From contig NZ_CP133721.1 in assembly GCF_031326205.1 (NCBI RefSeq), positions 558,001 to 622,000 on the forward strand: 64,000 nt of DNA, given 5' to 3'. Both the position numbers and the translations under genes were made by a program. This DNA is from Flavobacterium sp. 20NA77.7 (GTDB lineage Bacteria; Bacteroidota; Bacteroidia; Flavobacteriales; Flavobacteriaceae). Under the pieces are notes generated by a model. It saw only the letters and a program-made list of their open reading frames with translations, was not told where the DNA came from and did no database searches. Below are positions 1 through 64,000 of the stretch, one piece after another (the first letter of the stretch is position 1; each line of letters starts with the position of its first letter).

Positions 1-593
1 ATAGAAATGCAAACGCCAAACTCCCAACTCCCAACTTTCTGCTATACGTAGAACATCCTCATGTTTATACCTTAGGGAAAAGCGGCGATATGTCTAATTT
101 ATTGTTATCAGAAAAACAACTTCAAGAAAAGGGAGCAACATTTTACAAAATAAATAGAGGAGGAGATATAACCTATCACGGTCCTGGTCAAATAGTGGGC
201 TATCCTATTTTAGATCTAGAAAATTTTTTTACGGACATACATAAATATTTACGTTTATTAGAAGAAGCTATCATACTTACACTAGCTGAATACGGATTAA
301 AAACGGAACGTAGTCCCGGAGAAACAGGTGTGTGGTTTGATGTTGGTACCCCCTTTGCAAGAAAAATTTGCGCTATGGGTGTTAGAGCTTCTCGTTGGGT
401 AACCATGCATGGGTTTGCTCTAAATGTAAATGCAAATTTAGGTTATTTTGATAATATTGTTCCTTGTGGTATAAGAGGAAAAGCTGTTACGTCTATGCAT
501 GTAGAGTTAGGTAAAGAAGTAAACGAAGACGAAGTAAAACATAAAATAGTAGCACATTTCCAACATTTGTTTCAAGCAGAAATTGTAAGTTAG
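1..593 (+). CDS. lipB: Octanoyltransferase LipB, 5'-truncated by the window edge
   Basis: LipB moves the octanoyl group from octanoyl-ACP to the lipoyl domains of 2-oxoacid dehydrogenases and GcvH, the first step of lipoate synthesis in the cytoplasm. The frame is open from base 3, and residues encoded before the ATG at 90 already match the family (EHPHVYTLGKSGD), so 90 is an internal Met and the true start lies outside the window. Family signatures follow: RGGDITYHGPGQ, the presumed catalytic Lys (codon 363-365, ARKICAMG) and the catalytic Cys (codon 465-467, VPCGIRGK). The stop is TAG at 591-593. It converges on rnhB; the 172-bp gap holds only a weak 6-bp inverted repeat (691-707). Family assignment is secure. 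Confidence 0.93.
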   Translation, partial: RNANAKLPTPNFLLYVEHPHVYTLGKSGDMSNLLLSEKQLQEKGATFYKINRGGDITYHGPGQIVGYPILDLENFFTDIHKYLRLLEEAIILTLAEYGLKTERSPGETGVWFDVGTPFARKICAMGVRASRWVTMHGFALNVNANLGYFDNIVPCGIRGKAVTSMHVELGKEVNEDEVKHKIVAHFQHLFQAEIVS

Positions 594-765
594 TAGCAAA
601 TCGTTTTAGATGAATAATAAAGCTAATCGAAAATTAATTTGAAACTTGACCCGAGGCATAGCCGAACAGAGCGAAGCTAAACTTAAAAAAAACGATAACA
701 AATCGTTAAGGCCTTCAACTTTCGATTTTGGACTATTCACTAATTACTAGATAAAATCTTCCAAC

Positions 766-1425
766 TTAAAATTCTAAACGTAATTGTTCAGGTAATAATC
801 TGAAACTCATACGATGGTATTTACAGGGACCATATTTAGCAATTGCTTCTCTGTGTTCTTTGGTGGGATATCCTTTGTTTTTTTTCCAATTGTACATCGG
901 AAACTCCTCATGAATTTGATCCATATACTCATCTCTATATGTTTTTGCTAAAACAGATGCCGCTGCAATACTTAAATACTTAGCATCACCTTTAATAATG
1001 CTCGTATTAGGGATTACCTTTAAGAGTTCAATTTCATCGGTTGAAAATTGTTTACCAATTTTATTTTTCAAGCCAAGTTTAGCATTTAGTGCTCTATTTC
1101 CATCTACAATAATATATTCGGGCGTAGTTGTTAGTTTTAAAATACTTTCTTGCATCCCTTTCATAGATGCATTTAGGATATTAATTTCGTCAATTTCCTC
1201 ATTATATATATGTGTAACTGCAAAGCTCAGCGCAACATTTTCAATAAGAGGCCTTAATACAAATCGCATTTTTTCTGATAGCTGTTTGGAATCATTTAGA
1301 AAATCTAAACCTTTTTCGTTTTTTAGCATAACGGCAGCAGCAGTGACAGGACCAGCCAGACACCCTCTTCCTGCTTCGTCAGTGCCGCATTCTAGTTTGT
1401 GTGTGCTATAATTAAATTTTAACAT
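766..1425 (-). CDS. rnhB: Ribonuclease HII
   Basis: RNase HII cleaves RNA in RNA-DNA hybrids and removes single ribonucleotides from DNA. The 219-residue product starts with a short lead into TDEAGRG, giving the metal-binding D16 and E17. D108 (IVDGN) and D147 (KGDAKY, followed by [14 protein letters not shown]) complete the DEDD site. The spacing between the last two acidic residues is about 21 residues longer than in E. coli RnhB, an insertion rather than damage. A -7-like box (TATTTTTG on the minus strand, plus coordinates 1438-1445) lies just before the ATG, which would give a very short leader. It is divergent from the SusC gene. Confidence 0.95.
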
Positions 1426-1624
1426 TTCATTTTTTTACAAAAATAATAATTTTCAACGCAACCTTTAACACTTTTATGTAGCTAATATATAGTTATTTCA
1501 ATGAACGAAAAATTTGGTCAAAAAAAATTTAACATAAATAAATTGATAATATTCCGAAGTATTATTTGTTTATTTAAGAAATAATTAAGAAGTTTGCGGA
1601 ATAACTAACTCAAATAAATTTAAT

Positions 1625-4600
1625 ATGAGATCGAAGTTCAAATGGATTTTTACGCTTTTAGTAGCGTTTACAATGCAGTTTTCTTTCGCGCAACAGAAAA
1701 CTGTTACAGGTACAGTTAGCAGTGAAGGAGTAGCTTTACCGGGTGCTAGTGTTAAAGTTAAAGGTACACAACAAGGTACTACAACTGATGGTGCTGGTAA
1801 GTATTCTATCAAAGCTAAAGAAGGTGACGTTTTAGTGGTTACTTTCGTTGGTAAACCTGAGCAATCTGCTACGGTAGGTGCTTCTAATCTTATCAACTTT
1901 ACATTGTCAGGTGATACTACAATTGAAGTTGTGAAAATTGAAGGTGCTTTAGGTATCAAAAAGAGAAAAGATGCAATCACATCTACTCAACAACAAATTG
2001 GTAACAAAGAGTTGACACAAGCTGTTAACCCTAATGCAATTCAAGCGTTAACTGGAAAAGTTTCTGGTTTACAAATTAATGCAAGTACAAATGGGGTAAA
2101 CAAAGAGTCAAGAATTGTATTAAGAGGTAACAGATCGTTAACAGGTGATAACCAAGCGTTGATTGTTATTGATAATGCAATTTCTAACGCTACAGTATTG
2201 TCTCAATTACCTCCAGACATCATTGAAAACGTTAACGTTATCAAAGGTGCTCAAGGTTCTGCATTATATGGTGCACAAGGGGTAAACGGGGTAATCATTG
2301 TTACTACTAAAAAAGGATCTAAAAAAGAAAAATTCACTTTTGGTGTAACTTCTGCTGTAGATTTTGAATCAGTAAACTTTGTGCCTCAAAGACAAAACAA
2401 GTATGGTCAAGGATGGATTACAGATACTAACTTTGATGGTTCTGCATCTGGTATTCCAGCAGGTAACGGTTTCGTTCCTTTTGAAAATGGTGCTTGGGGA
2501 CCTGCATTTAGTGACCCTACAATGCCATCAATGGTACCAGTAGGTTTACCACAAGCAAATGGTCAGTTTTTAATGACACCATGGGCTCCGATTAAAGATA
2601 ACGTAAAACAATTCTTTAACACAGGTGTAACGTATCAAAACGGATTCAACTTTAATTTTGGTGGTGCAGATTCTTATGCATTTTTATCTGTAAATAGATT
2701 AAACCAAGATTTCGTTGTTAAAGGTGATAAATTAACGAGAAACTCATTCTTGTTCAAAGCAGGTAAAAAAATTGGTAAATTCAACATTGATGGAAATGTA
2801 AACTATATTTCTAGTACATCTTCAGAAACAGATGCTGATTTATACTATGACTTATTACAAACAGCTTCTAATATTCCTGTAGGTCAGTTAAACTCAGGTT
2901 TAAATGAGCATAACTGGACGGTATATTACAAATCTCCTTACTGGAAAAGAAATGCAATCAGAAATGATTACAATAACAATTTCTTAAACGGTATTGTAGC
3001 TTTAGGATACGAGTTCAATAAAAACATTAGTGTTAATTATACAGCTAACTTACAATTAAGAACTACTGAAAGTCAATCACATAATGATGGATTTACTAAC
3101 ATTGGTTATGAATATAACTTTGGTAGTTACACATATGGTGGTACAAATGTCTTAACATATGAAGATATGGGAGGTTCTCCAGTAACATCTAACTTCTATG
3201 CAAATCAATCAACAACTAGAAATTTCTATGGAGATTTATTAGTTAACTTTGATTATGATTTAACAAAAGACATCAATTTCAAAGCAAACATTGGTAACAA
3301 CGTGCAAGATAGATATTTCCGTGTTATGACTCAAGGAGGTACTAATTTAGATATTCCAGGTTTCTACCATATCAATAACGTATTAAATCAAGATTTAGCC
3401 TCTGCTTTAGATAACAGAATGGTGCGTTCAAGAGTAGTAGCTGGTTTTGCTAACGTTGATTTATCATACAAAGATTATTTATTCTTAAATGCTACAGGAC
3501 GTGTTGAGCAATCTTCAGTGATTAAAAATTCTTTCTTCTATCCATCTGTTGGGGTGTCTTTCATTCCTACTAAAGCAATTGCTGCTTTAAAAGATAATAA
3601 AGTATTGAACTATGCTAAATTAAGTGCTTCTTATACATCTGTAGGTAATGCTTCTGCTGTCGCTGCTTATGCTATTAATCCAGTAGCTACTCCAGCAACT
3701 AACTATCCTTTCGGAACGTTAAATTCATTAGCATATAATGCTTTCCCTACAGATCCTAATATCAAACCAGAGTTCGTAAATACAAAAGAGATTTCTGCTC
3801 AATTAGGATTCTTTAACGATAGAATTACTTTAGAAGGTTCTTACTATGTAGCTGATACAAAAGATTTGATTACAAATATTACAGCTTCTAGAGCTTCTGG
3901 TTTATCTACATTAAGAGGTAATGCAGGTGATTTACAGAATAAAGGATTTGAAATTGATTTAGGTGTTACACCAGTTAAAACGAATAGTTTCAAATGGGAT
4001 ATGAGAGCAAGTTATACACATTATAAAACTGTAGTTAAAGCTTTAGCTGCGGGTGTAGATGAGGTTAACTTACAATCTAATACATTTGTTGGTGTATTCG
4101 CAACTGTTGGTGAAGAATTTCCATTAATTAAAGGTACAGCTTTCGTAAGAGATGCAAACGGAAATGTTGTTGTTGATGGTAATGGTTTACCACAAAGAAC
4201 ATCTGCTTTCCAAAAATTAGGAAAAGCGACTCCAGATTACATCATTGGATTTACAAACTCTTTTGAGTATAAAGGATTCAAATTAACTGCTGTAGCAGAT
4301 TTCAGAACAGGTCATTCTATCTATTCTGAAACAAAGAGAAACTTAACTTGGTCTGGACATTTAGTAGATTCTGCTGAAAATGACAGATATACAGGTTATG
4401 TATTCCCAGGTGTAACTTCTACAGGAGCTGTAAATACTACTCCAGTTAATGGTGGTGGTTATGCAGGTACATTAAACTTCTTCTCAGGAGTATATGACAG
4501 AGTAGGTGAGGCTCAAGTAATTGATGCAACAGCATTAAAAATTAGAGAATTATCATTAAGTTATTCTTTACCTAAGAAGATGATTGAAAAAACAGGATTG

Positions 4601-4834
4601 ACTTCATTACGTGTTGGAGTTAATGCTAGAAATCCATTTGTATTCTTAGCTGATGGTAAATTTATTAAGCCTACACATGGTGGAGCTAACTTAGGTTACA
4701 CAGATCCAGAGGCTAACAATTTATCTACAGGTAATAACTATTCTACATCTCAAAGTAGTGCGTTAGGTATAGCTAATATCGGTCAATACCCAACTACTAG
4801 AACATTAGGATTTAGTGTTAATTTAACATTCTAA
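1625..4834 (+). CDS. SusC/RagA-family TonB-dependent outer-membrane transporter
   Basis: This is a TonB-dependent outer-membrane barrel of the SusC/RagA family, which imports oligomeric nutrients with a SusD-type lipoprotein. The 1,069-residue protein has a signal peptide ending near SFAQQ (residues 1-23), a carboxypeptidase-D-regulatory-like beta-sandwich at about 25-100 (TVTGTVSSEGVALPGASV), a plug domain at about 115-230 (VIKGAQGSALYGAQGVNGVI) and a long aromatic-rich barrel ending in TRTLGFSVNLTF. No separate TonB box or STN domain is obvious. It is four codons from the SusD-like gene and certainly co-transcribed with it. No glycosidase, sulfatase, peptidase or regulator gene is adjacent, so the substrate cannot be inferred. 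Confidence 0.95.
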   Translation: MRSKFKWIFTLLVAFTMQFSFAQQKTVTGTVSSEGVALPGASVKVKGTQQGTTTDGAGKYSIKAKEGDVLVVTFVGKPEQSATVGASNLINFTLSGDTTIEVVKIEGALGIKKRKDAITSTQQQIGNKELTQAVNPNAIQALTGKVSGLQINASTNGVNKESRIVLRGNRSLTGDNQALIVIDNAISNATVLSQLPPDIIENVNVIKGAQGSALYGAQGVNGVIIVTTKKGSKKEKFTFGVTSAVDFESVNFVPQRQNKYGQGWITDTNFDGSASGIPAGNGFVPFENGAWGPAFSDPTMPSMVPVGLPQANGQFLMTPWAPIKDNVKQFFNTGVTYQNGFNFNFGGADSYAFLSVNRLNQDFVVKGDKLTRNSFLFKAGKKIGKFNIDGNVNYISSTSSETDADLYYDLLQTASNIPVGQLNSGLNEHNWTVYYKSPYWKRNAIRNDYNNNFLNGIVALGYEFNKNISVNYTANLQLRTTESQSHNDGFTNIGYEYNFGSYTYGGTNVLTYEDMGGSPVTSNFYANQSTTRNFYGDLLVNFDYDLTKDINFKANIGNNVQDRYFRVMTQGGTNLDIPGFYHINNVLNQDLASALDNRMVRSRVVAGFANVDLSYKDYLFLNATGRVEQSSVIKNSFFYPSVGVSFIPTKAIAALKDNKVLNYAKLSASYTSVGNASAVAAYAINPVATPATNYPFGTLNSLAYNAFPTDPNIKPEFVNTKEISAQLGFFNDRITLEGSYYVADTKDLITNITASRASGLSTLRGNAGDLQNKGFEIDLGVTPVKTNSFKWDMRASYTHYKTVVKALAAGVDEVNLQSNTFVGVFATVGEEFPLIKGTAFVRDANGNVVVDGNGLPQRTSAFQKLGKATPDYIIGFTNSFEYKGFKLTAVADFRTGHSIYSETKRNLTWSGHLVDSAENDRYTGYVFPGVTSTGAVNTTPVNGGGYAGTLNFFSGVYDRVGEAQVIDATALKIRELSLSYSLPKKMIEKTGLTSLRVGVNARNPFVFLADGKFIKPTHGGANLGYTDPEANNLSTGNNYSTSQSSALGIANIGQYPTTRTLGFSVNLTF

Positions 4835-4844
4835 TAAATTGTAT

Positions 4845-6467
4845 ATGAAAAAAATAAAATTTTTAGCGCCAATTCTAGCTTTTGCTATGTTTTCGTGCGA
4901 CCAGTATTTGGATGTAAATGAATCACCAAATAATGTGTCTTTTGATCAAATTACTCCAGATAAATTATTGCCTGGGGCACAATCTAATACATATGCGGTT
5001 CAGGTAACAACTATGAACCAATTAGGTAACGTATTTATGAACTCTTGGGCTGGTAACGTTCAGTCATTTACAGGAGGGTATGCAAAAGAGTATCAATTAA
5101 ATATTGATAATGCTTTTTACAATGGTATTTGGGATGGTTTGTATAGAAATTTAATGAATTTCCAAGCAATCATTAATTATCCTAATCCTAATCATCAATA
5201 TGATAACTATGTAGCTGCTGCAAAAATTTGTAAAGCACATTACATGCAGTATATTGTTGACTTGTATGGAGATGCACCGTATTCTCAAGCTTGGCAAGGT
5301 TCTGCAAATACTACGCCTACTTATGACGATGACTTTAACATCTACAAAGGCTTAATTGCTGAGTTAGAACAAGCAAGAGCTTTAATCGCTGCTGCAAATG
5401 CAAATGCTGAAGATATTGCTGAGTTTGACATTATGTTAGGTGGTGATATGGCTGAGTGGGAGAAATTTGCAAACACTATCGAATTGAGAATGTGTTTAAG
5501 AATGTCTGAAGCTACAGGTGCTGTGGCTACATATAGAGATACAAAATTAGCTGCTATTGCTGCAGGTCCTTTTGTTGATGCTAATGTAACTATTAATCCT
5601 GGTTATGATTTATCTACTGATGGTCATATGAATCCGTCATTTTTTACTTTTGCATATGATTCTGCTGGTAACTTACAATCAAATAGAACATTTATTACAA
5701 TGTCTGGTCATGCATATAAGTCTTTACAGTCTTATGCTACAACTAACTGGCCAACAGGTACTACAAATTTTGAAGTTATTACTGGTTCTGGTGTTTCATA
5801 TCCTAATGTAACTGATGGTCGTTCTGCAAGATTATTTACAGGAGCTCCTGGACAGCCAAGAAGAGCGGTTACTCAAGGTTCTAACCAAGTTGATGTTGGA
5901 TTAAATACAGCAACTTTTCCTGGTTTACCTTGTCGTTTAGGCTTATTAGGGACATACGGTTTAAATGGTCAAGTTATCAATGGTACTTTAGATGAGTATG
6001 CTGCTGCAGATGGTTATGTAATGACTTTGTCTGAGTCTTGTTTCTTACAAGCTGAAGCGGCGGTTAGATATCCTTCTTTATTTACTGGAGCGCAAACTTT
6101 ATTTAATACAGGTGTAACTTCAAGTTTTACATTGAGAAATGCTGCTATTGGTACGTATTTAACTACAATCAATACAAAACCTAACTTTGGTTTCACAGCT
6201 TCTACTACAACAGCTCAAAAATTACATGCTATCATGTATCAAAAATGGATTGCATTAATGAGTATTCACGGTATTGAATCATTTATTGATTACAACAGAA
6301 CAGGATATCCATTAACTCCACTAGCTACAACAGCTACTCAAACACGTAAACCATATAGATTAATCTATCCAGTTTCTGAGTACGTAGCAAATAGTGCAAA
6401 CGTTCCTTCAGTAAGTACTTCTGAGGCGTTCACTATCAATGCAAAAACTCCTTTCTGGAGACAATAA
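4845..6467 (+). CDS. SusD/RagB-family nutrient-binding outer-membrane lipoprotein
   Basis: This is the cell-surface lipoprotein partner of the upstream SusC-like transporter and probably forms the lid over its barrel. I place the start at ATG 4845: it gives MKKIKFLAPILAF and a lipobox with Cys18 (AMFSC), whereas the TTG two codons upstream adds nothing. The next residues (DQYLDVNESPN) are the usual SusD-like N-terminus. The alpha-helical TPR-like core is visible from about residue 30 to 230, including WEKFANTIELRMCLRMSEA, which points to the SusD-like_2 subgroup, often peptide- or unknown-substrate-linked. Length (541 aa) is normal. The SusCD unit ends at the terminator at 6493. Confidence 0.93.
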   Translation: MKKIKFLAPILAFAMFSCDQYLDVNESPNNVSFDQITPDKLLPGAQSNTYAVQVTTMNQLGNVFMNSWAGNVQSFTGGYAKEYQLNIDNAFYNGIWDGLYRNLMNFQAIINYPNPNHQYDNYVAAAKICKAHYMQYIVDLYGDAPYSQAWQGSANTTPTYDDDFNIYKGLIAELEQARALIAAANANAEDIAEFDIMLGGDMAEWEKFANTIELRMCLRMSEATGAVATYRDTKLAAIAAGPFVDANVTINPGYDLSTDGHMNPSFFTFAYDSAGNLQSNRTFITMSGHAYKSLQSYATTNWPTGTTNFEVITGSGVSYPNVTDGRSARLFTGAPGQPRRAVTQGSNQVDVGLNTATFPGLPCRLGLLGTYGLNGQVINGTLDEYAAADGYVMTLSESCFLQAEAAVRYPSLFTGAQTLFNTGVTSSFTLRNAAIGTYLTTINTKPNFGFTASTTTAQKLHAIMYQKWIALMSIHGIESFIDYNRTGYPLTPLATTATQTRKPYRLIYPVSEYVANSANVPSVSTSEAFTINAKTPFWRQ

Positions 6468-6492
6468 TTAAAACGTAGTTTTTAATATATTT

Positions 6493-6521
6493 AAAAACCC
6501 CGACATTGTCGGGGTTTTTTT
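6493..6521 (+). terminator. Intrinsic terminator after the SusC/SusD pair
   Basis: The arms AAAAACCCCGACA and TGTCGGGGTTTTT are perfectly complementary and run into a seven-T tract. It ends the SusC/SusD transcript 26 bp after the stop codon. Confidence 0.93.
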
Positions 6522-6538
6522 ATTATATCTTTTCTCAT

Positions 6539-6546
6539 TACATTTG
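6539..6546 (+). promoter_or_regulatory. Candidate -7 box (TACATTTG) for the porin gene
   Basis: It matches the Bacteroidota -7 consensus TAnnTTTG, lies 17 bp after the preceding terminator and 17 bp before the ATG. No TTG -33 element sits at the usual distance, so this is half a promoter. The implied leader is about 10 nt. Confidence 0.45.
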
Positions 6547-6563
6547 TGCTTTAAAATTCTAGG

Positions 6564-8426
6564 ATGAAAAAAATTGCCTTTTTATTGTTTTTTATGGTCT
6601 TTTGCGTTGAGGCACAAGAAAAAGATACCCTTTCGGTAAAAAATGTAACGGCATCTATAGAACTTTATAAATATTATAATCTTAAGAAAGATACCATTCA
6701 AATAGATACTTCTTTAACTATTCAAGATGAATATAGGTATAACTACTTGCGTAAAGATACCTATGGATTGCTACCTTTTGCAAATGAAGGTTATTTATAC
6801 ACCCAATTAGATTTTTCTAAAAAAAAATCAGTCATTTTGCCTCAATTTGGCTTTCAGGCAAAACACATTACCTATTTAGAAGCAGATGACATCAATTACT
6901 ATTCTGTTCCCACGCCTTACACCGATATATATTTCAAAACTGTTATGCGTCAAGGGCAGAGTTTAGATGCGTTATTGTCTGTAAATACAAAGCGTAATTT
7001 AAATTTTACAATTGCTAATAAATCCATTCGTTCTATAGGAGATTATTATAATAATTTAACAAGTTCTGGTCATTTTAGATTTAGTTCAAGTTATTATACG
7101 TTAAATAAAAAATATTATCTTAATGCGCACTTTGCGGGACAAGATATATTTAATCAAGAAAATGGAGGAATTAGTAATTTAACTCAATTTGAAATTGAAA
7201 ATCCAGCCTTTACACAACGTGAACGCTTAGATGTATATTTTAATGATGCCTCTTCTAAGCTTAAAGGGAATCGATTTTTCATTGATCATTTCTATAAGTT
7301 CAGAGAAGTAAATAGCTTAGTGTTTAAGCATCAATTTTCATACGAGAATAAATTTTATGAGTTTATTCAAAACACACCCGTTGCAAGATTAGGAGTCGCA
7401 ACGACACAACTTATCAATAATAAGACAAGATTTAATGCTTTGTATAACAAATTTGGTGTGAGTTTTTTAACTAAAAAGTTAGGCGAGCTTCAGTTTTTTA
7501 TTGATCAATACGCTACAAATACTTTTTATAATACGTCAAACGTGTTTACGCCAATTGCGTCTTTACCATCTAATCTACGCAATACAATTGTTACTTTAGG
7601 CGGACAATATGAGTTTTATCGTGCAAAGTGGCGCTTTGTTGTTTTGGCTCAAAATGGGTTGTCTTCTAAGCCTACTTCAAATTTTGAAGTTACAGCAACC
7701 TATAAAATAGATCAATACAACGCAATAACAATTAGTGGACAACAAACTAGTAAAATTCCCGACAATACTTATGTATTGAGCCAAAGTAGTTATCAAAATT
7801 TTAATTGGTATAACTCTTTTGCTAATGAAAAAATAAGTAAGCTAAATTTTGAGGCAAAAACGAAATGGCTAAATATCTCTGGACAATATTCATTATTAAC
7901 GGATCATTTGTATTTTTATAATACACAAGAACGAATAGATTCTTTAATGGTTAAGCCTTTTCAATACGGAAAAACCATTCAGTATTACGCAGTAGAAATT
8001 GCAAAAGAAATTAAATATAAAAAGTTTGCTTTAGATAATAGAATAAAATTTCAGCAGGTAACGCAAGAAGATGCTATTTTAAACGTGCCTAAATTTATCA
8101 TCCGTAATACGTTTTATTATACGAATGCTGTGTTTAAAAAAGCAATGCTACTTCAAATGGGAGTTACATGTAATTATTTTACAAAGTATTATGCTGATGA
8201 CTATGTGCCTGTTATTGGCGAATTTTTTGTGCAAAAAACTACTAAAATAGGAGACTTTCCTTTATTAGATTTTTTTGTAAATGCACGTGTAAAACAAACG
8301 AGAATTTATTTAAAAGCGGAACATATTAATGCATTGTTTGGTAAAAATGATTACTATAACGCTCCGAATTATCCTTACAGAGATTTTAAAATTCGATTTG
8401 GATTAGAATGGAATTTCTTTAAATAA
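6564..8426 (+). CDS. Putative porin (Bacteroidota outer-membrane beta-barrel)
   Basis: The 620-residue exported protein has signal peptide MKKIAFLLFFMVFCVEAQ and then the features of the Bacteroidota putative-porin family: an early DEYRYNYLRKDTYGLLPF stretch, alternating hydrophobic/polar strands rich in Tyr, Phe and Asn through the whole length, and a C-terminal strand ending in an aromatic residue (FKIRFGLEWNFFK). It probably forms a large outer-membrane channel; the solute is unknown. It has its own candidate promoter behind the SusCD terminator and is followed by the cysteine/cystathionine synthase gene with a 128-bp gap that contains further -7-like boxes, so it is likely monocistronic. 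The family call rests on recognition of overall pattern, not on a catalytic motif. Confidence 0.8.
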   Translation: MKKIAFLLFFMVFCVEAQEKDTLSVKNVTASIELYKYYNLKKDTIQIDTSLTIQDEYRYNYLRKDTYGLLPFANEGYLYTQLDFSKKKSVILPQFGFQAKHITYLEADDINYYSVPTPYTDIYFKTVMRQGQSLDALLSVNTKRNLNFTIANKSIRSIGDYYNNLTSSGHFRFSSSYYTLNKKYYLNAHFAGQDIFNQENGGISNLTQFEIENPAFTQRERLDVYFNDASSKLKGNRFFIDHFYKFREVNSLVFKHQFSYENKFYEFIQNTPVARLGVATTQLINNKTRFNALYNKFGVSFLTKKLGELQFFIDQYATNTFYNTSNVFTPIASLPSNLRNTIVTLGGQYEFYRAKWRFVVLAQNGLSSKPTSNFEVTATYKIDQYNAITISGQQTSKIPDNTYVLSQSSYQNFNWYNSFANEKISKLNFEAKTKWLNISGQYSLLTDHLYFYNTQERIDSLMVKPFQYGKTIQYYAVEIAKEIKYKKFALDNRIKFQQVTQEDAILNVPKFIIRNTFYYTNAVFKKAMLLQMGVTCNYFTKYYADDYVPVIGEFFVQKTTKIGDFPLLDFFVNARVKQTRIYLKAEHINALFGKNDYYNAPNYPYRDFKIRFGLEWNFFK

Positions 8427-8464
8427 TTAGCTTTGCAGAGTTAGTGTATTCCTAATAAACACAT

Positions 8465-8472
8465 TATCTTTG
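8465..8472 (+). promoter_or_regulatory. Candidate -7 box (TATCTTTG) upstream of the CBS gene
   Basis: TATCTTTG at 8465-8472 fits TAnnTTTG. Two more copies of TAACTTTG follow at 8509-8516 and 8525-8532, nearer the ATG at 8555. None has a TTG exactly 18-22 bp upstream (the best is TTG 8482-8484, 24 bp before the second box). Which of the three is used cannot be decided from sequence. Confidence 0.35.
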
Positions 8473-8554
8473 TGATTTAAATTGGAAAAGTAAAAAGTAA
8501 GAACTCTGTAACTTTGGTACTCAGTAACTTTGAACTCAAAACTCTAAATTCAAA

Positions 8555-9916
8555 ATGAAATACGCAAAAAACATATTAGAAACCATTGGAAATACACCGT
8601 TGGTAAAACTAAATAAAGTAACTGCTGAGTTAGATACACTCGTTTTGGCAAAAGTGGAAACATTTAACCCAGGAAATTCTGTGAAAGATAGAATGGCGGT
8701 CAAAATGATTGAAGATGCTGAAGCGGATGGTCGTTTACAACCTGGCGGGACAATTATTGAAGGTACTTCAGGAAATACGGGTATGGGATTGGCATTAGCA
8801 GCTATTGTAAAAGGATATAAGTTAATTTGTGTTATTTCAGATAAACAATCCAAAGAAAAAATGGATATTCTGCGTGCAGTTGGCGCAAAAGTAGTGGTTT
8901 GTCCTACCGATGTTGAACCTACCGATCCACGTTCTTATTATTCAGTATCTAAGCGCTTAGCAGAAGAAACGCCTAATGCTTGGTATGTAAATCAATATGA
9001 CAATCCGAGCAATGCAATAGCGCATTATGAACAAACGGGCCCAGAAATTTGGGATCAAACAGAAGGTAAAATTACACATTTTGTAGTAGGAGTAGGTACA
9101 GGTGGAACAATCTCCGGTGTGGCAAAATATTTAAAAGAGAAAAATCCTGCAGTTAAATGTTGGGGGATAGATACTTACGGTTCTGTATTTAAAAAATACC
9201 ACGAAACAGGTATATTTGATGAGAATGAAATCTATTCTTATATTACTGAAGGCATTGGTGAAGATATTTTACCAAAGAATGTAGATTTTTCACTTATAGA
9301 TGGTTTTACAAAAGTAACCGATAAAGATGCAGCTGTTTTTACGAGAAAATTAGCGTTAGAAGAAGGTATTTTTGTCGGCAATTCTGCTGGAGCAGCTATT
9401 AAAGGCGTATTGCAGTTAAAAGAACATTTTAATCCAGAAGATGTAGTTGTGGTATTATTCCATGATTCGGGGAGTAGATATGTAGGTAAAATGTTTAATG
9501 ACGATTGGATGCGAGAAAGAGGTTTTCTTGATGAGGAAATTACAACAGCCCAAGACTTAATTAAAGACCATAAAGATAAGCCATTAGTAATAGTTCGTAC
9601 AGAAGAATTGGTTTCTCATGCTATTGAACGCTTAAAAAAATATAATATCTCTCAAATTCCAGTGATTGATACTACTGGTTTTGTAGGAAGCGTTGATGAG
9701 TCTGATTTATTTAGAAGTTATTTTGAAAATAAAGATATTGCAGAAAAACCTATCAAAGAGGTAATGGGTAAACCTTATCCAATTGTACAAGCTACTACTT
9801 CAATCGAGGAAATTTCTAAATTAATCAATAAAGATAATCAGGCCGTATTGGTAGACTTAGGTAAAGGAAAGCACCATATTGTCACTAAGCATGATATTAT
9901 AAGTTCGATTAAATAA
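8555..9916 (+). CDS. PLP-dependent cysteine synthase / cystathionine beta-synthase with C-terminal CBS pair
   Basis: This is a beta-replacement enzyme of the OASS/CBS family: it joins serine (or O-acetylserine) with homocysteine (or sulfide) on a PLP cofactor. Visible features are the PLP Lys44 in NPGNSVKDR, the substrate loop EGTSGNTGMG (69-78), the phosphate-binding loop GVGTGGTISG (179-188) and two CBS motifs at about residues 335-453. The 453-residue length and the CBS pair fit cystathionine beta-synthase (EC 4.2.1.22) rather than plain CysK, but sequence alone cannot exclude cysteine synthase activity. The CBS pair may sense an adenosyl ligand, as in the human enzyme; this is inference. 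A terminator follows at 9941. Confidence 0.9.
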   Translation: MKYAKNILETIGNTPLVKLNKVTAELDTLVLAKVETFNPGNSVKDRMAVKMIEDAEADGRLQPGGTIIEGTSGNTGMGLALAAIVKGYKLICVISDKQSKEKMDILRAVGAKVVVCPTDVEPTDPRSYYSVSKRLAEETPNAWYVNQYDNPSNAIAHYEQTGPEIWDQTEGKITHFVVGVGTGGTISGVAKYLKEKNPAVKCWGIDTYGSVFKKYHETGIFDENEIYSYITEGIGEDILPKNVDFSLIDGFTKVTDKDAAVFTRKLALEEGIFVGNSAGAAIKGVLQLKEHFNPEDVVVVLFHDSGSRYVGKMFNDDWMRERGFLDEEITTAQDLIKDHKDKPLVIVRTEELVSHAIERLKKYNISQIPVIDTTGFVGSVDESDLFRSYFENKDIAEKPIKEVMGKPYPIVQATTSIEEISKLINKDNQAVLVDLGKGKHHIVTKHDIISSIK

Positions 9917-9940
9917 ATAGCATTAGCGTATAAAATTAAC

Positions 9941-9973
9941 AGTTGGTTTTCATTTTGGGAACCAACTTTTTTT
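9941..9973 (+). terminator. Intrinsic terminator after the CBS gene, joined to a downstream -7 box
   Basis: The arms AGTTGGTT (9941-9948) and AACCAACT (9960-9967) surround an 11-nt loop and are followed by a T tract. The T tract runs directly into TATATTTG (9973-9980), the candidate promoter of the next gene. Confidence 0.85.
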
Positions 9974-9980
9974 ATATTTG
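9973..9980 (+). promoter_or_regulatory. Candidate -7 box (TATATTTG) for the DUF2851 gene
   Basis: This is a perfect TAnnTTTG match that begins in the last base of the terminator T tract, 33 bp before the ATG at 10014. The nearest TTG (9955-9957, inside the hairpin loop) is only 15 bp away, so the -33 partner is uncertain. Confidence 0.45.
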
Positions 9981-10013
9981 TACTTTATATACGCCAAAAA
10001 ATAATTATACGCC

Positions 10014-11282
10014 ATGAAAGAAGATTTTCTACATTATTTGTGGGTACACAGAAAACTGCCGTTTACCCAATTAAAAACACATCAAAATGAAACCTTAGAA
10101 ATTATTCATTTTGGAAATTACCTGCAGCTTTCAGGTCCGGATATTTTTAATGCTCAAATTCGAATTTCAAATCAAAAATGGGCTGGAAATATTGAAATTC
10201 ATGTAAAATCGTCAGATTGGTATTTACATCATCACGAAAATAACAAAGCGTATGATAGCATAATTCTTCATGTGGTTTGGGAACATGACGTGCCTGTATT
10301 TAGAAAAGATAATTCCGAAATTCCTACGTTAGAATTAAAAAATTGGGTTACCCAAAAAGAATTAACGTCTTATAAAAATTTAATGTTAAAAAAGTCCTGG
10401 ATAAATTGTGAGGGCGAGATACATGCAGTTGATTCGTTTTATTGGGAAAATTGGAAAGAAAAATTGGTTCTCGAACGGTTGGAACGAAAAGCTATAGCAA
10501 TCTCAGAAAGACTAGAAGCAACAAAAAATGACTGGGAACAAGTTTTTTTCGAATTAGTAGCTAAAAATTTTGGATTACATACAAATGGAGTTGTGTTTTT
10601 AAAAATGGCTCAGCAACTTTCTTTTCAAATTGTCCGAAAAGAGAAAACAAACCTATTGCATTTAGAGGCATTGTTTTTTGGACTAGTAAATGCTTTAGAT
10701 GCAACACATGAAGACAACTATTTTAAGGAACTTCATCAAGCGTGGCATTACCTTAAATCGAAATACAAATTAAAAGAAATTATTGGAGCAGAACTTTCTT
10801 TTTTTAAGCATCGCCCCGATAACTTTCCTACCATAAGATTAGCCCAGTTAGCTATGGTCTTGTTTACTGCTGAAAATTTATTTTATGACTGCATGCATAC
10901 GGGTTCAAGTGAAAAATTAAAGGAAAGCTTCAGGCATGCAACTTCGCTATATTGGCAAAACCATTATGTATTTGGAACCCCTTCGATAACAAAGAAAAAA
11001 GTAGTTACGGATTCATTTTTAGACTTAATTTTTGTAAACACCATTGTACCTATGCGGTTTTGTTATCAAAGCACGTTGCATGATATGCCTTTAGAGCAAT
11101 TATTACAAGGACTGAAAGGAGTAAAAGAAGAAAAAAATTCAATCATTGAAAAGTTTAAAACATTAAAAATAGAAGTGTCTAATGCATACGATTCTCAAGC
11201 GCTTTTACAGTTAAAAAATGAATATTGTGATAAATCTAAATGTTTACAATGCGCTGTTGGTTTGAATATTTTAAAAAAGTAA
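10014..11282 (+). CDS. DUF2851 family protein
   Basis: The 422-residue cytoplasmic protein belongs to the uncharacterised Bacteroidota DUF2851 family. The recognisable N-terminus is MKEDFLHYLWVHRKLPF, followed by a conserved block with GPDIFNAQIRI, WAGNIEIHVKSSDWYLH and ILHVVWEHD (about residues 40-100). The block resembles a nuclease-like fold with acidic and His residues, but I cannot name a reaction. The C-terminus has a small Cys cluster (EYCDKSKCLQCAVG) that could bind metal. No signal peptide or membrane segment is seen. It begins a run of closely spaced plus-strand genes to 13602. Confidence 0.85.
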   Translation: MKEDFLHYLWVHRKLPFTQLKTHQNETLEIIHFGNYLQLSGPDIFNAQIRISNQKWAGNIEIHVKSSDWYLHHHENNKAYDSIILHVVWEHDVPVFRKDNSEIPTLELKNWVTQKELTSYKNLMLKKSWINCEGEIHAVDSFYWENWKEKLVLERLERKAIAISERLEATKNDWEQVFFELVAKNFGLHTNGVVFLKMAQQLSFQIVRKEKTNLLHLEALFFGLVNALDATHEDNYFKELHQAWHYLKSKYKLKEIIGAELSFFKHRPDNFPTIRLAQLAMVLFTAENLFYDCMHTGSSEKLKESFRHATSLYWQNHYVFGTPSITKKKVVTDSFLDLIFVNTIVPMRFCYQSTLHDMPLEQLLQGLKGVKEEKNSIIEKFKTLKIEVSNAYDSQALLQLKNEYCDKSKCLQCAVGLNILKK

Positions 11283-11313
11283 GTATCTTTAACCAAAAAT
11301 AAAAAGGCATACT

Positions 11314-11523
11314 ATGTTACATTTTTTTGAAAAACACGGTTTTTTTGTAGCATCGCGACTAGCAGATAGGTTAGGAATGCGCGCCACAAATGTTCGTCTT
11401 TTTTTTGTATATATTTCATTTGTTACTATTGGAATAGGCTTTGGGTTATATCTTACCTTGGCTTTTGTATTAAAGCTTAAAGATATGATTTATACTAAGC
11501 GTAGTTCTGTTTTTGATTTGTAA
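11314..11523 (+). CDS. PspC-domain small membrane protein
   Basis: The 69-residue protein looks like a single PspC domain: an N-terminal segment with RLADRLGMRATNVRLFFV followed by one membrane span (YISFVTIGIGFGLYLTLAFVL). PspC-type proteins sit in the inner membrane and, in proteobacteria, take part in phage-shock stress signalling; the role in Flavobacteria is not established. It is 31 bp after the DUF2851 gene and 4 bp before the helix-hairpin-helix gene, so all three are probably one transcript. Confidence 0.75.
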   Translation: MLHFFEKHGFFVASRLADRLGMRATNVRLFFVYISFVTIGIGFGLYLTLAFVLKLKDMIYTKRSSVFDL

Positions 11524-11527
11524 AATA

Positions 11528-12412
11528 ATGTCAAAATTTCGTTGGATTTTCACTTTTTCTAAAGGGCATTACCTAGGGCTGTTGCTATTGATTTTATTAA
11601 TAACTTCAGCACAACTGGTCATTTATTTTTTACAGCATCAAAAAACGGCTTCCTGCGTGATCTTAAGTAAAGAAGAGCAAAATTGGTTAGCTGTTCAATC
11701 CGAAATAGACAGTGTTAAGTCTGCTCAAGCAGAAGAACAAGGAAAAATTTATCCATTTAATCCAAATTTCATAACCGACTATAAAGGATATAAATTAGGA
11801 ATGTCCCTAACGCAACTAGATAAATTACATCAATATAGAGCACAAGATAAGTATGTAAATTCTGCAGAAGAATTTCAGAAGTTAACAGGCGTTTCTCAAG
11901 ATTGGTTAAAAAAATATGCGCCCTATTTTAAGTTTCCTGATTGGGTTTCAAAGTCAAATGCTAAAAAATCTTCACATAACGAGTTTGTTCAAAATAAGAC
12001 CATCAAAAAGAATACTGTAAAAGATATCAATACGGCAACCCAAGAAGATTTAGAAGCGGTATTTATGATTGGAGAAAAATTAGCGCAAAGAATTATTCTT
12101 GAAAGAACAAAACTAGGGGGCTTTGTAAGTATGGAACAGCTAACATTGATTTGGGGAATTTCTGAAGAAGCATTACAAGATATAGCTAAAAAATTTATAG
12201 TTAAAGGAAATCCTGCATTACATAAAATCGATATCAATAATGCATCTATGAAAGAATTGTCCCAATTTCCGTATTTTAATTACACTATTGCTAAGAATAT
12301 AGTGACCTATAGAAGTATGCATGGAGAGATTAAAAATAGCGAAGATTTAACAAATGTTAAACAATTCCCTGTGGATAAAATAAAAATAATAACCTTATAT
12401 TTGACCTTTTAA
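11528..12412 (+). CDS. ComEA-like helix-hairpin-helix protein, membrane-anchored
   Basis: ATG 11528 gives 294 residues; the TTG five codons upstream overlaps the preceding gene and is less likely. An N-terminal transmembrane anchor (LGLLLLILLITSAQLVIYFL) is followed by a polar region and two to three helix-hairpin-helix modules: KDINTATQEDLEAV with IGEKLAQRIIL, and KIDINNASMKELSQ with IAKNIVTYR. HhH modules of this type bind DNA without sequence specificity; in competence protein ComEA they hold incoming DNA in the periplasm. The anchor-plus-HhH layout fits that place in the cell. No comEC, pilus or other competence gene is nearby, so a role in DNA uptake is only a possibility. Confidence 0.78.
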   Translation: MSKFRWIFTFSKGHYLGLLLLILLITSAQLVIYFLQHQKTASCVILSKEEQNWLAVQSEIDSVKSAQAEEQGKIYPFNPNFITDYKGYKLGMSLTQLDKLHQYRAQDKYVNSAEEFQKLTGVSQDWLKKYAPYFKFPDWVSKSNAKKSSHNEFVQNKTIKKNTVKDINTATQEDLEAVFMIGEKLAQRIILERTKLGGFVSMEQLTLIWGISEEALQDIAKKFIVKGNPALHKIDINNASMKELSQFPYFNYTIAKNIVTYRSMHGEIKNSEDLTNVKQFPVDKIKIITLYLTF

Positions 12413-12435
12413 AAAATTATACAAACCTTGGTTTT

Positions 12436-13602
12436 ATGAATTCATTGTATTTTACTGAAGAACATGAAATGTTCAGAAAAAGCTTTAGCGATTTTCTTCA
12501 GAGAGAAGTTGTTCCACATATAGAAAAATGGGAAAAGACAGGAACGATTGAGCGTTTTATTTGGAAAAAATTCGGTGAAATGGGTTTTTTTGGTATCAAT
12601 TATCCTGAAGTTTATGGAGGAATGAACCTCGATTTGTTTTACACAGTTGTTTTTTTGGAAGAATTACAAAAAATTAAATCATCTGGGTTTGCTGCGGCCA
12701 TGTGGGCACATGCTTATCTCGCTATGACACATTTAAATGCAGAAGGAGATGAAAGAATTAAGCAAGAATATTTAGCGCCAAGTATCGCAGGTGAAAAAAT
12801 AGGAGGATTATGTATTACTGAGCCGTTTGGCGGAAGCGATGTAGCAGGAATGCGAACTACAGCGACTAAACAAGGTGATAAATATGTTATCAATGGTTCA
12901 AAAACATTCATAACAAATGGGGTATATGCAGATTATTATGTTGTGGCAGCAAAAACGTCTCCAGAATTAGGAAACAAAGGAATTAGTGTTTTTTTAGTAG
13001 ATACAAATACAAAAGGAATAACTGCTACTAAATTAGATAAATTAGGTTGGAGAGCTTCAGATACTGCTGAAATTTCATTTGATAATGTAGAAGTACCGCT
13101 TCAAAATTTAATGGGTGAAGAAGGAAAAGGATTTCCATATATCATGCAACATTTTGCGTTAGAACGTTTAATTATGGCTGTTAATGCACACGCAAGAGCT
13201 GAATATGCGCTAGATTATACACTTGAATACATGTCTCACCGTGAAGCTTTTGGAACAACTATAAATAAATTTCAGGCTTTAAGACATACCTTAGTTGAGC
13301 ATGCTACTGAAATAGAGCATTGTAAATTATTTAATTATGTTACTGTAGCTCGATTAAATAAAGGAGAATATGTAGTAAAAGAAGCTACAATGGCTAAACT
13401 GAAATCAACCAAAGTTGCTGATTTAGCTATATATGATTGTTTGCAAATGCTAGGCGGCTACGGTTATATGGAAGAGTATCCATTAGCTCGCTTATTAAGA
13501 GATAGTCGTTTAGGACCTATTGGTGGAGGAACTTCAGAAATCTTAAAAGAAATCTTGTCTAAAATGATTATTGACAATAAAAATTACAAGCCTGTAGTAT
13601 AA
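12436..13602 (+). CDS. Acyl-CoA dehydrogenase
   Basis: This FAD enzyme oxidises an acyl-CoA to the trans-2-enoyl-CoA. The 388-residue protein shows CITEPFGGSDVAG (126-138), FITNG (158-162), the HREAFG helix region and the C-terminal GTSEILKEIL. At the position where medium- and short-chain enzymes carry the catalytic Glu (IYEGT) this protein has IGGGT. E243 in FALERLIMA matches the alternative Glu of the isovaleryl/long-chain type (LERL or QERL). So it is active-looking but of the second type; branched-chain or long-chain substrate is an inference. It follows the HhH gene by 23 bp and has no beta-oxidation partner nearby. Confidence 0.92.
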   Translation: MNSLYFTEEHEMFRKSFSDFLQREVVPHIEKWEKTGTIERFIWKKFGEMGFFGINYPEVYGGMNLDLFYTVVFLEELQKIKSSGFAAAMWAHAYLAMTHLNAEGDERIKQEYLAPSIAGEKIGGLCITEPFGGSDVAGMRTTATKQGDKYVINGSKTFITNGVYADYYVVAAKTSPELGNKGISVFLVDTNTKGITATKLDKLGWRASDTAEISFDNVEVPLQNLMGEEGKGFPYIMQHFALERLIMAVNAHARAEYALDYTLEYMSHREAFGTTINKFQALRHTLVEHATEIEHCKLFNYVTVARLNKGEYVVKEATMAKLKSTKVADLAIYDCLQMLGGYGYMEEYPLARLLRDSRLGPIGGGTSEILKEILSKMIIDNKNYKPVV

Positions 13603-13617
13603 TTATTGAATTATCCT

Positions 13618-13646
13618 TTGATATTAAAAATAATTTAGTACTTTTG
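13618..13646 (+). promoter_or_regulatory. rpsU promoter (TTG-18-TACTTTTG)
   Basis: TTG at 13618-13620, an 18-bp spacer and TACTTTTG at 13639-13646 form a complete Bacteroidota promoter. The box continues as TTTGCAGTCC, the same ten bases and the same spacing as the tRNA-Thr promoter at 15195-15223. Confidence 0.8.
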
Positions 13647-13660
13647 CAGTCCTAAAAGAG

Positions 13661-13668
13661 AGGAGGTG
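13661..13668 (+). promoter_or_regulatory. Strong Shine-Dalgarno sequence of rpsU (AGGAGGTG)
   Basis: The site lies 8 nt before ATG 13677 and could pair with the full anti-Shine-Dalgarno end of 16S rRNA. It is the only strong one I see before a gene in this window. Work on Flavobacterium johnsoniae showed that bS21 helps hide the anti-SD on its ribosomes and that ribosomes lacking bS21 favour SD-bearing messages, so this site probably mediates autoregulation of bS21. Confidence 0.85.
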
Positions 13669-13676
13669 TCTAGATT

Positions 13677-13871
13677 ATGTTAATTATACCAATTAAAGAC
13701 GGAGAAAATATCGATAGAGCATTAAAGCGCTATAAAAGAAAATTTGACAAAACTGGAACTGTTCGTCAGTTAAGAGCGCGTCAAGCTTTCACGAAACCAT
13801 CTGTTTCTAGAAGAGCAGAAATTCAAAAAGCACAGTATATTCAAAAATTAAAGGATTCTGTTGAAGGATAG
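13677..13871 (+). CDS. rpsU: 30S ribosomal protein bS21
   Basis: The 64-residue basic protein has the family pattern (MLIIPIKDGENIDRALKRYK, RQLRARQAFTKPS, SRRAEIQKA). It binds the 30S subunit near the 3' end of 16S rRNA, next to bS6, bS18 and the anti-Shine-Dalgarno region. It has its own strong promoter and an unusually strong SD, and is closed by a hairpin that overlaps the next gene's start. Length and motifs are normal for Bacteroidota bS21. Confidence 0.97.
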   Translation: MLIIPIKDGENIDRALKRYKRKFDKTGTVRQLRARQAFTKPSVSRRAEIQKAQYIQKLKDSVEG

Positions 13872-13897
13872 TCTTTTTTTTTTTGATTAATAGTATA

Positions 13898-13942
13898 AAC
13901 CGTTAGATTATAAATTGTAAATTTGTGTCTAGCGGTTTTTTT
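13898..13942 (+). terminator. Terminator-like hairpin between rpsU and xerC, with a -7 box in its loop
   Basis: AACCGTTAGA (13898-13907) pairs with TCTAGCGGTT (13928-13937), ten pairs with one G-U, followed by T through 13942. The ATG of the recombinase begins at 13943. The 20-nt loop carries TAAATTTG (13918-13925), a perfect TAnnTTTG box, which would start xerC transcripts about 10 nt before the ATG. Termination of rpsU and initiation of xerC thus appear to share the same 45 bp. Confidence 0.7.
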
Positions 13943-14836
13943 ATGCGTACAAATTTTCAAGCACATCAAGAATACTTAAGAAAAGAAAAAAACTATTCTT
14001 CTCATACTGTCAAAGCATATGGTGAAGATATTCTTTCATTTCAAGATTTTTTAAACTTAAATCACGGAAGTATTTCATTGGAAGAGGTTACTTATCCTAT
14101 AATAAGAACCTGGATTGTTGCGCTTTCAGATAGTCAAATGGCTGCTGTTTCTATAAATAGAAAAATGGCTTCGTTAAAATCATTCTACAAATTTTTACTA
14201 AAAACTAAACAAATCACCTTTAATCCTTTTTTAAAACACAAATCCTTAAAAACGGCTAAAAAAGTCCAAATACCATTTTCTGAAACCGAAGTGAATCAAT
14301 TATTTGAAGTTTATTTTTTAGATGATGATTTTGAATCTGTTAGAAATAGATTGGTAATTGAGCTTTTTTATGCGACGGGTATAAGACGCGCAGAGTTAAT
14401 TAATCTTCAAGTACATGCCGTGGATTTTTATTCAAAATCAATTAAGGTATTAGGAAAAAGAAATAAAGAACGCATTGTGCCTTTGTTAGAAACAACTATT
14501 CAGTTGTTGCAATCTTATTTGTCTCATAGACAGCAGCTTGAAAAAATAGAAAATTCTGAACTGTTAATTTTATCTAAAAAAGGAAATAAAGTAAGCGAAA
14601 CATTTGTTTACAGATTAATAAATGATTACTTTAGTGGTATATCTGAAAAGGTAAAAAAAAGTCCACACGTTCTTAGGCACACGTTTGCAACCCATTTGCT
14701 AAACAATGGTGCCGATTTAAATTCAGTTAAAGAGCTGCTTGGTCATGCAAGTTTATCTTCCACTCAGATTTACACCCATAGTAGTTTGTCTGAACTAAAA
14801 AAGGTTTATCAAGATACGCATCCAAGAAACAAGTAG
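13943..14836 (+). CDS. xerC: Tyrosine recombinase of the XerC/XerD type
   Basis: XerC/XerD recombinases resolve chromosome dimers at dif. I start at ATG 13943 (MRTNFQAHQEYLRKEKNYS); the upstream GTG lies inside the terminator hairpin. The N-terminal SAM-like core-binding domain spans about 1-95 and the catalytic domain about 110-290. The active-site set is complete: R148 (ATGIRRAE), K172 (LGKRNKERIVP), H242/R245 (HVLRHTFATHLL), H268 (LLGHAS) and nucleophile Y277. Length (297 aa) fits a housekeeping Xer, not a phage integrase, and there are no attachment sites or mobile genes around it. XerC versus XerD cannot be settled without a tree. Confidence 0.88.
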   Translation: MRTNFQAHQEYLRKEKNYSSHTVKAYGEDILSFQDFLNLNHGSISLEEVTYPIIRTWIVALSDSQMAAVSINRKMASLKSFYKFLLKTKQITFNPFLKHKSLKTAKKVQIPFSETEVNQLFEVYFLDDDFESVRNRLVIELFYATGIRRAELINLQVHAVDFYSKSIKVLGKRNKERIVPLLETTIQLLQSYLSHRQQLEKIENSELLILSKKGNKVSETFVYRLINDYFSGISEKVKKSPHVLRHTFATHLLNNGADLNSVKELLGHASLSSTQIYTHSSLSELKKVYQDTHPRNK

Positions 14837-14867
14837 CTGTTGTTTAATTTAATATCTTTATAGTATT

Positions 14868-15170
14868 ATGAAAGTAAATGTTCATGCGGTCAACTTTAAT
14901 GTTGACAAAAAATTGGTAAATTTTATTGAAGAAAAAGTGATTAAATTAGAAAAGTTCTATGATAAGGTAGTGGCTTCTGATGTTTTTCTTAAGGTAGAAA
15001 ATACAAGCGATAAAGAAAATAAAATTGTAGAATTAAAAATAAGTGTGCCAGGGGATGAATTTGTTGTAAAAAAGCAAAGCAAATCATTTGAAGAAGCAGC
15101 TGATTTAGCGACAGAATCTTTAGAAAGATTGTTAGTGAAACGCAAAGAAAAAGTTCGTGCACATAGCTAA
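14868..15170 (+). CDS. hpf: Ribosome hibernation promoting factor, short form
   Basis: The 100-residue protein of the HPF/YfiA (RaiA) family binds in the 30S mRNA/tRNA channel and inactivates ribosomes in stationary phase or stress. The single domain has the expected beta-alpha-beta-beta-beta-alpha order (KVNVHAVNFNVDKKLV, FIEEKVIKLEKFYD, DVFLKVENT, IVELKISVPGDEFVVKK) and no C-terminal dimerisation domain, so it is the short type. It is 31 bp after xerC and is followed by the hairpin at 15225 and the tRNA/tuf transcription unit. Confidence 0.92.
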   Translation: MKVNVHAVNFNVDKKLVNFIEEKVIKLEKFYDKVVASDVFLKVENTSDKENKIVELKISVPGDEFVVKKQSKSFEEAADLATESLERLLVKRKEKVRAHS

Positions 15171-15194
15171 AATAAAAAAAAATATAAAAAAGTT

Positions 15195-15223
15195 TTGATT
15201 AATAAATAAAATCCCTACATTTG
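15195..15223 (+). promoter_or_regulatory. Promoter of the tRNA-tuf-secE-nusG-rplK unit (TTG-18-TACATTTG)
   Basis: TTG 15195-15197, 18 bp, then TACATTTG 15216-15223. It shares the spacer length and the sequence TTTGCAGTCC with the rpsU promoter. Transcription would begin at about 15229, inside the left arm of the following hairpin. Confidence 0.8.
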
Positions 15224-15224
15224 C

Positions 15225-15252
15225 AGTCCGTTAGAAATAGCGGACTTTTTTT
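15225..15252 (+). terminator. Terminator of hpf overlapping the tRNA promoter
   Basis: AGTCCGTTA and TAGCGGACT pair over nine positions (one G-U) around a GAAA tetraloop and are followed by seven T. RNA reading through from hpf would contain both arms. RNA started at the TACATTTG promoter would lack most of the left arm and escape. Confidence 0.75.
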
Positions 15253-15258
15253 ATTATT

Positions 15259-15332
15259 GCCGGTGTAGCTCAGCTGGCTAGAGCAGCTGATTTGTAATCA
15301 GCAGGTCGTGGGTTCGAGTCCCTCCATCGGCT
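15259..15332 (+). tRNA. tRNA-Thr (anticodon TGT)
   Basis: The 74-nt cloverleaf has acceptor arms GCCGGTG and CATCGGC (one G-U), D arm with AGCTCAGCTGGCTAGAGC, anticodon stem GCTGA/TCAGC with loop TTTGTAA, and T arm GTGGGTTCGAGTCCCTC. CCA is not encoded. It is the first of the tRNA genes in front of tuf. Confidence 0.95.
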
Positions 15333-15399
15333 CTTTGAAAGAGAGTGTTGTGATATTTTTGTTGAATAGTACGGCGCTTGGTGATAATAAAAATGGTTT

Positions 15400-15481
<82 letters not shown>

Positions 15482-15553
15482 CAGAAATGAATTTAGAATT
15501 CTGAATTTAGATATTTATTCTAACTTCTAAATTCTAACTTCTGATTTACACTA

Positions 15554-15625
15554 GCCGGTGTAGCTCAGGGGTAGAGTGCTTCCTTGGTAAGGAAGAGGTC
15601 ACGGGTTCAAATCCCGTCATTGGCT
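15554..15625 (+). tRNA. tRNA-Thr (anticodon GGT)
   Basis: The 72-nt cloverleaf has acceptor arms GCCGGTG and CATTGGC (two G-U pairs), anticodon stem CTTCC/GGAAG with loop TTGGTAA, and T arm ACGGGTTCAAATCCCGT. It lies 57 bp before tuf. The tRNA-Gly that precedes this gene in the E. coli thrU-tyrU-glyT-thrT-tufB order is absent here. Confidence 0.95.
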
Positions 15626-15682
15626 CAAGTTTGAATTAATTTTTTGAACACTAATATATAACTAAGATTAAATTTTAAAGTC

Positions 15683-16870
15683 ATGGCAAAAGAAACATTT
15701 GATCGTTCGAAGCCCCATTTAAATATTGGTACTATCGGACACGTAGACCACGGGAAAACTACGTTAACAGCTGCAATCACTAAAGTATTAGCTGATGCAG
15801 GTTTATCTGAAGCAAAATCATTTGACCAAATTGATAACGCTCCAGAAGAAAAAGAAAGAGGTATTACAATTAATACTTCACACGTTGAGTATTCAACTGC
15901 TAATCGTCACTACGCTCACGTTGACTGTCCAGGTCACGCGGATTACGTTAAGAACATGGTTACAGGTGCTGCTCAAATGGATGGTGCTATCTTAGTAGTT
16001 GCTGCTACAGATGGTCCAATGCCACAAACTCGTGAGCATATCCTTTTAGGACGTCAAGTAGGTGTGCCTAGAATGGTTGTATTCATGAATAAAGTTGACA
16101 TGGTTGACGATGCTGAATTATTAGAATTAGTAGAAATGGAAATCAGAGATTTATTATCTTTCTATCAATATGATGGTGATAATGGTCCTGTTGTTCAAGG
16201 TTCTGCTTTAGGTGCATTAAACGGTGATCCAAAATGGGTTGCTACTGTAATGGAATTAATGGAAGCAGTTGATAATTGGATTGAATTACCAGCTCGTGAC
16301 GTTGATAAACCATTCTTAATGCCAGTTGAAGACGTATTTACAATTACAGGTCGTGGAACTGTTGCTACAGGTCGTATCGAAACTGGAGTTGCTAATACTG
16401 GAGATCCTGTTGAAATCATTGGTATGGGGGCTGATAAATTAACTTCTACAATTACAGGAGTTGAGATGTTCCGTAAAATCCTTGACAGAGGTGAAGCTGG
16501 TGATAACGTAGGTTTATTATTAAGAGGTATTGACAAAGCTGATATCAAAAGAGGTATGGTAATCTGTAAACCAGGTTCAGTTAAACCACATGCTAAATTC
16601 AAAGCAGAGGTTTATATCTTGAAAAAAGAAGAAGGTGGTCGTCATACACCATTCCACAATAACTACCGTCCTCAGTTTTATGTACGTACAACTGACGTAA
16701 CAGGTACAATTTCTTTACCAGCAGGTAGAGATATGGTTATGCCTGGAGATAACTTAACTATTGAAGTTGAATTATTAAGTGCAATTGCATTATCAGTAGG
16801 TTTACGTTTTGCTGTTCGTGAAGGTGGTAGAACTGTAGGTGCTGGTCAGGTAACTGAAATTTTAGACTAA
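15683..16870 (+). CDS. tuf: Elongation factor Tu
   Basis: EF-Tu delivers aminoacyl-tRNA to the ribosomal A site using GTP. The 395-residue protein has the complete G domain: P-loop GHVDHGKT, switch I with [31 protein letters not shown] and GSALGAL. Beta-barrel domains 2 and 3 follow, with [13 protein letters not shown] and the C-terminal [11 protein letters not shown]. It sits between tRNA-Thr and tRNA-Trp in the tuf-secE-nusG-rplKAJL-rpoBC arrangement and is followed by a terminator-like hairpin that probably lowers, but does not abolish, readthrough to secE. Confidence 0.98.
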
Positions 16871-16893
16871 TTACAAGTTTAAATTAATATAAG

Positions 16894-16925
16894 AATCAGT
16901 GTCGTTTTGACGGCACTGGTTTTTT
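16894..16925 (+). terminator. Hairpin and T tract after tuf
   Basis: AATCAGTGTCG (16894-16904) and CGGCACTGGTT (16911-16921) pair over 11 positions with two G-U pairs, followed by T to 16925. It lies 5 bp before tRNA-Trp, so it may be a partial terminator or a processing signal inside the unit. Confidence 0.75.
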
Positions 16926-16930
16926 AACAT

Positions 16931-17001
16931 ACGAGCGTAGTTCAAGGGTAGAATAGTGGTCTCCAAAACCATTGATGGGGGTTCGAATCCCTCCGCTCGT
17001 G
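16931..17001 (+). tRNA. tRNA-Trp (anticodon CCA)
   Basis: The 71-nt cloverleaf has perfectly paired acceptor arms ACGAGCG and CGCTCGT, discriminator G, anticodon stem GTGGT/ACCAT with loop CTCCAAA, and T arm GGGGGTTCGAATCCCTC. It lies between tuf and secE. Confidence 0.95.
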
Positions 17002-17020
17002 CTAAATAAAGTAAAATATC

Positions 17021-17209
17021 ATGTTAAAATATTTTTCTGAAGCTTTCGAAGAATTAAAGTCTAATGTAACTTGGCCTGCTTGGGACGAAGTCCAAAAGTA
17101 TACCATTATAGTTGCATTGTTTTCTGTTATTTTCGCTTTAGCAACATGGGGAGTTGATGTATCTTTCACTAAGATATTAAACGGTTTCTTTAATTTATTA
17201 AAAGGTTAA
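17021..17209 (+). CDS. secE: Preprotein translocase subunit SecE
   Basis: The 62-residue SecE holds the SecYEG channel together in the inner membrane. The short form typical outside the enterobacteria is seen: an amphipathic helix with FEELKSNVTWPAWDEVQKYT, then one transmembrane helix (IIVALFSVIFALATWGVDV). It is followed after 6 bp by nusG, the usual partner. Confidence 0.95.
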   Translation: MLKYFSEAFEELKSNVTWPAWDEVQKYTIIVALFSVIFALATWGVDVSFTKILNGFFNLLKG

Positions 17210-17215
17210 TATACA

Positions 17216-17767
17216 ATGGCTGATAATAATGTAAAGAAGTGGTATGTTGTAAGAGCTGTAAGTGGCCAAGAAAACAAGATTAAGTCTTATATCGAACAAG
17301 AGATTAATCGTGTTGGAATGGCTGATTATATTTCTCAAGTACTTGTGCCTACTGAAAAAGTTGTGCAAGTAAGAGATGGGAAAAAAATAGCAAAAGAAAG
17401 AGTGTATTTTCCTGGTTATGTTATGATAGAAGCTAACTTAACTGGAGAAATTCCTCATATAATAAAATCAATTACGGGTGTTATTGGATTTTTAGGTGAG
17501 ACTAAAGGCGGAGACGCAGTTCCTTTAAGACAAGCTGAAGTAAACCGTATGTTAGGTAAAGTTGATGAGTTATCTGTTAAAACAGAAAACATCAACATTC
17601 CATATACTATTGGTGAAACAGTAAAAGTTATTGATGGACCTTTCAATGGATTCAATGGAACTATTGAAAAAGTAAATGAAGAAAAGCGTAAACTTGAAGT
17701 AATGGTGAAAATTTTTGGAAGAAAAACACCTTTAGAACTAAGTTTTATGCAAGTTGAAAAAGTATAA
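17216..17767 (+). CDS. nusG: Transcription termination/antitermination protein NusG
   Basis: NusG binds the RNA polymerase clamp and couples transcription with translation or Rho. The 183-residue protein has the NGN domain (KKWYVVRAVSGQENKIKSYI, then VYFPGYVMIEA and GVIGFLG) at about 6-120 and a C-terminal KOW domain (GETVKVIDGPFNGFNGTIEKV) at about 128-183. There is no extra inserted domain. It is the housekeeping NusG by gene order. Confidence 0.96.
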   Translation: MADNNVKKWYVVRAVSGQENKIKSYIEQEINRVGMADYISQVLVPTEKVVQVRDGKKIAKERVYFPGYVMIEANLTGEIPHIIKSITGVIGFLGETKGGDAVPLRQAEVNRMLGKVDELSVKTENINIPYTIGETVKVIDGPFNGFNGTIEKVNEEKRKLEVMVKIFGRKTPLELSFMQVEKV

Positions 17768-17787
17768 TTTTCGTTACATATATAAAT

Positions 17788-17817
17788 CACATCAATCGCT
17801 TCCAATTGATAGATGTG
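17788..17817 (+). promoter_or_regulatory. Leader hairpin in front of rplK, candidate L1 operator or attenuator
   Basis: CACATCAATC (17788-17797) and GATAGATGTG (17808-17817) pair with one mismatch around a 10-nt loop, then CTAAATTTTTTTA. In E. coli, L1 represses the L11-L1 mRNA by binding a leader just before rplK; position supports the same role here, but I did not match the L1 consensus. The T run could also make it an attenuator. Confidence 0.45.
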
Positions 17818-17834
17818 CTAAATTTTTTTAAAAA

Positions 17835-18272
17835 ATGGCAAAAGAAGTTAGTAAAGTAGTTAAACTACAAGTTAAGGGAGGTGCTGCGAATCCATCGCCA
17901 CCGGTTGGACCTGCTTTGGGGGCTGCTGGGGTTAACATCATGGAGTTCTGTAAGCAGTTTAATGCAAGAACACAAGATAAACCTGGCAAAGTTTTACCAG
18001 TACAAATTACTGTGTATAAAGACAAGTCTTTTGACTTTGTTGTTAAAACGCCACCTGCTGCAATTCAATTATTAGAGGCAGCAAAATTAAAGTCTGGTTC
18101 AGGTGAACCTAACCGTAAAAAGGTTGCAAGTGTTACTTGGGATCAAATTAAGACTATTGCTGAAGACAAAATGCCAGACTTAAACGCTTTTACTTTAGAA
18201 AAAGCAATGAGTATGGTTGCAGGTACAGCAAGATCTATGGGTATTACAGTAACAGGAAATGCTCCTTTTTAA
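17835..18272 (+). CDS. rplK: 50S ribosomal protein uL11
   Basis: uL11 is part of the GTPase-associated centre at the base of the ribosomal stalk. The 145-residue protein has the Pro-rich N-terminal domain ([21 protein letters not shown]) and an RNA-binding C-terminal domain ending [10 protein letters not shown]. It is first in the rplK-rplA pair and is preceded by the leader hairpin. Confidence 0.97.
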
Positions 18273-18291
18273 TCGTTAAAAAGAATTAGAC

Positions 18292-18981
18292 ATGGCAAAA
18301 TTGACAAAAAAGCAAAAAGTGGCTGCATCAAAAATTGAGAAGAATAAATTATATTCTTTAAAAGAAGCTTCGGCTTTAATTAAAGAAATAGCTTCTGCAA
18401 AATTTGATGAGTCTGTTGATATCGCAGTACGTTTAGGTGTAGATCCTAGAAAAGCGAATCAAATGGTTAGAGGTGTGGTTTCATTACCTCACGGAACTGG
18501 TAAAGATGTAAGAGTGTTAGCACTTGTTACTCCTGATAAAGAAGCTGAAGCTAAAGCAGCTGGTGCAGACCACGTTGGGTTAGATGATTATCTTCAAAAA
18601 ATCAAAGACGGTTGGACAGATGTTGATGTAATCATCACAATGCCTGCTGTTATGGGTAAATTAGGTCCATTAGGACGTGTTTTAGGACCAAGAGGTTTAA
18701 TGCCTAATCCTAAAACAGGTACAGTAACTATGGATGTTGCTAAGGCTGTTCAAGAAGTAAAAGCTGGTAAAATTGACTTTAAAGTTGATAAAACTGGTAT
18801 CGTTCATGCAGGTATAGGTAAAGTATCATTCGATGCAGATAAAATCTATGACAATGCACACGAAATTGTTCAAACATTAATCAAATTAAAACCAACTGCA
18901 GCTAAAGGTACTTATATTAAGTCTATTCACTTATCAAGTACACAAAGTCCTGCTATTGCTTTAGATCCTAAAGCAGTATAA
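18292..18981 (+). CDS. rplA: 50S ribosomal protein uL1
   Basis: uL1 forms the mobile L1 stalk at the E site and, in other bacteria, represses translation of its own mRNA. The 229-residue protein has [20 protein letters not shown], the signature [20 protein letters not shown] and the C-terminal [11 protein letters not shown]. It is 19 bp after rplK. Confidence 0.97.
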
Positions 18982-19003
18982 TTGGTAGTTAAAAATATTT
19001 AGT

Positions 19004-19504
19004 ATGACTAGAGAAGAAAAAGCAATTGCTATTCAAGATTTAACTGCACAGTTAGAAGGTGTAAATGTTGTTTATTTAGCAGACATTTCAGGACTAGATG
19101 CAGATACTACCTCAAATCTAAGAAGAGCTTGTTTCAAAGCAGGTATCAAATTAGAAGTGGTAAAAAACACATTGCTAGAGAAAGCATTGGAAGCTTCGGC
19201 TACAGATTACGGTGATTTATCATCTGTTTTAAAAGGAAATACATCAATGATGATTGCTGAAACCGCAAATGGACCAGCTAAAATTATCAAAGAATTCCGT
19301 AAAAAAGGAGATAAACCAGTTTTCAAAGGAGCTTTTATTAATCAAGAAATCTATATCGGAGATAACTTATTAGATAGCTTAGTAGCTATTAAATCTAAAG
19401 AAGAAGTTATTGGCGAAATCATTGGATTACTTCAATCTCCTGCTAAACGAATCCTTTCTGCTTTATTAAATAATGCAGAAACAAAAGGTGAAGTAGCAGA
19501 ATAA
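19004..19504 (+). CDS. rplJ: 50S ribosomal protein uL10
   Basis: uL10 anchors the bL12 dimers of the stalk. The 166-residue protein has an N-terminal rRNA/uL11-binding domain ([40 protein letters not shown]) and a C-terminal bL12-binding helix ([15 protein letters not shown]). Only 22 bp separate it from rplA, so the long L10 leader that regulates this gene in E. coli and Bacillus is not present at this place. Confidence 0.97.
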
Positions 19505-19557
19505 TACAAACGCACTATAAATTATTATATTTTTTAAACACATTAAAGATAGAAAAA

Positions 19558-19932
19558 ATGGCAGATTTAAAACAATTCGCAGAGCAATTAGTTAACTTAA
19601 CAGTTAAAGAAGTTAACGAATTAGCAACAATATTAAAAGATGAGTATGGTATCGAGCCTGCTGCTGCAGCAGTAGTAGTTGCTGGAGGAGCTGGTGCTGG
19701 TGATGCTGGTGCTGCTGAACAAACAGAATTTACAGTAGTATTAAAAGATGCTGGAGCTTCTAAATTAGGAGTTGTTAAAGCAGTTAAAGAATTAACTGGT
19801 TTAGGACTTAAAGAAGCTAAAGATTTAGTTGATGCTGCTCCAACAAATGTTAAAGAAGGTGTTTCTAAAGACGAAGCAGAAGGTCTTAAGAAAGCACTTG
19901 AAGAAGCAGGAGCTGTTGTTGAGTTAAAATAA
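19558..19932 (+). CDS. rplL: 50S ribosomal protein bL12 (L7/L12)
   Basis: bL12 is the multicopy stalk protein that recruits translation factors. The 124-residue protein shows the N-terminal dimerisation domain ([19 protein letters not shown]), an Ala/Gly-rich hinge (about 36-55) and the C-terminal factor-binding domain ([20 protein letters not shown]). A long bulged hairpin follows in the gap to rpoB. Confidence 0.97.
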
Positions 19933-19954
19933 GCTAACTTATCAAAAAAAGCTA

Positions 19955-19992
19955 GGTTTAGACCTTGAGATTTCCTCTCAAAGGTCTAAACC
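19955..19992 (+). other. Long bulged hairpin between rplL and rpoB
   Basis: GGTTTAGACCTTGAGA pairs with TCTCAAAGGTCTAAACC: 16 pairs with one extra A on the right arm and a 5-nt loop. No T tract follows, so it is not a standard terminator. In E. coli the same gap holds an attenuator and an RNase III processing site that set the ratio of ribosomal protein to polymerase; this hairpin is the obvious candidate for an equivalent. Confidence 0.7.
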
Positions 19993-20031
19993 ATTTTGCG
20001 TATATTAAATTTTTTAATTTTACAAAAAAAG

Positions 20032-20096
20032 TAACCATAAACGAAGAAAGAAAATAATCTAACTTTCCTGGTTTATTTTCAAAGATGTTATGGTTA
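20032..20096 (+). promoter_or_regulatory. Nested stem structure in the rpoB leader
   Basis: TAACCATAA (20032-20040) pairs perfectly with TTATGGTTA (20088-20096), and inside it GAAAATAA (20050-20057) pairs with TTATTTTC (20073-20080). The two co-linear stems suggest a folded leader about 75 nt before rpoB. Function is unknown. A short TGTGT/ACACA inverted repeat follows at 20122-20134. The rest of the gap is AT-rich without other signals. Confidence 0.45.
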
Positions 20097-20171
20097 TTAA
20101 AAAAGGAAGTATAATTAAGCATGTGTTTTACACAAAAAAATTACTTTTTTTAATCAAAATTTTGTCCATTG

Positions 20172-23100
20172 ATGATTGCTAATCAGACTGAAAGAATCAA
20201 TTTTGCCTCAACGAAAAATATTCCTAATTATCCAGATTTTCTTGATATACAAGTAAAATCATTTAGAGATTTTTTCCAGTTAGAAACTAAATCTGATGAG
20301 AGAGGTAACGAGGGTCTTTACAACACCTTCATGGAAAATTTTCCAATAACTGATACTAGAAATCAATTCGTTCTAGAGTTTCTAGATTATTTTATTGATC
20401 CTCCTAGATATACTATCGAAGAATGTATCGATAGAGGCTTGACGTATAGTGTGCCTCTAAAAGCACGTTTAAAATTATATTGTACAGATCCTGAACATGA
20501 AGATTTTGAAACAATAGTTCAAGATGTTTATTTAGGAACTATTCCATACATGACGCCAAGCGGAACATTTGTTATTAATGGCGCAGAACGTGTTGTAGTG
20601 TCTCAATTGCATAGATCACCTGGAGTTTTCTTCGGACAATCTTTCCATGCAAATGGAACTAAATTATATTCAGCAAGAATTATACCTTTTAAAGGTTCTT
20701 GGATTGAATTTGCAACAGATATCAATAACGTAATGTACGCGTACATTGATAGAAAGAAAAAATTACCTGTAACTACTCTTTTCAGAGCGATTGGTTTTGA
20801 AAGAGATAAAGATATTCTTGAAATTTTTGATCTTGCAGAAGAAATTAAAGTTTCAAAAACAGGAATCAAAAAATTCATCGGTAGAAGATTAGCTGCTCGT
20901 GTGTTAAATACTTGGCATGAAGATTTCGTGGATGAGGATACAGGAGAAGTAGTATCTATTGAGCGTAATGAAATTATTTTAGACCGTGATACTATCTTAG
21001 ATAAAGATAATGTAGAAGAAATTTTAGAAGCGGATGTAAAATCTATTTTATTACACAAAGAGGATAATAATCAAGCAGATTTTGCTATTATCCATAATAC
21101 ATTGCAAAAAGACCCTACTAACTCTGAAAAAGAGGCTGTAGAACATATATATAGACAATTACGTAATGCAGAACCACCTGATGAGGAAACAGCTCGTGGT
21201 ATCATCGATAAATTATTCTTCTCAGACCAACGTTACAACTTAGGTGATGTAGGTCGTTACAGAATGAATAAAAAGTTAGGCTTAGATATCCCGATGGATA
21301 AACAAGTATTAACAAAAGAAGATATTATTACGATTGTAAAATACTTAATTGAATTAATTAATTCAAAAGCAGAAATTGATGATATTGACCACTTATCGAA
21401 CCGTCGCGTTAGAACTGTAGGGGAACAATTGTCAGCTCAATTTGGTGTTGGTTTAGCGCGTATGGCTCGTACAATTCGTGAAAGAATGAATGTGCGTGAT
21501 AACGAAGTGTTTACACCAATCGATTTGATTAATGCAAAAACATTATCATCAGTAATTAATTCATTCTTTGGAACAAACCAGTTGTCTCAGTTTATGGATC
21601 AAACGAATCCATTAGCTGAAATTACACACAAACGTCGTTTGTCAGCTCTTGGACCTGGTGGTTTATCGAGAGAAAGAGCAGGTTTCGAGGTTCGTGACGT
21701 TCACTATACGCATTATGGTCGTTTATGTCCAATTGAAACACCTGAGGGACCAAACATTGGTTTGATTTCATCATTAGGTGTGTATGCTAAAGTAAACGGA
21801 ATGGGATTCATTGAAACACCATATCGTAAAGTTGATAATGGTAAAGTGGATTTAGTTTCGGAACCAATTTATTTAAGCGCAGAAGAAGAAGAAGGTAAAT
21901 TAATTGCGCAAGCAAATATTACCATGGATGCAAATGGAAAAATTACTGCAGATAAAGTAATTGCAAGAGAAGAAGGAGATTTCCCTGTAGTAGAGCCAAG
22001 TGCTGTACATTATACAGACGTTGCCCCTAATCAAATTGCATCTATTTCAGCTTCATTAATTCCATTCTTAGAGCATGATGATGCGAACCGTGCCTTGATG
22101 GGATCTAACATGATGCGTCAGGCTGTACCTCTTTTAAGACCACAAGCACCTATTGTAGGTACTGGTTTAGAAAGACAAGTTGCGTCTGATTCTAGAGTGT
22201 TAATTAATGCGGAAGGTTCTGGAGTTGTAACTTATGTTGACGCCAACATGATTACAATAAAATACGACAGAACAGAGGAAGAAAGAATGGTAAGTTTTGA
22301 TGAAGACGAAAAAACATATCAATTAATCAAATTTAGAAAAACAAATCAAAGTACTACAATTAACTTAAAACCTATTGTTAGAAAAGGAGATAAAGTAGTA
22401 AAAGGTCAGGTACTTTGTGAAGGATATGCTACACAAAACGGAGAATTAGCTTTAGGTAGAAATTTACAAGTTGCCTTCATGCCTTGGAAAGGGTATAACT
22501 TTGAGGATGCAATTGTAATTTCTGAAAAAGTAGTTCGTGATGATATTTTTACCTCTATTCACGTAGATGATTATTCATTAGAAGTTAGAGATACAAAATT
22601 AGGTAATGAAGAATTAACTAATGATATCCCTAATGTTTCTGAAGAGGCTACTAAAGACCTTGATGAAAATGGTATGATCAGAATTGGTGCAGAAGTAAAA
22701 CCTGGTGATATCTTAATTGGGAAAATTACACCTAAAGGAGAATCAGATCCTACACCAGAAGAAAAATTATTACGCGCTATCTTTGGAGATAAAGCAGGTG
22801 ATGTTAAAGATGCGTCATTAAAAGCTTCACCTTCATTAAACGGTGTGGTTTTAGATAAAAAATTATTTGCGAAAGCAGTAAAAGATAAACGCAAACGTAC
22901 TAAGGATAAAGAAGATTTAGATAAACTTGAAATGGAATTTGAAGTAAAATTCAATGAACTTAAAGACAAGTTAATCGATAAATTATTCTTAATTGTTGAC
23001 GGAAAAACATCTCAAGGTGTACTTAATGATTTAGGTGAAGAAGTATTACCAAAAGGTAAAAAATTCACTAAAAAAATGCTACAAGCCGTTGAAGATTTTG

Positions 23101-23984
23101 CTCATTTAACAAAAGGGCAATGGACAACTGACGAGCATACAAACTCATTAATTAACGACTTAATTCACAACTATAAAATCAAATTAAATGATTTACAAGG
23201 GGTATTAAGAAGAGAGAAATTTACCATTACAGTAGGTGATGAATTACCATCAGGAATCTTAAAATTAGCTAAAGTTTATATTGCTAAAAAACGTAAGCTA
23301 AGAGTAGGGGATAAAATGGCAGGACGTCACGGAAATAAAGGTATCGTTGCAAAAATTGTACGTCAAGAAGATATGCCATTCTTAGAAGATGGAACACCAG
23401 TTGATATCGTATTGAATCCACTTGGAGTACCTTCTCGTATGAACATCGGACAAATTTATGAAACTGTTCTTGGATGGGCAGGATTAAAATTAGGGAAGAA
23501 GTTTGCTACGCCAATCTTTGACGGTGCATCACTAGATGAAATCAATGAATTTACAGATGAAGCGGGAATTCCTAGATTTGGTCATACGTATTTGTATGAT
23601 GGAGGAACAGGAGAACGTTTCCATCAAGCAGCTACTGTGGGTGTAATTTATATGCTTAAATTAGGTCACATGGTAGATGATAAAATGCATGCACGTTCAA
23701 TAGGTCCATACTCATTGATTACACAACAACCATTAGGTGGTAAAGCACAATTTGGTGGTCAACGTTTCGGAGAGATGGAGGTTTGGGCACTTGAAGCTTA
23801 TGGTGCTTCTAGTACGCTTAGAGAGATCTTAACGGTTAAATCTGATGACGTAACAGGTAGAGCAAAAACTTACGAAGCAATCGTTAAGGGAGAAACTATG
23901 CCAGAACCAGGATTACCTGAATCATTCAATGTATTAATGCATGAATTAAAAGGTCTTGGATTAGACATTAGATTAGAAGAATAA
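20172..23984 (+). CDS. rpoB: RNA polymerase subunit beta
   Basis: The 1,270-residue beta subunit (start ATG 20172; the TTG one codon earlier is less likely) contributes half of the active-site cleft. Recognisable blocks are the N-terminal [19 protein letters not shown], the rifampicin region around [20 protein letters not shown] with [14 protein letters not shown], the [12 protein letters not shown] active-site block and the C-terminal [20 protein letters not shown]. Length and order are normal for Bacteroidota. At the rifampicin positions the sequence looks wild type (D, H and S retained), so no resistance change is evident. Confidence 0.98.
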
Positions 23985-23993
23985 TAAAGTTTG

Positions 23994-24034
23994 CAGTTTC
24001 AGTCGCGGTAATCAGTTTCTGCGACTGAAAACTG
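23994..24034 (+). other. Long bulged hairpin between rpoB and rpoC
   Basis: CAGTTTCAGTCGC (23994-24006) pairs with GCGACTGAAAACTG (24021-24034): 13 pairs with one extra A on the right arm, 14-nt loop, no T tract. It has the same build as the rplL-rpoB hairpin (long stem, single unpaired A on the right arm) and may be a cleavage or stability element. Confidence 0.65.
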
Positions 24035-24078
24035 AAAAACAAAACAAAAAATTTAAATAAATCGATAGTATTCATATC

Positions 24079-27000
24079 ATGACAAAATTAAAAGATAAAA
24101 ATACCGTTAAAAGATTTAACAGAATCACAATAGGTTTAGCATCACCTGAGTCAATTTTAGCTGAGTCAAGAGGTGAGGTTCTAAAACCGGAAACGATTAA
24201 CTATCGTACGCACAAACCAGAGCGTGATGGCCTTTTCTGTGAAAGAATATTCGGACCTGTAAAAGACTATGAATGTGCTTGTGGAAAATATAAAAGAATT
24301 CGCTACAAAGGAATCGTTTGTGACCGTTGTGGGGTTGAAGTAACAGAAAAGAAAGTACGTAGAGATAGAGTAGGACATATTAATTTAGTTGTGCCTATCG
24401 CTCATATTTGGTATTTCCGTTCACTTCCAAATAAAATTGGTTATATATTAGGCTTACCGTCTAAAAAATTAGACATGATTATCTACTACGAAAGATATGT
24501 AGTTATTCAAGCGGGTATTGCTAAAGGTTTAGATGGTGAAACATTAAATAGATTAGATTTCTTAACAGAAGAAGAATATCTAAATATTTTGGATTCTTTA
24601 CCAATGGAAAACCAATATTTAGACGATTCAGATCCAAATAAATTCATCGCTAAAATGGGTGCTGAATGTATTATGGATTTATTGTCTCGCATTGATTTAG
24701 ATGAATTATCTTATTCATTACGTCATGCTGCAAACAATGAAACGTCTAAACAAAGAAAAACAGAAGCATTAAAACGTTTAAATGTTGTAGAATCATTCCG
24801 TGAGTCTAACAATAACAGAGAAAATCTTCCAGAATGGATGATTCTAAAAGTTATCCCAGTTATTCCACCTGAATTACGTCCACTTGTGCCACTTGATGGA
24901 GGACGTTTTGCTACTTCAGATTTAAATGATTTATACAGAAGAGTAATTATCCGTAACAATCGTTTAAAACGATTAATGGAAATTAAAGCCCCTGAAGTTA
25001 TCTTGCGTAATGAAAAACGTATGCTTCAAGAAGCAGTAGATTCATTATTTGACAATACAAGAAAAGCATCAGCGGTAAAAACAGAATCAAACAGACCATT
25101 AAAATCTTTATCAGATTCATTAAAAGGTAAACAAGGACGTTTCCGTCAAAACTTATTAGGTAAACGTGTAGATTATTCTGCTCGTTCTGTAATTGTTGTT
25201 GGACCAGAAATGAAATTGTTTGAATGTGGTTTACCAAAAGATATGGCTGCAGAATTGTACAAACCATTCGTTATTCGTAAATTAATCGAAAGAGGAATCG
25301 TTAAAACAGTTAAGTCGGCTAAGAAAATTATTGATAAAAAAGAGCCAGTAGTATGGGATATTCTTGAAAATGTAATCAAAGGACATCCAGTATTACTAAA
25401 CCGTGCTCCTACACTTCACCGTTTAGGTATTCAAGCATTCCAGCCTAAGTTAATTGAAGGAAAAGCAATCCAGTTACACCCATTAGTATGTACGGCGTTT
25501 AATGCCGATTTCGATGGTGACCAGATGGCCGTTCACTTACCATTAGGACCAGAAGCGATATTAGAAGCGCAATTATTAATGTTAGCTTCTCACAATATCT
25601 TGAATCCTGCAAATGGTGCACCTATTACAGTACCATCTCAAGACATGGTTCTTGGGTTATACTACATGACGAAAGAACGTTTGTCAACACCTGAAGTGCC
25701 TGTTAAAGGTGAAGGGTTAACGTTTTATTCTGTAGAAGAAGTACATATTGCTTTAAATGAAGGAAGACTTGATTTAAATGCAAGAGTAAAAGTACGTGCC
25801 AAAGATTTTAATGAAAACGGAGAATTAGTATACAAAATTATTCAAACTACAGCTGGTAGAGTATTATTTAATGAAGTAGTGCCTGAAGCAGCTGGATACA
25901 TCAATGAAGTCTTAACTAAAAAATCGTTAAGAGATATTATTGGTAATATTTTATCTGCAACTTCAGTTCCTGAAACGGCTGCTTTCCTTGATAATATTAA
26001 GGATATGGGATACAAATTTGCCTTCAAAGGTGGATTGTCATTCTCGTTAGGGGATATCAAAGTTCCAGAAAAGAAATTTGAATTAATTGCTGATGCAAAC
26101 GGACAAGTAGACGCAATTACGATGAACTATAACATGGGTCTTATTACAAACAATGAGCGTTATAATCAGGTAATTGACGTGTGGACTTCTACAAATGCAC
26201 AATTAACAGAATTAGCTATGAAAAACATTAGAGAAGACCAACAAGGGTTCAACTCGGTGTATATGATGCTTGATTCTGGAGCAAGGGGTTCTAAAGAACA
26301 AATCCGTCAGTTAACAGGTATGCGTGGTTTGATGGCTAAGCCAAAAAAATCAACTGCTGCGGGTGGAGAAATTATTGAAAATCCAATTCTTTCTAACTTT
26401 AAAGAAGGATTATCGATTTTAGAATACTTTATTTCTACGCACGGTGCACGTAAAGGTCTTGCCGATACCGCTCTTAAAACTGCCGATGCAGGATATTTAA
26501 CAAGAAGATTACATGACGTTTCTCAAGATGTTATTATCAATTCAGTAGATTGTGGTACATTAAGAGGTATTGAAGTTTCTGCGTTAAAGAAAAATGAGGA
26601 AATCGTTGAAACGTTAGGTGAAAGAATTTTAGGTCGTGTAGCGTTACAAGATGTAATCAATCCATTAGATTCTGAAGTATTGGTTCATGCAGGTGAGCAA
26701 ATTACAGAAGCTATTGTAAAACAAATAGAAGCATCACCATTAGAAAAAGTTGAAGTACGTTCGGCCTTAACTTGTGAAGCTAAAAAAGGAATCTGTGCAA
26801 AATGTTACGGTAGAAACTTAGCTACGGGTAAAATGGCCCAAAAAGGGGAAGCAGTTGGTGTTATTGCAGCACAATCAATTGGTGAACCAGGAACTCAGTT
26901 AACCCTTCGTACATTCCACGTTGGTGGGGTTGCAGGAGGTATATCTGAAGAGTCTAGTATTGTAGCACGTTTTGCAGGTAAATTAGAAATAGAAGACCTT

Positions 27001-28377
27001 AAAACAGTTAAAGGGGAAGATAACGAAGGAAATACAGTTGATATTGTAATTTCTCGTTCTACAGAATTAAAATTAGTAGAACCAAAAACAGGTATCGTCT
27101 TAAATACACACAACATTCCTTATGGATCTACCATTTTTGTTAAAGACGGAGACACGTTAGAAAAAGGTGCTACGATCTGTAAATGGGACCCATATAATGG
27201 GGTAATTATTTCTGAATTTACAGGTAAAGTAGGGTACGAAGATATTGAACAAGGACAATCGTTCTTAGTTGAAATTGACGAACAAACAGGTTTCCAAGAA
27301 AAAGTAATTTCAGAAGCAAGAAATAAAAAATTAATTCCAACCTTACATATTTATGGTAAAGATGGTGAATTAATTAGATCGTATAACTTACCAGTAGGAG
27401 CGCACCTTATGGTAGATGACGGAGAAAAAATTAAAGCGGGTAAAGTTTTAGTTAAAATTCCACGTCGTTCTTCTAAAGCAGGCGATATTACCGGAGGTTT
27501 ACCAAGAATTACAGAGTTGTTAGAAGCACGTAATCCTTCAAACCCAGCGGTAGTTTCTGAAATTGATGGTGTAGTTACTTTTGGAAAAGTAAAAAGAGGA
27601 AATAGAGAAATTTCTATTGAATCTAAATTTGGTGAAGTGAAGAAATATTTAGTAAAACTTTCTAACCAAATCTTAGTTCAAGAAAATGACTTTGTAAGAG
27701 CAGGTATGCCATTGTCTGATGGAGCTATTACACCAGATGATATCTTAAGAATTCAAGGACCTTCTGCTGTGCAACAGTACTTGGTAAATGAAATTCAAGA
27801 AGTATATCGTTTACAAGGGGTAAAAATCAATGACAAACACTTCGAAGTAGTGATTCGTCAAATGATGCGAAAAGTTCAAATTCAAGATCCAGGTGATACC
27901 TTATTCTTAGAAGATCAATTAGCTCATACACGTGATTTTATTGAAGAAAACGACAAGTTGTATGGTATGAAAGTAGTAGAAGACGCAGGTGATTCAGCTA
28001 CATTAAAACCAGGACAAATTATTTCTCCTAGAGAATTAAGAGACGAAAATTCTTTATTAAAACGTGAAGATAAAAATTTAGTAGTAGCAAGAGATGTAGT
28101 TACGGCAACGGCAACTCCAGTACTTCAAGGTATTACTAGAGCATCGTTACAAACTAAATCATTTATTTCAGCGGCTTCGTTCCAAGAAACAACTAAAGTA
28201 TTAAATGAAGCAGCAGTAGCTGGTAAAATAGATACGTTAGAAGGCTTAAAAGAAAATGTAATTGTAGGTCACAGAATCCCTGCTGGTACAGGTATGAGAG
28301 ACTACGACAACATTCTTGTAGGTTCAAAAGACGAGTACAGCGAAATGATGGCTGCGAAAGAAGAATTTAATTATTAA
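24079..28377 (+). CDS. rpoC: RNA polymerase subunit beta'
   Basis: The 1,432-residue beta' subunit carries the catalytic Mg-binding loop NADFDGDQM at residues 475-483, the N-terminal zinc finger ([20 protein letters not shown]), the second zinc site ([13 protein letters not shown]) and the trigger-loop region ([16 protein letters not shown]). The C-terminal part ends in [16 protein letters not shown]. It is the last gene of the tuf-to-rpoC block and is closed by a strong terminator. Confidence 0.98.
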
Positions 28378-28399
28378 GAGTTCTTCTTGCTATACCTAT

Positions 28400-28436
28400 A
28401 AAAACCTAACAGATTTTTTCTGTTAGGTTTTTTTTT
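28400..28436 (+). terminator. Intrinsic terminator after rpoC
   Basis: AAAAACCTAACAGA (28400-28413) and TCTGTTAGGTTTTT (28419-28432) are perfectly complementary around a five-T loop and end in a T tract. It closes the ribosomal/polymerase transcription unit. Confidence 0.93.
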
Positions 28437-28729
28437 AATCAAAAGGTTTTAGTAATATTGTGGTAGGAGTTAAGAGTAATTAGTAATTAGTAATATGTGA
28501 AAAGTTACCTATAACCTATTAACAACTCCTAACTCATTTTTTGTGTAACTTTGTGAAACCTTCGTGATACTTTGTGATACAGCTTTAAAAGGTGTAAGGT
28601 AATAGGTAAATGGTTAAAGAAAAACATATACTTATATTCCTAATATGCCTTATATGTTTAAAAAAAATAAAAAATTATACGTTAATAGTAACCCATAACT
28701 CGTAAATAAAAAACTAAATTTATAAAATA
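28437..28729. other. Gene-free AT-rich spacer between rpoC and the DUF3467 gene
   Basis: Together with the terminator this is the only gap over 300 bp in the window. It holds short direct repeats (TAATTAG near 28477-28491), separated inverted repeats TAGGAGTT/AACTCCTA (28464-28471, 28525-28532) and TTACCTAT/ATAGGTAA (28506-28513, 28602-28609), and a TAACTTTG box at 28547-28554 followed by related CTTTGTGA phrases. No reading frame or convincing RNA gene is seen. Confidence 0.6.
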
Positions 28730-29038
28730 ATGGAAAACAACAATCAAGACGGACAAATTAATATAGAATTAGACGAACAAATTGCAGAAGGCATTTACTC
28801 TAATTTAGCAATAATTAACCATTCTAATACAGAGTTTGTATTAGATTTTATTAGCATTATGCCTGGGGTGCCCAAAGCAAAAGTAAAATCACGTATTGTA
28901 TTAACTCCTCAACATGCCAAACGCTTACTAAAAGCACTAGGCGAAAACATCCATCGTTTTGAAGCTACACACGGTGAAATCAAAGAAGGGGAGCAACCCA
29001 CCATTCCTTTAAATTTTGGACCCGCAGGACAAGCCTAA
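28730..29038 (+). CDS. DUF3467 family protein
   Basis: The 102-residue acidic cytoplasmic protein belongs to the small DUF3467 family, found after rpoC in Flavobacteria. The conserved core is EGIYSNLAIINHSNTEFVLD, FISIMPGVPKAKVKSRIVL and TPQHAKRLLKAL. No catalytic residues are evident. The conserved place next to rpoC suggests a housekeeping role, but the function is unknown. A terminator follows at 29044. Confidence 0.87.
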   Translation: MENNNQDGQINIELDEQIAEGIYSNLAIINHSNTEFVLDFISIMPGVPKAKVKSRIVLTPQHAKRLLKALGENIHRFEATHGEIKEGEQPTIPLNFGPAGQA

Positions 29039-29043
29039 CATTG

Positions 29044-29080
29044 AAAACTCTTTAAGAAATTAAAGAGTTTTTTATTTTTT
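29044..29080 (+). terminator. Intrinsic terminator after the DUF3467 gene
   Basis: AAAACTCTTTAA (29044-29055), GAAA tetraloop and TTAAAGAGTTTT (29060-29071), followed by T-rich sequence. Perfect 12-bp stem. Confidence 0.9.
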
Positions 29081-29164
29081 GTTAATTATTTAGCATTATT
29101 ATCTAAAATTTAGTAAAAATAAAATAAAAATGATGTAGAGGTGTTATTTATTTAAAAAAACAAA

Positions 29165-29172
29165 TATATTTG
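29165..29172 (+). promoter_or_regulatory. Candidate -7 box (TATATTTG) of the 3,653-residue protein gene
   Basis: Perfect TAnnTTTG match 32 bp before the ATG at 29205, in the gap after the preceding terminator. No TTG lies at the usual -33 distance. Confidence 0.45.
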
Positions 29173-29204
29173 TAAATTACATATAATAAACTAAATTAAT
29201 TCTT

Positions 29205-32200
29205 ATGATAAACAATTACGATTCGGTTGATACCCGTTTTTCCTCGGGTTCATCAACTTCTACAAAACAAGAAGACACGTCGTACACAGGTAAAAAACGA
29301 ACCTGGATTTCGTTAATTACGCTGTTTGTGGCATTGTTTTCTTTTGTTTCTGTACAAGCACAGGTAACAACAAATGGTGGTTCAGGTTTAGCAACAACCT
29401 ATACATCTTTAGCAAATGCTATTACTGCACTAAATGCAGCGACTATTAACGGACCTGTAGTAATTACCCTTACAGGTAATGAAACAGCACCCGTGGGAGG
29501 TTATAACATAACAGCTTCTGGTACTTCTGTGAATACAATTATTATTCAAGGTAGTACAAGTGTAATTACAGCACCAGCACAAACAAGTGGTTCTCTTGTT
29601 GATGCTATTTTCAAAATTTCAGGGGGAGATTGGATTACGATTCAAAACTTCACAATGAATGAGCGTGCATTTACACCTGTAGCAGCTGACACTACTGCTG
29701 GTACTAACACTATGACAGAATTTGGTGTAGCGTTGTTTTATGCCACTACTACTAATGGTGCGCAAAACTGTACCATTCAAAATAATACGATCACTTTAAA
29801 TAGAACGTATACAAACACGTTTGGTATTTATAGTAACTCAACACACAGTGCAACTGCTGCAACTACATCAGCTACAGCTACATCTACAGCTGGTGGAAAC
29901 AGTGGTTTAAAAGTATATGGAAATACAATTAGTAATGTAAATCAAGGAATTGTAGTTGTAGGACCTACAGCGGCTGCAGATTTAATTTCAGGTGTTGATA
30001 TCGGGGGTTCATCAATAACAACAGGTAATACCATTTCTAATTTTGGTACAGCAGTGCAAGCTTCGTCTTATGCGAATGTATCAGGAACAATTAATGGTAT
30101 TTTAATTAGAAATGTTATTGGATTTAATGTTTCATACAATACTATTACCAGTTCAAATGGTGGAGTGAATGCAGCAAGTACAACCTTAAGAGGTATTTTT
30201 ATAACATCTGCTTCAAATGCTCCAACAGGTACTTTTATAAATAATATAAACAATAATACCGTAGCTTTAACGCATGGTTTTACTTCTGGAACAATTCAAG
30301 GTGTTACAGTTGAAGCTACTACAGGTACAGCAACATCAACGCAAAATATTAATAATAATAATTTTACTGCATTCGGAACTAGTGCAGCATCTACATCGGG
30401 TGCTATCACGGCTATTTCTTGTGTAATGCCTAATCTAATTACTAATATCAACAACAACACCTTTACGAATATTACTTCTAATACAACAGGTAGTTTTACG
30501 TTTATTAGTAACAGTTTTACTAGACCTGCAAATGGTACTGCTACAGTTAATAATAACTCCATTGTTACGGCTTTCAATAAAACAGGAGCTGGAGGTACCG
30601 TTACTTTTTATAATTCAAATAGTACATCACCTGTTACGGCTACTGAAACAAATACAGGTAATAATTTTTCTAATATTGCTGTAACAGGGGCAACTACAAT
30701 TGCGGGGTGGGTTTCTACTGATGGTAGTACAACAAGTCCATTTGGTTCAAATAAAGTAGTAACCAATAACACTTTTAATAATATAGCTGGTGGAACTAGT
30801 CCAGTTACACTTTTAAATGTTGCATATTCTAATAATGGAAATACTGGTAATAATGTATCAGGTAACACTATTAGTAATATTTCAGCGGCATCTTCAATAA
30901 CTGCACTTACTTCTGCAGGAGGAGCTCAAAATTTCTTTGGAAATACAATTTTTGGATTGAATTCTTCAGGAGCTTCAGCGGTTACAGGTATTAATATTGG
31001 AGGTGGTGCTGCAACAAATGTATATCAAAATAAAATTTACAATTTGTTGGGTACTAATGCAGGTTCAACTGTAAATGGTATTGCAATTGGTGGTGGTACA
31101 ACTATTAATACGTATAATAATATTATTGGCGATTTGCGTGCAACAGCTGCAAGTGGTACCGATGTGATTAGAGGTATTAGTATTACTTCAACTACCGCTA
31201 CTTCAACTCAAAAGGTTTATTACAACACAATATATTTAAATGGAACTTCATCCGGAGCTAACTTTGGTTCTTCGGGTATTTTCCATACTTATTCTGCTAC
31301 AGCTACTACAGCTGCCTTAGATTTAAGAAACAACATTATTGTAAATGCATCAACTGCTAATGGAACAGGTTTAGCAGTTGCCTTTAGAAGAAGTGCTGCA
31401 ACAGATTTGAATAATTATGCAAGTTCTTCAAATAACAACTTATTCTATGGAACAAGTGGTTTATTTAATAATGGAACTAATTATGCAACATTAAGTGCTT
31501 TCCAAACGTTAGTAAGTACAAGAGAAACTGCTTCTAAATTTCAAAATCCAACGTTTGCCAGTACAACAGGTTCAGATGCAACGTACTTGCACTTTTTACC
31601 AGGTGCTACTAACTTAGCTGGTTCTTATGGACAGGTAATTTCAGGATTTATTACAGATTTTGATAATGATTCTCGTGATACAACTTCTCCAGATATTGGA
31701 GCAGATGAATGGTCAAATGGTGTTATAGTTGCGCCAACTGTAACTAGTTTTGCACCAACTGTTTTATGTTTAAATGGTGGACAATCTATCACATTTACAG
31801 GTACTGGTTTTGATACTGTAACATCAATTTTATTTAACGGGCCAACAGGTGTTAATTTACCAGGTGTAGTAACAGCTAGTACTTCTACAACGTTAACGGT
31901 AACTATTCCGGTTGGAGTAGTTGATGGAGGAGTAATCATTACCAATCCAGCAGGTTCAGTAGACACTACTGGCACAGCAAATGTATTTACAACAGTTGCG
32001 CCGCCTACAATTTCGGCTACAGCAGCAACATCAACAATTTGTGCAGGGGCAAGTACTACTTTAACAGGTACTGGTGGTGTAACGTATAGCTGGTTCCCAG
32101 GAACTGGTTTATCTGCTACAACAGGTACTACTGTAACGGCTAGCCCAACAGTAACAACTACTTATACTGTAACAGGTGTTAGTGCAGAAGGTTGTTCTTC

Positions 32201-35200
32201 TACAGGCACGGTTACAGTAACAGTTCTTCCTGCGGCAAGTGCGATTACAATTACAAAAAATCCAGCTTCAATTTGTCAAGGTGGAATTACTACTTTAACA
32301 GCTACTGGTGGTACTGTAGATTCAAGAGCTTCTTTATATAGTTTTGCTGGATCAACAGGTACTTATACGCCTATTACAGGAACAGCAGTTTCTTCAGCTA
32401 TAGGTGATGATTATGGAATTGGTAATTTACCTATAGGTTTTACATTTCCTTACAATGGTTCAACGCAAACTGTTTTTGGTGTTTCATCGAATGGAATGAT
32501 TCTTCTTGGAAATACATCAGCAGCATGGACGACTGGTTTTTCTTCAAATGCATTGGCTACAACAGCAAATATAATTTCTCCTTTGTGGGATGACAACAAT
32601 ACAACAGGTGGAAGTGTACTATATAGTACAACTGGAACTGCACCTAACAGAGTACTTACTGTACAATGGACAGGTATGCACGTAGCTGGTACAGGTAGCT
32701 CAACTAATCCAACAATTGATATGCAGGCTTTATTATATGAAAATGGAACTATTCAATTCATATATGGAGCCCAAAGTGCAACATTATCTTCACCTACAGC
32801 CTCTATTGGAATTTCTGGAGCAATTGGTAACTACCTTAGTGTTTCACCACTTTCTCCAATTACTACATCTACTGTTTCTTCAACTACTGAAAATACAGCT
32901 GTAGTTACTGCAAATATTCCTTCAGGAACGATACTTACTTTTACAAGACCATTACAACCAGTAATGTTATGGACGCCAGCAACAAATTTATTTACTGATG
33001 CTGCGGCAACTGTACCTTATGCAGGTGAATCAACTGCGGTGGTTTATACTAAGTTAACGACTCCGGAAACTTATACGCTAACATCAACTTTAGGTACCTG
33101 TCCGGTTTCAAATACGGTTACAGTAACACCAAATTTATTACCTACAATTACTTTAGGTACAGCTGCTCCAGTATGTCTTGGAGGTTTAAGCTCATCATTG
33201 AGTTTTACTGCTACAACTGACGCACCAAATCAATATACTATTGATTTTGATGCAGCTGCCAATACTGCAGGTTTTGCAGATATTACAACATTTACCGCAT
33301 TTACTACATCACCTATTGCTTTAACAGTACCAGCAAGTGCAGTAGCAGGTACGTATAATGGTACTATTTTAGTTAAAAATTCAACAACAGGTTGTGTTAG
33401 TGCAACGCCACAAGCGTTTTCAATTACAATTAATACACCAGTAGCTATTACTACGCAACCAAGTAACTCTGTTTCATTAGAAAACAGTAACGCTTCGTTT
33501 ACAGTTGCAGCTACAGGTTCAGGTTTAACCTATCAATGGCAAGAAAGCACTGATAATGGTGTAACTTGGACAAATATATCAGGTGCAACAAGTGCAACCT
33601 ATACGGCTGTATCAGTTACAAATGGTATGAACGGAAACCAATACAAATGTATTGTTTCTGGTGCTGCGCCTTGTACATCAGTTACATCAAATGTGGTTTC
33701 ATTAACCATTAGTACAACGGCTATTACTACACAACCTACTTCTACAACTATTTGTAGTAATGGTAGTGCAACATTTACAATTGCAACTTCAGGTTCTACA
33801 CCAACATACCAATGGCAATTAAGTACTAATAATGGTACTTCATGGACAGATATTTCAGGGGAAACAAACACTTCCTTGACCGTATCTGGTTTAACTGCTG
33901 CTAATTCATTACAGCAATACAGATGTGTGTTGAGCCCAGGTCCAATTTACTCTAATGCTGCAATTTTAACAATAAATGATGTTGTAGCAATTACAACACA
34001 ACCAGCAGATGCTACAGTTTGTTCAAATGCTACAAATGCTACATTTACTGCAGTTGCTACAGGTACTGGTTTAACATATCAATGGCAACAAAGAGCAAAT
34101 AGCTCAGGTACATGGGCAAACGTGGGTACAGGTACTACAGGTGGTACAACGGCTACATTAACGGTTACTCCTATTGCTTTAGCATTAGATGGATACCAAT
34201 ACCAATGTATTATTACAGGTACTGCACCATGTGTGGCGCTAACTTCAGCAACAGCTACATTAAGCGTAACTGGATTTACAGTGGCTACCTCAGCTGCGAG
34301 TATTTGTATTGGAAGTACGTTTACTTTAACGGCTACACCTACAACGAGTTCGCCTACGCTTTCTTACAGTTGGTTATGTGCTACTGTAGGAAGTGGTGCA
34401 ACAACTGCTGTTACAGGAAATTCTGCAACAATTACACCTACTCAAGCAGGTACTTATGTATATACAGTAACTGCAACAGATGGTACGTGTACATTAACAA
34501 CTACTCAAACAATTGTTGTTAATCCGTTACCAGTTATTACAACTGCAACAGCTAATCCAACGGTTGCTTGTGCAGGTAGTATTATAAATTTAGCAGCTAC
34601 TATTAATCAAATATTACCTGGTAATTCTACTTCTTCAGGTTCTGGAACTTCATATACTTCTTCTACGAGTTATCCAACATTCTTTGGAAATTATTGGTAT
34701 CAAGATTGGAATCAAATGGTATATACTGCTTCAGAATTACAAGCAATGGGTCTAAATGCAGGCAATATTACTTCTTTGACAATTAATATTGGTGCATTAC
34801 CTTCACCTACTACAATTAATGGATATACTATTAGATTGGGTTCAACAACTAATAGTGCATTGACCACTTTCCAAACAACAGGTTTAACTACTGTTTATGG
34901 TCCGGTTAATTATACTGTATCGGCAACAGGTAATATTACCATTAACTTCACAACACCTTATGCTTGGGATGGAACGTCAAATATTATTGTTGATGTTAGA
35001 GGTACGGGTGCTTATGGTTCTGCTAATGCTACAACGCAATTTACTGCAACAACAGGAAATACAGTCGTTTATGCATATTCTTCTGCTTCAAATACAAGTT
35101 TTTGGACATCAAATCCTACGGCAACTGCATCTACAAGTAGACCAAATATAAGATTTGGTGGACAAATCTTGACAAATACAACATCTAATTTCACATGGTC

Positions 35201-38200
35201 TTGGTCTGATGGTACTTCAACGGTATTGACAAGTGCTTCAGGTACAGTTACGTTACCTAATGCTACCACAACGTATACGGTAACAGCAACTAATCCAACA
35301 ACAGGGTGTACTTCTTCACAAAATGTAACAGTTACATCAAATCCATTGCCTACTGCACCTACAACTACTAACTCAACGCAATGTGGTACGCAAGTACCTT
35401 CGGCTAGTGTTGTAGATCCAAATGCATTTACTACGCCAACGTTTAAATGGTATGCAGCAGCAACAGGAGGTACAGCTTTACAATCAAGTACTTCAACGAC
35501 TTATACCACTGCTATAGCTACAACTACAACTTTTTACGTTTCTGTAATCAATCCTACTACAGGATGTGAAAGTGCACGTACAGCTGTAACAGTTACAGTT
35601 AATACACCAGATGCTATAACTGCAACATCTAGTAATACTACAATTTGTTTAGGACAAAGTGTAACACTAACTGCAGCTAATAGCGCTAATACACCAGTAC
35701 AAAATTATGCGTATTCTTGGTTATCAACAGCAAATAGTGGCGTAACAACTGCACAATCAGGTGCTTCTATCACAGCTACGCCAACTGCAGCTGGTACATA
35801 TACTTACACCGCTTCTGCTGTAGATGGTTCTTGTCAAACAACAAATACAGTAACTGTTACGGTTTATCCGCTTCCAGTAATTACTACAGCAACTGCAACT
35901 CCAAATGTGGCTTGTGCAGGAAGTACAATTAATTTAGATGCAACTATAGTTGAGAATGTTAATGGTACTATTAATTTAGGTACTGGAGTTGCAACTTCAA
36001 CATCTTCTGGAGCTAATCCATTTTATGGAGGTTATGGTGGTGTTAAAACGCAGTATTTATTAACAGCTTCAGAGCTTACAGCGTTAGGATTAGCAGCTGG
36101 AAATATTACCTCTATAGGAATTGATGTTACTTCTGCAGGGTCAACTTTAAATGGTTTTGGAGTTAACATAGATACTACATCATTAACAGCCCTAACAGCT
36201 AACATTGAAAATGTTACCAATAATGTTTATTCGGGAACATTTACTCCAACTGTAGGTATTAATACAATTACATTTAGTTCTCCATTTAATTGGGATGGAA
36301 CATCAAATATTATTTTGAGTTTTTGTTGGAGTAATGCTAATACTTCTAATACAGCCTCTACTATTAAAGTAAATACTACATCATTTGTTTCGGCAAATGC
36401 TCGTTACGTAGATTCTCAATCAGCTATAAACGTTTGTGCATACACTGGTAATACTCTTCCTTCAGGTTGGAATGGAGCTGCAACATCGTTATCAACTCGT
36501 CCAAACTTCATAATTAGCGGAGTAAAAGCTACAAATGTAACATCAAGTTACAATTGGACATGGAAAATAGGAACTACTTCTGTTTTAAGTACAGCAGCAG
36601 GTACTACTGTGGTGCCAACAGGTGCTTCTACAACGTATACAGTTACTGCAACTAATCCAACTACAGGTTGTAGTGCATCACAAAATGTTACCGTATCTAC
36701 CAATGTAGCACCATTAGCAATGTTCGCTATTGCACCACAAGCGTCTAGTATTTGCGTGGGAGAAACAGTAACCATGTATGCCAACCCAACAGGAGGATGT
36801 ATTCCTTATACGTATTCTTGGAGTGATGGAACATCAGTTGTAGGAACAGCTTCTACATTAGCGGTAACACCAACATCTGATAAAACATATACGTTAACCA
36901 TTACAGATAATGCAGGTACACAGTTAGTAAAAACTGCTACAGTAACTGTAAATAACCCTCAACCTCTTTCGGTAGTAGGTCAAACAATTTGTGCTAATAG
37001 CGCAGCGTTTACGCTTTCAGCTACGGAGTCTACTGCGGGTAATGCAATAAAATGGTATGCGGCACAAACAGGCGGTACTGCATTAGCTACGGGTAATACA
37101 TTTACAACGCCTTCTATTTCGGCATCTACTACTTATTATGTGCAAGAAAATGCTTTAGATCCAGAATTAAGCGGGAACGGTTTAGATACATCAACTGTTC
37201 CAAATTCAACTGGTGCATCTGCTGAAAGAGGTTTAGTATTTACTGCGACTAAAGCATTTACGTTAGTTTCAGCTCAATACTACTCGCCAACGACTTCAGT
37301 GACAAATACGGTTACTGTAAGGTTAGTTGATCACGCTACAGGTACACAAATAGCAACTAGAACATTACCTATTGCACAAGGTACAACAGCAGATTGGTAT
37401 ACAATGAACCTTGGATTTGATATTCTTCCAGGAACTTATAGATTATTAGCTTCTTATTCTCAATCAGTTAATAGAAGTACTACAGGATTTACATATCCTT
37501 ATGCTTTAGGTGCTTCAGGTACAATTACTTCAGGATATGATTCAGGAGTTTCGGCTACTACATATAGTTATTTCCATAACATAACCATCCAAGAGTTTTG
37601 TTCAGGAGTTCGTGTGCCAGTTACGGCTACATTGACTAACCCTACTGCTATTACATTAAGTGGTGCTTCTGCTACAATTTGTAATGGTCAAACAACTGCT
37701 ACAGCAGTAACAGTTGCAACAGGTGGTTCTAATTATGATGTGTATGCTTGGTCACCTTCAACAGGTGTAATAGGAAACAGTTCTACGGGATGGACATTCA
37801 ACCCAACAAGTACAACTACCTATACATTAACAGCTTCTCAGTCTGCAGGAACATGTAGTACTACAGCTACTTATGTAGTAAATGTAAATCCTATACCTAC
37901 GGCATTAACAATTACACCTTCAAGCTTAGGACAATGTATTAATCAAAGTCAGAGTTTATCAGTTACGGGTGGTGCTATTGGTGTTACTGGAAAAGTAGGT
38001 GCTGGTACGTCAACAAATACAACTTCAACACCGTTCAAAGGATTTTATGGTGGGTCTAAAACGCAAGCTTTATATACAGCTGCTGAATTAACAGCACTTG
38101 GTATGGCAGCTGGACAGAAAATTAATACTATTGGATGGGTCGCTCTTTCGGGTACTCCATTAGCTTTAAATAATTTTACTGTTAATATAGGTTTTGTATC

Positions 38201-40166
38201 TAACACAACTTTAGGGTCTAACTTTATTAGTGGTGCAAATACAGTAGTTGTAGCACCGGCAAGTTACACTCCAACAACTGGAACGGGTAATATTGATTTT
38301 ACTGTTTCACCTGGATTAACATGGGATGGTACATCAAGTTTGTTAGTTGAAACGTGTTTTAATAACAATAACGGAGGTGGATCTTCAGCTAATTCAATTT
38401 CAGTGGAGTCTTCTACAGTTGCTTCAGGATTAAATTTATACCGTTCGCAAGATAGTACAGTTGATGTATGTACAAATACAACAGCTCCTACTACAACTAC
38501 AACGAGACCTAATTTAAGAATTTCAACGTTAGAAACGGCGACTACTACTTGGACTCCTGTAACAAATTTATTCCTTGATTCAGCAGCTACTATTCCTTAT
38601 ACTTTAGGAGGAAATGCAACTACAGTGTATGTTAAATCTGCGACGCCAGTTTCTACTACATATACTGTTACTTCTACATCCACAGCAGGCTGTACAAATA
38701 GTACTACTGTATCAGTTGATATTGTTGCATTACCTACTGTTGTAACGGTTAACCCAGCGGCTGTATGTTCGCCTAATACAGTTGATTTAACAGCTTCAGC
38801 GGTAACAAATGGTTCAAGTGCAGGTTTGACATTAACTTATTGGACAAATGCTAATGCAACAATTGCTTTAGCAAATCCAAATGCAGTAACGACTTCAGGT
38901 ACCTATTATATTAAGGGAACTAATGTTAATGGATGTTCTACAGTTTCTCCAGTAACAGTTACTGTGAATCCGTTACCAGTAGTTACAACTGTAGCGCCAG
39001 CAACAGTTTGTTATCCAAATACTGTTGATTTAACAGCAGCTGCGGTAACAACTGGTTCTGCTTCAGGATTAACATTTACGTATTTTACAGATTCAGCTGC
39101 AACAACTGCTTTATCAAATCCAAATGCAGTAACAACTTCTGGTACATACTATATTAAAGGTACAAATGCAAACGGATGTTCATCAATAGCTTCAGTTGTA
39201 GTAACTATTAACGTTACAAATGTACCAACTGGTTCAGCTACACAAACATTCTGTGGCTCTGGTAATTTATCTCAATTAGTGGCTACAGGAAGTAATATTA
39301 GATGGTATAATGCAGCTACAGGTGGTACAGAGTACCCAGCTTCATTATGGTCACTTGTTGGTCTTGTAAATGGATCTACTTATTATGCTACACAAACAGT
39401 TAATGGTTGTGAAAGTGCAACAAGATTAGCGGTGACAGTGGTTGTTAATTCAATTCCAACTGCGCCTAATGCTGCAGCTCAAAGTTTCTGTAGTGCTCCA
39501 TTAGTTTCTAATTTAGTTCCAAGTGGTACTGCTTATACTTGGTATGATGCAGCAACAGCTGGAAATGTTTTAAGTACAACTACGCCATTAGCTGCTGGTA
39601 CATATTATGTATCTCAAACAATTAACGGTTGTGAAAGTCCAAGAACTTCAGTAACTATTACAATTTCACCAATTGCAGCGCCTACAGGTGCAGCTATACA
39701 AACTATCTTTGGCGGTGTGGCGGCTGATGCAACAATTGAAGATATTTCAGTAAGTGGTGCTGGTGTAGTTTGGTATCCAACTGCAGCTGATGCAGCAGCA
39801 GGTACAAATGCAATTGCTGCCGGAACTCAATTAGTTGATGGAACTACATATTATGCAGTTTCAGTAGTTGGTTCTTGTAGAAGTAATGCATTAGCTGTTA
39901 CGGTAACTGTAACACTTGATAATAGAACATTTGATTTAGAAAACTTGAAATTCTATCCAAATCCAGTTGTGGATCAATTAACTATTGTTTACACAAAAGA
40001 GATTACTTCAATTCAAATCTATAATCTAAATGGTCAATTAGTAAAAGTGGTTCAACCAAATGCAACTAATGTTCAAGTAGATATGACTGAATTATCAACT
40101 GCTATGTATATAGTAAAAGTATATGCAGAAGATAAATCAGCAGAATTAAAAGTTTATAAAAAATAA
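29205..40166 (+). CDS. Giant secreted multidomain protein with beta-helix, Ig-like modules and T9SS type A sorting domain
   Basis: The 3,653-residue protein is exported by Sec and then by T9SS. Order: long signal peptide with a 31-residue polar lead (hydrophobic core about 34-50, cut near VQAQ); parallel beta-helix to about 840, ending in SPDIGADEW; IPT/TIG-like domain about 845-930 (FTGTGFDTVTSILFNG); then a long row of Ig/PKD-like modules (TYSWFPG, YQWQ...YKC, TYTVTATNPTTGC). Non-Ig domains interrupt the row: a nidogen-like one at about 1036-1245, three related jelly-roll-like ones at about 1803-1985, 2249-2442 and 2922-3109 (each with TASEL or TAAEL, WDGTSN or WDGTSS and a closing TRPN/SRPN), and a fourth type at about 2649-2802. 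The end (about 3576-3653, FYPNPVVDQLTI to AELKVYKK) is the T9SS sorting domain. Probably a surface adhesin; the ligand is unknown. It is monocistronic, with a terminator at 40187. Confidence 0.88.
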   Translation: MINNYDSVDTRFSSGSSTSTKQEDTSYTGKKRTWISLITLFVALFSFVSVQAQVTTNGGSGLATTYTSLANAITALNAATINGPVVITLTGNETAPVGGYNITASGTSVNTIIIQGSTSVITAPAQTSGSLVDAIFKISGGDWITIQNFTMNERAFTPVAADTTAGTNTMTEFGVALFYATTTNGAQNCTIQNNTITLNRTYTNTFGIYSNSTHSATAATTSATATSTAGGNSGLKVYGNTISNVNQGIVVVGPTAAADLISGVDIGGSSITTGNTISNFGTAVQASSYANVSGTINGILIRNVIGFNVSYNTITSSNGGVNAASTTLRGIFITSASNAPTGTFINNINNNTVALTHGFTSGTIQGVTVEATTGTATSTQNINNNNFTAFGTSAASTSGAITAISCVMPNLITNINNNTFTNITSNTTGSFTFISNSFTRPANGTATVNNNSIVTAFNKTGAGGTVTFYNSNSTSPVTATETNTGNNFSNIAVTGATTIAGWVSTDGSTTSPFGSNKVVTNNTFNNIAGGTSPVTLLNVAYSNNGNTGNNVSGNTISNISAASSITALTSAGGAQNFFGNTIFGLNSSGASAVTGINIGGGAATNVYQNKIYNLLGTNAGSTVNGIAIGGGTTINTYNNIIGDLRATAASGTDVIRGISITSTTATSTQKVYYNTIYLNGTSSGANFGSSGIFHTYSATATTAALDLRNNIIVNASTANGTGLAVAFRRSAATDLNNYASSSNNNLFYGTSGLFNNGTNYATLSAFQTLVSTRETASKFQNPTFASTTGSDATYLHFLPGATNLAGSYGQVISGFITDFDNDSRDTTSPDIGADEWSNGVIVAPTVTSFAPTVLCLNGGQSITFTGTGFDTVTSILFNGPTGVNLPGVVTASTSTTLTVTIPVGVVDGGVIITNPAGSVDTTGTANVFTTVAPPTISATAATSTICAGASTTLTGTGGVTYSWFPGTGLSATTGTTVTASPTVTTTYTVTGVSAEGCSSTGTVTVTVLPAASAITITKNPASICQGGITTLTATGGTVDSRASLYSFAGSTGTYTPITGTAVSSAIGDDYGIGNLPIGFTFPYNGSTQTVFGVSSNGMILLGNTSAAWTTGFSSNALATTANIISPLWDDNNTTGGSVLYSTTGTAPNRVLTVQWTGMHVAGTGSSTNPTIDMQALLYENGTIQFIYGAQSATLSSPTASIGISGAIGNYLSVSPLSPITTSTVSSTTENTAVVTANIPSGTILTFTRPLQPVMLWTPATNLFTDAAATVPYAGESTAVVYTKLTTPETYTLTSTLGTCPVSNTVTVTPNLLPTITLGTAAPVCLGGLSSSLSFTATTDAPNQYTIDFDAAANTAGFADITTFTAFTTSPIALTVPASAVAGTYNGTILVKNSTTGCVSATPQAFSITINTPVAITTQPSNSVSLENSNASFTVAATGSGLTYQWQESTDNGVTWTNISGATSATYTAVSVTNGMNGNQYKCIVSGAAPCTSVTSNVVSLTISTTAITTQPTSTTICSNGSATFTIATSGSTPTYQWQLSTNNGTSWTDISGETNTSLTVSGLTAANSLQQYRCVLSPGPIYSNAAILTINDVVAITTQPADATVCSNATNATFTAVATGTGLTYQWQQRANSSGTWANVGTGTTGGTTATLTVTPIALALDGYQYQCIITGTAPCVALTSATATLSVTGFTVATSAASICIGSTFTLTATPTTSSPTLSYSWLCATVGSGATTAVTGNSATITPTQAGTYVYTVTATDGTCTLTTTQTIVVNPLPVITTATANPTVACAGSIINLAATINQILPGNSTSSGSGTSYTSSTSYPTFFGNYWYQDWNQMVYTASELQAMGLNAGNITSLTINIGALPSPTTINGYTIRLGSTTNSALTTFQTTGLTTVYGPVNYTVSATGNITINFTTPYAWDGTSNIIVDVRGTGAYGSANATTQFTATTGNTVVYAYSSASNTSFWTSNPTATASTSRPNIRFGGQILTNTTSNFTWSWSDGTSTVLTSASGTVTLPNATTTYTVTATNPTTGCTSSQNVTVTSNPLPTAPTTTNSTQCGTQVPSASVVDPNAFTTPTFKWYAAATGGTALQSSTSTTYTTAIATTTTFYVSVINPTTGCESARTAVTVTVNTPDAITATSSNTTICLGQSVTLTAANSANTPVQNYAYSWLSTANSGVTTAQSGASITATPTAAGTYTYTASAVDGSCQTTNTVTVTVYPLPVITTATATPNVACAGSTINLDATIVENVNGTINLGTGVATSTSSGANPFYGGYGGVKTQYLLTASELTALGLAAGNITSIGIDVTSAGSTLNGFGVNIDTTSLTALTANIENVTNNVYSGTFTPTVGINTITFSSPFNWDGTSNIILSFCWSNANTSNTASTIKVNTTSFVSANARYVDSQSAINVCAYTGNTLPSGWNGAATSLSTRPNFIISGVKATNVTSSYNWTWKIGTTSVLSTAAGTTVVPTGASTTYTVTATNPTTGCSASQNVTVSTNVAPLAMFAIAPQASSICVGETVTMYANPTGGCIPYTYSWSDGTSVVGTASTLAVTPTSDKTYTLTITDNAGTQLVKTATVTVNNPQPLSVVGQTICANSAAFTLSATESTAGNAIKWYAAQTGGTALATGNTFTTPSISASTTYYVQENALDPELSGNGLDTSTVPNSTGASAERGLVFTATKAFTLVSAQYYSPTTSVTNTVTVRLVDHATGTQIATRTLPIAQGTTADWYTMNLGFDILPGTYRLLASYSQSVNRSTTGFTYPYALGASGTITSGYDSGVSATTYSYFHNITIQEFCSGVRVPVTATLTNPTAITLSGASATICNGQTTATAVTVATGGSNYDVYAWSPSTGVIGNSSTGWTFNPTSTTTYTLTASQSAGTCSTTATYVVNVNPIPTALTITPSSLGQCINQSQSLSVTGGAIGVTGKVGAGTSTNTTSTPFKGFYGGSKTQALYTAAELTALGMAAGQKINTIGWVALSGTPLALNNFTVNIGFVSNTTLGSNFISGANTVVVAPASYTPTTGTGNIDFTVSPGLTWDGTSSLLVETCFNNNNGGGSSANSISVESSTVASGLNLYRSQDSTVDVCTNTTAPTTTTTRPNLRISTLETATTTWTPVTNLFLDSAATIPYTLGGNATTVYVKSATPVSTTYTVTSTSTAGCTNSTTVSVDIVALPTVVTVNPAAVCSPNTVDLTASAVTNGSSAGLTLTYWTNANATIALANPNAVTTSGTYYIKGTNVNGCSTVSPVTVTVNPLPVVTTVAPATVCYPNTVDLTAAAVTTGSASGLTFTYFTDSAATTALSNPNAVTTSGTYYIKGTNANGCSSIASVVVTINVTNVPTGSATQTFCGSGNLSQLVATGSNIRWYNAATGGTEYPASLWSLVGLVNGSTYYATQTVNGCESATRLAVTVVVNSIPTAPNAAAQSFCSAPLVSNLVPSGTAYTWYDAATAGNVLSTTTPLAAGTYYVSQTINGCESPRTSVTITISPIAAPTGAAIQTIFGGVAADATIEDISVSGAGVVWYPTAADAAAGTNAIAAGTQLVDGTTYYAVSVVGSCRSNALAVTVTVTLDNRTFDLENLKFYPNPVVDQLTIVYTKEITSIQIYNLNGQLVKVVQPNATNVQVDMTELSTAMYIVKVYAEDKSAELKVYKK

Positions 40167-40186
40167 TTAATTCTTATATTAAACTA

Positions 40187-40217
40187 AAAGGGCTACTCAT
40201 CAGTAGCCCTTTTTTTA
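40187..40217 (+). terminator. Intrinsic terminator after the giant adhesin-like gene
   Basis: AAAGGGCTACT (40187-40197), loop CATC, AGTAGCCCTTT (40202-40212) and a T tract. A -7-like TATTTTTG (40225-40232) for the next gene follows 8 bp later. Confidence 0.93.
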
Positions 40218-40251
40218 TTTTTAGTATTTTTGTATAAAACGATTTATAGTA

Positions 40252-40746
40252 ATGATTTCAATACACCGAGTTGCACTAACAGAGTTACCCATTATCCAAC
40301 ATTTGGCACATGAAATTTGGCCACAAACCTATGCGGCTATTTTGTCTGTTGCACAATTAGAGTATATGTTAGCGAAGTTTTATGCATTAGATGTATTAGA
40401 AAAGCAACTGGAAAAAGGGCAACAATTTTTTCTGGCTGAAGAAAATGGTTTTCCAGTTGGGTTTTTAGCTATTGAACATGATTGTAAGGCTTCTCTGCTT
40501 ACAAAAATTCATAAATTGTATGTCTTGCATTCGTGCCAAGGAAAAGGCATTGGTAAGCAGTTAATTGATTTTGCAAGTACGGAGGCAAAAGGACACAAAC
40601 AAAAAGGTTTGTTTTTAAATGTAAATAAATACAATTCGGCGCAATTGTTTTATGCTAAATTGGGTTTTTCGATTATACAAGAAGAAGTTATTCCAATAGG
40701 GAATGGTTATGTAATGGATGATTATGTAATGCAATTGTTGTTTTAG
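40252..40746 (+). CDS. GNAT-family N-acetyltransferase
   Basis: The 164-residue protein transfers an acetyl group from acetyl-CoA to an unknown amine. The acetyl-CoA-binding signature is LYVLHSCQGKGIGKQLID (Q/RxxGxG/A type), with the preceding strand GFLAIEHD and the C-terminal FLNVNKYNSAQLFYAKLGF. The N-terminal EIWPQTYAAIL segment is typical of a common Bacteroidota GNAT subgroup. Its last 4 bp overlap the convergent minus-strand membrane-protein gene. A TAnnTTTG box at 40225-40232 gives a leader of about 14 nt. Confidence 0.9.
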   Translation: MISIHRVALTELPIIQHLAHEIWPQTYAAILSVAQLEYMLAKFYALDVLEKQLEKGQQFFLAEENGFPVGFLAIEHDCKASLLTKIHKLYVLHSCQGKGIGKQLIDFASTEAKGHKQKGLFLNVNKYNSAQLFYAKLGFSIIQEEVIPIGNGYVMDDYVMQLLF

Positions 40747-41231
40747 TCTTGTTTGATTTTGGTGTAGTATTTTTTGATGGAAAACAAGGTAAAAAGCAAC
40801 CAAAATTCTACAAGTAGTAGCTTGGATAAGCCTATAAATTCTATGGTGTATAAATAGACTGCAATCAAAATAAATAACACATTTTGAAACCCAGCAAATA
40901 AAACGCCTAGTTTGTTCTTTTTGTGATAATAATAAGTAGCTACTACGGATAGTGCAAAAATAAAAAGCAAAACTAATTGAGTAAAAAGCGTTTCCGATTT
41001 TAAACTTAAAGTGAGTAACAGTAAAGAAGAAAGAAGTAAAAATAAAAACCCTGGAAAAAAGGATAAACTATTATCGCTGTTGTTGTGTAAAGTATCAAAA
41101 TGTTTTGAAAAAGGTTGTAGTTCTTCTGCTGTAAAACCTTCTCTTTTTAACAATTCAAAAGCAACTTTTTTAGAATAATTTCCTTTTAAATACTTGTTTA
41201 TTTCTGTTTCAATATCTTTTTTTGGTGTCAT
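40743..41231 (-). CDS. Hypothetical four-span membrane protein
   Basis: I do not recognise a family. The 162-residue protein has a polar N-terminal helical part (about 1-50, with INKYLKGNYSKKVAFELLKREG, resembling a short three-helix lead) and four hydrophobic segments: about 56-75 (SFFPGFLFLLLSSLLLLTL), 82-100, 108-128 and 132-150, ending in a basic tail. It is 4 bp downstream of rluF on the same strand and probably co-transcribed. It overlaps the GNAT stop codon by 4 bp. Confidence 0.7.
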   Translation of the reverse strand: MTPKKDIETEINKYLKGNYSKKVAFELLKREGFTAEELQPFSKHFDTLHNNSDNSLSFFPGFLFLLLSSLLLLTLSLKSETLFTQLVLLFIFALSVVATYYYHKKNKLGVLFAGFQNVLFILIAVYLYTIEFIGLSKLLLVEFWLLFTLFSIKKYYTKIKQD

Positions 41232-41235
41232 ATAA

Positions 41236-42024
41236 TTATCTATTTCTTTTATCGTAGTTTCGAGAACCGTAGTTTGTTTTTACTCCTTTGGGAATACTTG
41301 CTTCTTCGGTCTTACTTGAAGGGGCAATAAGTTCGTTTAACTGTTTGATTTCTTCGGATGTTAAATGGCGGTATTTTCCAACAGGCACATCTAATGAAAT
41401 GTTGATTATTCTAATTCTTTTTAAAGCCAAAACGTCATAGCCTAAATAATCACACATTCTACGAATTTGTCTATTTAAACCTTGCGTAAGGACAATTTTA
41501 AAAACAGTATTGCTAATGCGTGCTACGCTACATTTTCTTGTTATAGTGTCCAAAATAGGTAAGCCGTCGCCCATGCGTTGAATGAACTCGTCAGTTATGG
41601 GTTTGTCAACCGTCACAATATATTCTTTTTCGTGATTGTTTCTAGCGCGAAGAATTTTATTTACAATATCGCCATCATTCGTCATGAAAATTAATCCTTC
41701 ACTAGCTTTGTCTAAACGTCCAATGGGGAATATTCGTTCCGGATAAGCAATGAAATCAATAATGTTGTCTTTCGTTTTTTGATTCGTAGTACATTCAATA
41801 CCTACCGGTTTGTTAAATGCTAAATAAAGGTGTTCTTTCTGGTTGTTTGTAATTGTTTTCCCGTTTACAACAACTTCGTCACCTGGTTCAACTTTTGTGC
41901 CTAATTCTGGAATTTTGCCATTGATGGTAATGCGACCTTGTTCCAAAAGTTTATCTGCTTCTCTGCGAGAGCAAAATCCACATTCAGATAAATATTTATT
42001 AATACGTATACCTCGTTCTTCCAT
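41236..42024 (-). CDS. rluF: 23S rRNA pseudouridine synthase, RluF type
   Basis: RluF converts U2604 (E. coli numbering) of 23S rRNA to pseudouridine. An S4 RNA-binding domain (IRINKYLSECGFCSRREADK, with QGRITING) precedes the RsuA/RluB/E/F catalytic domain with the catalytic Asp in FPIGRLDKASEGLIF and the closing LNRQIRRMCDYLGY. I start at ATG 42024 (MEERGIRINKYLS, 262 residues). A TTG at 42060 in frame would add 12 residues, but it coincides with the -33 box of a promoter whose -7 box is CAAAAGTA on the plus strand (42030-42037). The message would then be almost leaderless. Confidence 0.87.
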   Translation of the reverse strand: MEERGIRINKYLSECGFCSRREADKLLEQGRITINGKIPELGTKVEPGDEVVVNGKTITNNQKEHLYLAFNKPVGIECTTNQKTKDNIIDFIAYPERIFPIGRLDKASEGLIFMTNDGDIVNKILRARNNHEKEYIVTVDKPITDEFIQRMGDGLPILDTITRKCSVARISNTVFKIVLTQGLNRQIRRMCDYLGYDVLALKRIRIINISLDVPVGKYRHLTSEEIKQLNELIAPSSKTEEASIPKGVKTNYGSRNYDKRNR

Positions 42025-42029
42025 AGTCA

Positions 42030-42060
42030 CAAAAGTAGTTTTTTTAGTAATTGTTTTCAA
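42030..42060 (-). promoter_or_regulatory. rluF promoter (TTG-20-TACTTTTG) abutting the upstream terminator
   Basis: On the minus strand TTG (42060-42058) is followed after 20 bp by TACTTTTG (42037-42030), a full Bacteroidota promoter. Its TTG is the end of the T tract of the terminator at 42059-42086. Transcription would begin at about 42024, the A of the ATG. Confidence 0.65.
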
Positions 42061-42086
42061 AAAAAAATCCCGAATAAATCGGGATT
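42059..42086 (-). terminator. Intrinsic terminator of the Nif3-zinc-ribbon pair
   Basis: Read on the minus strand, AATCCCGA and TCGGGATT form an 8-bp stem with a 5-nt loop, followed by a run of nine T. It lies 8 bp after the stop codon of the coiled-coil gene. Confidence 0.85.
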
Positions 42087-42093
42087 CTGTATC

Positions 42094-42873
42094 TTACATT
42101 TTAGAAAATAATTGCTCCATTTTTTGTCTTTCTTCATCTGCTAAAGCGCTATCGACTAAAATTCTTCCACTATGCTCATCCGTAATGATTTTTTTTCTAC
42201 CTGCAATTTCCATTTGTGTTTGTGGTGGAATAGTGAAGAATGATCCAGCAGATGCACCTCTCTCAATAGATACAACAGCTAATCCATTTCTTACGTTAGT
42301 TCTAATTCTATCGTAAGCTTCTAATAAACGTGCTTCAATTTTTCCTCTAAATTCTTCAGACTTACTTAATAAGAAGTTTTCTTCTTTTTCAGTTTCAGAC
42401 ATAATATCGCTTAATTCAGCTTTTTTATGTTTCAAATGATTTTCTTTAGAAGCTAGTCTTTCTTTTGTTTCAGTAACGATAGCTTTTTTACCTTCTAAAG
42501 AAGCTTTCATTTCTTTGATATGTTTTTCAGCTAATTGAATTTCTAATTCTTGAAATTCAATTTCTTTAGATAAAGAGTTGAATTCTCTATTGTTACGAAC
42601 ATTCTTTTGTTGATCTGTGTATTTTTTAATTGAAGCTTTGTGGTCTTCAATATTATTTTTTTTCTCTTTGATTAAGTTGTCAATGTTTTCTAAATCTTCA
42701 TTTAACTTATCTAAACGTTTTGAAAGACCAGTTACTTCGTCTTCTAAATCTTCAACTTCTAAAGGTAGTTCACCTCTCACATTTCTGATTTCATCAATTT
42801 TAGAATCAATAAGTTGTAAAGAGTATATTGCTCTTAATTTTTCTTCTACGTTTAGTTCTTTTTTGTTTGCCAT
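42094..42873 (-). CDS. Coiled-coil protein with a degenerate (Cys-free) C4 zinc ribbon
   Basis: The family has a long N-terminal coiled-coil hairpin (about 35-185, with NNREFNSLSKEIEFQ) and a C-terminal zinc ribbon, usually CxGC...IPPQ...CExCGRIL. In this 259-residue protein the fold context remains (FFTIPPQTQMEI, about 212-223; SGRILVD, 235-241), but all four ligands are replaced (ASAGS and DEHSG) and the protein has no Cys at all, so it cannot bind zinc this way. Related proteins are described as nucleic-acid-binding or regulatory; the function here is uncertain. It is 5 bp downstream of the Nif3-like gene and co-transcribed with it. Confidence 0.85.
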   Translation of the reverse strand: MANKKELNVEEKLRAIYSLQLIDSKIDEIRNVRGELPLEVEDLEDEVTGLSKRLDKLNEDLENIDNLIKEKKNNIEDHKASIKKYTDQQKNVRNNREFNSLSKEIEFQELEIQLAEKHIKEMKASLEGKKAIVTETKERLASKENHLKHKKAELSDIMSETEKEENFLLSKSEEFRGKIEARLLEAYDRIRTNVRNGLAVVSIERGASAGSFFTIPPQTQMEIAGRKKIITDEHSGRILVDSALADEERQKMEQLFSKM

Positions 42874-42878
42874 GATTG

Positions 42879-43973
42879 TTAAAAATATTTAACCGGATTT
42901 GTATTTACTTCTGATAAAATGATTGCAAAATTAGTGATTTTTTCTTTAAGATAATCAACAATATAATTTTTTGTAAATCTTTCGCTTTCAAAGTGACCAA
43001 TATCAGCTAAAAGTAATTGATTTTCAGCTTCATAAAATTGATGATATTTTAAATCAGCAGTTAAAAAAGCATCAGCACCTTCTCGAATTGCCTGTGGAAT
43101 AGCAAAACTTCCGCTGCCGCCTAAAACAGCTACTTTTTTTATGGGTTTATTTAAAAATGTGCTATGTCTAATGCCTCCACATTGCATTTTTTCTTTGACT
43201 AACTGAAGAAAATCATTTTCGGATAGCGGAGTATCCAATTCACCAATCATGCCTAAACCTATATTTTGATGTTTATTTTCTAATTGGTATAATTCATAAG
43301 CCACTTCTTCATAGATGTGATTTTTGAATAATGCATTTAAAATTTTTCCTTCTAAATGTTTTTCAAAAGTGACTTCAATTTTTATTTCTTCTGATTCTAC
43401 AAATTCAAATTGATTACCAAATACGGGATTACTATGTTCATTTCCCATATAAGTCCCAAGACCTTTTGTGTTAAAACTACAATTTTCATAATTGCCTATG
43501 GCACCAGCTCCAGCATTAAATAAGGCGTTTCTAACGGTATCGGCGTTTTCAAGTGGGGCATAGGTAATTAATTTGTGTATATAGTTTGTCTTTGGAATTA
43601 AAATTTTACCGGTTTTTATCCCTAAAGCGTTACAAAATAGTTTGTTTACACCTTCTGGGTGATTGTCTAGTGCAGTATGAACGGCATATATGGCGATGTT
43701 GTTTTGAATCGCTTTTACAATAGCTCGTTCTACGTAAGTAGCACCCGTAATTTTTTTTAATCCCGAAAATAAAATGGGGTGAAAGCAAACAATTAGGTTA
43801 CATTTTTTAGCAATGGCTTCATCAATGACTTCTTCTAATGCGTCATGAGTGACTAAAACACCACTGATATCTTGATTTTTGTTTCCCACTAGAAGCCCTA
43901 CATTGTCAAAATCTTCGGCATATCCTAGTGGTGCCATTTCTTCTAAAACGGAAAGAATATCAGTTAATTTCAT
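42879..43973 (-). CDS. Nif3-like dinuclear metal centre protein
   Basis: The 364-residue protein of the NIF3/YbgI family forms hexameric toroids with a two-metal site; the biochemical role is unsettled, and annotation as GTP cyclohydrolase I type 2 is tradition rather than proof. It shows EDFDNVGLLVG (about 20-30), VCFHPILFSG with a metal-ligand His, GIKTGKILIPK and the C-terminal ADIGHFESE, which provides further His/Glu ligands. The middle (about 125-235) is the inserted PII-like domain of the long form. It heads the minus-strand pair with the coiled-coil gene and is divergent from lpxK. Confidence 0.9.
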   Translation of the reverse strand: MKLTDILSVLEEMAPLGYAEDFDNVGLLVGNKNQDISGVLVTHDALEEVIDEAIAKKCNLIVCFHPILFSGLKKITGATYVERAIVKAIQNNIAIYAVHTALDNHPEGVNKLFCNALGIKTGKILIPKTNYIHKLITYAPLENADTVRNALFNAGAGAIGNYENCSFNTKGLGTYMGNEHSNPVFGNQFEFVESEEIKIEVTFEKHLEGKILNALFKNHIYEEVAYELYQLENKHQNIGLGMIGELDTPLSENDFLQLVKEKMQCGGIRHSTFLNKPIKKVAVLGGSGSFAIPQAIREGADAFLTADLKYHQFYEAENQLLLADIGHFESERFTKNYIVDYLKEKITNFAIILSEVNTNPVKYF

Positions 43974-44058
43974 GGTTTAAAATAAAAAAGTAGTGCAAAT
44001 TAATCTAAATCATGACATAAAAAAATAAAAAAGTGATAAAATTTAGTAATTTCGTGCA

Positions 44059-45069
44059 ATGAATTTAGTTAGAAAAATACTATTCCCTGTGTCCATCATT
44101 TATTGGTTAGTCACATTTATTCGAAATTGGCTATATGATAAAGGTGTTTTTAAAAGCACATCTTTTGATGTGCCAGTTATTGCTGTTGGAAATTTAAGTG
44201 TAGGTGGAACGGGAAAGACACCTCAGATAGAATATTTAATAGACTTGTTAGCAGATACGTATAAAGTTGCTGTTTTGAGTAGAGGATATAAGCGTAAATC
44301 GAAAGGGTTTGTGCTAGCTGATGAGCAGGCTACAGCAGAGTCGATTGGCGATGAACCTTTCCAGTTCTTTACTAAATTTAAAGATAAATGTTTGGTTGCT
44401 GTTGATGCGGATAGAAGAAACGCAATTAATGCTCTAATGAACTTACCTAATAAACCTGATGTTATACTATTAGATGATGCGTTTCAACATAGAAAGGTGA
44501 AAGGAGGGTTTTATATATTGTTAACGGCTTATAATGATTTATTTGTAGATGATTTTATTTTGCCCTTTGGTAATTTAAGAGAGCCTTCTTTAGGTAAAAA
44601 AAGAGCAGACATTGTTGTGGTTACAAAGTGTCCAACTAATTTAGACGGGCTACAACAACAAAATATAATAGATAAATTACAAGTTGAATGTCCTGTTTTT
44701 TTTAGCTCTATTGTGTATGATGATTTTGTTTACAACAATGTGTCAAAAATAAATGTAGAAGCCATTAAAAATGAAAGTAAATTGCTTGTTGCAGGGATTG
44801 CAAATCCAACACCTTTTTTTGATTATTTGCAGGATAAAAACGATCAACTTTTAACCTATCCTGATCATTATTTTTTTACAAAAAATGATTGTATTAAAAT
44901 AGCTGAAAAAGCAACTACTAAAAAAATTGTTACAACAGAGAAAGATTTTGTAAGATTGAATGGGTTACTGCCTCAAAATCAACTGTTTTATCTTCCAATA
45001 AAATTAAAAATTCTTAAAAAATCTGATTTTGATACCGTGATTTTCAATTGTATAAATGTAAATAATTAA
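44059..45069 (+). CDS. lpxK: Tetraacyldisaccharide 4'-kinase
   Basis: LpxK phosphorylates the 4' position of the lipid A disaccharide precursor at the inner membrane. The 336-residue protein has an N-terminal hydrophobic segment (FPVSIIYWLVTFIRNWLYD), the Walker A motif VGNLSVGGTGKTP (about 44-56), RGYKRKSKGF and the LLDDAFQHR motif. It is alone on its strand. A near-consensus TAATTTCG (44047-44054) ends only 4 bp before the ATG, suggesting a leaderless message. Confidence 0.94.
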   Translation: MNLVRKILFPVSIIYWLVTFIRNWLYDKGVFKSTSFDVPVIAVGNLSVGGTGKTPQIEYLIDLLADTYKVAVLSRGYKRKSKGFVLADEQATAESIGDEPFQFFTKFKDKCLVAVDADRRNAINALMNLPNKPDVILLDDAFQHRKVKGGFYILLTAYNDLFVDDFILPFGNLREPSLGKKRADIVVVTKCPTNLDGLQQQNIIDKLQVECPVFFSSIVYDDFVYNNVSKINVEAIKNESKLLVAGIANPTPFFDYLQDKNDQLLTYPDHYFFTKNDCIKIAEKATTKKIVTTEKDFVRLNGLLPQNQLFYLPIKLKILKKSDFDTVIFNCINVNN

Positions 45070-45200
45070 TTAATGAATTTTTACATATAATTGAATTTTC
45101 TGATTTTTTTTGCTTTATTTTTTGTTATTTTTTTAATATTCTATAACTTTTTATTTGTAAGTAATTATTTAGCAATAACACATCTTAATGCGTATTGTTT

Positions 45201-45234
45201 TTGTTTATTTAATAGATTCTTCTAATTATATTTG
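45201..45234 (+). promoter_or_regulatory. Promoter of surface cassette 1 (TTG-23-TATATTTG)
   Basis: TTG 45201-45203 and TATATTTG 45227-45234 followed by CAT. The same TATATTTGCAT and following T-rich stretch occur at 62952 before the second cassette. The remaining gap from lpxK (45070-45200) is very AT-rich and shows no terminator-grade hairpin. Confidence 0.6.
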
Positions 45235-45287
45235 CATGTTAATTTTTTAATCTTTTATTAGAGAGGTTAACATAATAATAATTAATA

Positions 45288-45767
45288 ATGCGGATATTTA
45301 TTATAGTTATGTTGTTATCTGTAGGCAATGTTGTTTATGGTCAACAGCTTCATCATGAGATGTTAAGTTCCCAAGGGGGCAGTTCAGTTACATCAAGTGG
45401 TTATTTAGTTCGTTATACGGTTGGTCAACAATCGGTTACGGGTACTTCTACAACAGGTTATGTTGTTCAGCAAGGTTTTCAGCAAAGTAATTGGGGAAGA
45501 ATACTTTCACAGAATACAATTTCTGTTGTTACTACTGTTTATCCAAATCCGTTTGTTGATTTGGTTAAATTTTCCTTTTCAAGTTCCCCGGGTAGTACTA
45601 TCGATGTTTTAGTTTTTGATATTTTAGGTCGTTTGGTTCATTCGGAGTCGGTACAAAATGATTCGAATTTAATTTCGCTAGATTTAAAAAAATTATCCAG
45701 TGCTGAATATTTAGTAAAACTATCTTCAGGAAGCTATATTCATTCAGCAAAAATTATAAAACAATGA
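45288..45767 (+). CDS. Small T9SS type A sorting-domain protein, cassette 1 copy
   Basis: The 159-residue exported protein has signal peptide MRIFIIVMLLSVGNVVYGQQ, a short repeat-like region seen in many Bacteroidota secreted proteins (SSQGGSSVTSSG, VGQQSVTGTST, VVQQGFQQSNW), and a T9SS sorting domain from about residue 83 (TVYPNPFVDLVKF, VFDILGRLV, LSSAEYLVKL). It is little more than a sorting domain with a short head. Its stop overlaps the start of the beta-barrel gene (ATGA), so the two are translationally coupled. A nearly identical copy is at 63017. Role unknown; possibly a surface-exposed adaptor of the cassette. Confidence 0.85.
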   Translation: MRIFIIVMLLSVGNVVYGQQLHHEMLSSQGGSSVTSSGYLVRYTVGQQSVTGTSTTGYVVQQGFQQSNWGRILSQNTISVVTTVYPNPFVDLVKFSFSSSPGSTIDVLVFDILGRLVHSESVQNDSNLISLDLKKLSSAEYLVKLSSGSYIHSAKIIKQ

Positions 45768-46402
45768 TGCAAAGAGTTATGTTGATTTTGGTTTTACTAG
45801 TAAGCCAATCTCTATTTTCACAGGAGTTATTTTTCAATTTAGGGAGTAATTCTACGGTTTACAATTACAAAAATTCCTTAGGTCAATCTAATCCTAATTT
45901 ACGTTCTTCTACAGGTTCTTTTTATGAATTTGGTTATGAGTTTTTATTTGGAGGAGCAAGTTCTAGTATGGAAAGTAATTTTTCTTATGCTGCCAGTTTG
46001 ACCTTAAATCAATTTAATGCAAAAGGTGGAGATTTTAATAACACGTATTCTTGGAATACGAGTTATTTAGGTATACAGAATGCTGTTTTGGGTACGGTAG
46101 TGCGTTCTTCTAAAAACACTTTTGTTGTTAAGCTTAAAGCAGGCTTGAATACAAGTACTATTGTTAAAGGGGAACAAACCCTTAACAATATGGTTTATGA
46201 TATTAAGAATCATTCCGAGTTTAAAGGCTTGTTAGTACAACCTATGGGTGGAGTTGATTTACGATTAGAGCTTACCGAATCTATTTTATTAAGTGCAGGA
46301 TATAATTATTCTAAAGCCTTTAATGTTTCGAATAAATCCTCGGAGAAATTAGGTTTTTCAACCCATCAAATTCAATTAGGTCTTCATTATAATATAAATT
46401 AA
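45473..46402 (+). repeat. Cassette head duplication, copy 1
   Basis: From about 45473 through the barrel gene the DNA is nearly identical to 63202-64000, 17.73 kb downstream. The upstream part of the small T9SS gene (signal peptide) is clearly more diverged. Only scattered single-base changes are visible in the shared part. Confidence 0.9.
45764..46402 (+). CDS. Small outer-membrane beta-barrel protein, cassette 1 copy
   Basis: I cannot assign a named family. The 212-residue protein has signal peptide MMQRVMLILVLLVSQSLFSQ and then alternating strands with Tyr/Phe girdles (FYEFGYEFLFGG, NTYSWNTSYLGIQ, TFVVKLKAGLNT, VDLRLELTESILLSAGYNYS) ending in HQIQLGLHYNIN, the pattern of an 8- to 10-stranded outer-membrane barrel. 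It is much shorter than the PorP/SprF proteins that accompany type B T9SS substrates. Coupled to the small T9SS gene by a 4-bp overlap and followed after 11 bp by the giant fibre gene. A truncated near-identical copy is at 63493. Confidence 0.75.
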   Translation: MMQRVMLILVLLVSQSLFSQELFFNLGSNSTVYNYKNSLGQSNPNLRSSTGSFYEFGYEFLFGGASSSMESNFSYAASLTLNQFNAKGGDFNNTYSWNTSYLGIQNAVLGTVVRSSKNTFVVKLKAGLNTSTIVKGEQTLNNMVYDIKNHSEFKGLLVQPMGGVDLRLELTESILLSAGYNYSKAFNVSNKSSEKLGFSTHQIQLGLHYNIN

Positions 46403-46413
46403 GAAAGAAAAGA

Positions 46414-49400
46414 ATGAGAAAGATATATTTATTTTTAGTAGTACTGGTATCGTTTGTTGGATTTGCTCAAAATGGCATTTCCTACCAGGCATTAATAGTA
46501 AATCCTGCTGGCGAGCAATTACCAGGAGTTAATAATACAAATACCCCTTTATCAAACAAATTGGTTTGTTTACGTTTTGCTATAATTGATCATACAAATC
46601 AAATAGAATACCTAGAAACTCAGAAAGTGACTACAGATGCTTATGGTATTGTGAATTTAGTTATTGGTACAGGTCAACAAGTAGGAGGGTATGCGTCTAC
46701 CTTTTCGAATGTTGTTTGGGGTAATAATCCAAAAAGTTTACGTGTTGAATTAGATGTTAATGGTATTTGTACCTATTTTACAACGATAAGTAATCAACCT
46801 TTCACCTATGTTCCTTTTGCGTATTATGCGGCCAATACTGATGTTGAAAATGCTACTACCATTAGTACAGGTTTGGTTCAATTGGCAGGAGATTTAGGCG
46901 GTGTTGGGACTACAGCTACTGCACCGATAATTTCAAATAATGCGATAACTACAGCAAAGTTAAATAATGGTGCTGTTACTCCGATAAAGATAGCTTCAGG
47001 AGCGAATAATACGGTTTTAGTTACTGATTCGACTGGGAATGTGGCTTGGATAGATAGCGCTTCGTTTGGTGCAGTTGCCGATCAAACCACGATTCAGGGA
47101 GCGGGAACAACAGCGAATCCCTTCAAAGTAAAAGATTTAGGAATCGTAACAAATAAAATTGCAGATTTAGCGGTGACTAATGCTAAATTAGCAGCAGATG
47201 CTGTAACCACTGATAAGATATTAGACGGGGAAGTTCAAACGGTTGATATTAAAAATTTAAATGTTACAACACCAAAACTTGCGGATGCTGCTGTAACTAC
47301 TGAAAAAATAGCTTCAGGCGGTAACAATAAAGTATTAGTAACTGACAATTCAGGTACAGTAGCATGGATTGATAAAGATGCTTTCGGTGTAATGGCAGAT
47401 CAAATTACTATTGAAGGCGCCGGTACAACAGCTAATCCATTCAAAGTAAAAGACTTAGGAATTGTAACAAATAAACTTGCAGATTTAGCAGTAACCAATG
47501 CTAAATTAGCAGCCGATGCTGTAACCACTGATAAGATATTAGATGGAGAAGTTCAAACAGCTGATATCAAAAATTTAAATGTAACTACTACTAAATTAGC
47601 TGATGCAGCAGTTACAACTTCAAAAATAGCTTCGGGTACAAATAATACCGTATTAGTTACTGACGCAACAGGTGCGGTGGCCTGGATAGATAGCGCCTCA
47701 TTTGGAGCAGTTGCCGATCAGACTACGATTCAGGGAGCCGGTACAACAACTAGTCCATTCAAAGTAAAAGATTTAGGAATCGTAACAAATAAAATTGCAG
47801 ATTTAGCAGTTACTAATGCTAAATTAGCAGCCGATGCTGTAACCACTGATAAGATATTAGATGGAGAAGTTCAAACAGCTGATATCAAAAATTTAAATGT
47901 AACTACTACTAAATTAGCTGATGCAGCAGTTACAACTTCAAAAATAGCTTCGGGTACAAATAATACCGTATTAGTTACTGACGCAACAGGTGCGGTGGCT
48001 TGGATAGATAGCGCTTCATTTGGAGCAGTTGCTGATATGACTTCCATTGAAGGAGCTGGTACAACTGCAAGTCCATTCAAAGTAAAAGATTTAGGGATAG
48101 TTACCAATAAAATTGCAACTGCTGCAGTAACACCGAATAAGATTGCACCAGGTTCTAATAATACTGTTTTAGTAACAGATTTTATGGGAAATGTAGCATG
48201 GATTGATAGCGGTTCTTTCGGTGCAGTTGCAGATATGACTTCTATCGAAGGTTTAGGTACTACTGCAAGTCCATTTAAAGTTAAGGATTTGGGAATAATT
48301 ACCGCTAAGTTAGCCGATGGCGCAGTGGTAACTTCTAAAATAGCTAATGCTGCGGTAACTACAACAAAAATAGCTTCTGGTGGAAATAGTAAAGTACTGG
48401 TTACAGATAATACAGGTGTAGTAGCATGGATTGATGCGACAGCGTTTGGAGCAGTAGCAGATATGAATACTATAGAAGGCTCAGGAACTACAGCAAGTCC
48501 CTTTAAAGTAAAAGACTTAGGTATAATCACAGCTAAATTAGCCGATGGCGCAGTTACAACAGTTAAAATTGCAGATTTGAATGTAACGACTTCAAAAATT
48601 GCGGATGCCAACGTAACTACTGCAAAGCTTGCTGATTTAAATGTTACTACCAATAAATTAGCTAATGCAGCCGTAACCACTACAAAGATAGCTTCAGGTG
48701 GAAATAGTAAAGTACTGGTGACAGATAATACAGGTGTAGTAGCATGGATTGACGCAACAGCCTTTGGAGCAGTGGCCGACATGAGTACCATAGAAGGCGC
48801 AGGAACTTCAGCAAGCCCCTTTAAAGTAAAAGATTTAGGTATCATTACTGCTAAAATCGCTGATAATGCTGTAACAACTGACAAAATTGCGGATTTAAAT
48901 GTAACAACAAATAAAGTAGCCAACAACGCCATCACCACTTCAAAGCTAGCGGATTTAAACGTAACGACTACCAAATTAGCTGATGCTGCGGTAACCACTA
49001 CAAAGATTGCATCAGGAGGTAACAATAAAGTATTGGTCACAGATAACACAGGCGCAGTAGCTTGGATAGACGGTACAGCTTTTGGGGCAGTAGCAGATCA
49101 AAGCACTATAGAAGGCGCAGGAACCACTGCAAGCCCATTTAAAGTAAAAGACTTAGGAATCATCACTGCTAAACTAGCCGATGGTGCAGTAACTACAATA
49201 AAAATAGCGGATGCCAATGTAACCACCGCTAAGATAGCAGACAGTAACATAACCACCGCAAAAATAGCAGATGCCAATGTTACCAATGCCAAATTAGCTA
49301 CCGATGCGGTTACTACAGGCAAAATATTAGACGGAACGATTATCGTAGATGATTTAGCAAACAACGCTGTTGAAACAGCAAAAATTAAAGATTTAAATGT

Positions 49401-52400
49401 AACGACTACCAAATTAGCTGATGCTGCGGTAACGACTACAAAGATTGCTTCAGGCGGAAACAACAAAGTATTAGTGACGGATAACACAGGCGCAGTTGCT
49501 TGGATAGACGGGACATCCTTTGGCGCCGTAGCAGATCAAACAACCATTGAAGGTGCAGGAACCACTGCAAGTCCATTCAAAGTAAAAGACTTAGGCATCA
49601 TCACAGCTAAGTTAGCTGACAACGCTGTAACAACTATTAAGATAGCCGATGCAAATGTAACGACTGCAAAAATTGCAGACTCCAATATAACGACATCAAA
49701 AATAGCTGATGCTAATGTTACTAATGCCAAACTAGCAACTGATGCAGTTACTACCGGCAAAATATTAGACGGCACGATTATCGTAGATGATTTAGCAAAC
49801 AACGCAGTTGAAACAGCAAAAATCAAAGATTTAAACGTAACCACAACCAAACTAGCCGATGCAGCTGTAACTACTACGAAAATTGCTTCAGGAGGTAACA
49901 ATAAAGTATTGGTCACAGATAACACAGGCGCAGTGGCTTGGATAGACGGAACAGCTTTTGGGGCAGTAGCAGACCAAAGCACTATTGAAGGCGCAGGAAC
50001 TACAGCCAGTCCATTTAAAGTAAAAGACTTAGGCATCATCACAGCTAAACTAGCAGACAATGCCGTAACTACTATTAAAATAGCTGATGCAAATGTAACC
50101 ACAGCAAAAATTGCAGATTCCAATGTAACGACATCGAAAATAGCTGATGCAAACGTTACCAATGCTAAACTAGCAACTGATGCAGTTACTACAGGCAAAA
50201 TATTAGACGGCACGATTATCGTAGATGATTTAGCAAACAACGCAGTTGAAACAGCAAAAATCAAAGATTTAAATGTAACCACAACTAAATTAGCCGATGC
50301 AGCCGTAACCACTACGAAGATTGCTTCAGGAGGTAACAACAAAGTATTGGTAACAGATAATACAGGCGCAGTAGCTTGGATAGACGGGACGGCCTTTGGG
50401 GCAGTAGCAGACCAAAGCACCATTGAAGGCGCAGGAACTACAGCCAGTCCATTTAAAGTAAAAGACTTAGGCATCATCACAGCTAAACTAGCAGACAATG
50501 CCGTAACTACTATTAAAATAGCTGATGCAAATGTAACCACAGCAAAAATTGCAGATTCAAATGTAACGACATCAAAAATAGCTGATGCTAATGTTACCAA
50601 TGCTAAACTAGCAACTGATGCAGTTACTACAGGCAAAATATTAGACGGCACGATTATCGTAGATGATTTAGCAAACAACGCAGTTGAAACAGCCAAAATC
50701 AAAGATTTAAATGTAACCACAACCAAACTAGCCGATGCGGCTGTAACCACTACGAAGATTGCATCAGGAGGTAACAATAAAGTATTGGTCACAGATAACA
50801 CAGGCGCAGTAGCTTGGATAGACGGTACAGCCTTTGGGGCAGTAGCAGACCAAAGCACTATTGAAGGCGCAGGAACTACAGCCAGTCCATTTAAAGTAAA
50901 AGACTTAGGTATTATCACTGCTAAACTAGCAGACAATGCCGTAACTACTATTAAAATCGCCGATGCAAATGTAACGACTGCAAAAATTGCAGACTCCAAT
51001 ATAACGACATCAAAAATAGCTGATGCAAACGTTACCAATGCTAAACTAGCAACTGATGCAGTAACTACAGCCAAAATATTAGACGGCACGATTATCGTAG
51101 ATGATTTAGCGAACAACGCTGTTGAAACAGCAAAAATCAAAGATTTAAACGTAACCACAACCAAACTAGCCGATGCGGCTGTAACTACTACGAAGATTGC
51201 TTCAGGAGGTAATAATAAAGTATTGGTGACGGATAACACAGGTGCAGTGGCTTGGATAGACGGTACAGCCTTTGGGGCAGTAGCAGACCAAAGCACTATT
51301 GAAGGCGCAGGAACTACAGCAAGTCCTTTTAAAGTAAAAGACTTAGGCATCATCACAGCTAAACTAGCAGACAATGCCGTAACTACTATTAAAATAGCTG
51401 ATGCAAATGTAACCACAGCAAAAATTGCAGATTCCAATATAACGACATCAAAAATAGCTGATGCAAATGTAACGACAGCCAAGATAGCCGATTCAAATGT
51501 AACAAATGCTAAATTAGCTACTGATGCTGTAACAACAGATAAAATAATTAATGCAACAATTATAAATGAAGATATTGCAGATAATACTATCACAACTGAA
51601 AAAATAGCAGGTCAAATTGCTGTTACTGAAGGCGGCACTGGGTCAGATATGAGTACAACTACTGGATATGTTAAACAAGCCAGTACGGGTGCTAGTTTTA
51701 CAACTGTAACCACAATACCAGTCGCTGATGTAACGGGAGCTGTCAGAAAAGTTAACGGAACGTTGCCTAATTCTAATGGTGAGGTAACAATAAATTGGGG
51801 TACTGTCTATTCAGGTACTTTATCAAATATTGCGACGGTTGTGCCAAATCCAGCTAATGGGGATACTTATGTAATTGCAAATGATTCTTCTACAAATAAT
51901 GGTAGAACATTTATATATGATGGTACAAATTGGTTAGAAGTAACTCCAAATCAAGCTGCTTTAGACGCAAGGTATTTGAGATTAACGGGCGATTCTATGC
52001 AAGGAAATATTATTATTCCTTCTAATAATAAAATCACACTAACTGATACACCAACAAATGCAACAGACGCAGCAAATAAAGCATATGTAGATGCTCAAAT
52101 TGCCAATGGTGCTCCTGATGCAACAAGTGCAGTTAATGGTAAAGTAAGATTAGCAGGAGATTTAGCAGGAACAGGTTCTACGGCGGCTACTCCAATAATT
52201 TCAAACAACGCCATCACTACTTCAAAGCTAGCGGATGTAAACGTAACCACAACCAAACTAGCCGATGCGGCTGTAACTACTACGAAGATTGCATCAGGAG
52301 GTAATAATAAAGTATTGGTGACGGATAACACAGGTGCAGTGGCTTGGATAGACGGAACAGCTTTTGGGGCAGTAGCAGACCAAAGCACCATTGAAGGCGC

Positions 52401-55400
52401 AGGAACTACAGCCAGTCCATTTAAAGTAAAAGACTTAGGCATCATCACAGCTAAACTAGCAGACAATGCCGTAACTACTATTAAAATAGCTGATGCAAAT
52501 GTAACCACAGCAAAAATTGCAGATTCAAATGTAACGACATCGAAAATAGCTGATGCAAACGTTACCAATGCTAAACTAGCAACTGATGCAGTTACTACAG
52601 GCAAAATATTAGACGGCACGATTATCGTAGATGATTTAGCAAACAACGCAGTTGAAACAGCCAAAATCAAAGATTTAAATGTAACCACAACCAAACTAGC
52701 CGATGCGGCTGTAACCACTACGAAGATTGCATCAGGAGGTAACAATAAAGTATTGGTCACAGATAACACAGGCGCAGTAGCTTGGATAGACGGTACAGCT
52801 TTTGGGGCAGTAGCAGATCAAAGCACTATAGAAGGCGCAGGAACCACTGCAAGCCCATTTAAAGTAAAAGACTTAGGAATCATCACTGCTAAACTAGCCG
52901 ATGGTGCAGTAACTACAATAAAAATAGCGGATGCCAATGTAACCACCGCTAAGATAGCAGACAGTAACATAACCACCGCAAAAATAGCAGATGCCAATGT
53001 TACCAATGCCAAATTAGCTACCGATGCGGTTACTACAGGCAAAATATTAGACGGAACGATTATCGTAGATGATTTAGCAAACAACGCTGTTGAAACAGCA
53101 AAAATTAAAGATTTAAATGTAACGACTACCAAATTAGCTGATGCTGCGGTAACGACTACAAAGATTGCTTCAGGCGGAAACAACAAAGTATTAGTGACGG
53201 ATAACACAGGCGCAGTTGCTTGGATAGACGGGACATCCTTTGGCGCCGTAGCAGATCAAACAACCATTGAAGGTGCAGGAACCACTGCAAGTCCATTCAA
53301 AGTAAAAGACTTAGGCATCATCACAGCTAAGTTAGCTGACAACGCTGTAACAACTATTAAGATAGCCGATGCAAATGTAACGACTGCAAAAATTGCAGAC
53401 TCCAATATAACGACATCAAAAATAGCTGATGCTAATGTTACTAATGCCAAACTAGCAACTGATGCAGTTACTACCGGCAAAATATTAGACGGCACGATTA
53501 TCGTAGATGATTTAGCAAACAACGCAGTTGAAACAGCAAAAATCAAAGATTTAAACGTAACCACAACCAAACTAGCCGATGCAGCTGTAACTACTACGAA
53601 AATTGCTTCAGGAGGTAACAATAAAGTATTGGTCACAGATAACACAGGCGCAGTGGCTTGGATAGACGGAACAGCTTTTGGGGCAGTAGCAGACCAAAGC
53701 ACTATTGAAGGCGCAGGAACTACAGCCAGTCCATTTAAAGTAAAAGACTTAGGCATCATCACAGCTAAACTAGCAGACAATGCCGTAACTACTATTAAAA
53801 TAGCTGATGCAAACGTTACCAATGCTAAACTAGCAACTGATGCAGTTACTACAGGCAAAATATTAGACGGCACGATTATCGTAGATGATTTAGCAAACAA
53901 CGCAGTTGAAACAGCAAAAATCAAAGATTTAAATGTAACCACAACTAAATTAGCCGATGCAGCCGTAACCACTACGAAGATTGCTTCAGGAGGTAACAAC
54001 AAAGTATTGGTAACAGATAACACAGGCGCAGTAGCTTGGATAGACGGGACGGCCTTTGGCGCCGTAGCAGATCAAACAACCATTGAAGGCGCAGGAACTA
54101 CTGCAAGTCCATTCAAAGTAAAAGACTTAGGTATTATCACTGCTAAACTAGCAGACAATGCCGTAACTACTATTAAAATAGCTGATGCAAATATAACAAC
54201 AGCTAAATTAGCTGACGCTTCTGTTTCAACTGCAAAAGTGATTGACGGAAATATAACTACAAGCAAATTAGCTAATGCAGCCGTAACCACTACGAAGATT
54301 GCTTCAGGAGGTAACAATAAAGTATTGGTCACAGATAATACAGGCGTAGTAGCTTGGATAGACGGCACAGCTTTTGGTGCAGTAGCAGACCAAAGCACTA
54401 TAGAAGGTGCAGGAACTACAGCAAGTCCATTTAAAGTAAAAGATTTAGGTATCATCACAGCTAAGCTAGCTGACAATGCCGTAACGACTATTAAAATAGC
54501 GGATGCGAATGTAACCACAGCAAAAATTGCAGATTCAAATGTAACGACAGCAAAAATCGCCGATGCTAATGTAACAAGCGCCAAGATTGCAGATTCTAAT
54601 GTAACTACGGCTAAAGTAGCCGACTTAAACATTACAACAACTAAACTAGCCGATTCAGCCGTAACTACTACGAAGATTGCATCAGGAGGTAACAATAAAG
54701 TATTGATAACAGATAACACAGGCGCAGTGGCTTGGATAGACGGTACAGCCTTTGGGGCAGTAGCAGACCAAAGCACCATTGAAGGCGCAGGAACTACAGC
54801 CAGTCCATTTAAAGTAAAAGACTTAGGCATTATTACAGCTAAACTCGCAGACAATGCGGTAACCACTATTAAAATAGCTGATGCGAATATAACAACAGCT
54901 AAACTCGCAGACGCTTCTGTGTCAACTGCAAAAGTTATTGATGGTAATATTACGACAGCTAAGTTAGCAGAGGCAAATGTGACCACTGCAAAATTAGCCG
55001 ATGCTAATGTAACGACATCAAAATTAGCTGATGCATCAGTTACAACTTCAAAAATTGCGTCAGGAGGAAATAGTAAAGTTTTAGTAACGGACAACACAGG
55101 TGTAGTAACTTGGATTGATGGTAATACTTTTGGTGCCATTGCAGATATGACTACTATAGAGGGCGCTGGAACTACAGCTAGCCCATTCAAAGTAAAAGAT
55201 TTAGGCATCATCACAGCTAAATTAGCTGATAACGCGGTAACTTCAGCTAAAATACTTGACGGAACAATACTTGTTGATGATTTAGCAAACAACGCAGTTG
55301 AAACAGCAAAAATTAAAGATTTAAATGTTACTACAAGTAAGCTTGCAAATGATGCTGTAACAACAGGTAAAATTTTAGATGGAACTATATTAAATGCTGA

Positions 55401-58131
55401 TATTGCAGATAATACTATTAACACTTCAAAAATCGCAGGTCAGATTGCTGTGTCAGATGGAGGAACAGGTTCTGATATGAGTGCAACAACTGGATATGTT
55501 AAACAAGCTAGTATTGGTGCTAATTTTACAACAGTAACATCAATACCTGTAGCCGATGTAGCTGGTGCTGTAAGAAAAGTTAATGGTGGTTTACCAGATG
55601 GCAATGGAAATGTAACGGTTGATTTTGGAACAGTATCAACAGGTATTTTATCCAATATTCCTTTAGTAACAAATCCTGAGCTAACAAATGGGGACATTTA
55701 TGTAGTATCAGGGGATTCAAATCCTTTGAATAATGGATTAACCTATATTTTTGATGGTTCTCAATGGCAAGAAGTAACTCCTAATCAAGCCGCATTAGAC
55801 GCTCGTTATTTGAGATTGGCTGGGGATACAATGCAAGGAAATATTGTAATTCCTGCTACTAAAAAAATTACAATAACAGATGCTCCAAATACTGCAACAG
55901 ATGCTGTTAATAAAGCCTATGTTGATGCGCAAATTGCTAGTGGCGCCCCAGATGCAACTACTAGTTTAAAAGGTAAAATACAATTAGGAGGAGATCTTGC
56001 AGGTACAGGTACTACAGCTGCAGCACCTATAATATCAGATAATGCAATAACAAACAATAAAATAAATTCAGACGCTGTTACTACGGATAAAATTCAAAAC
56101 GGAACAATTATTGGTTCAGATTTAGCAAATGGTATTATTACTAATGCCAAATTAGCAGAAACGATAACCGTTCCAAATGGAGGGACTGGAGCAACAACAC
56201 TTACGGGTTATGTAAAAGGAAACGGAACAAATGCAATGACAGCTGTTACTTCAATTCCTGTGGCAGATATTGTTGGTGCACAAACAACAGCGAATTTAGC
56301 TACTGATATTACAGCAAATACAGGTTCAAATACATTATATCCTTCAGTTGCTGCGGTAGAAAATTTTGTTGCAAATAGTGCTACACCAGATGCTACTACT
56401 TCAAGTAAAGGAAAAATAAAATTAGCAGGAGATTTAGCGGGTACCGCTGATTTACCTACGGTTCCGGCTTTAGCAACAAAAGCCCCAATTTCTTCACCGA
56501 GCTTTACAGGTGTCCCTTTAGCACCTACAGCATCAGCTGGAACTAATTCAACGCAAATTGCTACAACCGAATTTGTTACAACTGCAGTGGCAGCAGCTAC
56601 AATAGCAGATGCTTCAAGTTCTGTGAAAGGTAAAATTCAATTAGCAGGTGATTTAGGAGGTTCTAATGATGCTGCAAATCCAACGATTTCAACTGGTGCA
56701 GTATCCACTTCAAAATTAGCGGATAATGCGGTTACAACTATAAAAATTACAGATGAAAATGTAACTACAATTAAAATTGCAAATGATGCCATTACTAATG
56801 CTAAACTAGCAGATAATGCAGTGCAATCTGAAAATATTGTTGATGGAAATATAACGACAGCTAAATTAGCAAATACTTCGGTTACTACTTCTAAAATTGT
56901 ATCAGGTTCAAATAATACTGTTTTAGTTACAGATAACTTAGGTGCTGTGTCTTGGATTGACAGAAGTGCTTTTGGTGCAGTGGCAGATCAAATCACAATA
57001 GAAGGCGCAGGAACGACACTTTCTCCTTTTGCCGTAAAAGATGGTGCTATTACGACAGCAAAATTAGCAGATAATGCAGTTACAACAATAAAAATTAATG
57101 ATGATGCTGTTACTACATCAAAAATTACTGGAAGTGCTATTACCACTGTAAAACTAGCTGATAATGCTGTAACTACAGTTAAGATTGCAAATGCTTCCAT
57201 AACGAATGCTAAACTTGGTGAAATTGTTTCTGTAGAAAAAGGAGGTTCCGGTACAAATATGTCTTCTACCTCTGGGTATGTTAAGCAAGCAACTGCAGGT
57301 GCTAATTTTACAACTACATCAACAATACCAGTTGCAGATGTAACAGGAGCAGTAAGAAAAGTTAATGGTTCTAGTCCTGATGCCAATGGAAATGTAACAG
57401 TAACATTTGGAACTGTATTTACGGGTACTTTAGCGAATAGACCAACTGTAGTTTCTAGTCCTAACAATGGAGATATTTACGTGGTTTCGAGTGATTCAAA
57501 TGCATTAAATAACGGTATTACATATATTTATGATGGTTCTGCATGGCAAGAAGTAACAGCGAACCAAGCTTCTTTAGATGCGCGATATTTGAAATTGGCA
57601 GGAGGAACCATGCAAGGCGATTTAGCAATTCCTACCGGAAAAGATTTAACAATTGCCGATGCACCTACAAATGCAACAGATGCTGTAAATAAAGCATACG
57701 TAGATAGTCAAATAACGGCTAATACTACGCTAGACGCAACTTCTACAGTAAAAGGAAAACTGCAATTAGCAGGAGATTTAGGTGGGACGGCTGTAGCTCC
57801 TTCAGTTATCAAATTACAAGGAACGTCAGTTAGTAGTACAGCACCGATAAATGGGCAATTGTTGCAATATGATGGTGCTAATTGGAAGCCAGTAAATGTG
57901 AATACAATTGTTAAAATGGAGACTGATGAATTTGTAGCTACTGCTGCACAAGGTTCTTTTACATTGACAGCTACTCCTATCGGAAAAATTGCTATGTATA
58001 TTAATGGAGTTAGAGTTCCAAAAGCAGCAATATCAGTATCAGGAACTACTGTGACATATACAAATTCAAATAATGGAGGGTACGTAGTCTTGGCTAATGA
58101 CAGAATAACATTTGATTATATTACTAATTAA
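46414..58131 (+). CDS. Giant decapeptide-repeat, phage tail-fibre-like exported protein
   Basis: The 3,905-residue protein has signal peptide MRKIYLFLVVLVSFVGFAQ and a Bacteroidota N-terminal beta-domain (about 20-145, ISYQALIVNPAGEQLPG to PFAYYAANTD). The bulk consists of 10-residue repeats of the form DANVTTAKIA, organised in units of up to 146 residues, each with VLVTDNTGAVAWID and IEGAGTTASPFKVKDLG; I count about 22 units. Modules resembling phage tail fibres break the array at about 1732-1929, 3009-3200 and 3608-3783 (LDARYLRL, MQGNI, ATDAANKAYVD). It ends in FTLTATPIGKIAMYING and DRITFDYITN, with no T9SS sorting domain. Likely a long, trimeric, elastic surface fibre (inference). It follows the barrel gene by 11 bp. 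Confidence 0.85.
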   Translation: MRKIYLFLVVLVSFVGFAQNGISYQALIVNPAGEQLPGVNNTNTPLSNKLVCLRFAIIDHTNQIEYLETQKVTTDAYGIVNLVIGTGQQVGGYASTFSNVVWGNNPKSLRVELDVNGICTYFTTISNQPFTYVPFAYYAANTDVENATTISTGLVQLAGDLGGVGTTATAPIISNNAITTAKLNNGAVTPIKIASGANNTVLVTDSTGNVAWIDSASFGAVADQTTIQGAGTTANPFKVKDLGIVTNKIADLAVTNAKLAADAVTTDKILDGEVQTVDIKNLNVTTPKLADAAVTTEKIASGGNNKVLVTDNSGTVAWIDKDAFGVMADQITIEGAGTTANPFKVKDLGIVTNKLADLAVTNAKLAADAVTTDKILDGEVQTADIKNLNVTTTKLADAAVTTSKIASGTNNTVLVTDATGAVAWIDSASFGAVADQTTIQGAGTTTSPFKVKDLGIVTNKIADLAVTNAKLAADAVTTDKILDGEVQTADIKNLNVTTTKLADAAVTTSKIASGTNNTVLVTDATGAVAWIDSASFGAVADMTSIEGAGTTASPFKVKDLGIVTNKIATAAVTPNKIAPGSNNTVLVTDFMGNVAWIDSGSFGAVADMTSIEGLGTTASPFKVKDLGIITAKLADGAVVTSKIANAAVTTTKIASGGNSKVLVTDNTGVVAWIDATAFGAVADMNTIEGSGTTASPFKVKDLGIITAKLADGAVTTVKIADLNVTTSKIADANVTTAKLADLNVTTNKLANAAVTTTKIASGGNSKVLVTDNTGVVAWIDATAFGAVADMSTIEGAGTSASPFKVKDLGIITAKIADNAVTTDKIADLNVTTNKVANNAITTSKLADLNVTTTKLADAAVTTTKIASGGNNKVLVTDNTGAVAWIDGTAFGAVADQSTIEGAGTTASPFKVKDLGIITAKLADGAVTTIKIADANVTTAKIADSNITTAKIADANVTNAKLATDAVTTGKILDGTIIVDDLANNAVETAKIKDLNVTTTKLADAAVTTTKIASGGNNKVLVTDNTGAVAWIDGTSFGAVADQTTIEGAGTTASPFKVKDLGIITAKLADNAVTTIKIADANVTTAKIADSNITTSKIADANVTNAKLATDAVTTGKILDGTIIVDDLANNAVETAKIKDLNVTTTKLADAAVTTTKIASGGNNKVLVTDNTGAVAWIDGTAFGAVADQSTIEGAGTTASPFKVKDLGIITAKLADNAVTTIKIADANVTTAKIADSNVTTSKIADANVTNAKLATDAVTTGKILDGTIIVDDLANNAVETAKIKDLNVTTTKLADAAVTTTKIASGGNNKVLVTDNTGAVAWIDGTAFGAVADQSTIEGAGTTASPFKVKDLGIITAKLADNAVTTIKIADANVTTAKIADSNVTTSKIADANVTNAKLATDAVTTGKILDGTIIVDDLANNAVETAKIKDLNVTTTKLADAAVTTTKIASGGNNKVLVTDNTGAVAWIDGTAFGAVADQSTIEGAGTTASPFKVKDLGIITAKLADNAVTTIKIADANVTTAKIADSNITTSKIADANVTNAKLATDAVTTAKILDGTIIVDDLANNAVETAKIKDLNVTTTKLADAAVTTTKIASGGNNKVLVTDNTGAVAWIDGTAFGAVADQSTIEGAGTTASPFKVKDLGIITAKLADNAVTTIKIADANVTTAKIADSNITTSKIADANVTTAKIADSNVTNAKLATDAVTTDKIINATIINEDIADNTITTEKIAGQIAVTEGGTGSDMSTTTGYVKQASTGASFTTVTTIPVADVTGAVRKVNGTLPNSNGEVTINWGTVYSGTLSNIATVVPNPANGDTYVIANDSSTNNGRTFIYDGTNWLEVTPNQAALDARYLRLTGDSMQGNIIIPSNNKITLTDTPTNATDAANKAYVDAQIANGAPDATSAVNGKVRLAGDLAGTGSTAATPIISNNAITTSKLADVNVTTTKLADAAVTTTKIASGGNNKVLVTDNTGAVAWIDGTAFGAVADQSTIEGAGTTASPFKVKDLGIITAKLADNAVTTIKIADANVTTAKIADSNVTTSKIADANVTNAKLATDAVTTGKILDGTIIVDDLANNAVETAKIKDLNVTTTKLADAAVTTTKIASGGNNKVLVTDNTGAVAWIDGTAFGAVADQSTIEGAGTTASPFKVKDLGIITAKLADGAVTTIKIADANVTTAKIADSNITTAKIADANVTNAKLATDAVTTGKILDGTIIVDDLANNAVETAKIKDLNVTTTKLADAAVTTTKIASGGNNKVLVTDNTGAVAWIDGTSFGAVADQTTIEGAGTTASPFKVKDLGIITAKLADNAVTTIKIADANVTTAKIADSNITTSKIADANVTNAKLATDAVTTGKILDGTIIVDDLANNAVETAKIKDLNVTTTKLADAAVTTTKIASGGNNKVLVTDNTGAVAWIDGTAFGAVADQSTIEGAGTTASPFKVKDLGIITAKLADNAVTTIKIADANVTNAKLATDAVTTGKILDGTIIVDDLANNAVETAKIKDLNVTTTKLADAAVTTTKIASGGNNKVLVTDNTGAVAWIDGTAFGAVADQTTIEGAGTTASPFKVKDLGIITAKLADNAVTTIKIADANITTAKLADASVSTAKVIDGNITTSKLANAAVTTTKIASGGNNKVLVTDNTGVVAWIDGTAFGAVADQSTIEGAGTTASPFKVKDLGIITAKLADNAVTTIKIADANVTTAKIADSNVTTAKIADANVTSAKIADSNVTTAKVADLNITTTKLADSAVTTTKIASGGNNKVLITDNTGAVAWIDGTAFGAVADQSTIEGAGTTASPFKVKDLGIITAKLADNAVTTIKIADANITTAKLADASVSTAKVIDGNITTAKLAEANVTTAKLADANVTTSKLADASVTTSKIASGGNSKVLVTDNTGVVTWIDGNTFGAIADMTTIEGAGTTASPFKVKDLGIITAKLADNAVTSAKILDGTILVDDLANNAVETAKIKDLNVTTSKLANDAVTTGKILDGTILNADIADNTINTSKIAGQIAVSDGGTGSDMSATTGYVKQASIGANFTTVTSIPVADVAGAVRKVNGGLPDGNGNVTVDFGTVSTGILSNIPLVTNPELTNGDIYVVSGDSNPLNNGLTYIFDGSQWQEVTPNQAALDARYLRLAGDTMQGNIVIPATKKITITDAPNTATDAVNKAYVDAQIASGAPDATTSLKGKIQLGGDLAGTGTTAAAPIISDNAITNNKINSDAVTTDKIQNGTIIGSDLANGIITNAKLAETITVPNGGTGATTLTGYVKGNGTNAMTAVTSIPVADIVGAQTTANLATDITANTGSNTLYPSVAAVENFVANSATPDATTSSKGKIKLAGDLAGTADLPTVPALATKAPISSPSFTGVPLAPTASAGTNSTQIATTEFVTTAVAAATIADASSSVKGKIQLAGDLGGSNDAANPTISTGAVSTSKLADNAVTTIKITDENVTTIKIANDAITNAKLADNAVQSENIVDGNITTAKLANTSVTTSKIVSGSNNTVLVTDNLGAVSWIDRSAFGAVADQITIEGAGTTLSPFAVKDGAITTAKLADNAVTTIKINDDAVTTSKITGSAITTVKLADNAVTTVKIANASITNAKLGEIVSVEKGGSGTNMSSTSGYVKQATAGANFTTTSTIPVADVTGAVRKVNGSSPDANGNVTVTFGTVFTGTLANRPTVVSSPNNGDIYVVSSDSNALNNGITYIYDGSAWQEVTANQASLDARYLKLAGGTMQGDLAIPTGKDLTIADAPTNATDAVNKAYVDSQITANTTLDATSTVKGKLQLAGDLGGTAVAPSVIKLQGTSVSSTAPINGQLLQYDGANWKPVNVNTIVKMETDEFVATAAQGSFTLTATPIGKIAMYINGVRVPKAAISVSGTTVTYTNSNNGGYVVLANDRITFDYITN
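49003..50399 (+). repeat. Recent internal duplication, copy 1
   Basis: The segment matches 52723-54059 base for base over 49003-50093 (1,091 bp, offset 3,720) and again over 50154-50399 (offset 3,660) with one substitution (50361 T, 54021 C). Copy 1 keeps 60 bp that copy 2 lacks. Confidence 0.92.
52723..54059 (+). repeat. Recent internal duplication, copy 2, with a 60-bp in-frame deletion
   Basis: Near-identical to 49003-50399 but missing 60 bp after 53813. The lost piece in copy 1 is flanked by the direct repeat AAAATAGCTGATGCAAA (near 50077 and 50137), as expected for slippage or recombination between neighbouring repeat units. Confidence 0.9.
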
Positions 58132-58139
58132 TATATTTG
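58112..58139 (+). promoter_or_regulatory. Internal promoter before the 897-residue protein gene (TTG-17-TATATTTG)
   Basis: TTG 58112-58114 lies in the end of the giant gene and TATATTTG 58132-58139 starts right after its stop codon. It gives a leader of about 105 nt, long for this genome. Confidence 0.55.
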
Positions 58140-58150
58140 TAAAAAATACA

Positions 58151-58222
58151 TGTTACCATATCGCCACTACTAAAAGTTAGTTTAAACTAGTATATATAGT
58201 TAAAGAGGCGATTTAATATGTT
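58151..58222 (+). promoter_or_regulatory. Structured leader with palindrome before the 897-residue protein gene
   Basis: ATCGCC (58160-58165) pairs with GGCGAT (58207-58212), enclosing the perfect 12-bp palindrome TAGTTTAAACTA (58178-58189). The phrase TGTTACCA occurs at both ends of the element (58151 and 58220). It could be an operator or a folded leader; nothing in the sequence decides. Confidence 0.4.
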
Positions 58223-58248
58223 ACCACTAAAAAATAAAATTTAAACAT

Positions 58249-60942
58249 ATGAAAAAAGTATTTATTTTAGTTTTATTCTTTAATTTTATTTTGGCATACG
58301 CCCAAGATAAAGTAGTCAGTAAAAATGGTAAAGAAATAGAAGTCAATAAAGATGCTTCAACAACCTCAAAGGGAGTCGTAAAATTAGCTGGTGACCTTGG
58401 CGGAACTGCTGATTTACCAACTGTCCCTGGATTAACAACAAAGCAAGATGTATTAACGTTAACAACAACGGGAACTGGAGCGGCTACGTTAACAGGATCT
58501 ACTTTAAATATACCCACTCCAAGTCAGGGTTCTCCTTTTACTCTGCAAGGAACTACTACTGATGCGGGTACAGATAAAACGAGTGTGATAGATAGATCAG
58601 GTAGTATTGAAGTGAAAAGTGGTTATTTAAAGGCTATTGGAAACGGAAATACTTTTACAATAGATCCAACTGATGCTACTGGACCTAGATTAAAATTAGG
58701 GCCAGTGGCTGTTCCAAATGGTTATTTTGAATTAGGCTCGTACAATTCTATAAATAATTTTGACACTAAAACAAGAGATTTTAATTTGATGAGTACGGCT
58801 AAAAATAATGCCTTTTATTTAAAAAATGATACTGGATTTATTGGAATTGGAATAGGAAATCCACTTTCTCTTTTTTCTAATGCTGCCAGTACTACAAATT
58901 TTGTTTCCTCAAATAATTCTACCCAAAGTACAACAGGTATCTCTTGGTTAACAAATACAACGGGTTATAATACTTCTTTATATAATTCTAATAATGTAGT
59001 TGGATCAAATGGACTTCAAATAAAAGTAGCCAATACCTCAAATCAAACAATAGCTTTAGAAGTGGGACAAAATACTACATTGAGTGGTACATCAATCCCT
59101 TTGTTTAATGTATTGGGTAATGGAAATGTAGGCATTGGCACCAATACTCCAGCTACTAAATTAGAAATTACATCAGGTATATCAGGTACATCAGGATTAA
59201 GATTTACTAATTTAACTAGTGCAGCTACGCCTTCTTCAAATAGTAACTTTTTATCCTTGGACGCTTCAGGAAATGTTATTTATGCTACAAGTGGAACTAC
59301 ATTACCTTTAATTACTGCTAATGGAATAAATTCTGCTACAACAGAAGTAAGGGATTATAATGTGTGGGCAAACCGAGGAAATGGTTTCTATATTACTGAT
59401 TCAGCTGGTGCAATTGGTAATGCCATTCCTAACAATGGTGCATGGTTTGCCTTGTCTCAAGTAGCAAATGGGTCAAATTATTTTGGGCAAACTTCTTTAA
59501 ACGATCAAGGATTTTGGTTTAGAGGAGGGCCAACTTCAACTATTGTTTCAAATACATGGTTTCGAACACTTTCATTAAATGCTAATTCAAGATTTGTAGC
59601 TCAATGGGATAATACCACTAATAATACGGTTACATTGAATAATAGAGATAATGGTCCTTTGGCTTTTGCAACTAATGATTTAGAACGAATGCGAATATTA
59701 GCTAATGGAAATATAGGTATAGGAACCACAACACCCTCAGCTCAATTAGAAGTGGCTACAAACAATGCATTATCTACAATAATCAGAAGGGGCGGTACGG
59801 CAGATCTTACACCCGCTAATTTAGTTTTACAGAAGACTATGGGAGCTGATGCCGCAACGCATGGTGCTGTAACTAATGGAAATTTTGTAGGTAGAATTTT
59901 ATTCAGTGCTTCAAATGGGACTACTTATCCTACAAACGGAACTGATATTGTAGGTTACACTGCCGGTTTACAATCTGCAACTAACAATGGTGGTGGAATA
60001 TTGTTTAGAACGGTACCACAAAATAGCATTGCACCGTCTATAGAAAGAATGCGAATTGAACATAATGGTAATGTAGGTATCGGCACGCCAAATCCAACTA
60101 CAAATTTAGATATTGTAGGTGGAATGAGTTTGAGAAATGTAGTTGGAGCTACAGGTTCTAATTATGGAATAGAGTTTAATACCAATTCAAATTCTCCTCG
60201 CATTGATTGGATATATAATGGATCGTATACGGGTTCTTTTGCGGGAGATTCTGATTTTTTCTTTCGCCTTCAAAATAGTAAGCAAGGTTCAGGAGGATTT
60301 AGGTTTATGACCAATCCAAGTGGTACTGCTTTGGAAAGATTGACTATTTTAAATAATGGAAACATTGGTATTGGGAACACTGCACCTTCTCAAAAAATGA
60401 ATATTGTAGGAATCAATAATCAACCTGCTACGACGGGAACTGCATCAAATGCTATCTTGCGTATAGAAGGAAGCACTAATCATGTATTGGATTTTGGTAC
60501 TTATGCTAATAGTCCATTTGGTTCATATGTTCAATCAGTCGATAAATCAAATTTAGCGACGGGCTTACCTCTTACTCTTAATCCTGTAGCGGGTAACGTA
60601 GGAATTGGGACCTCAAATCCAACCTCTAAATTAGAAGTTAATGGTGCGGCAACAAATACTACTGCATTCAATGCAGCTGCTGGCACAAGTATTGATTTTT
60701 CTAAAAGTAATTTAGCTTATACCACTGCCAGTGCAGGAGCGTTTACTTTGACAAATTTGAAAGATGGGGGAACGTATACGTTAGCAGTACAAGGTGCTAC
60801 TTCGGGGACTTCTAGTTTTACAGCAACAGGTTTTACTTTTAAATCTCCAAATAATAGCGCTACAATTGCAAGTAAACACACTTTATATACTTTTATAGTA
60901 ATGGGAACTACGGTTTATTATTATATGACAACCGGATTATAA
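58249..60942 (+). CDS. Tail-fibre-like exported protein with NVGIGT repeats
   Basis: The 897-residue protein has signal peptide MKKVFILVLFFNFILAYAQ. Near the N-terminus KGVVKLAGDLGGTADLPTVP is the same linker found six times in the preceding giant. The middle has about six GN(V/I)GIG motifs followed by a Pro and a KLEV-like strand (GNVGIGTNTPATKLEI, GNIGIGTTTPSAQLEV), typical of phage tail-fibre and Bacteroidota surface proteins. The C-terminus (GTSIDFSKSNLAYTT to TVYYYMTTGL) is a beta-rich cap, with no S74 chaperone domain and no T9SS sorting domain. It probably forms a second fibre or the tip of the first. It has its own candidate promoter and is 8 bp from the next gene. Confidence 0.8.
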   Translation: MKKVFILVLFFNFILAYAQDKVVSKNGKEIEVNKDASTTSKGVVKLAGDLGGTADLPTVPGLTTKQDVLTLTTTGTGAATLTGSTLNIPTPSQGSPFTLQGTTTDAGTDKTSVIDRSGSIEVKSGYLKAIGNGNTFTIDPTDATGPRLKLGPVAVPNGYFELGSYNSINNFDTKTRDFNLMSTAKNNAFYLKNDTGFIGIGIGNPLSLFSNAASTTNFVSSNNSTQSTTGISWLTNTTGYNTSLYNSNNVVGSNGLQIKVANTSNQTIALEVGQNTTLSGTSIPLFNVLGNGNVGIGTNTPATKLEITSGISGTSGLRFTNLTSAATPSSNSNFLSLDASGNVIYATSGTTLPLITANGINSATTEVRDYNVWANRGNGFYITDSAGAIGNAIPNNGAWFALSQVANGSNYFGQTSLNDQGFWFRGGPTSTIVSNTWFRTLSLNANSRFVAQWDNTTNNTVTLNNRDNGPLAFATNDLERMRILANGNIGIGTTTPSAQLEVATNNALSTIIRRGGTADLTPANLVLQKTMGADAATHGAVTNGNFVGRILFSASNGTTYPTNGTDIVGYTAGLQSATNNGGGILFRTVPQNSIAPSIERMRIEHNGNVGIGTPNPTTNLDIVGGMSLRNVVGATGSNYGIEFNTNSNSPRIDWIYNGSYTGSFAGDSDFFFRLQNSKQGSGGFRFMTNPSGTALERLTILNNGNIGIGNTAPSQKMNIVGINNQPATTGTASNAILRIEGSTNHVLDFGTYANSPFGSYVQSVDKSNLATGLPLTLNPVAGNVGIGTSNPTSKLEVNGAATNTTAFNAAAGTSIDFSKSNLAYTTASAGAFTLTNLKDGGTYTLAVQGATSGTSSFTATGFTFKSPNNSATIASKHTLYTFIVMGTTVYYYMTTGL

Positions 60943-60950
60943 TAGGATAT

Positions 60951-61790
60951 ATGCAGAAAATAGTAGTTTCCTTTTTATTGTTTGTTGTTACAAATGCTTT
61001 TGGACAAATTATGGGGACACCTTATATTGTTCCACTGGCTACTTTTCAAAATAATGTTACTTTTAATTATACGGGTGCTCAACAATCATGGGTTGTTCCT
61101 TTAGATGTTACGAAGATTGGAGTTGAATTAGTAGGCGCTCAAGGTGGGGGTACAAATGCGGGTAAGGGAGGAAAAGTAACTGCTGAATTAACCGTTACGC
61201 CCGGAACTACTTTGATTTTAATTGTTGGTGGACAGCCCATAAATGCTAACGCTGTATATGGTGGAGGTGGTATAGGAGGATCAAATGGTGCAACAACTAC
61301 TAGAAATGGTTTTGCTGGTGGAGGACTAGCGGGAATATATTTAACTTCTGAGAATCAAGCGAATGCATTTGCTATTGCAGGAGGTGGAGGCGGAAATTCT
61401 GGGTTAAGCGCATTGCTTGGCGGTGTGGCCGGTGCACCAAATGGTACAAGTGGAGGTCAAGGAAATTATGCAGGATATCAAGAAGGAGGAAAAGGCGCTA
61501 CTCAAAGTGCAGGAGGAGCAAGAGGAGTTTCAATAGATCCAGCCACCGTGGCTTCAACTGCTGGTACAGCATTGAATGGAGGGAAAGGAGGTTCTATTAA
61601 TTCTTCTACATGGACAGCTGGTGGAGGAGGTGGAGCAGGATATTTTGGCGGTGGTGGAGGAGCTGGAGGCGGATCTTCGGTAGGGGCAGGAGGAGGAGGC
61701 TCTTCTTTTGTGAGTGCTACTGCTGGTACTAATATTGTATATACCAGTGGATTTAATGTGGGTAATGGTAAAATAATTATTTTCTATTAA
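60951..61790 (+). CDS. Exported glycine-rich domain protein
   Basis: The 279-residue protein has signal peptide MQKIVVSFLLFVVTNAFGQ, then GTPYIVP right after the cut site. A beta-rich domain (QQSWVVPLDVTKIGVELVGAQ) is followed by very Gly-rich segments (GGGGIGGSNGATTT, AGGGGGAGYFGGGGGAGG) ending in NVGNGKIIIFY. This resembles the glycine-rich domain found in bacterial surface proteins and in ALK-type receptors, which folds as polyproline-II-like Gly helices. No sorting domain is present. It is 8 bp after the tail-fibre-like gene and 1 bp before the next, so it belongs to the same operon. Confidence 0.78.
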   Translation: MQKIVVSFLLFVVTNAFGQIMGTPYIVPLATFQNNVTFNYTGAQQSWVVPLDVTKIGVELVGAQGGGTNAGKGGKVTAELTVTPGTTLILIVGGQPINANAVYGGGGIGGSNGATTTRNGFAGGGLAGIYLTSENQANAFAIAGGGGGNSGLSALLGGVAGAPNGTSGGQGNYAGYQEGGKGATQSAGGARGVSIDPATVASTAGTALNGGKGGSINSSTWTAGGGGGAGYFGGGGGAGGGSSVGAGGGGSSFVSATAGTNIVYTSGFNVGNGKIIIFY

Positions 61791-61791
61791 T

Positions 61792-62817
61792 ATGACTAAA
61801 TATAAATTAATTTTTGCTTTTATATTAATTCAATTCTTAACGGCTAATAGTACCGCACAAGTAGTAGGTACGCCTTATATTATACCTGTCGACAATAGGC
61901 CTATATTGGATCAGGTTGGCTTAACCCCTTCATTTGCATTTAGTACTAGAAAATTACGTGAAGGATATACTGGGCCTGCTATTCGTTTACGTAGAGCAAC
62001 TGACAATTCAGAAATCGATGTTGCTTTTGATAGCGATGGAGTAGTTAGTGGCAATAGCATAGTTACATTAGTGGTTGTTGGTAGTAGTGGCGCTGCATTA
62101 GGGCAAACCACTACTTTGTCTATTTATAAAGGAGCTAATCCTTTATATGTTACTATTTGGTATGATCAAGGAGCAAATGGCTATAACGGAATACAGGCAA
62201 CGACTGCTAGGCAACCTGTGTTTGCATTAACTTCAGCGGGTGCGACTAATCAATATGCAACTTTACAGTTTACGGGTACATCTAAGCATAGTGTTGTTGT
62301 AAATAAGTCTATGAATACCTTATTGACAAGTGGAATAAGAGGTAGTGTTTTAACTATAGCAAAAGTATCAAATGGTACTTCTACTAACAACTCCTTTGGA
62401 CATTCAGATGCAAATGACAATAGTATCCGTTGGTCAGCACACATGAACTGGCCAGACGGTGCAAACCAAATGTATACTGATTTAGGTTCTATGGAAGGGG
62501 TAAGAAATTTTTTAAATGATGGAACAGTAGGCCTCAATAAATATAAGCAATATTCTATAGTTAGACTTGTAAACAGCAAAATCGTTAGGGTAAGTGGAAT
62601 TGATAGAAATAATACTTCACTTAGCTTAACATCAAGAACTTGGCAGGCAAATTCAACTTTTGGGGTAGGCTTAACAACGGGTTCGCTTGATACCTCGTTT
62701 GGTCAAAATGGGTTTACAGGAAATATTCCTGAGTTTATACTATATAATATTGATCTTTCATCTTCTCAATTTCAATTGTTAGAGAATAATCAAATTTCAT
62801 TTTGGGGAGCAAATTAA
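61792..62817 (+). CDS. Exported protein resembling the GH54 alpha-L-arabinofuranosidase B catalytic fold
   Basis: The 341-residue protein has signal peptide to about residue 23 (NSTAQ), then VVGTPYIIPVDN, the same mature start as its upstream neighbour. The rest matches the AbfB-type concanavalin-like domain in its markers: FSTRKLREGYTGPAIRLRR, IDVAFDSDG, VTIWYDQGANGYN and QPVF. I cannot verify that the catalytic Glu/Asp pair is present. In this setting, behind two fibre genes, a sugar-binding (lectin) role is at least as likely as hydrolysis. No T9SS sorting domain. Last gene of cassette 1. Confidence 0.75.
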   Translation: MTKYKLIFAFILIQFLTANSTAQVVGTPYIIPVDNRPILDQVGLTPSFAFSTRKLREGYTGPAIRLRRATDNSEIDVAFDSDGVVSGNSIVTLVVVGSSGAALGQTTTLSIYKGANPLYVTIWYDQGANGYNGIQATTARQPVFALTSAGATNQYATLQFTGTSKHSVVVNKSMNTLLTSGIRGSVLTIAKVSNGTSTNNSFGHSDANDNSIRWSAHMNWPDGANQMYTDLGSMEGVRNFLNDGTVGLNKYKQYSIVRLVNSKIVRVSGIDRNNTSLSLTSRTWQANSTFGVGLTTGSLDTSFGQNGFTGNIPEFILYNIDLSSSQFQLLENNQISFWGAN

Positions 62818-62904
62818 TTTTTTTGTGTGTAATTTCTTAATTAATTAATACTTTGTGTAACTATTTGATAAATAAGTGTTTAAAATTATGTAGTACATAT
62901 TCTA

Positions 62905-62926
62905 CACATCTTTATGTGGTTTTTTA
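62905..62926 (+). terminator. Weak terminator-like hairpin at the end of cassette 1
   Basis: CACAT (62905-62909), loop CTTT, ATGTG (62914-62918), then G and six T. Only five pairs, and an alternative pairing TGTAG/CTACA (62889-62893, 62902-62906) competes. It may be the end of the cassette transcript. Confidence 0.4.
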
Positions 62927-62951
62927 ATATTTTTTTTAGTTGTATTATAAC

Positions 62952-62959
62952 TATATTTG
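62952..62959 (+). promoter_or_regulatory. Candidate -7 box (TATATTTG) of cassette 2
   Basis: The box and the next bases (CAT, then TTAATTTTT) match the cassette 1 promoter region at 45227. A TTG at the right -33 distance is not seen here. It lies 57 bp before ATG 63017. Confidence 0.5.
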
Positions 62960-63016
62960 CATTTTAATTTTTAGTCTTTAATGAATTGTTAAAGATTTAC
63001 ATAATTCAAACAATAA

Positions 63017-63496
63017 ATGCGGATATTTGTTACAATTATGTTGTTAGCTTTAGGATTTAATTCTTATTGTCAACAACTTCATCATGAGATGATAAGTTCT
63101 CAAGGGGGTAGTTCAGTTACTTCTAGTGGTCATTTAGTTCGATATACGGTTGGTCAACAATCTGTTATTGGTACTTCTACGAATGGCTATGTTGTTCAGC
63201 AAGGTTTTCAGCAAAGTAATTGGGGTAGAATAGTGTCAGAGAATACAATTTCTGTTGTTACTACTGTTTATCCAAATCCGTTTGTTGATTTGGTTAAATT
63301 TTCCTTTTCAAGTTCCCCGGGTAGTACTATCGATATTTTAGTTTTTGACATTTTAGGTCGTTTGGTTCATTCGGAGTCGGTACAAAATGATTCGAATTTA
63401 ATTTCGCTAGATTTAAAAAAATTATCCAGTGCTGAATATTTAGTAAAACTATCTTCAGGAAGCTATATTCATTCAGCAAAAATTATAAAACAATGA
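63017..63496 (+). CDS. Small T9SS type A sorting-domain protein, cassette 2 copy
   Basis: Paralogue of the gene at 45288 with the same length (159 residues). I count 16 amino-acid differences, nine of them in the first 18 residues (signal peptide MRIFVTIMLLALGFNSYCQQ) and only one in about the last 80, the sorting domain. The DNA of the 3' part is almost identical. This gradient points to recent duplication with later gene conversion, or to selection against change in the sorting domain alone; the silent-site identity favours the former. Its stop overlaps the next start by ATGA, as in cassette 1. Confidence 0.87.
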   Translation: MRIFVTIMLLALGFNSYCQQLHHEMISSQGGSSVTSSGHLVRYTVGQQSVIGTSTNGYVVQQGFQQSNWGRIVSENTISVVTTVYPNPFVDLVKFSFSSSPGSTIDILVFDILGRLVHSESVQNDSNLISLDLKKLSSAEYLVKLSSGSYIHSAKIIKQ

Positions 63497-64000
63497 TACA
63501 AAGAGTTATGTTGATTTTGGTTTTACTAGTAAGCCAATCTCTATTTTCACAGGAGTTATTTTTCAATTTAGGGAGTAATTCTACGGTTTACAATTACAAA
63601 AATTCCTTAGGTCAATCTAATCCTAATTTACGTTCTTCTACAGGTTCTTTTTATGAATTTGGTTATGAGTTTTTATTTGGAGGAGCAAGTTCTAGTATGG
63701 AAAGTAATTTTTCGTATGCTGCTAGTTTGACCTTAAATCAATTTAATGCAAAAGGCGGAGATTTTAATAACACGTATTCATGGAATACGAGTTATTTAGG
63801 TATCCAGAATGCTGTTTTGGGTACGGTAGTGCGTTCTTCTAAAAATACTTTTGTTGTTAAGCTTAAAGCAGGGTTGAATACAAGTACTATTGTTAAAGGA
63901 GAACAAACACTTAACAATGTGGTTTATGATATTAAGAATCATTCCGAGTTTAAAGGCTTGTTAATACAACCTATGGGAGGCGTTGATTTGCGATTAGAAC
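63202..64000 (+). repeat. Cassette head duplication, copy 2 (runs off the window)
   Basis: Nearly identical DNA to 45473-46271. It continues to the window edge, so its end and whatever follows the second barrel gene cannot be seen. Confidence 0.9.
63493..64000 (+). CDS. Small outer-membrane beta-barrel protein, cassette 2 copy, 3'-truncated by the window edge
   Basis: The frame is open from ATG 63493 (MIQRVMLILVLLV) to the window end, 169 codons. Compared with the copy at 45764, I see only three amino-acid differences over that stretch (M2I, NNMVY to NNVVY, LLVQP to LLIQP). Same signal peptide, same barrel pattern, same overlap with the small T9SS gene. In cassette 1 the next gene is the giant repeat protein; what follows here is outside the window. 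Confidence 0.85.
   Translation, partial: MIQRVMLILVLLVSQSLFSQELFFNLGSNSTVYNYKNSLGQSNPNLRSSTGSFYEFGYEFLFGGASSSMESNFSYAASLTLNQFNAKGGDFNNTYSWNTSYLGIQNAVLGTVVRSSKNTFVVKLKAGLNTSTIVKGEQTLNNVVYDIKNHSEFKGLLIQPMGGVDLRLE

Follow-up and report, generated by a model that had tools for sequence, protein, structure and literature searches.

The genome of Flavobacterium sp. 20NA77.7 contains an array in which genes for giant exported fibres stand beside genes encoding a small protein with a T9SS sorting domain (h1) and a predicted outer-membrane barrel (h2). Each fibre has an N-terminal base (gN) that is conserved and a body that is exchangeable. Genetic linkage joins gN to h1 and, in some Bacteroidota only, also to h2. 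The partnership of h1, h2 and gN is well supported. On balance we favour interpreting it as a modular surface-fibre system resembling the mosaic adhesive trimers (MAT) of Bdellovibrio bacteriovorus, with the T9SS tag and the mount supplied in trans.

Organisation of the array

The array begins within the window (the whole stretch of DNA that was analysed, 64,000 nucleotides) and continues past its end. Two sets of h1, h2 and giant fibre are flanked by an lpxK-like gene on one side and a gene for purine-nucleoside phosphorylase (PNP) on the other, 25.5 kb apart. The former is presumably lpxK, judging by its sequence.

44059..45069, + strand: 336 aa ORF of the lpxK-like gene that flanks the array on its left
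45288..45767, + strand: h1 of cassette 1, 159 aa, with signal peptide, N-domain of about 60 residues and type A T9SS sorting domain
45764..46402, + strand: h2 of cassette 1, 212 aa, predicted 8-stranded OmpA-type outer-membrane barrel
46414..58131, + strand: fibre of cassette 1, 3905 aa, with repeat body and matches to PHROG tail-fibre families and DUF5907
46471..46842, + strand: gN, constant N-terminal domain of this fibre, a putative distant relative of Bdello_MAT_N
58249..60942, + strand: ORF for an 897-aa exported fibre with NVGIGT motifs and a signal-peptide-like start, variable follower
60951..61790, + strand: 279-aa Gly-rich protein, PF12810
61792..62817, + strand: 341-aa exported protein, matching a PHROG virion structural protein, without a match in the Pfam scan
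63017..63496, + strand: h1 of cassette 2, from its ORF and DNA identity to cassette 1
63493..64000, + strand: h2 of cassette 2, an ORF continuing past the window to G000 622131
G000 622148-627691, beyond the window: fibre 2, 1847 aa, followed by a Gly-rich protein
G000 628603, beyond the window: PNP gene, closing the array after the Gly-rich protein

An ATGA overlap (45764-45767) couples h1 and h2 of cassette 1. The earlier note had described this pair as a 159-residue T9SS protein and a 212-residue barrel; the ORFs agree, PF18962 and TIGR04183 match the former, and an AlphaFold2 model gives the latter 8 strands. It had also described four Sec-exported proteins downstream, and Sec-signal-like starts, judged by eye, are indeed seen on the ORFs of 3905, 897, 279 and 341 aa. 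The last three are variable followers, replaced by different ones at other loci. A GH54-like identity is plausible for the 341-aa protein; elsewhere in the same genome, a different cluster encodes a protein of similar appearance that matched ArabFuran-catal (PF09206).

The DNA of h1 and h2 in cassette 2 is respectively 92.9% and 97.3% identical to that of cassette 1. The repeat of the two head genes at 63017 thus stands, but the near-identity also extends past h2 into the fibre gene (96.0% over codons 1-150 and 93.9% over codons 151-260), where it ends abruptly. The intergenic DNA upstream of the two cassettes aligns at only 60%. Another giant gene, which the earlier note proposed looking for beyond 64000, is present there as the 1847-aa fibre 2. 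An lpxK homologue lies upstream of PNP in 25 of 29 other Flavobacterium PNP loci and overlaps it in 23 of the 29 by a gap rule. An insertion site shared with L028 and L030 is unsupported, because neither lpxK nor PNP was matched in those loci.

A conserved base and exchanged bodies

gN comprises approximately the first 130 residues of the fibre. It is near-identical in both cassettes and conserved in relatives, while the remainder is swapped, and both alignments and an AlphaFold2 model (pLDDT 79) place a beta-rich domain directly after the signal peptide, as in MAT fibres. The first 150 residues are alike in all 1128 of 1128 fibre pairs and the last 150 in 106 of 1128, the 48 fibres falling into 20 C-terminal clusters. 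The proposal that the giant genes may be exchangeable cargo holds for the body but not for the constant first 130 or so residues. The body of fibre 1 is built of repeats, mostly spaced 318-438 nt from start to start. Domains found in 87 fibre C-termini were S74 (12), Lcl_C (7), Peptidase_G2 (4), Fib_succ_major (2) and C1q (1). S74 was found individually in the barrel-less loci L164 and L168, and Peptidase_G2 exceeded its cut-off in the barrel-linked L097 and L102. Mosaic swapped tips including S74, a hallmark of MAT, are thus a property of the fibre set and not of the window's own fibres, in which Pfam revealed neither S74 nor another named tip domain. In some relatives, segments of S74/G2 chaperone, YadA-head or collagen type are present, from which we infer that the fibre bodies may form trimers.

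Profile comparison suggests a distant relationship between gN and the Bdellovibrio MAT N-domain. At E<=1, profile NF053851 matched 28 of 28 gN rows (best 3.1e-9), and 18 of 18 after removal of the signal peptide. At this threshold its matches in the whole genome, five stretches, were confined to the four genes for gN fibres, and one of 14 control genomes was also matched, below the cut-off. The window's gN scores 27.6 bits, or 24.3 bits once its signal peptide is removed, against a curated cut-off of 60 bits, which no match in the genome reached, so that by this measure the gN fibre falls outside MAT. Bdello_MAT_N also matched 6 of 87 fibre C-termini at E<=0.1; these matches are probably an artefact of short fibres, whose last 240 residues include part of gN (among the 83 relative fibres in the set, 13 are only 301-387 aa long). 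Comparison of the gN fold with the PDB gave nothing at E<=0.001 (best 5.5e-3), and a sequence search of solved structures gave no match.

The fibre bodies match PHROG tail-fibre families, the phage fibre/baseplate repeats PF18338 and PF22337 occur in some gN proteins, and a tail-collar domain is present at locus 3, all of which could be expected if the cluster were what is left of a phage tail or of a contractile injection system. We nevertheless regard such an origin as scarcely credible, given the signal-peptide-like starts (by eye), the lpxK-like and PNP flanks, and a cluster that holds exported surface proteins only. Neither a virion gene set nor a signal-peptide-free start was found, and none of 59 pattern stretches in IMG/VR viral contigs encodes a gN relative, leaving no gN confirmed in viral contigs. 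Four further families listed for gN proteins (PF26209, PF26696, PF25832 and PF26707) were absent when their bearers were rescanned with Pfam.

Partner genes of the fibre

Among 73 barrel loci, 68 contain a gN fibre and 63 contain h1, h2 and gN together; the barrel thus occurs mostly with fibre genes, contrary to the finding that the earlier note said would refute its proposal. Four of the five fibre-less barrel loci end at a contig edge, and L040 has h1 and h2 without a fibre. In other Bacteroidota there are h1-gN pairs that have no barrel. The genome studied here itself contains an h1-gN locus without barrel (L046) and an h2-gN locus without h1 (L015, locus 3). In 27 of 40 non-barrel gN loci, picked from 121 gN genomes without a barrel match, a same-strand h1-type gene lies no more than 3 kb away. 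The 13 without h1 by this rule include four tandem fibre arrays as well as L142, where h1 is present and the fibre was missed by the ORF caller. In a phylum survey of 29 loci besides the window's, inspected by eye, an h1-type gene is upstream in 20 (next to the fibre in 19, with a barrel between in one), and in 10 of 15 loci outside the family of Flavobacterium. h1 is absent at L015, L106 and L122 and on the opposite strand in L100.

h1 consists of an N-domain of about 60 residues with the pattern LHHxM...VGQQS...QQGF and a type A T9SS domain (CTD; residues 84-157), matching PF18962 at 49.1 bits (cut-off 27) and TIGR04183 at 44.7 bits (cut-off 23), and is by this C-terminal domain a type A T9SS substrate. 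Against the sequences of solved structures it matched a T9SS CTD chain (E 0.0029) and an unrelated chain (E 0.42). Of 33 CTD matches in the genome, four are in open frames of at most 240 aa, and three of these adjoin a gN fibre.

Mirror-tree correlations, which reflect shared history and not contact, were calculated on 71 dereplicated loci, or 55 for comparisons with h2. The h1 N-domain appears to follow gN more closely (rho 0.81) than the CTD of its own polypeptide (0.67; difference 0.13, bootstrap 0.065-0.22). This excess disappears in the 20 loci where no barrel was recognised (h1N-gN 0.78, CTD-gN 0.78, h1N-CTD 0.72). In barrel loci alone the excess is borderline (bootstrap -0.004 to 0.28). 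gN correlates with h2 at 0.72, compared with 0.49 for CTD and h2. The absence of an excess in barrel-less loci would suit co-regulated but independent surface proteins, brought together by expression or niche only, as would the regulator genes that adjoin many loci (one AraC-type protein was confirmed by Pfam). Such independence is very unlikely, since the pairing of gN and h1 persists across Flavobacteriaceae and other classes of the phylum and the h1N-gN correlation exceeds that of h1N with its own CTD over all 71 loci.

For h2, AlphaFold2 predicts a membrane barrel of OmpA type with 8 strands (pLDDT 90). Its best Foldseek matches are OmpA structures (E 2.3e-7, TM 0.54) at about 10% sequence identity, and the window's h2 has no family match in Pfam, NCBIfam or PHROG. 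The extracellular loops of OmpA/OmpX/Ail-type barrels are usually their variable part, whereas the h2 loops taken as extracellular are as conserved as the strands (0.72), with periplasmic turns at 0.53. Scans of three long h2 relatives, from L032, L033 and unit 2 of L039, showed an added C-terminal OmpA domain (PF00691) in each; Pfam found no such periplasmic peptidoglycan-binding domain in the window's h2. The predicted OmpA-type architecture makes a mount a more fitting role for h2 than a pore. The earlier proposal that the head pair exports or anchors the fibres is upheld by linkage as to their belonging together; that the barrel serves as the export channel is unlikely, because 8 strands are predicted and the outward side is the more conserved, and we do not retain it as a leading idea.

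Export, anchoring and known systems

As the earlier note had stated, the 3905, 897, 279 and 341 aa proteins lack a T9SS sorting domain as far as Pfam and NCBIfam matches at E<=1 show. Our own CTD profile matched none of 90 complete gN ORFs, and the Pfam T9SS-tail models matched none of 87 fibre C-termini at E<=0.001. No T9SS-tail model is among the 25 listed of the 44 NCBIfam families matched by fibre C-termini, and PF18962 is in none of the 120 gN proteins listed of 144 found. No type A, B or C sorting domain of the fibre's own was thus found, whereas T9SS substrates are described in PMC12618676 as bearing their own C-terminal signal. SprA is present in 88 of 88 gN genomes, weak gN matches included, compared with 303 of 395 overall in the phylum survey, an association that is phylogenetically clumped (one family accounts for 14 of the 20 SprA-less genomes listed, of 92).

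We propose that the fibre is exported in trans via h1. The h1 N-domain would bind gN in the periplasm, and the type A CTD would guide the whole complex, or h1 if nothing more, through SprA. Once outside, gN would be held jointly by h1, then attached to lipid following cleavage by PorU, and by the outward-facing side of h2; the body would project from gN as an adhesive fibre. Bodies may be exchanged by recombination inside the conserved base. A more specific version is tentative: the 159-aa adaptor might bind the base, take a giant, probably trimeric fibre through SprA and form a mount with the OmpA-type barrel, the same kind of base and mount being the missing MAT anchor.

Anchoring without export, in which a different route takes the fibre over the outer membrane and h1 (LPS-linked) and h2 only capture gN once it is outside, accounts equally for linkage and co-evolution and suits a barrel conserved more strongly on its outer than on its inner side. 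It seems rather unlikely: it needs a further export route, all 88 gN genomes of the survey have SprA, and capture alone leaves the regular T9SS tag on the constant partner unexplained. Less probable still is that the fibre has its own unrecognised T9SS signal, for instance in gN, with h1 or h2 as its shuttle, as SprF is for SprB. Type B T9SS substrates are known to pair a giant adhesin gene with an adjacent barrel gene (PMC12618676), but no T9SS tail was matched in the fibres scanned, their C-termini are diverse, many fibres lack a barrel, and PorV and PorP/SprF-like shuttles have 14 strands (PMC9143113), compared with the 8 predicted for h2.

The SprB-SprF and other type B pairs likewise set a giant repetitive adhesin next to a dedicated outer-membrane barrel in a T9SS organism. 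SprB, however, carries a type B CTD in cis, in place of which the gN fibre has a separate small protein with a type A CTD, and SprF is a 14-stranded FadL-type barrel, unlike h2 with its predicted OmpA fold and no family match. OmpA/OmpX/Ail barrels share the predicted h2 fold, and the added OmpA domain of its three relatives, but differ in sequence and in loop conservation. The Bacteroidota fibres lacking a detected T9SS signal and often standing beside a small tagged protein form a large class and suggest export or anchoring in trans. Such an arrangement would explain how one conserved base bears many adhesive tips, like phage host-range switching, on a free-living bacterium.

A literature search recognised, from titles and abstract openings, no described system of the whole h1-h2-fibre composition, and the earlier note's remark that it knew of none holds for the set as a whole, but the fibres resemble those of MAT. 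According to PMC10769870 (2024), MAT fibres of B. bacteriovorus have a signal peptide, an invariant beta-rich domain of about 130 aa, a long body and swapped tips (S74 chaperone, TNF-like or C-type-lectin fold); further bacteria are given in Tables 3 and 4 of that paper. The gN fibres share this plan of signal peptide, constant domain, long body and exchanged tips; they differ in having constant partner genes, h1 with its T9SS tag and often a barrel. The surface element bound by MAT fibres is described in PMC10769870 as awaiting identification, and both h1 and the barrel can be named as concrete candidates for an element of that kind.

The cassette array and its constant part

All genes named in the earlier note were recovered as open frames on ORF reading of the window (bases 558001-622000 of a single-contig, 2.33 Mb genome), and the DNA confirms the ATGA overlap it reported between h1, the 159-aa protein with a type A T9SS domain (CTD), and h2, the 212-aa barrel. 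The note had suggested looking past base 64000 for another giant gene; one does follow, making copy 2 a full cassette of h1, h2 and giant fibre. The h2 proteins of cassettes 1 and 2 are 98% identical. Two further units in the genome also carry a fibre that begins with the constant N-terminal domain gN (first ~130 residues).

Units of the genome other than cassette 1
Cassette 2: h1, h2, 1847-aa fibre, Gly-rich 274-aa protein, then purine-nucleoside phosphorylase
Third unit, L015:7448-19001 (genome bases 125447-137000): barrel and gN fibre overlapping by ATGA, without h1
Fourth unit, L046:483-10405 (genome bases ~1674500-1684400): h1, 1012-aa collagen-like gN fibre, response-regulator-like gene, without barrel

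DNA identity between cassettes 1 and 2 is 60% before h1, 86% over the first 74 codons of h1 and 98.8% over its remainder, 97.3% in h2, and 96.0% and 93.9% over codons 1-150 and 151-260 of the fibre gene; past codon 260 they resemble each other only at repeat level. Codon differences are mostly synonymous in h2 (13:4) and gN (14:3), and not mostly so in h1 (12:16). These alignments suggest a natural unit made up of h1, h2 and gN that underwent recent duplication or conversion and bears a different body in each cassette.

The array is flanked on the right by the purine-nucleoside phosphorylase gene (PNP) and on the left by a gene we take to be lpxK-like. A search of 61 same-genus genomes for the PNP site matched 46, at 51 places, giving 30 loci including our own. 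An lpxK homologue lies upstream of PNP in 25 of the other 29 and directly overlaps it in 23 (by our own gap rule), so a gene pair that is usually closed is opened here by 25.5 kb of surface genes. Upstream of PNP, L184, L186, L188 and L189 gave no lpxK homologue; that stretch contains long open frames in L184 and L188.

Linkage and modularity of the fibre loci

With the barrel alignment as query, a species-genome collection yielded 26 loci; of 397 Flavobacteriaceae genomes surveyed, 45 have the barrel, at 50 places, three of them our own. Counts use the neighbourhoods of all 73 non-own places, no two with an identical barrel end. The association of head genes with giant fibres proposed in the earlier note extends to these relatives: tabulating the barrel's neighbours places a gN fibre at 68/73 loci. 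L038, L041, L111 and L129, which lack one, stop at a contig edge; L040 has none. A same-strand h1 is likewise present in 68/73, the exceptions being L091 and L131 (both contigs begin inside h2), L100 (opposite strand), L106 and L122. The three genes occur together in 63 loci, ordered h1-h2-gN in 51, h2-h1-gN in 10 and h1-gN-h2 in two. The median gap from h2 to gN is 10 bases, with seven overlaps among the 57 pairs at most 300 bases apart. Composition and linkage are direct observations.

Named cassette relatives are mostly Flavobacterium or flavobacterial. Whole or partial cassettes also occur in L016, L017, L020-L022, L032 and L040, whose records go by the names of Chryseobacterium gleum, Chitinophaga pinensis and Bifidobacterium breve MAGs; the Bifidobacterium label, at least, appears to be a mistake in binning or naming. 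In L092-L095, L098 and L099 a larger protein matching the h1/CTD type (816-859 aa, clipped at the locus edge) lies immediately upstream of h1, and in L015 exported PA14, fibrinogen-C-like and phage tail-collar proteins come after the fibre. Contigs break inside the fibre gene, ~0.5-1.4 kb past the barrel, in L018-L024, L031, L032 and L037. Such breaks are expected of repeats, so short-read surveys will undercount these fibres.

Modularity is equally direct. For 48 full-length fibres linked to a barrel (501-3905 aa, counting the three of our genome), every one of the 1128 pairs matches over the first 150 residues, at a median identity of 41%, against 106 pairs over the last 150. In the 87 C-termini scanned, drawn from loci with and without a barrel, the domains found were S74 chaperone (12), Lcl_C (7), Peptidase_G2 (4), Fib_succ_major (2), collagen (2), C1q (1) and fn3 (1); the window's own fibre ends in DUF5907 only.

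gN itself is present in 165 of the 397 genomes. From 121 with gN and no barrel hit, 40 loci were hand-picked, mostly stronger matches in no strict order; in 27 of the 40, an h1-type gene lies on the fibre's strand no more than 3 kb away, to either side, and three do carry a recognisable barrel. A 207-aa ORF resembling a diverged barrel is present in L133 and L135-L137; three of these four ORFs were inspected by eye. L155, L158, L164 and L168 hold two to four gN fibres in tandem, with no h1 found within the fetched stretch; scanned fibres of L164 and L168 bear YadA-head and S74 domains. L046 additionally encodes a T9SS protein and a pair of GH54-like surface proteins, of which one matches PF09206. 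In the phylum-wide survey, gN was found with a broader profile (A5) in 88/395 genomes, some matches being weak. In neighbourhoods of ~1.5 kb per side, read by eye, a small CTD protein lies upstream of gN in 20/29 loci outside our genome, adjacent in 19 and with a barrel between in one; the count is 10/15 outside the family, the other 14 loci being of the same family.

Many loci adjoin divergently oriented regulator-like genes, for which reason regulation looks dedicated; that of L016 is AraC-type (Pfam, at its cut-off), and a LuxR/TPR gene lies upstream of L015.

The sorting signal and the proposed partnership

No cis signal was detected on the fibres. Our CTD profile, made from h1 CTDs and three other own-genome CTDs and so blind to very different tails, matched 0/90 complete gN ORFs (46 from barrel loci, 44 others). 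Pfam at E<=0.001 placed a T9SS domain in 0/87 C-terminal 240-mers, and NCBIfam gave no T9SS family for fibre C-termini among the matches listed (25 of 44 families). Precomputed PF18962 falls on 0/120 gN proteins among the matches listed (144 found, length-limited search) and on 120/120 h1 homologues among those listed (490 found). The genome has 33 CTD matches, 32 above cut-off. Four fall in frames no longer than 240 aa, and three of those frames are h1 genes adjoining fibres. Unlike the gN fibres, another giant of the window (29205-40166, 3653 aa) is an ordinary cis-signal protein, with its own type A T9SS domain at genome bases 597954-598142. The T9SS signal of the fibres seems to be supplied in trans. 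SprA is present in 88/88 gN genomes versus 303/395 overall (nominal hypergeometric 2e-12, the true weight being much lower because SprA absence is clumped in few lineages).

Pairwise distances were compared for 85 h1-gN pairs, 71 after dereplication. The ~60-residue N-domain of h1 (h1N) correlates better with gN (rho 0.81) than with the CTD of its own polypeptide (0.67; bootstrap interval of the difference 0.065-0.22); CTD-gN is 0.67, and still 0.57-0.65 with gN trimmed to 61 random columns. In 55 barrel loci, gN-h2 is 0.72, h1N-h2 0.66, CTD-h2 0.49 and CTD-gN 0.47, the h1N-gN excess over h1N-CTD being borderline (-0.004 to 0.28). Overall, in lineages with the barrel, h1N, gN and h2 seem to have evolved as a single unit, the CTD tracking the general T9SS machinery. 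No excess is seen in the 20 loci where no barrel was recognised (h1N-gN 0.78, CTD-gN 0.78, h1N-CTD 0.72), and for barrel-less pairs the case is purely one of gene linkage.

The AlphaFold2 model of h2 is an eight-stranded barrel (pLDDT 90.1) nearest to OmpA, with NspA, OmpW and OmpX also among the hits. If the N terminus is taken as periplasmic, strands and putatively extracellular loops have the same conservation (0.72), against 0.53 in periplasmic turns; outer strand halves reach 0.79 and inner ones 0.66. The loops alone do not exceed random positions (2694/10000 random sets reach their value), so the contrast is of one side versus the other. A PF00691 domain on the three long h2 relatives scanned suggests anchorage to the cell wall.

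We consider it probable that h1, h2 and the gN fibre are partners, a rating lowered slightly because of the barrel-less subset. Both h1N and h2 would contact gN, and the fibre, its bodies trimerising, would be exported in trans and anchored. Export in trans is a tentative step that we rate as rather doubtful. Its main rival is that the partners would only anchor the fibre.

Comparison with known systems

The SprB-SprF pair was rejected as the identity of the cassette, and a literature search at the level of titles and abstract openings showed no described CTD-less fibre with the CTD on a partner protein. A distant relation to the mosaic adhesive trimer (MAT) fibres of Bdellovibrio bacteriovorus is observed directly. 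The MAT N-domain profile (NF053851) matches gN in 28/28 rows, and in 18/18 after signal peptide removal, with scores, where shown, below the curated cut-off of 60 bits. At E<=1 its matches in our genome are confined to the four gN fibre genes; it also matched 1/14 control genomes, below cut-off. Weak gN matches in distant families of the phylum (G655, G647, G636, G554 and others; E from about 6e-8 to 1e-5, in frames of up to 4489 aa) are a possible bridge to MAT proteins. PMC10769870 describes the MAT N-terminal domain as invariable, without a PDB homologue, and expected to bind a surface element awaiting identification; the gN model, too, lacks a PDB hit at E<=0.001. We regard the fibre set, which would work like the MAT one, as a distant MAT variant and not a member, because it scores under the curated cut-off.
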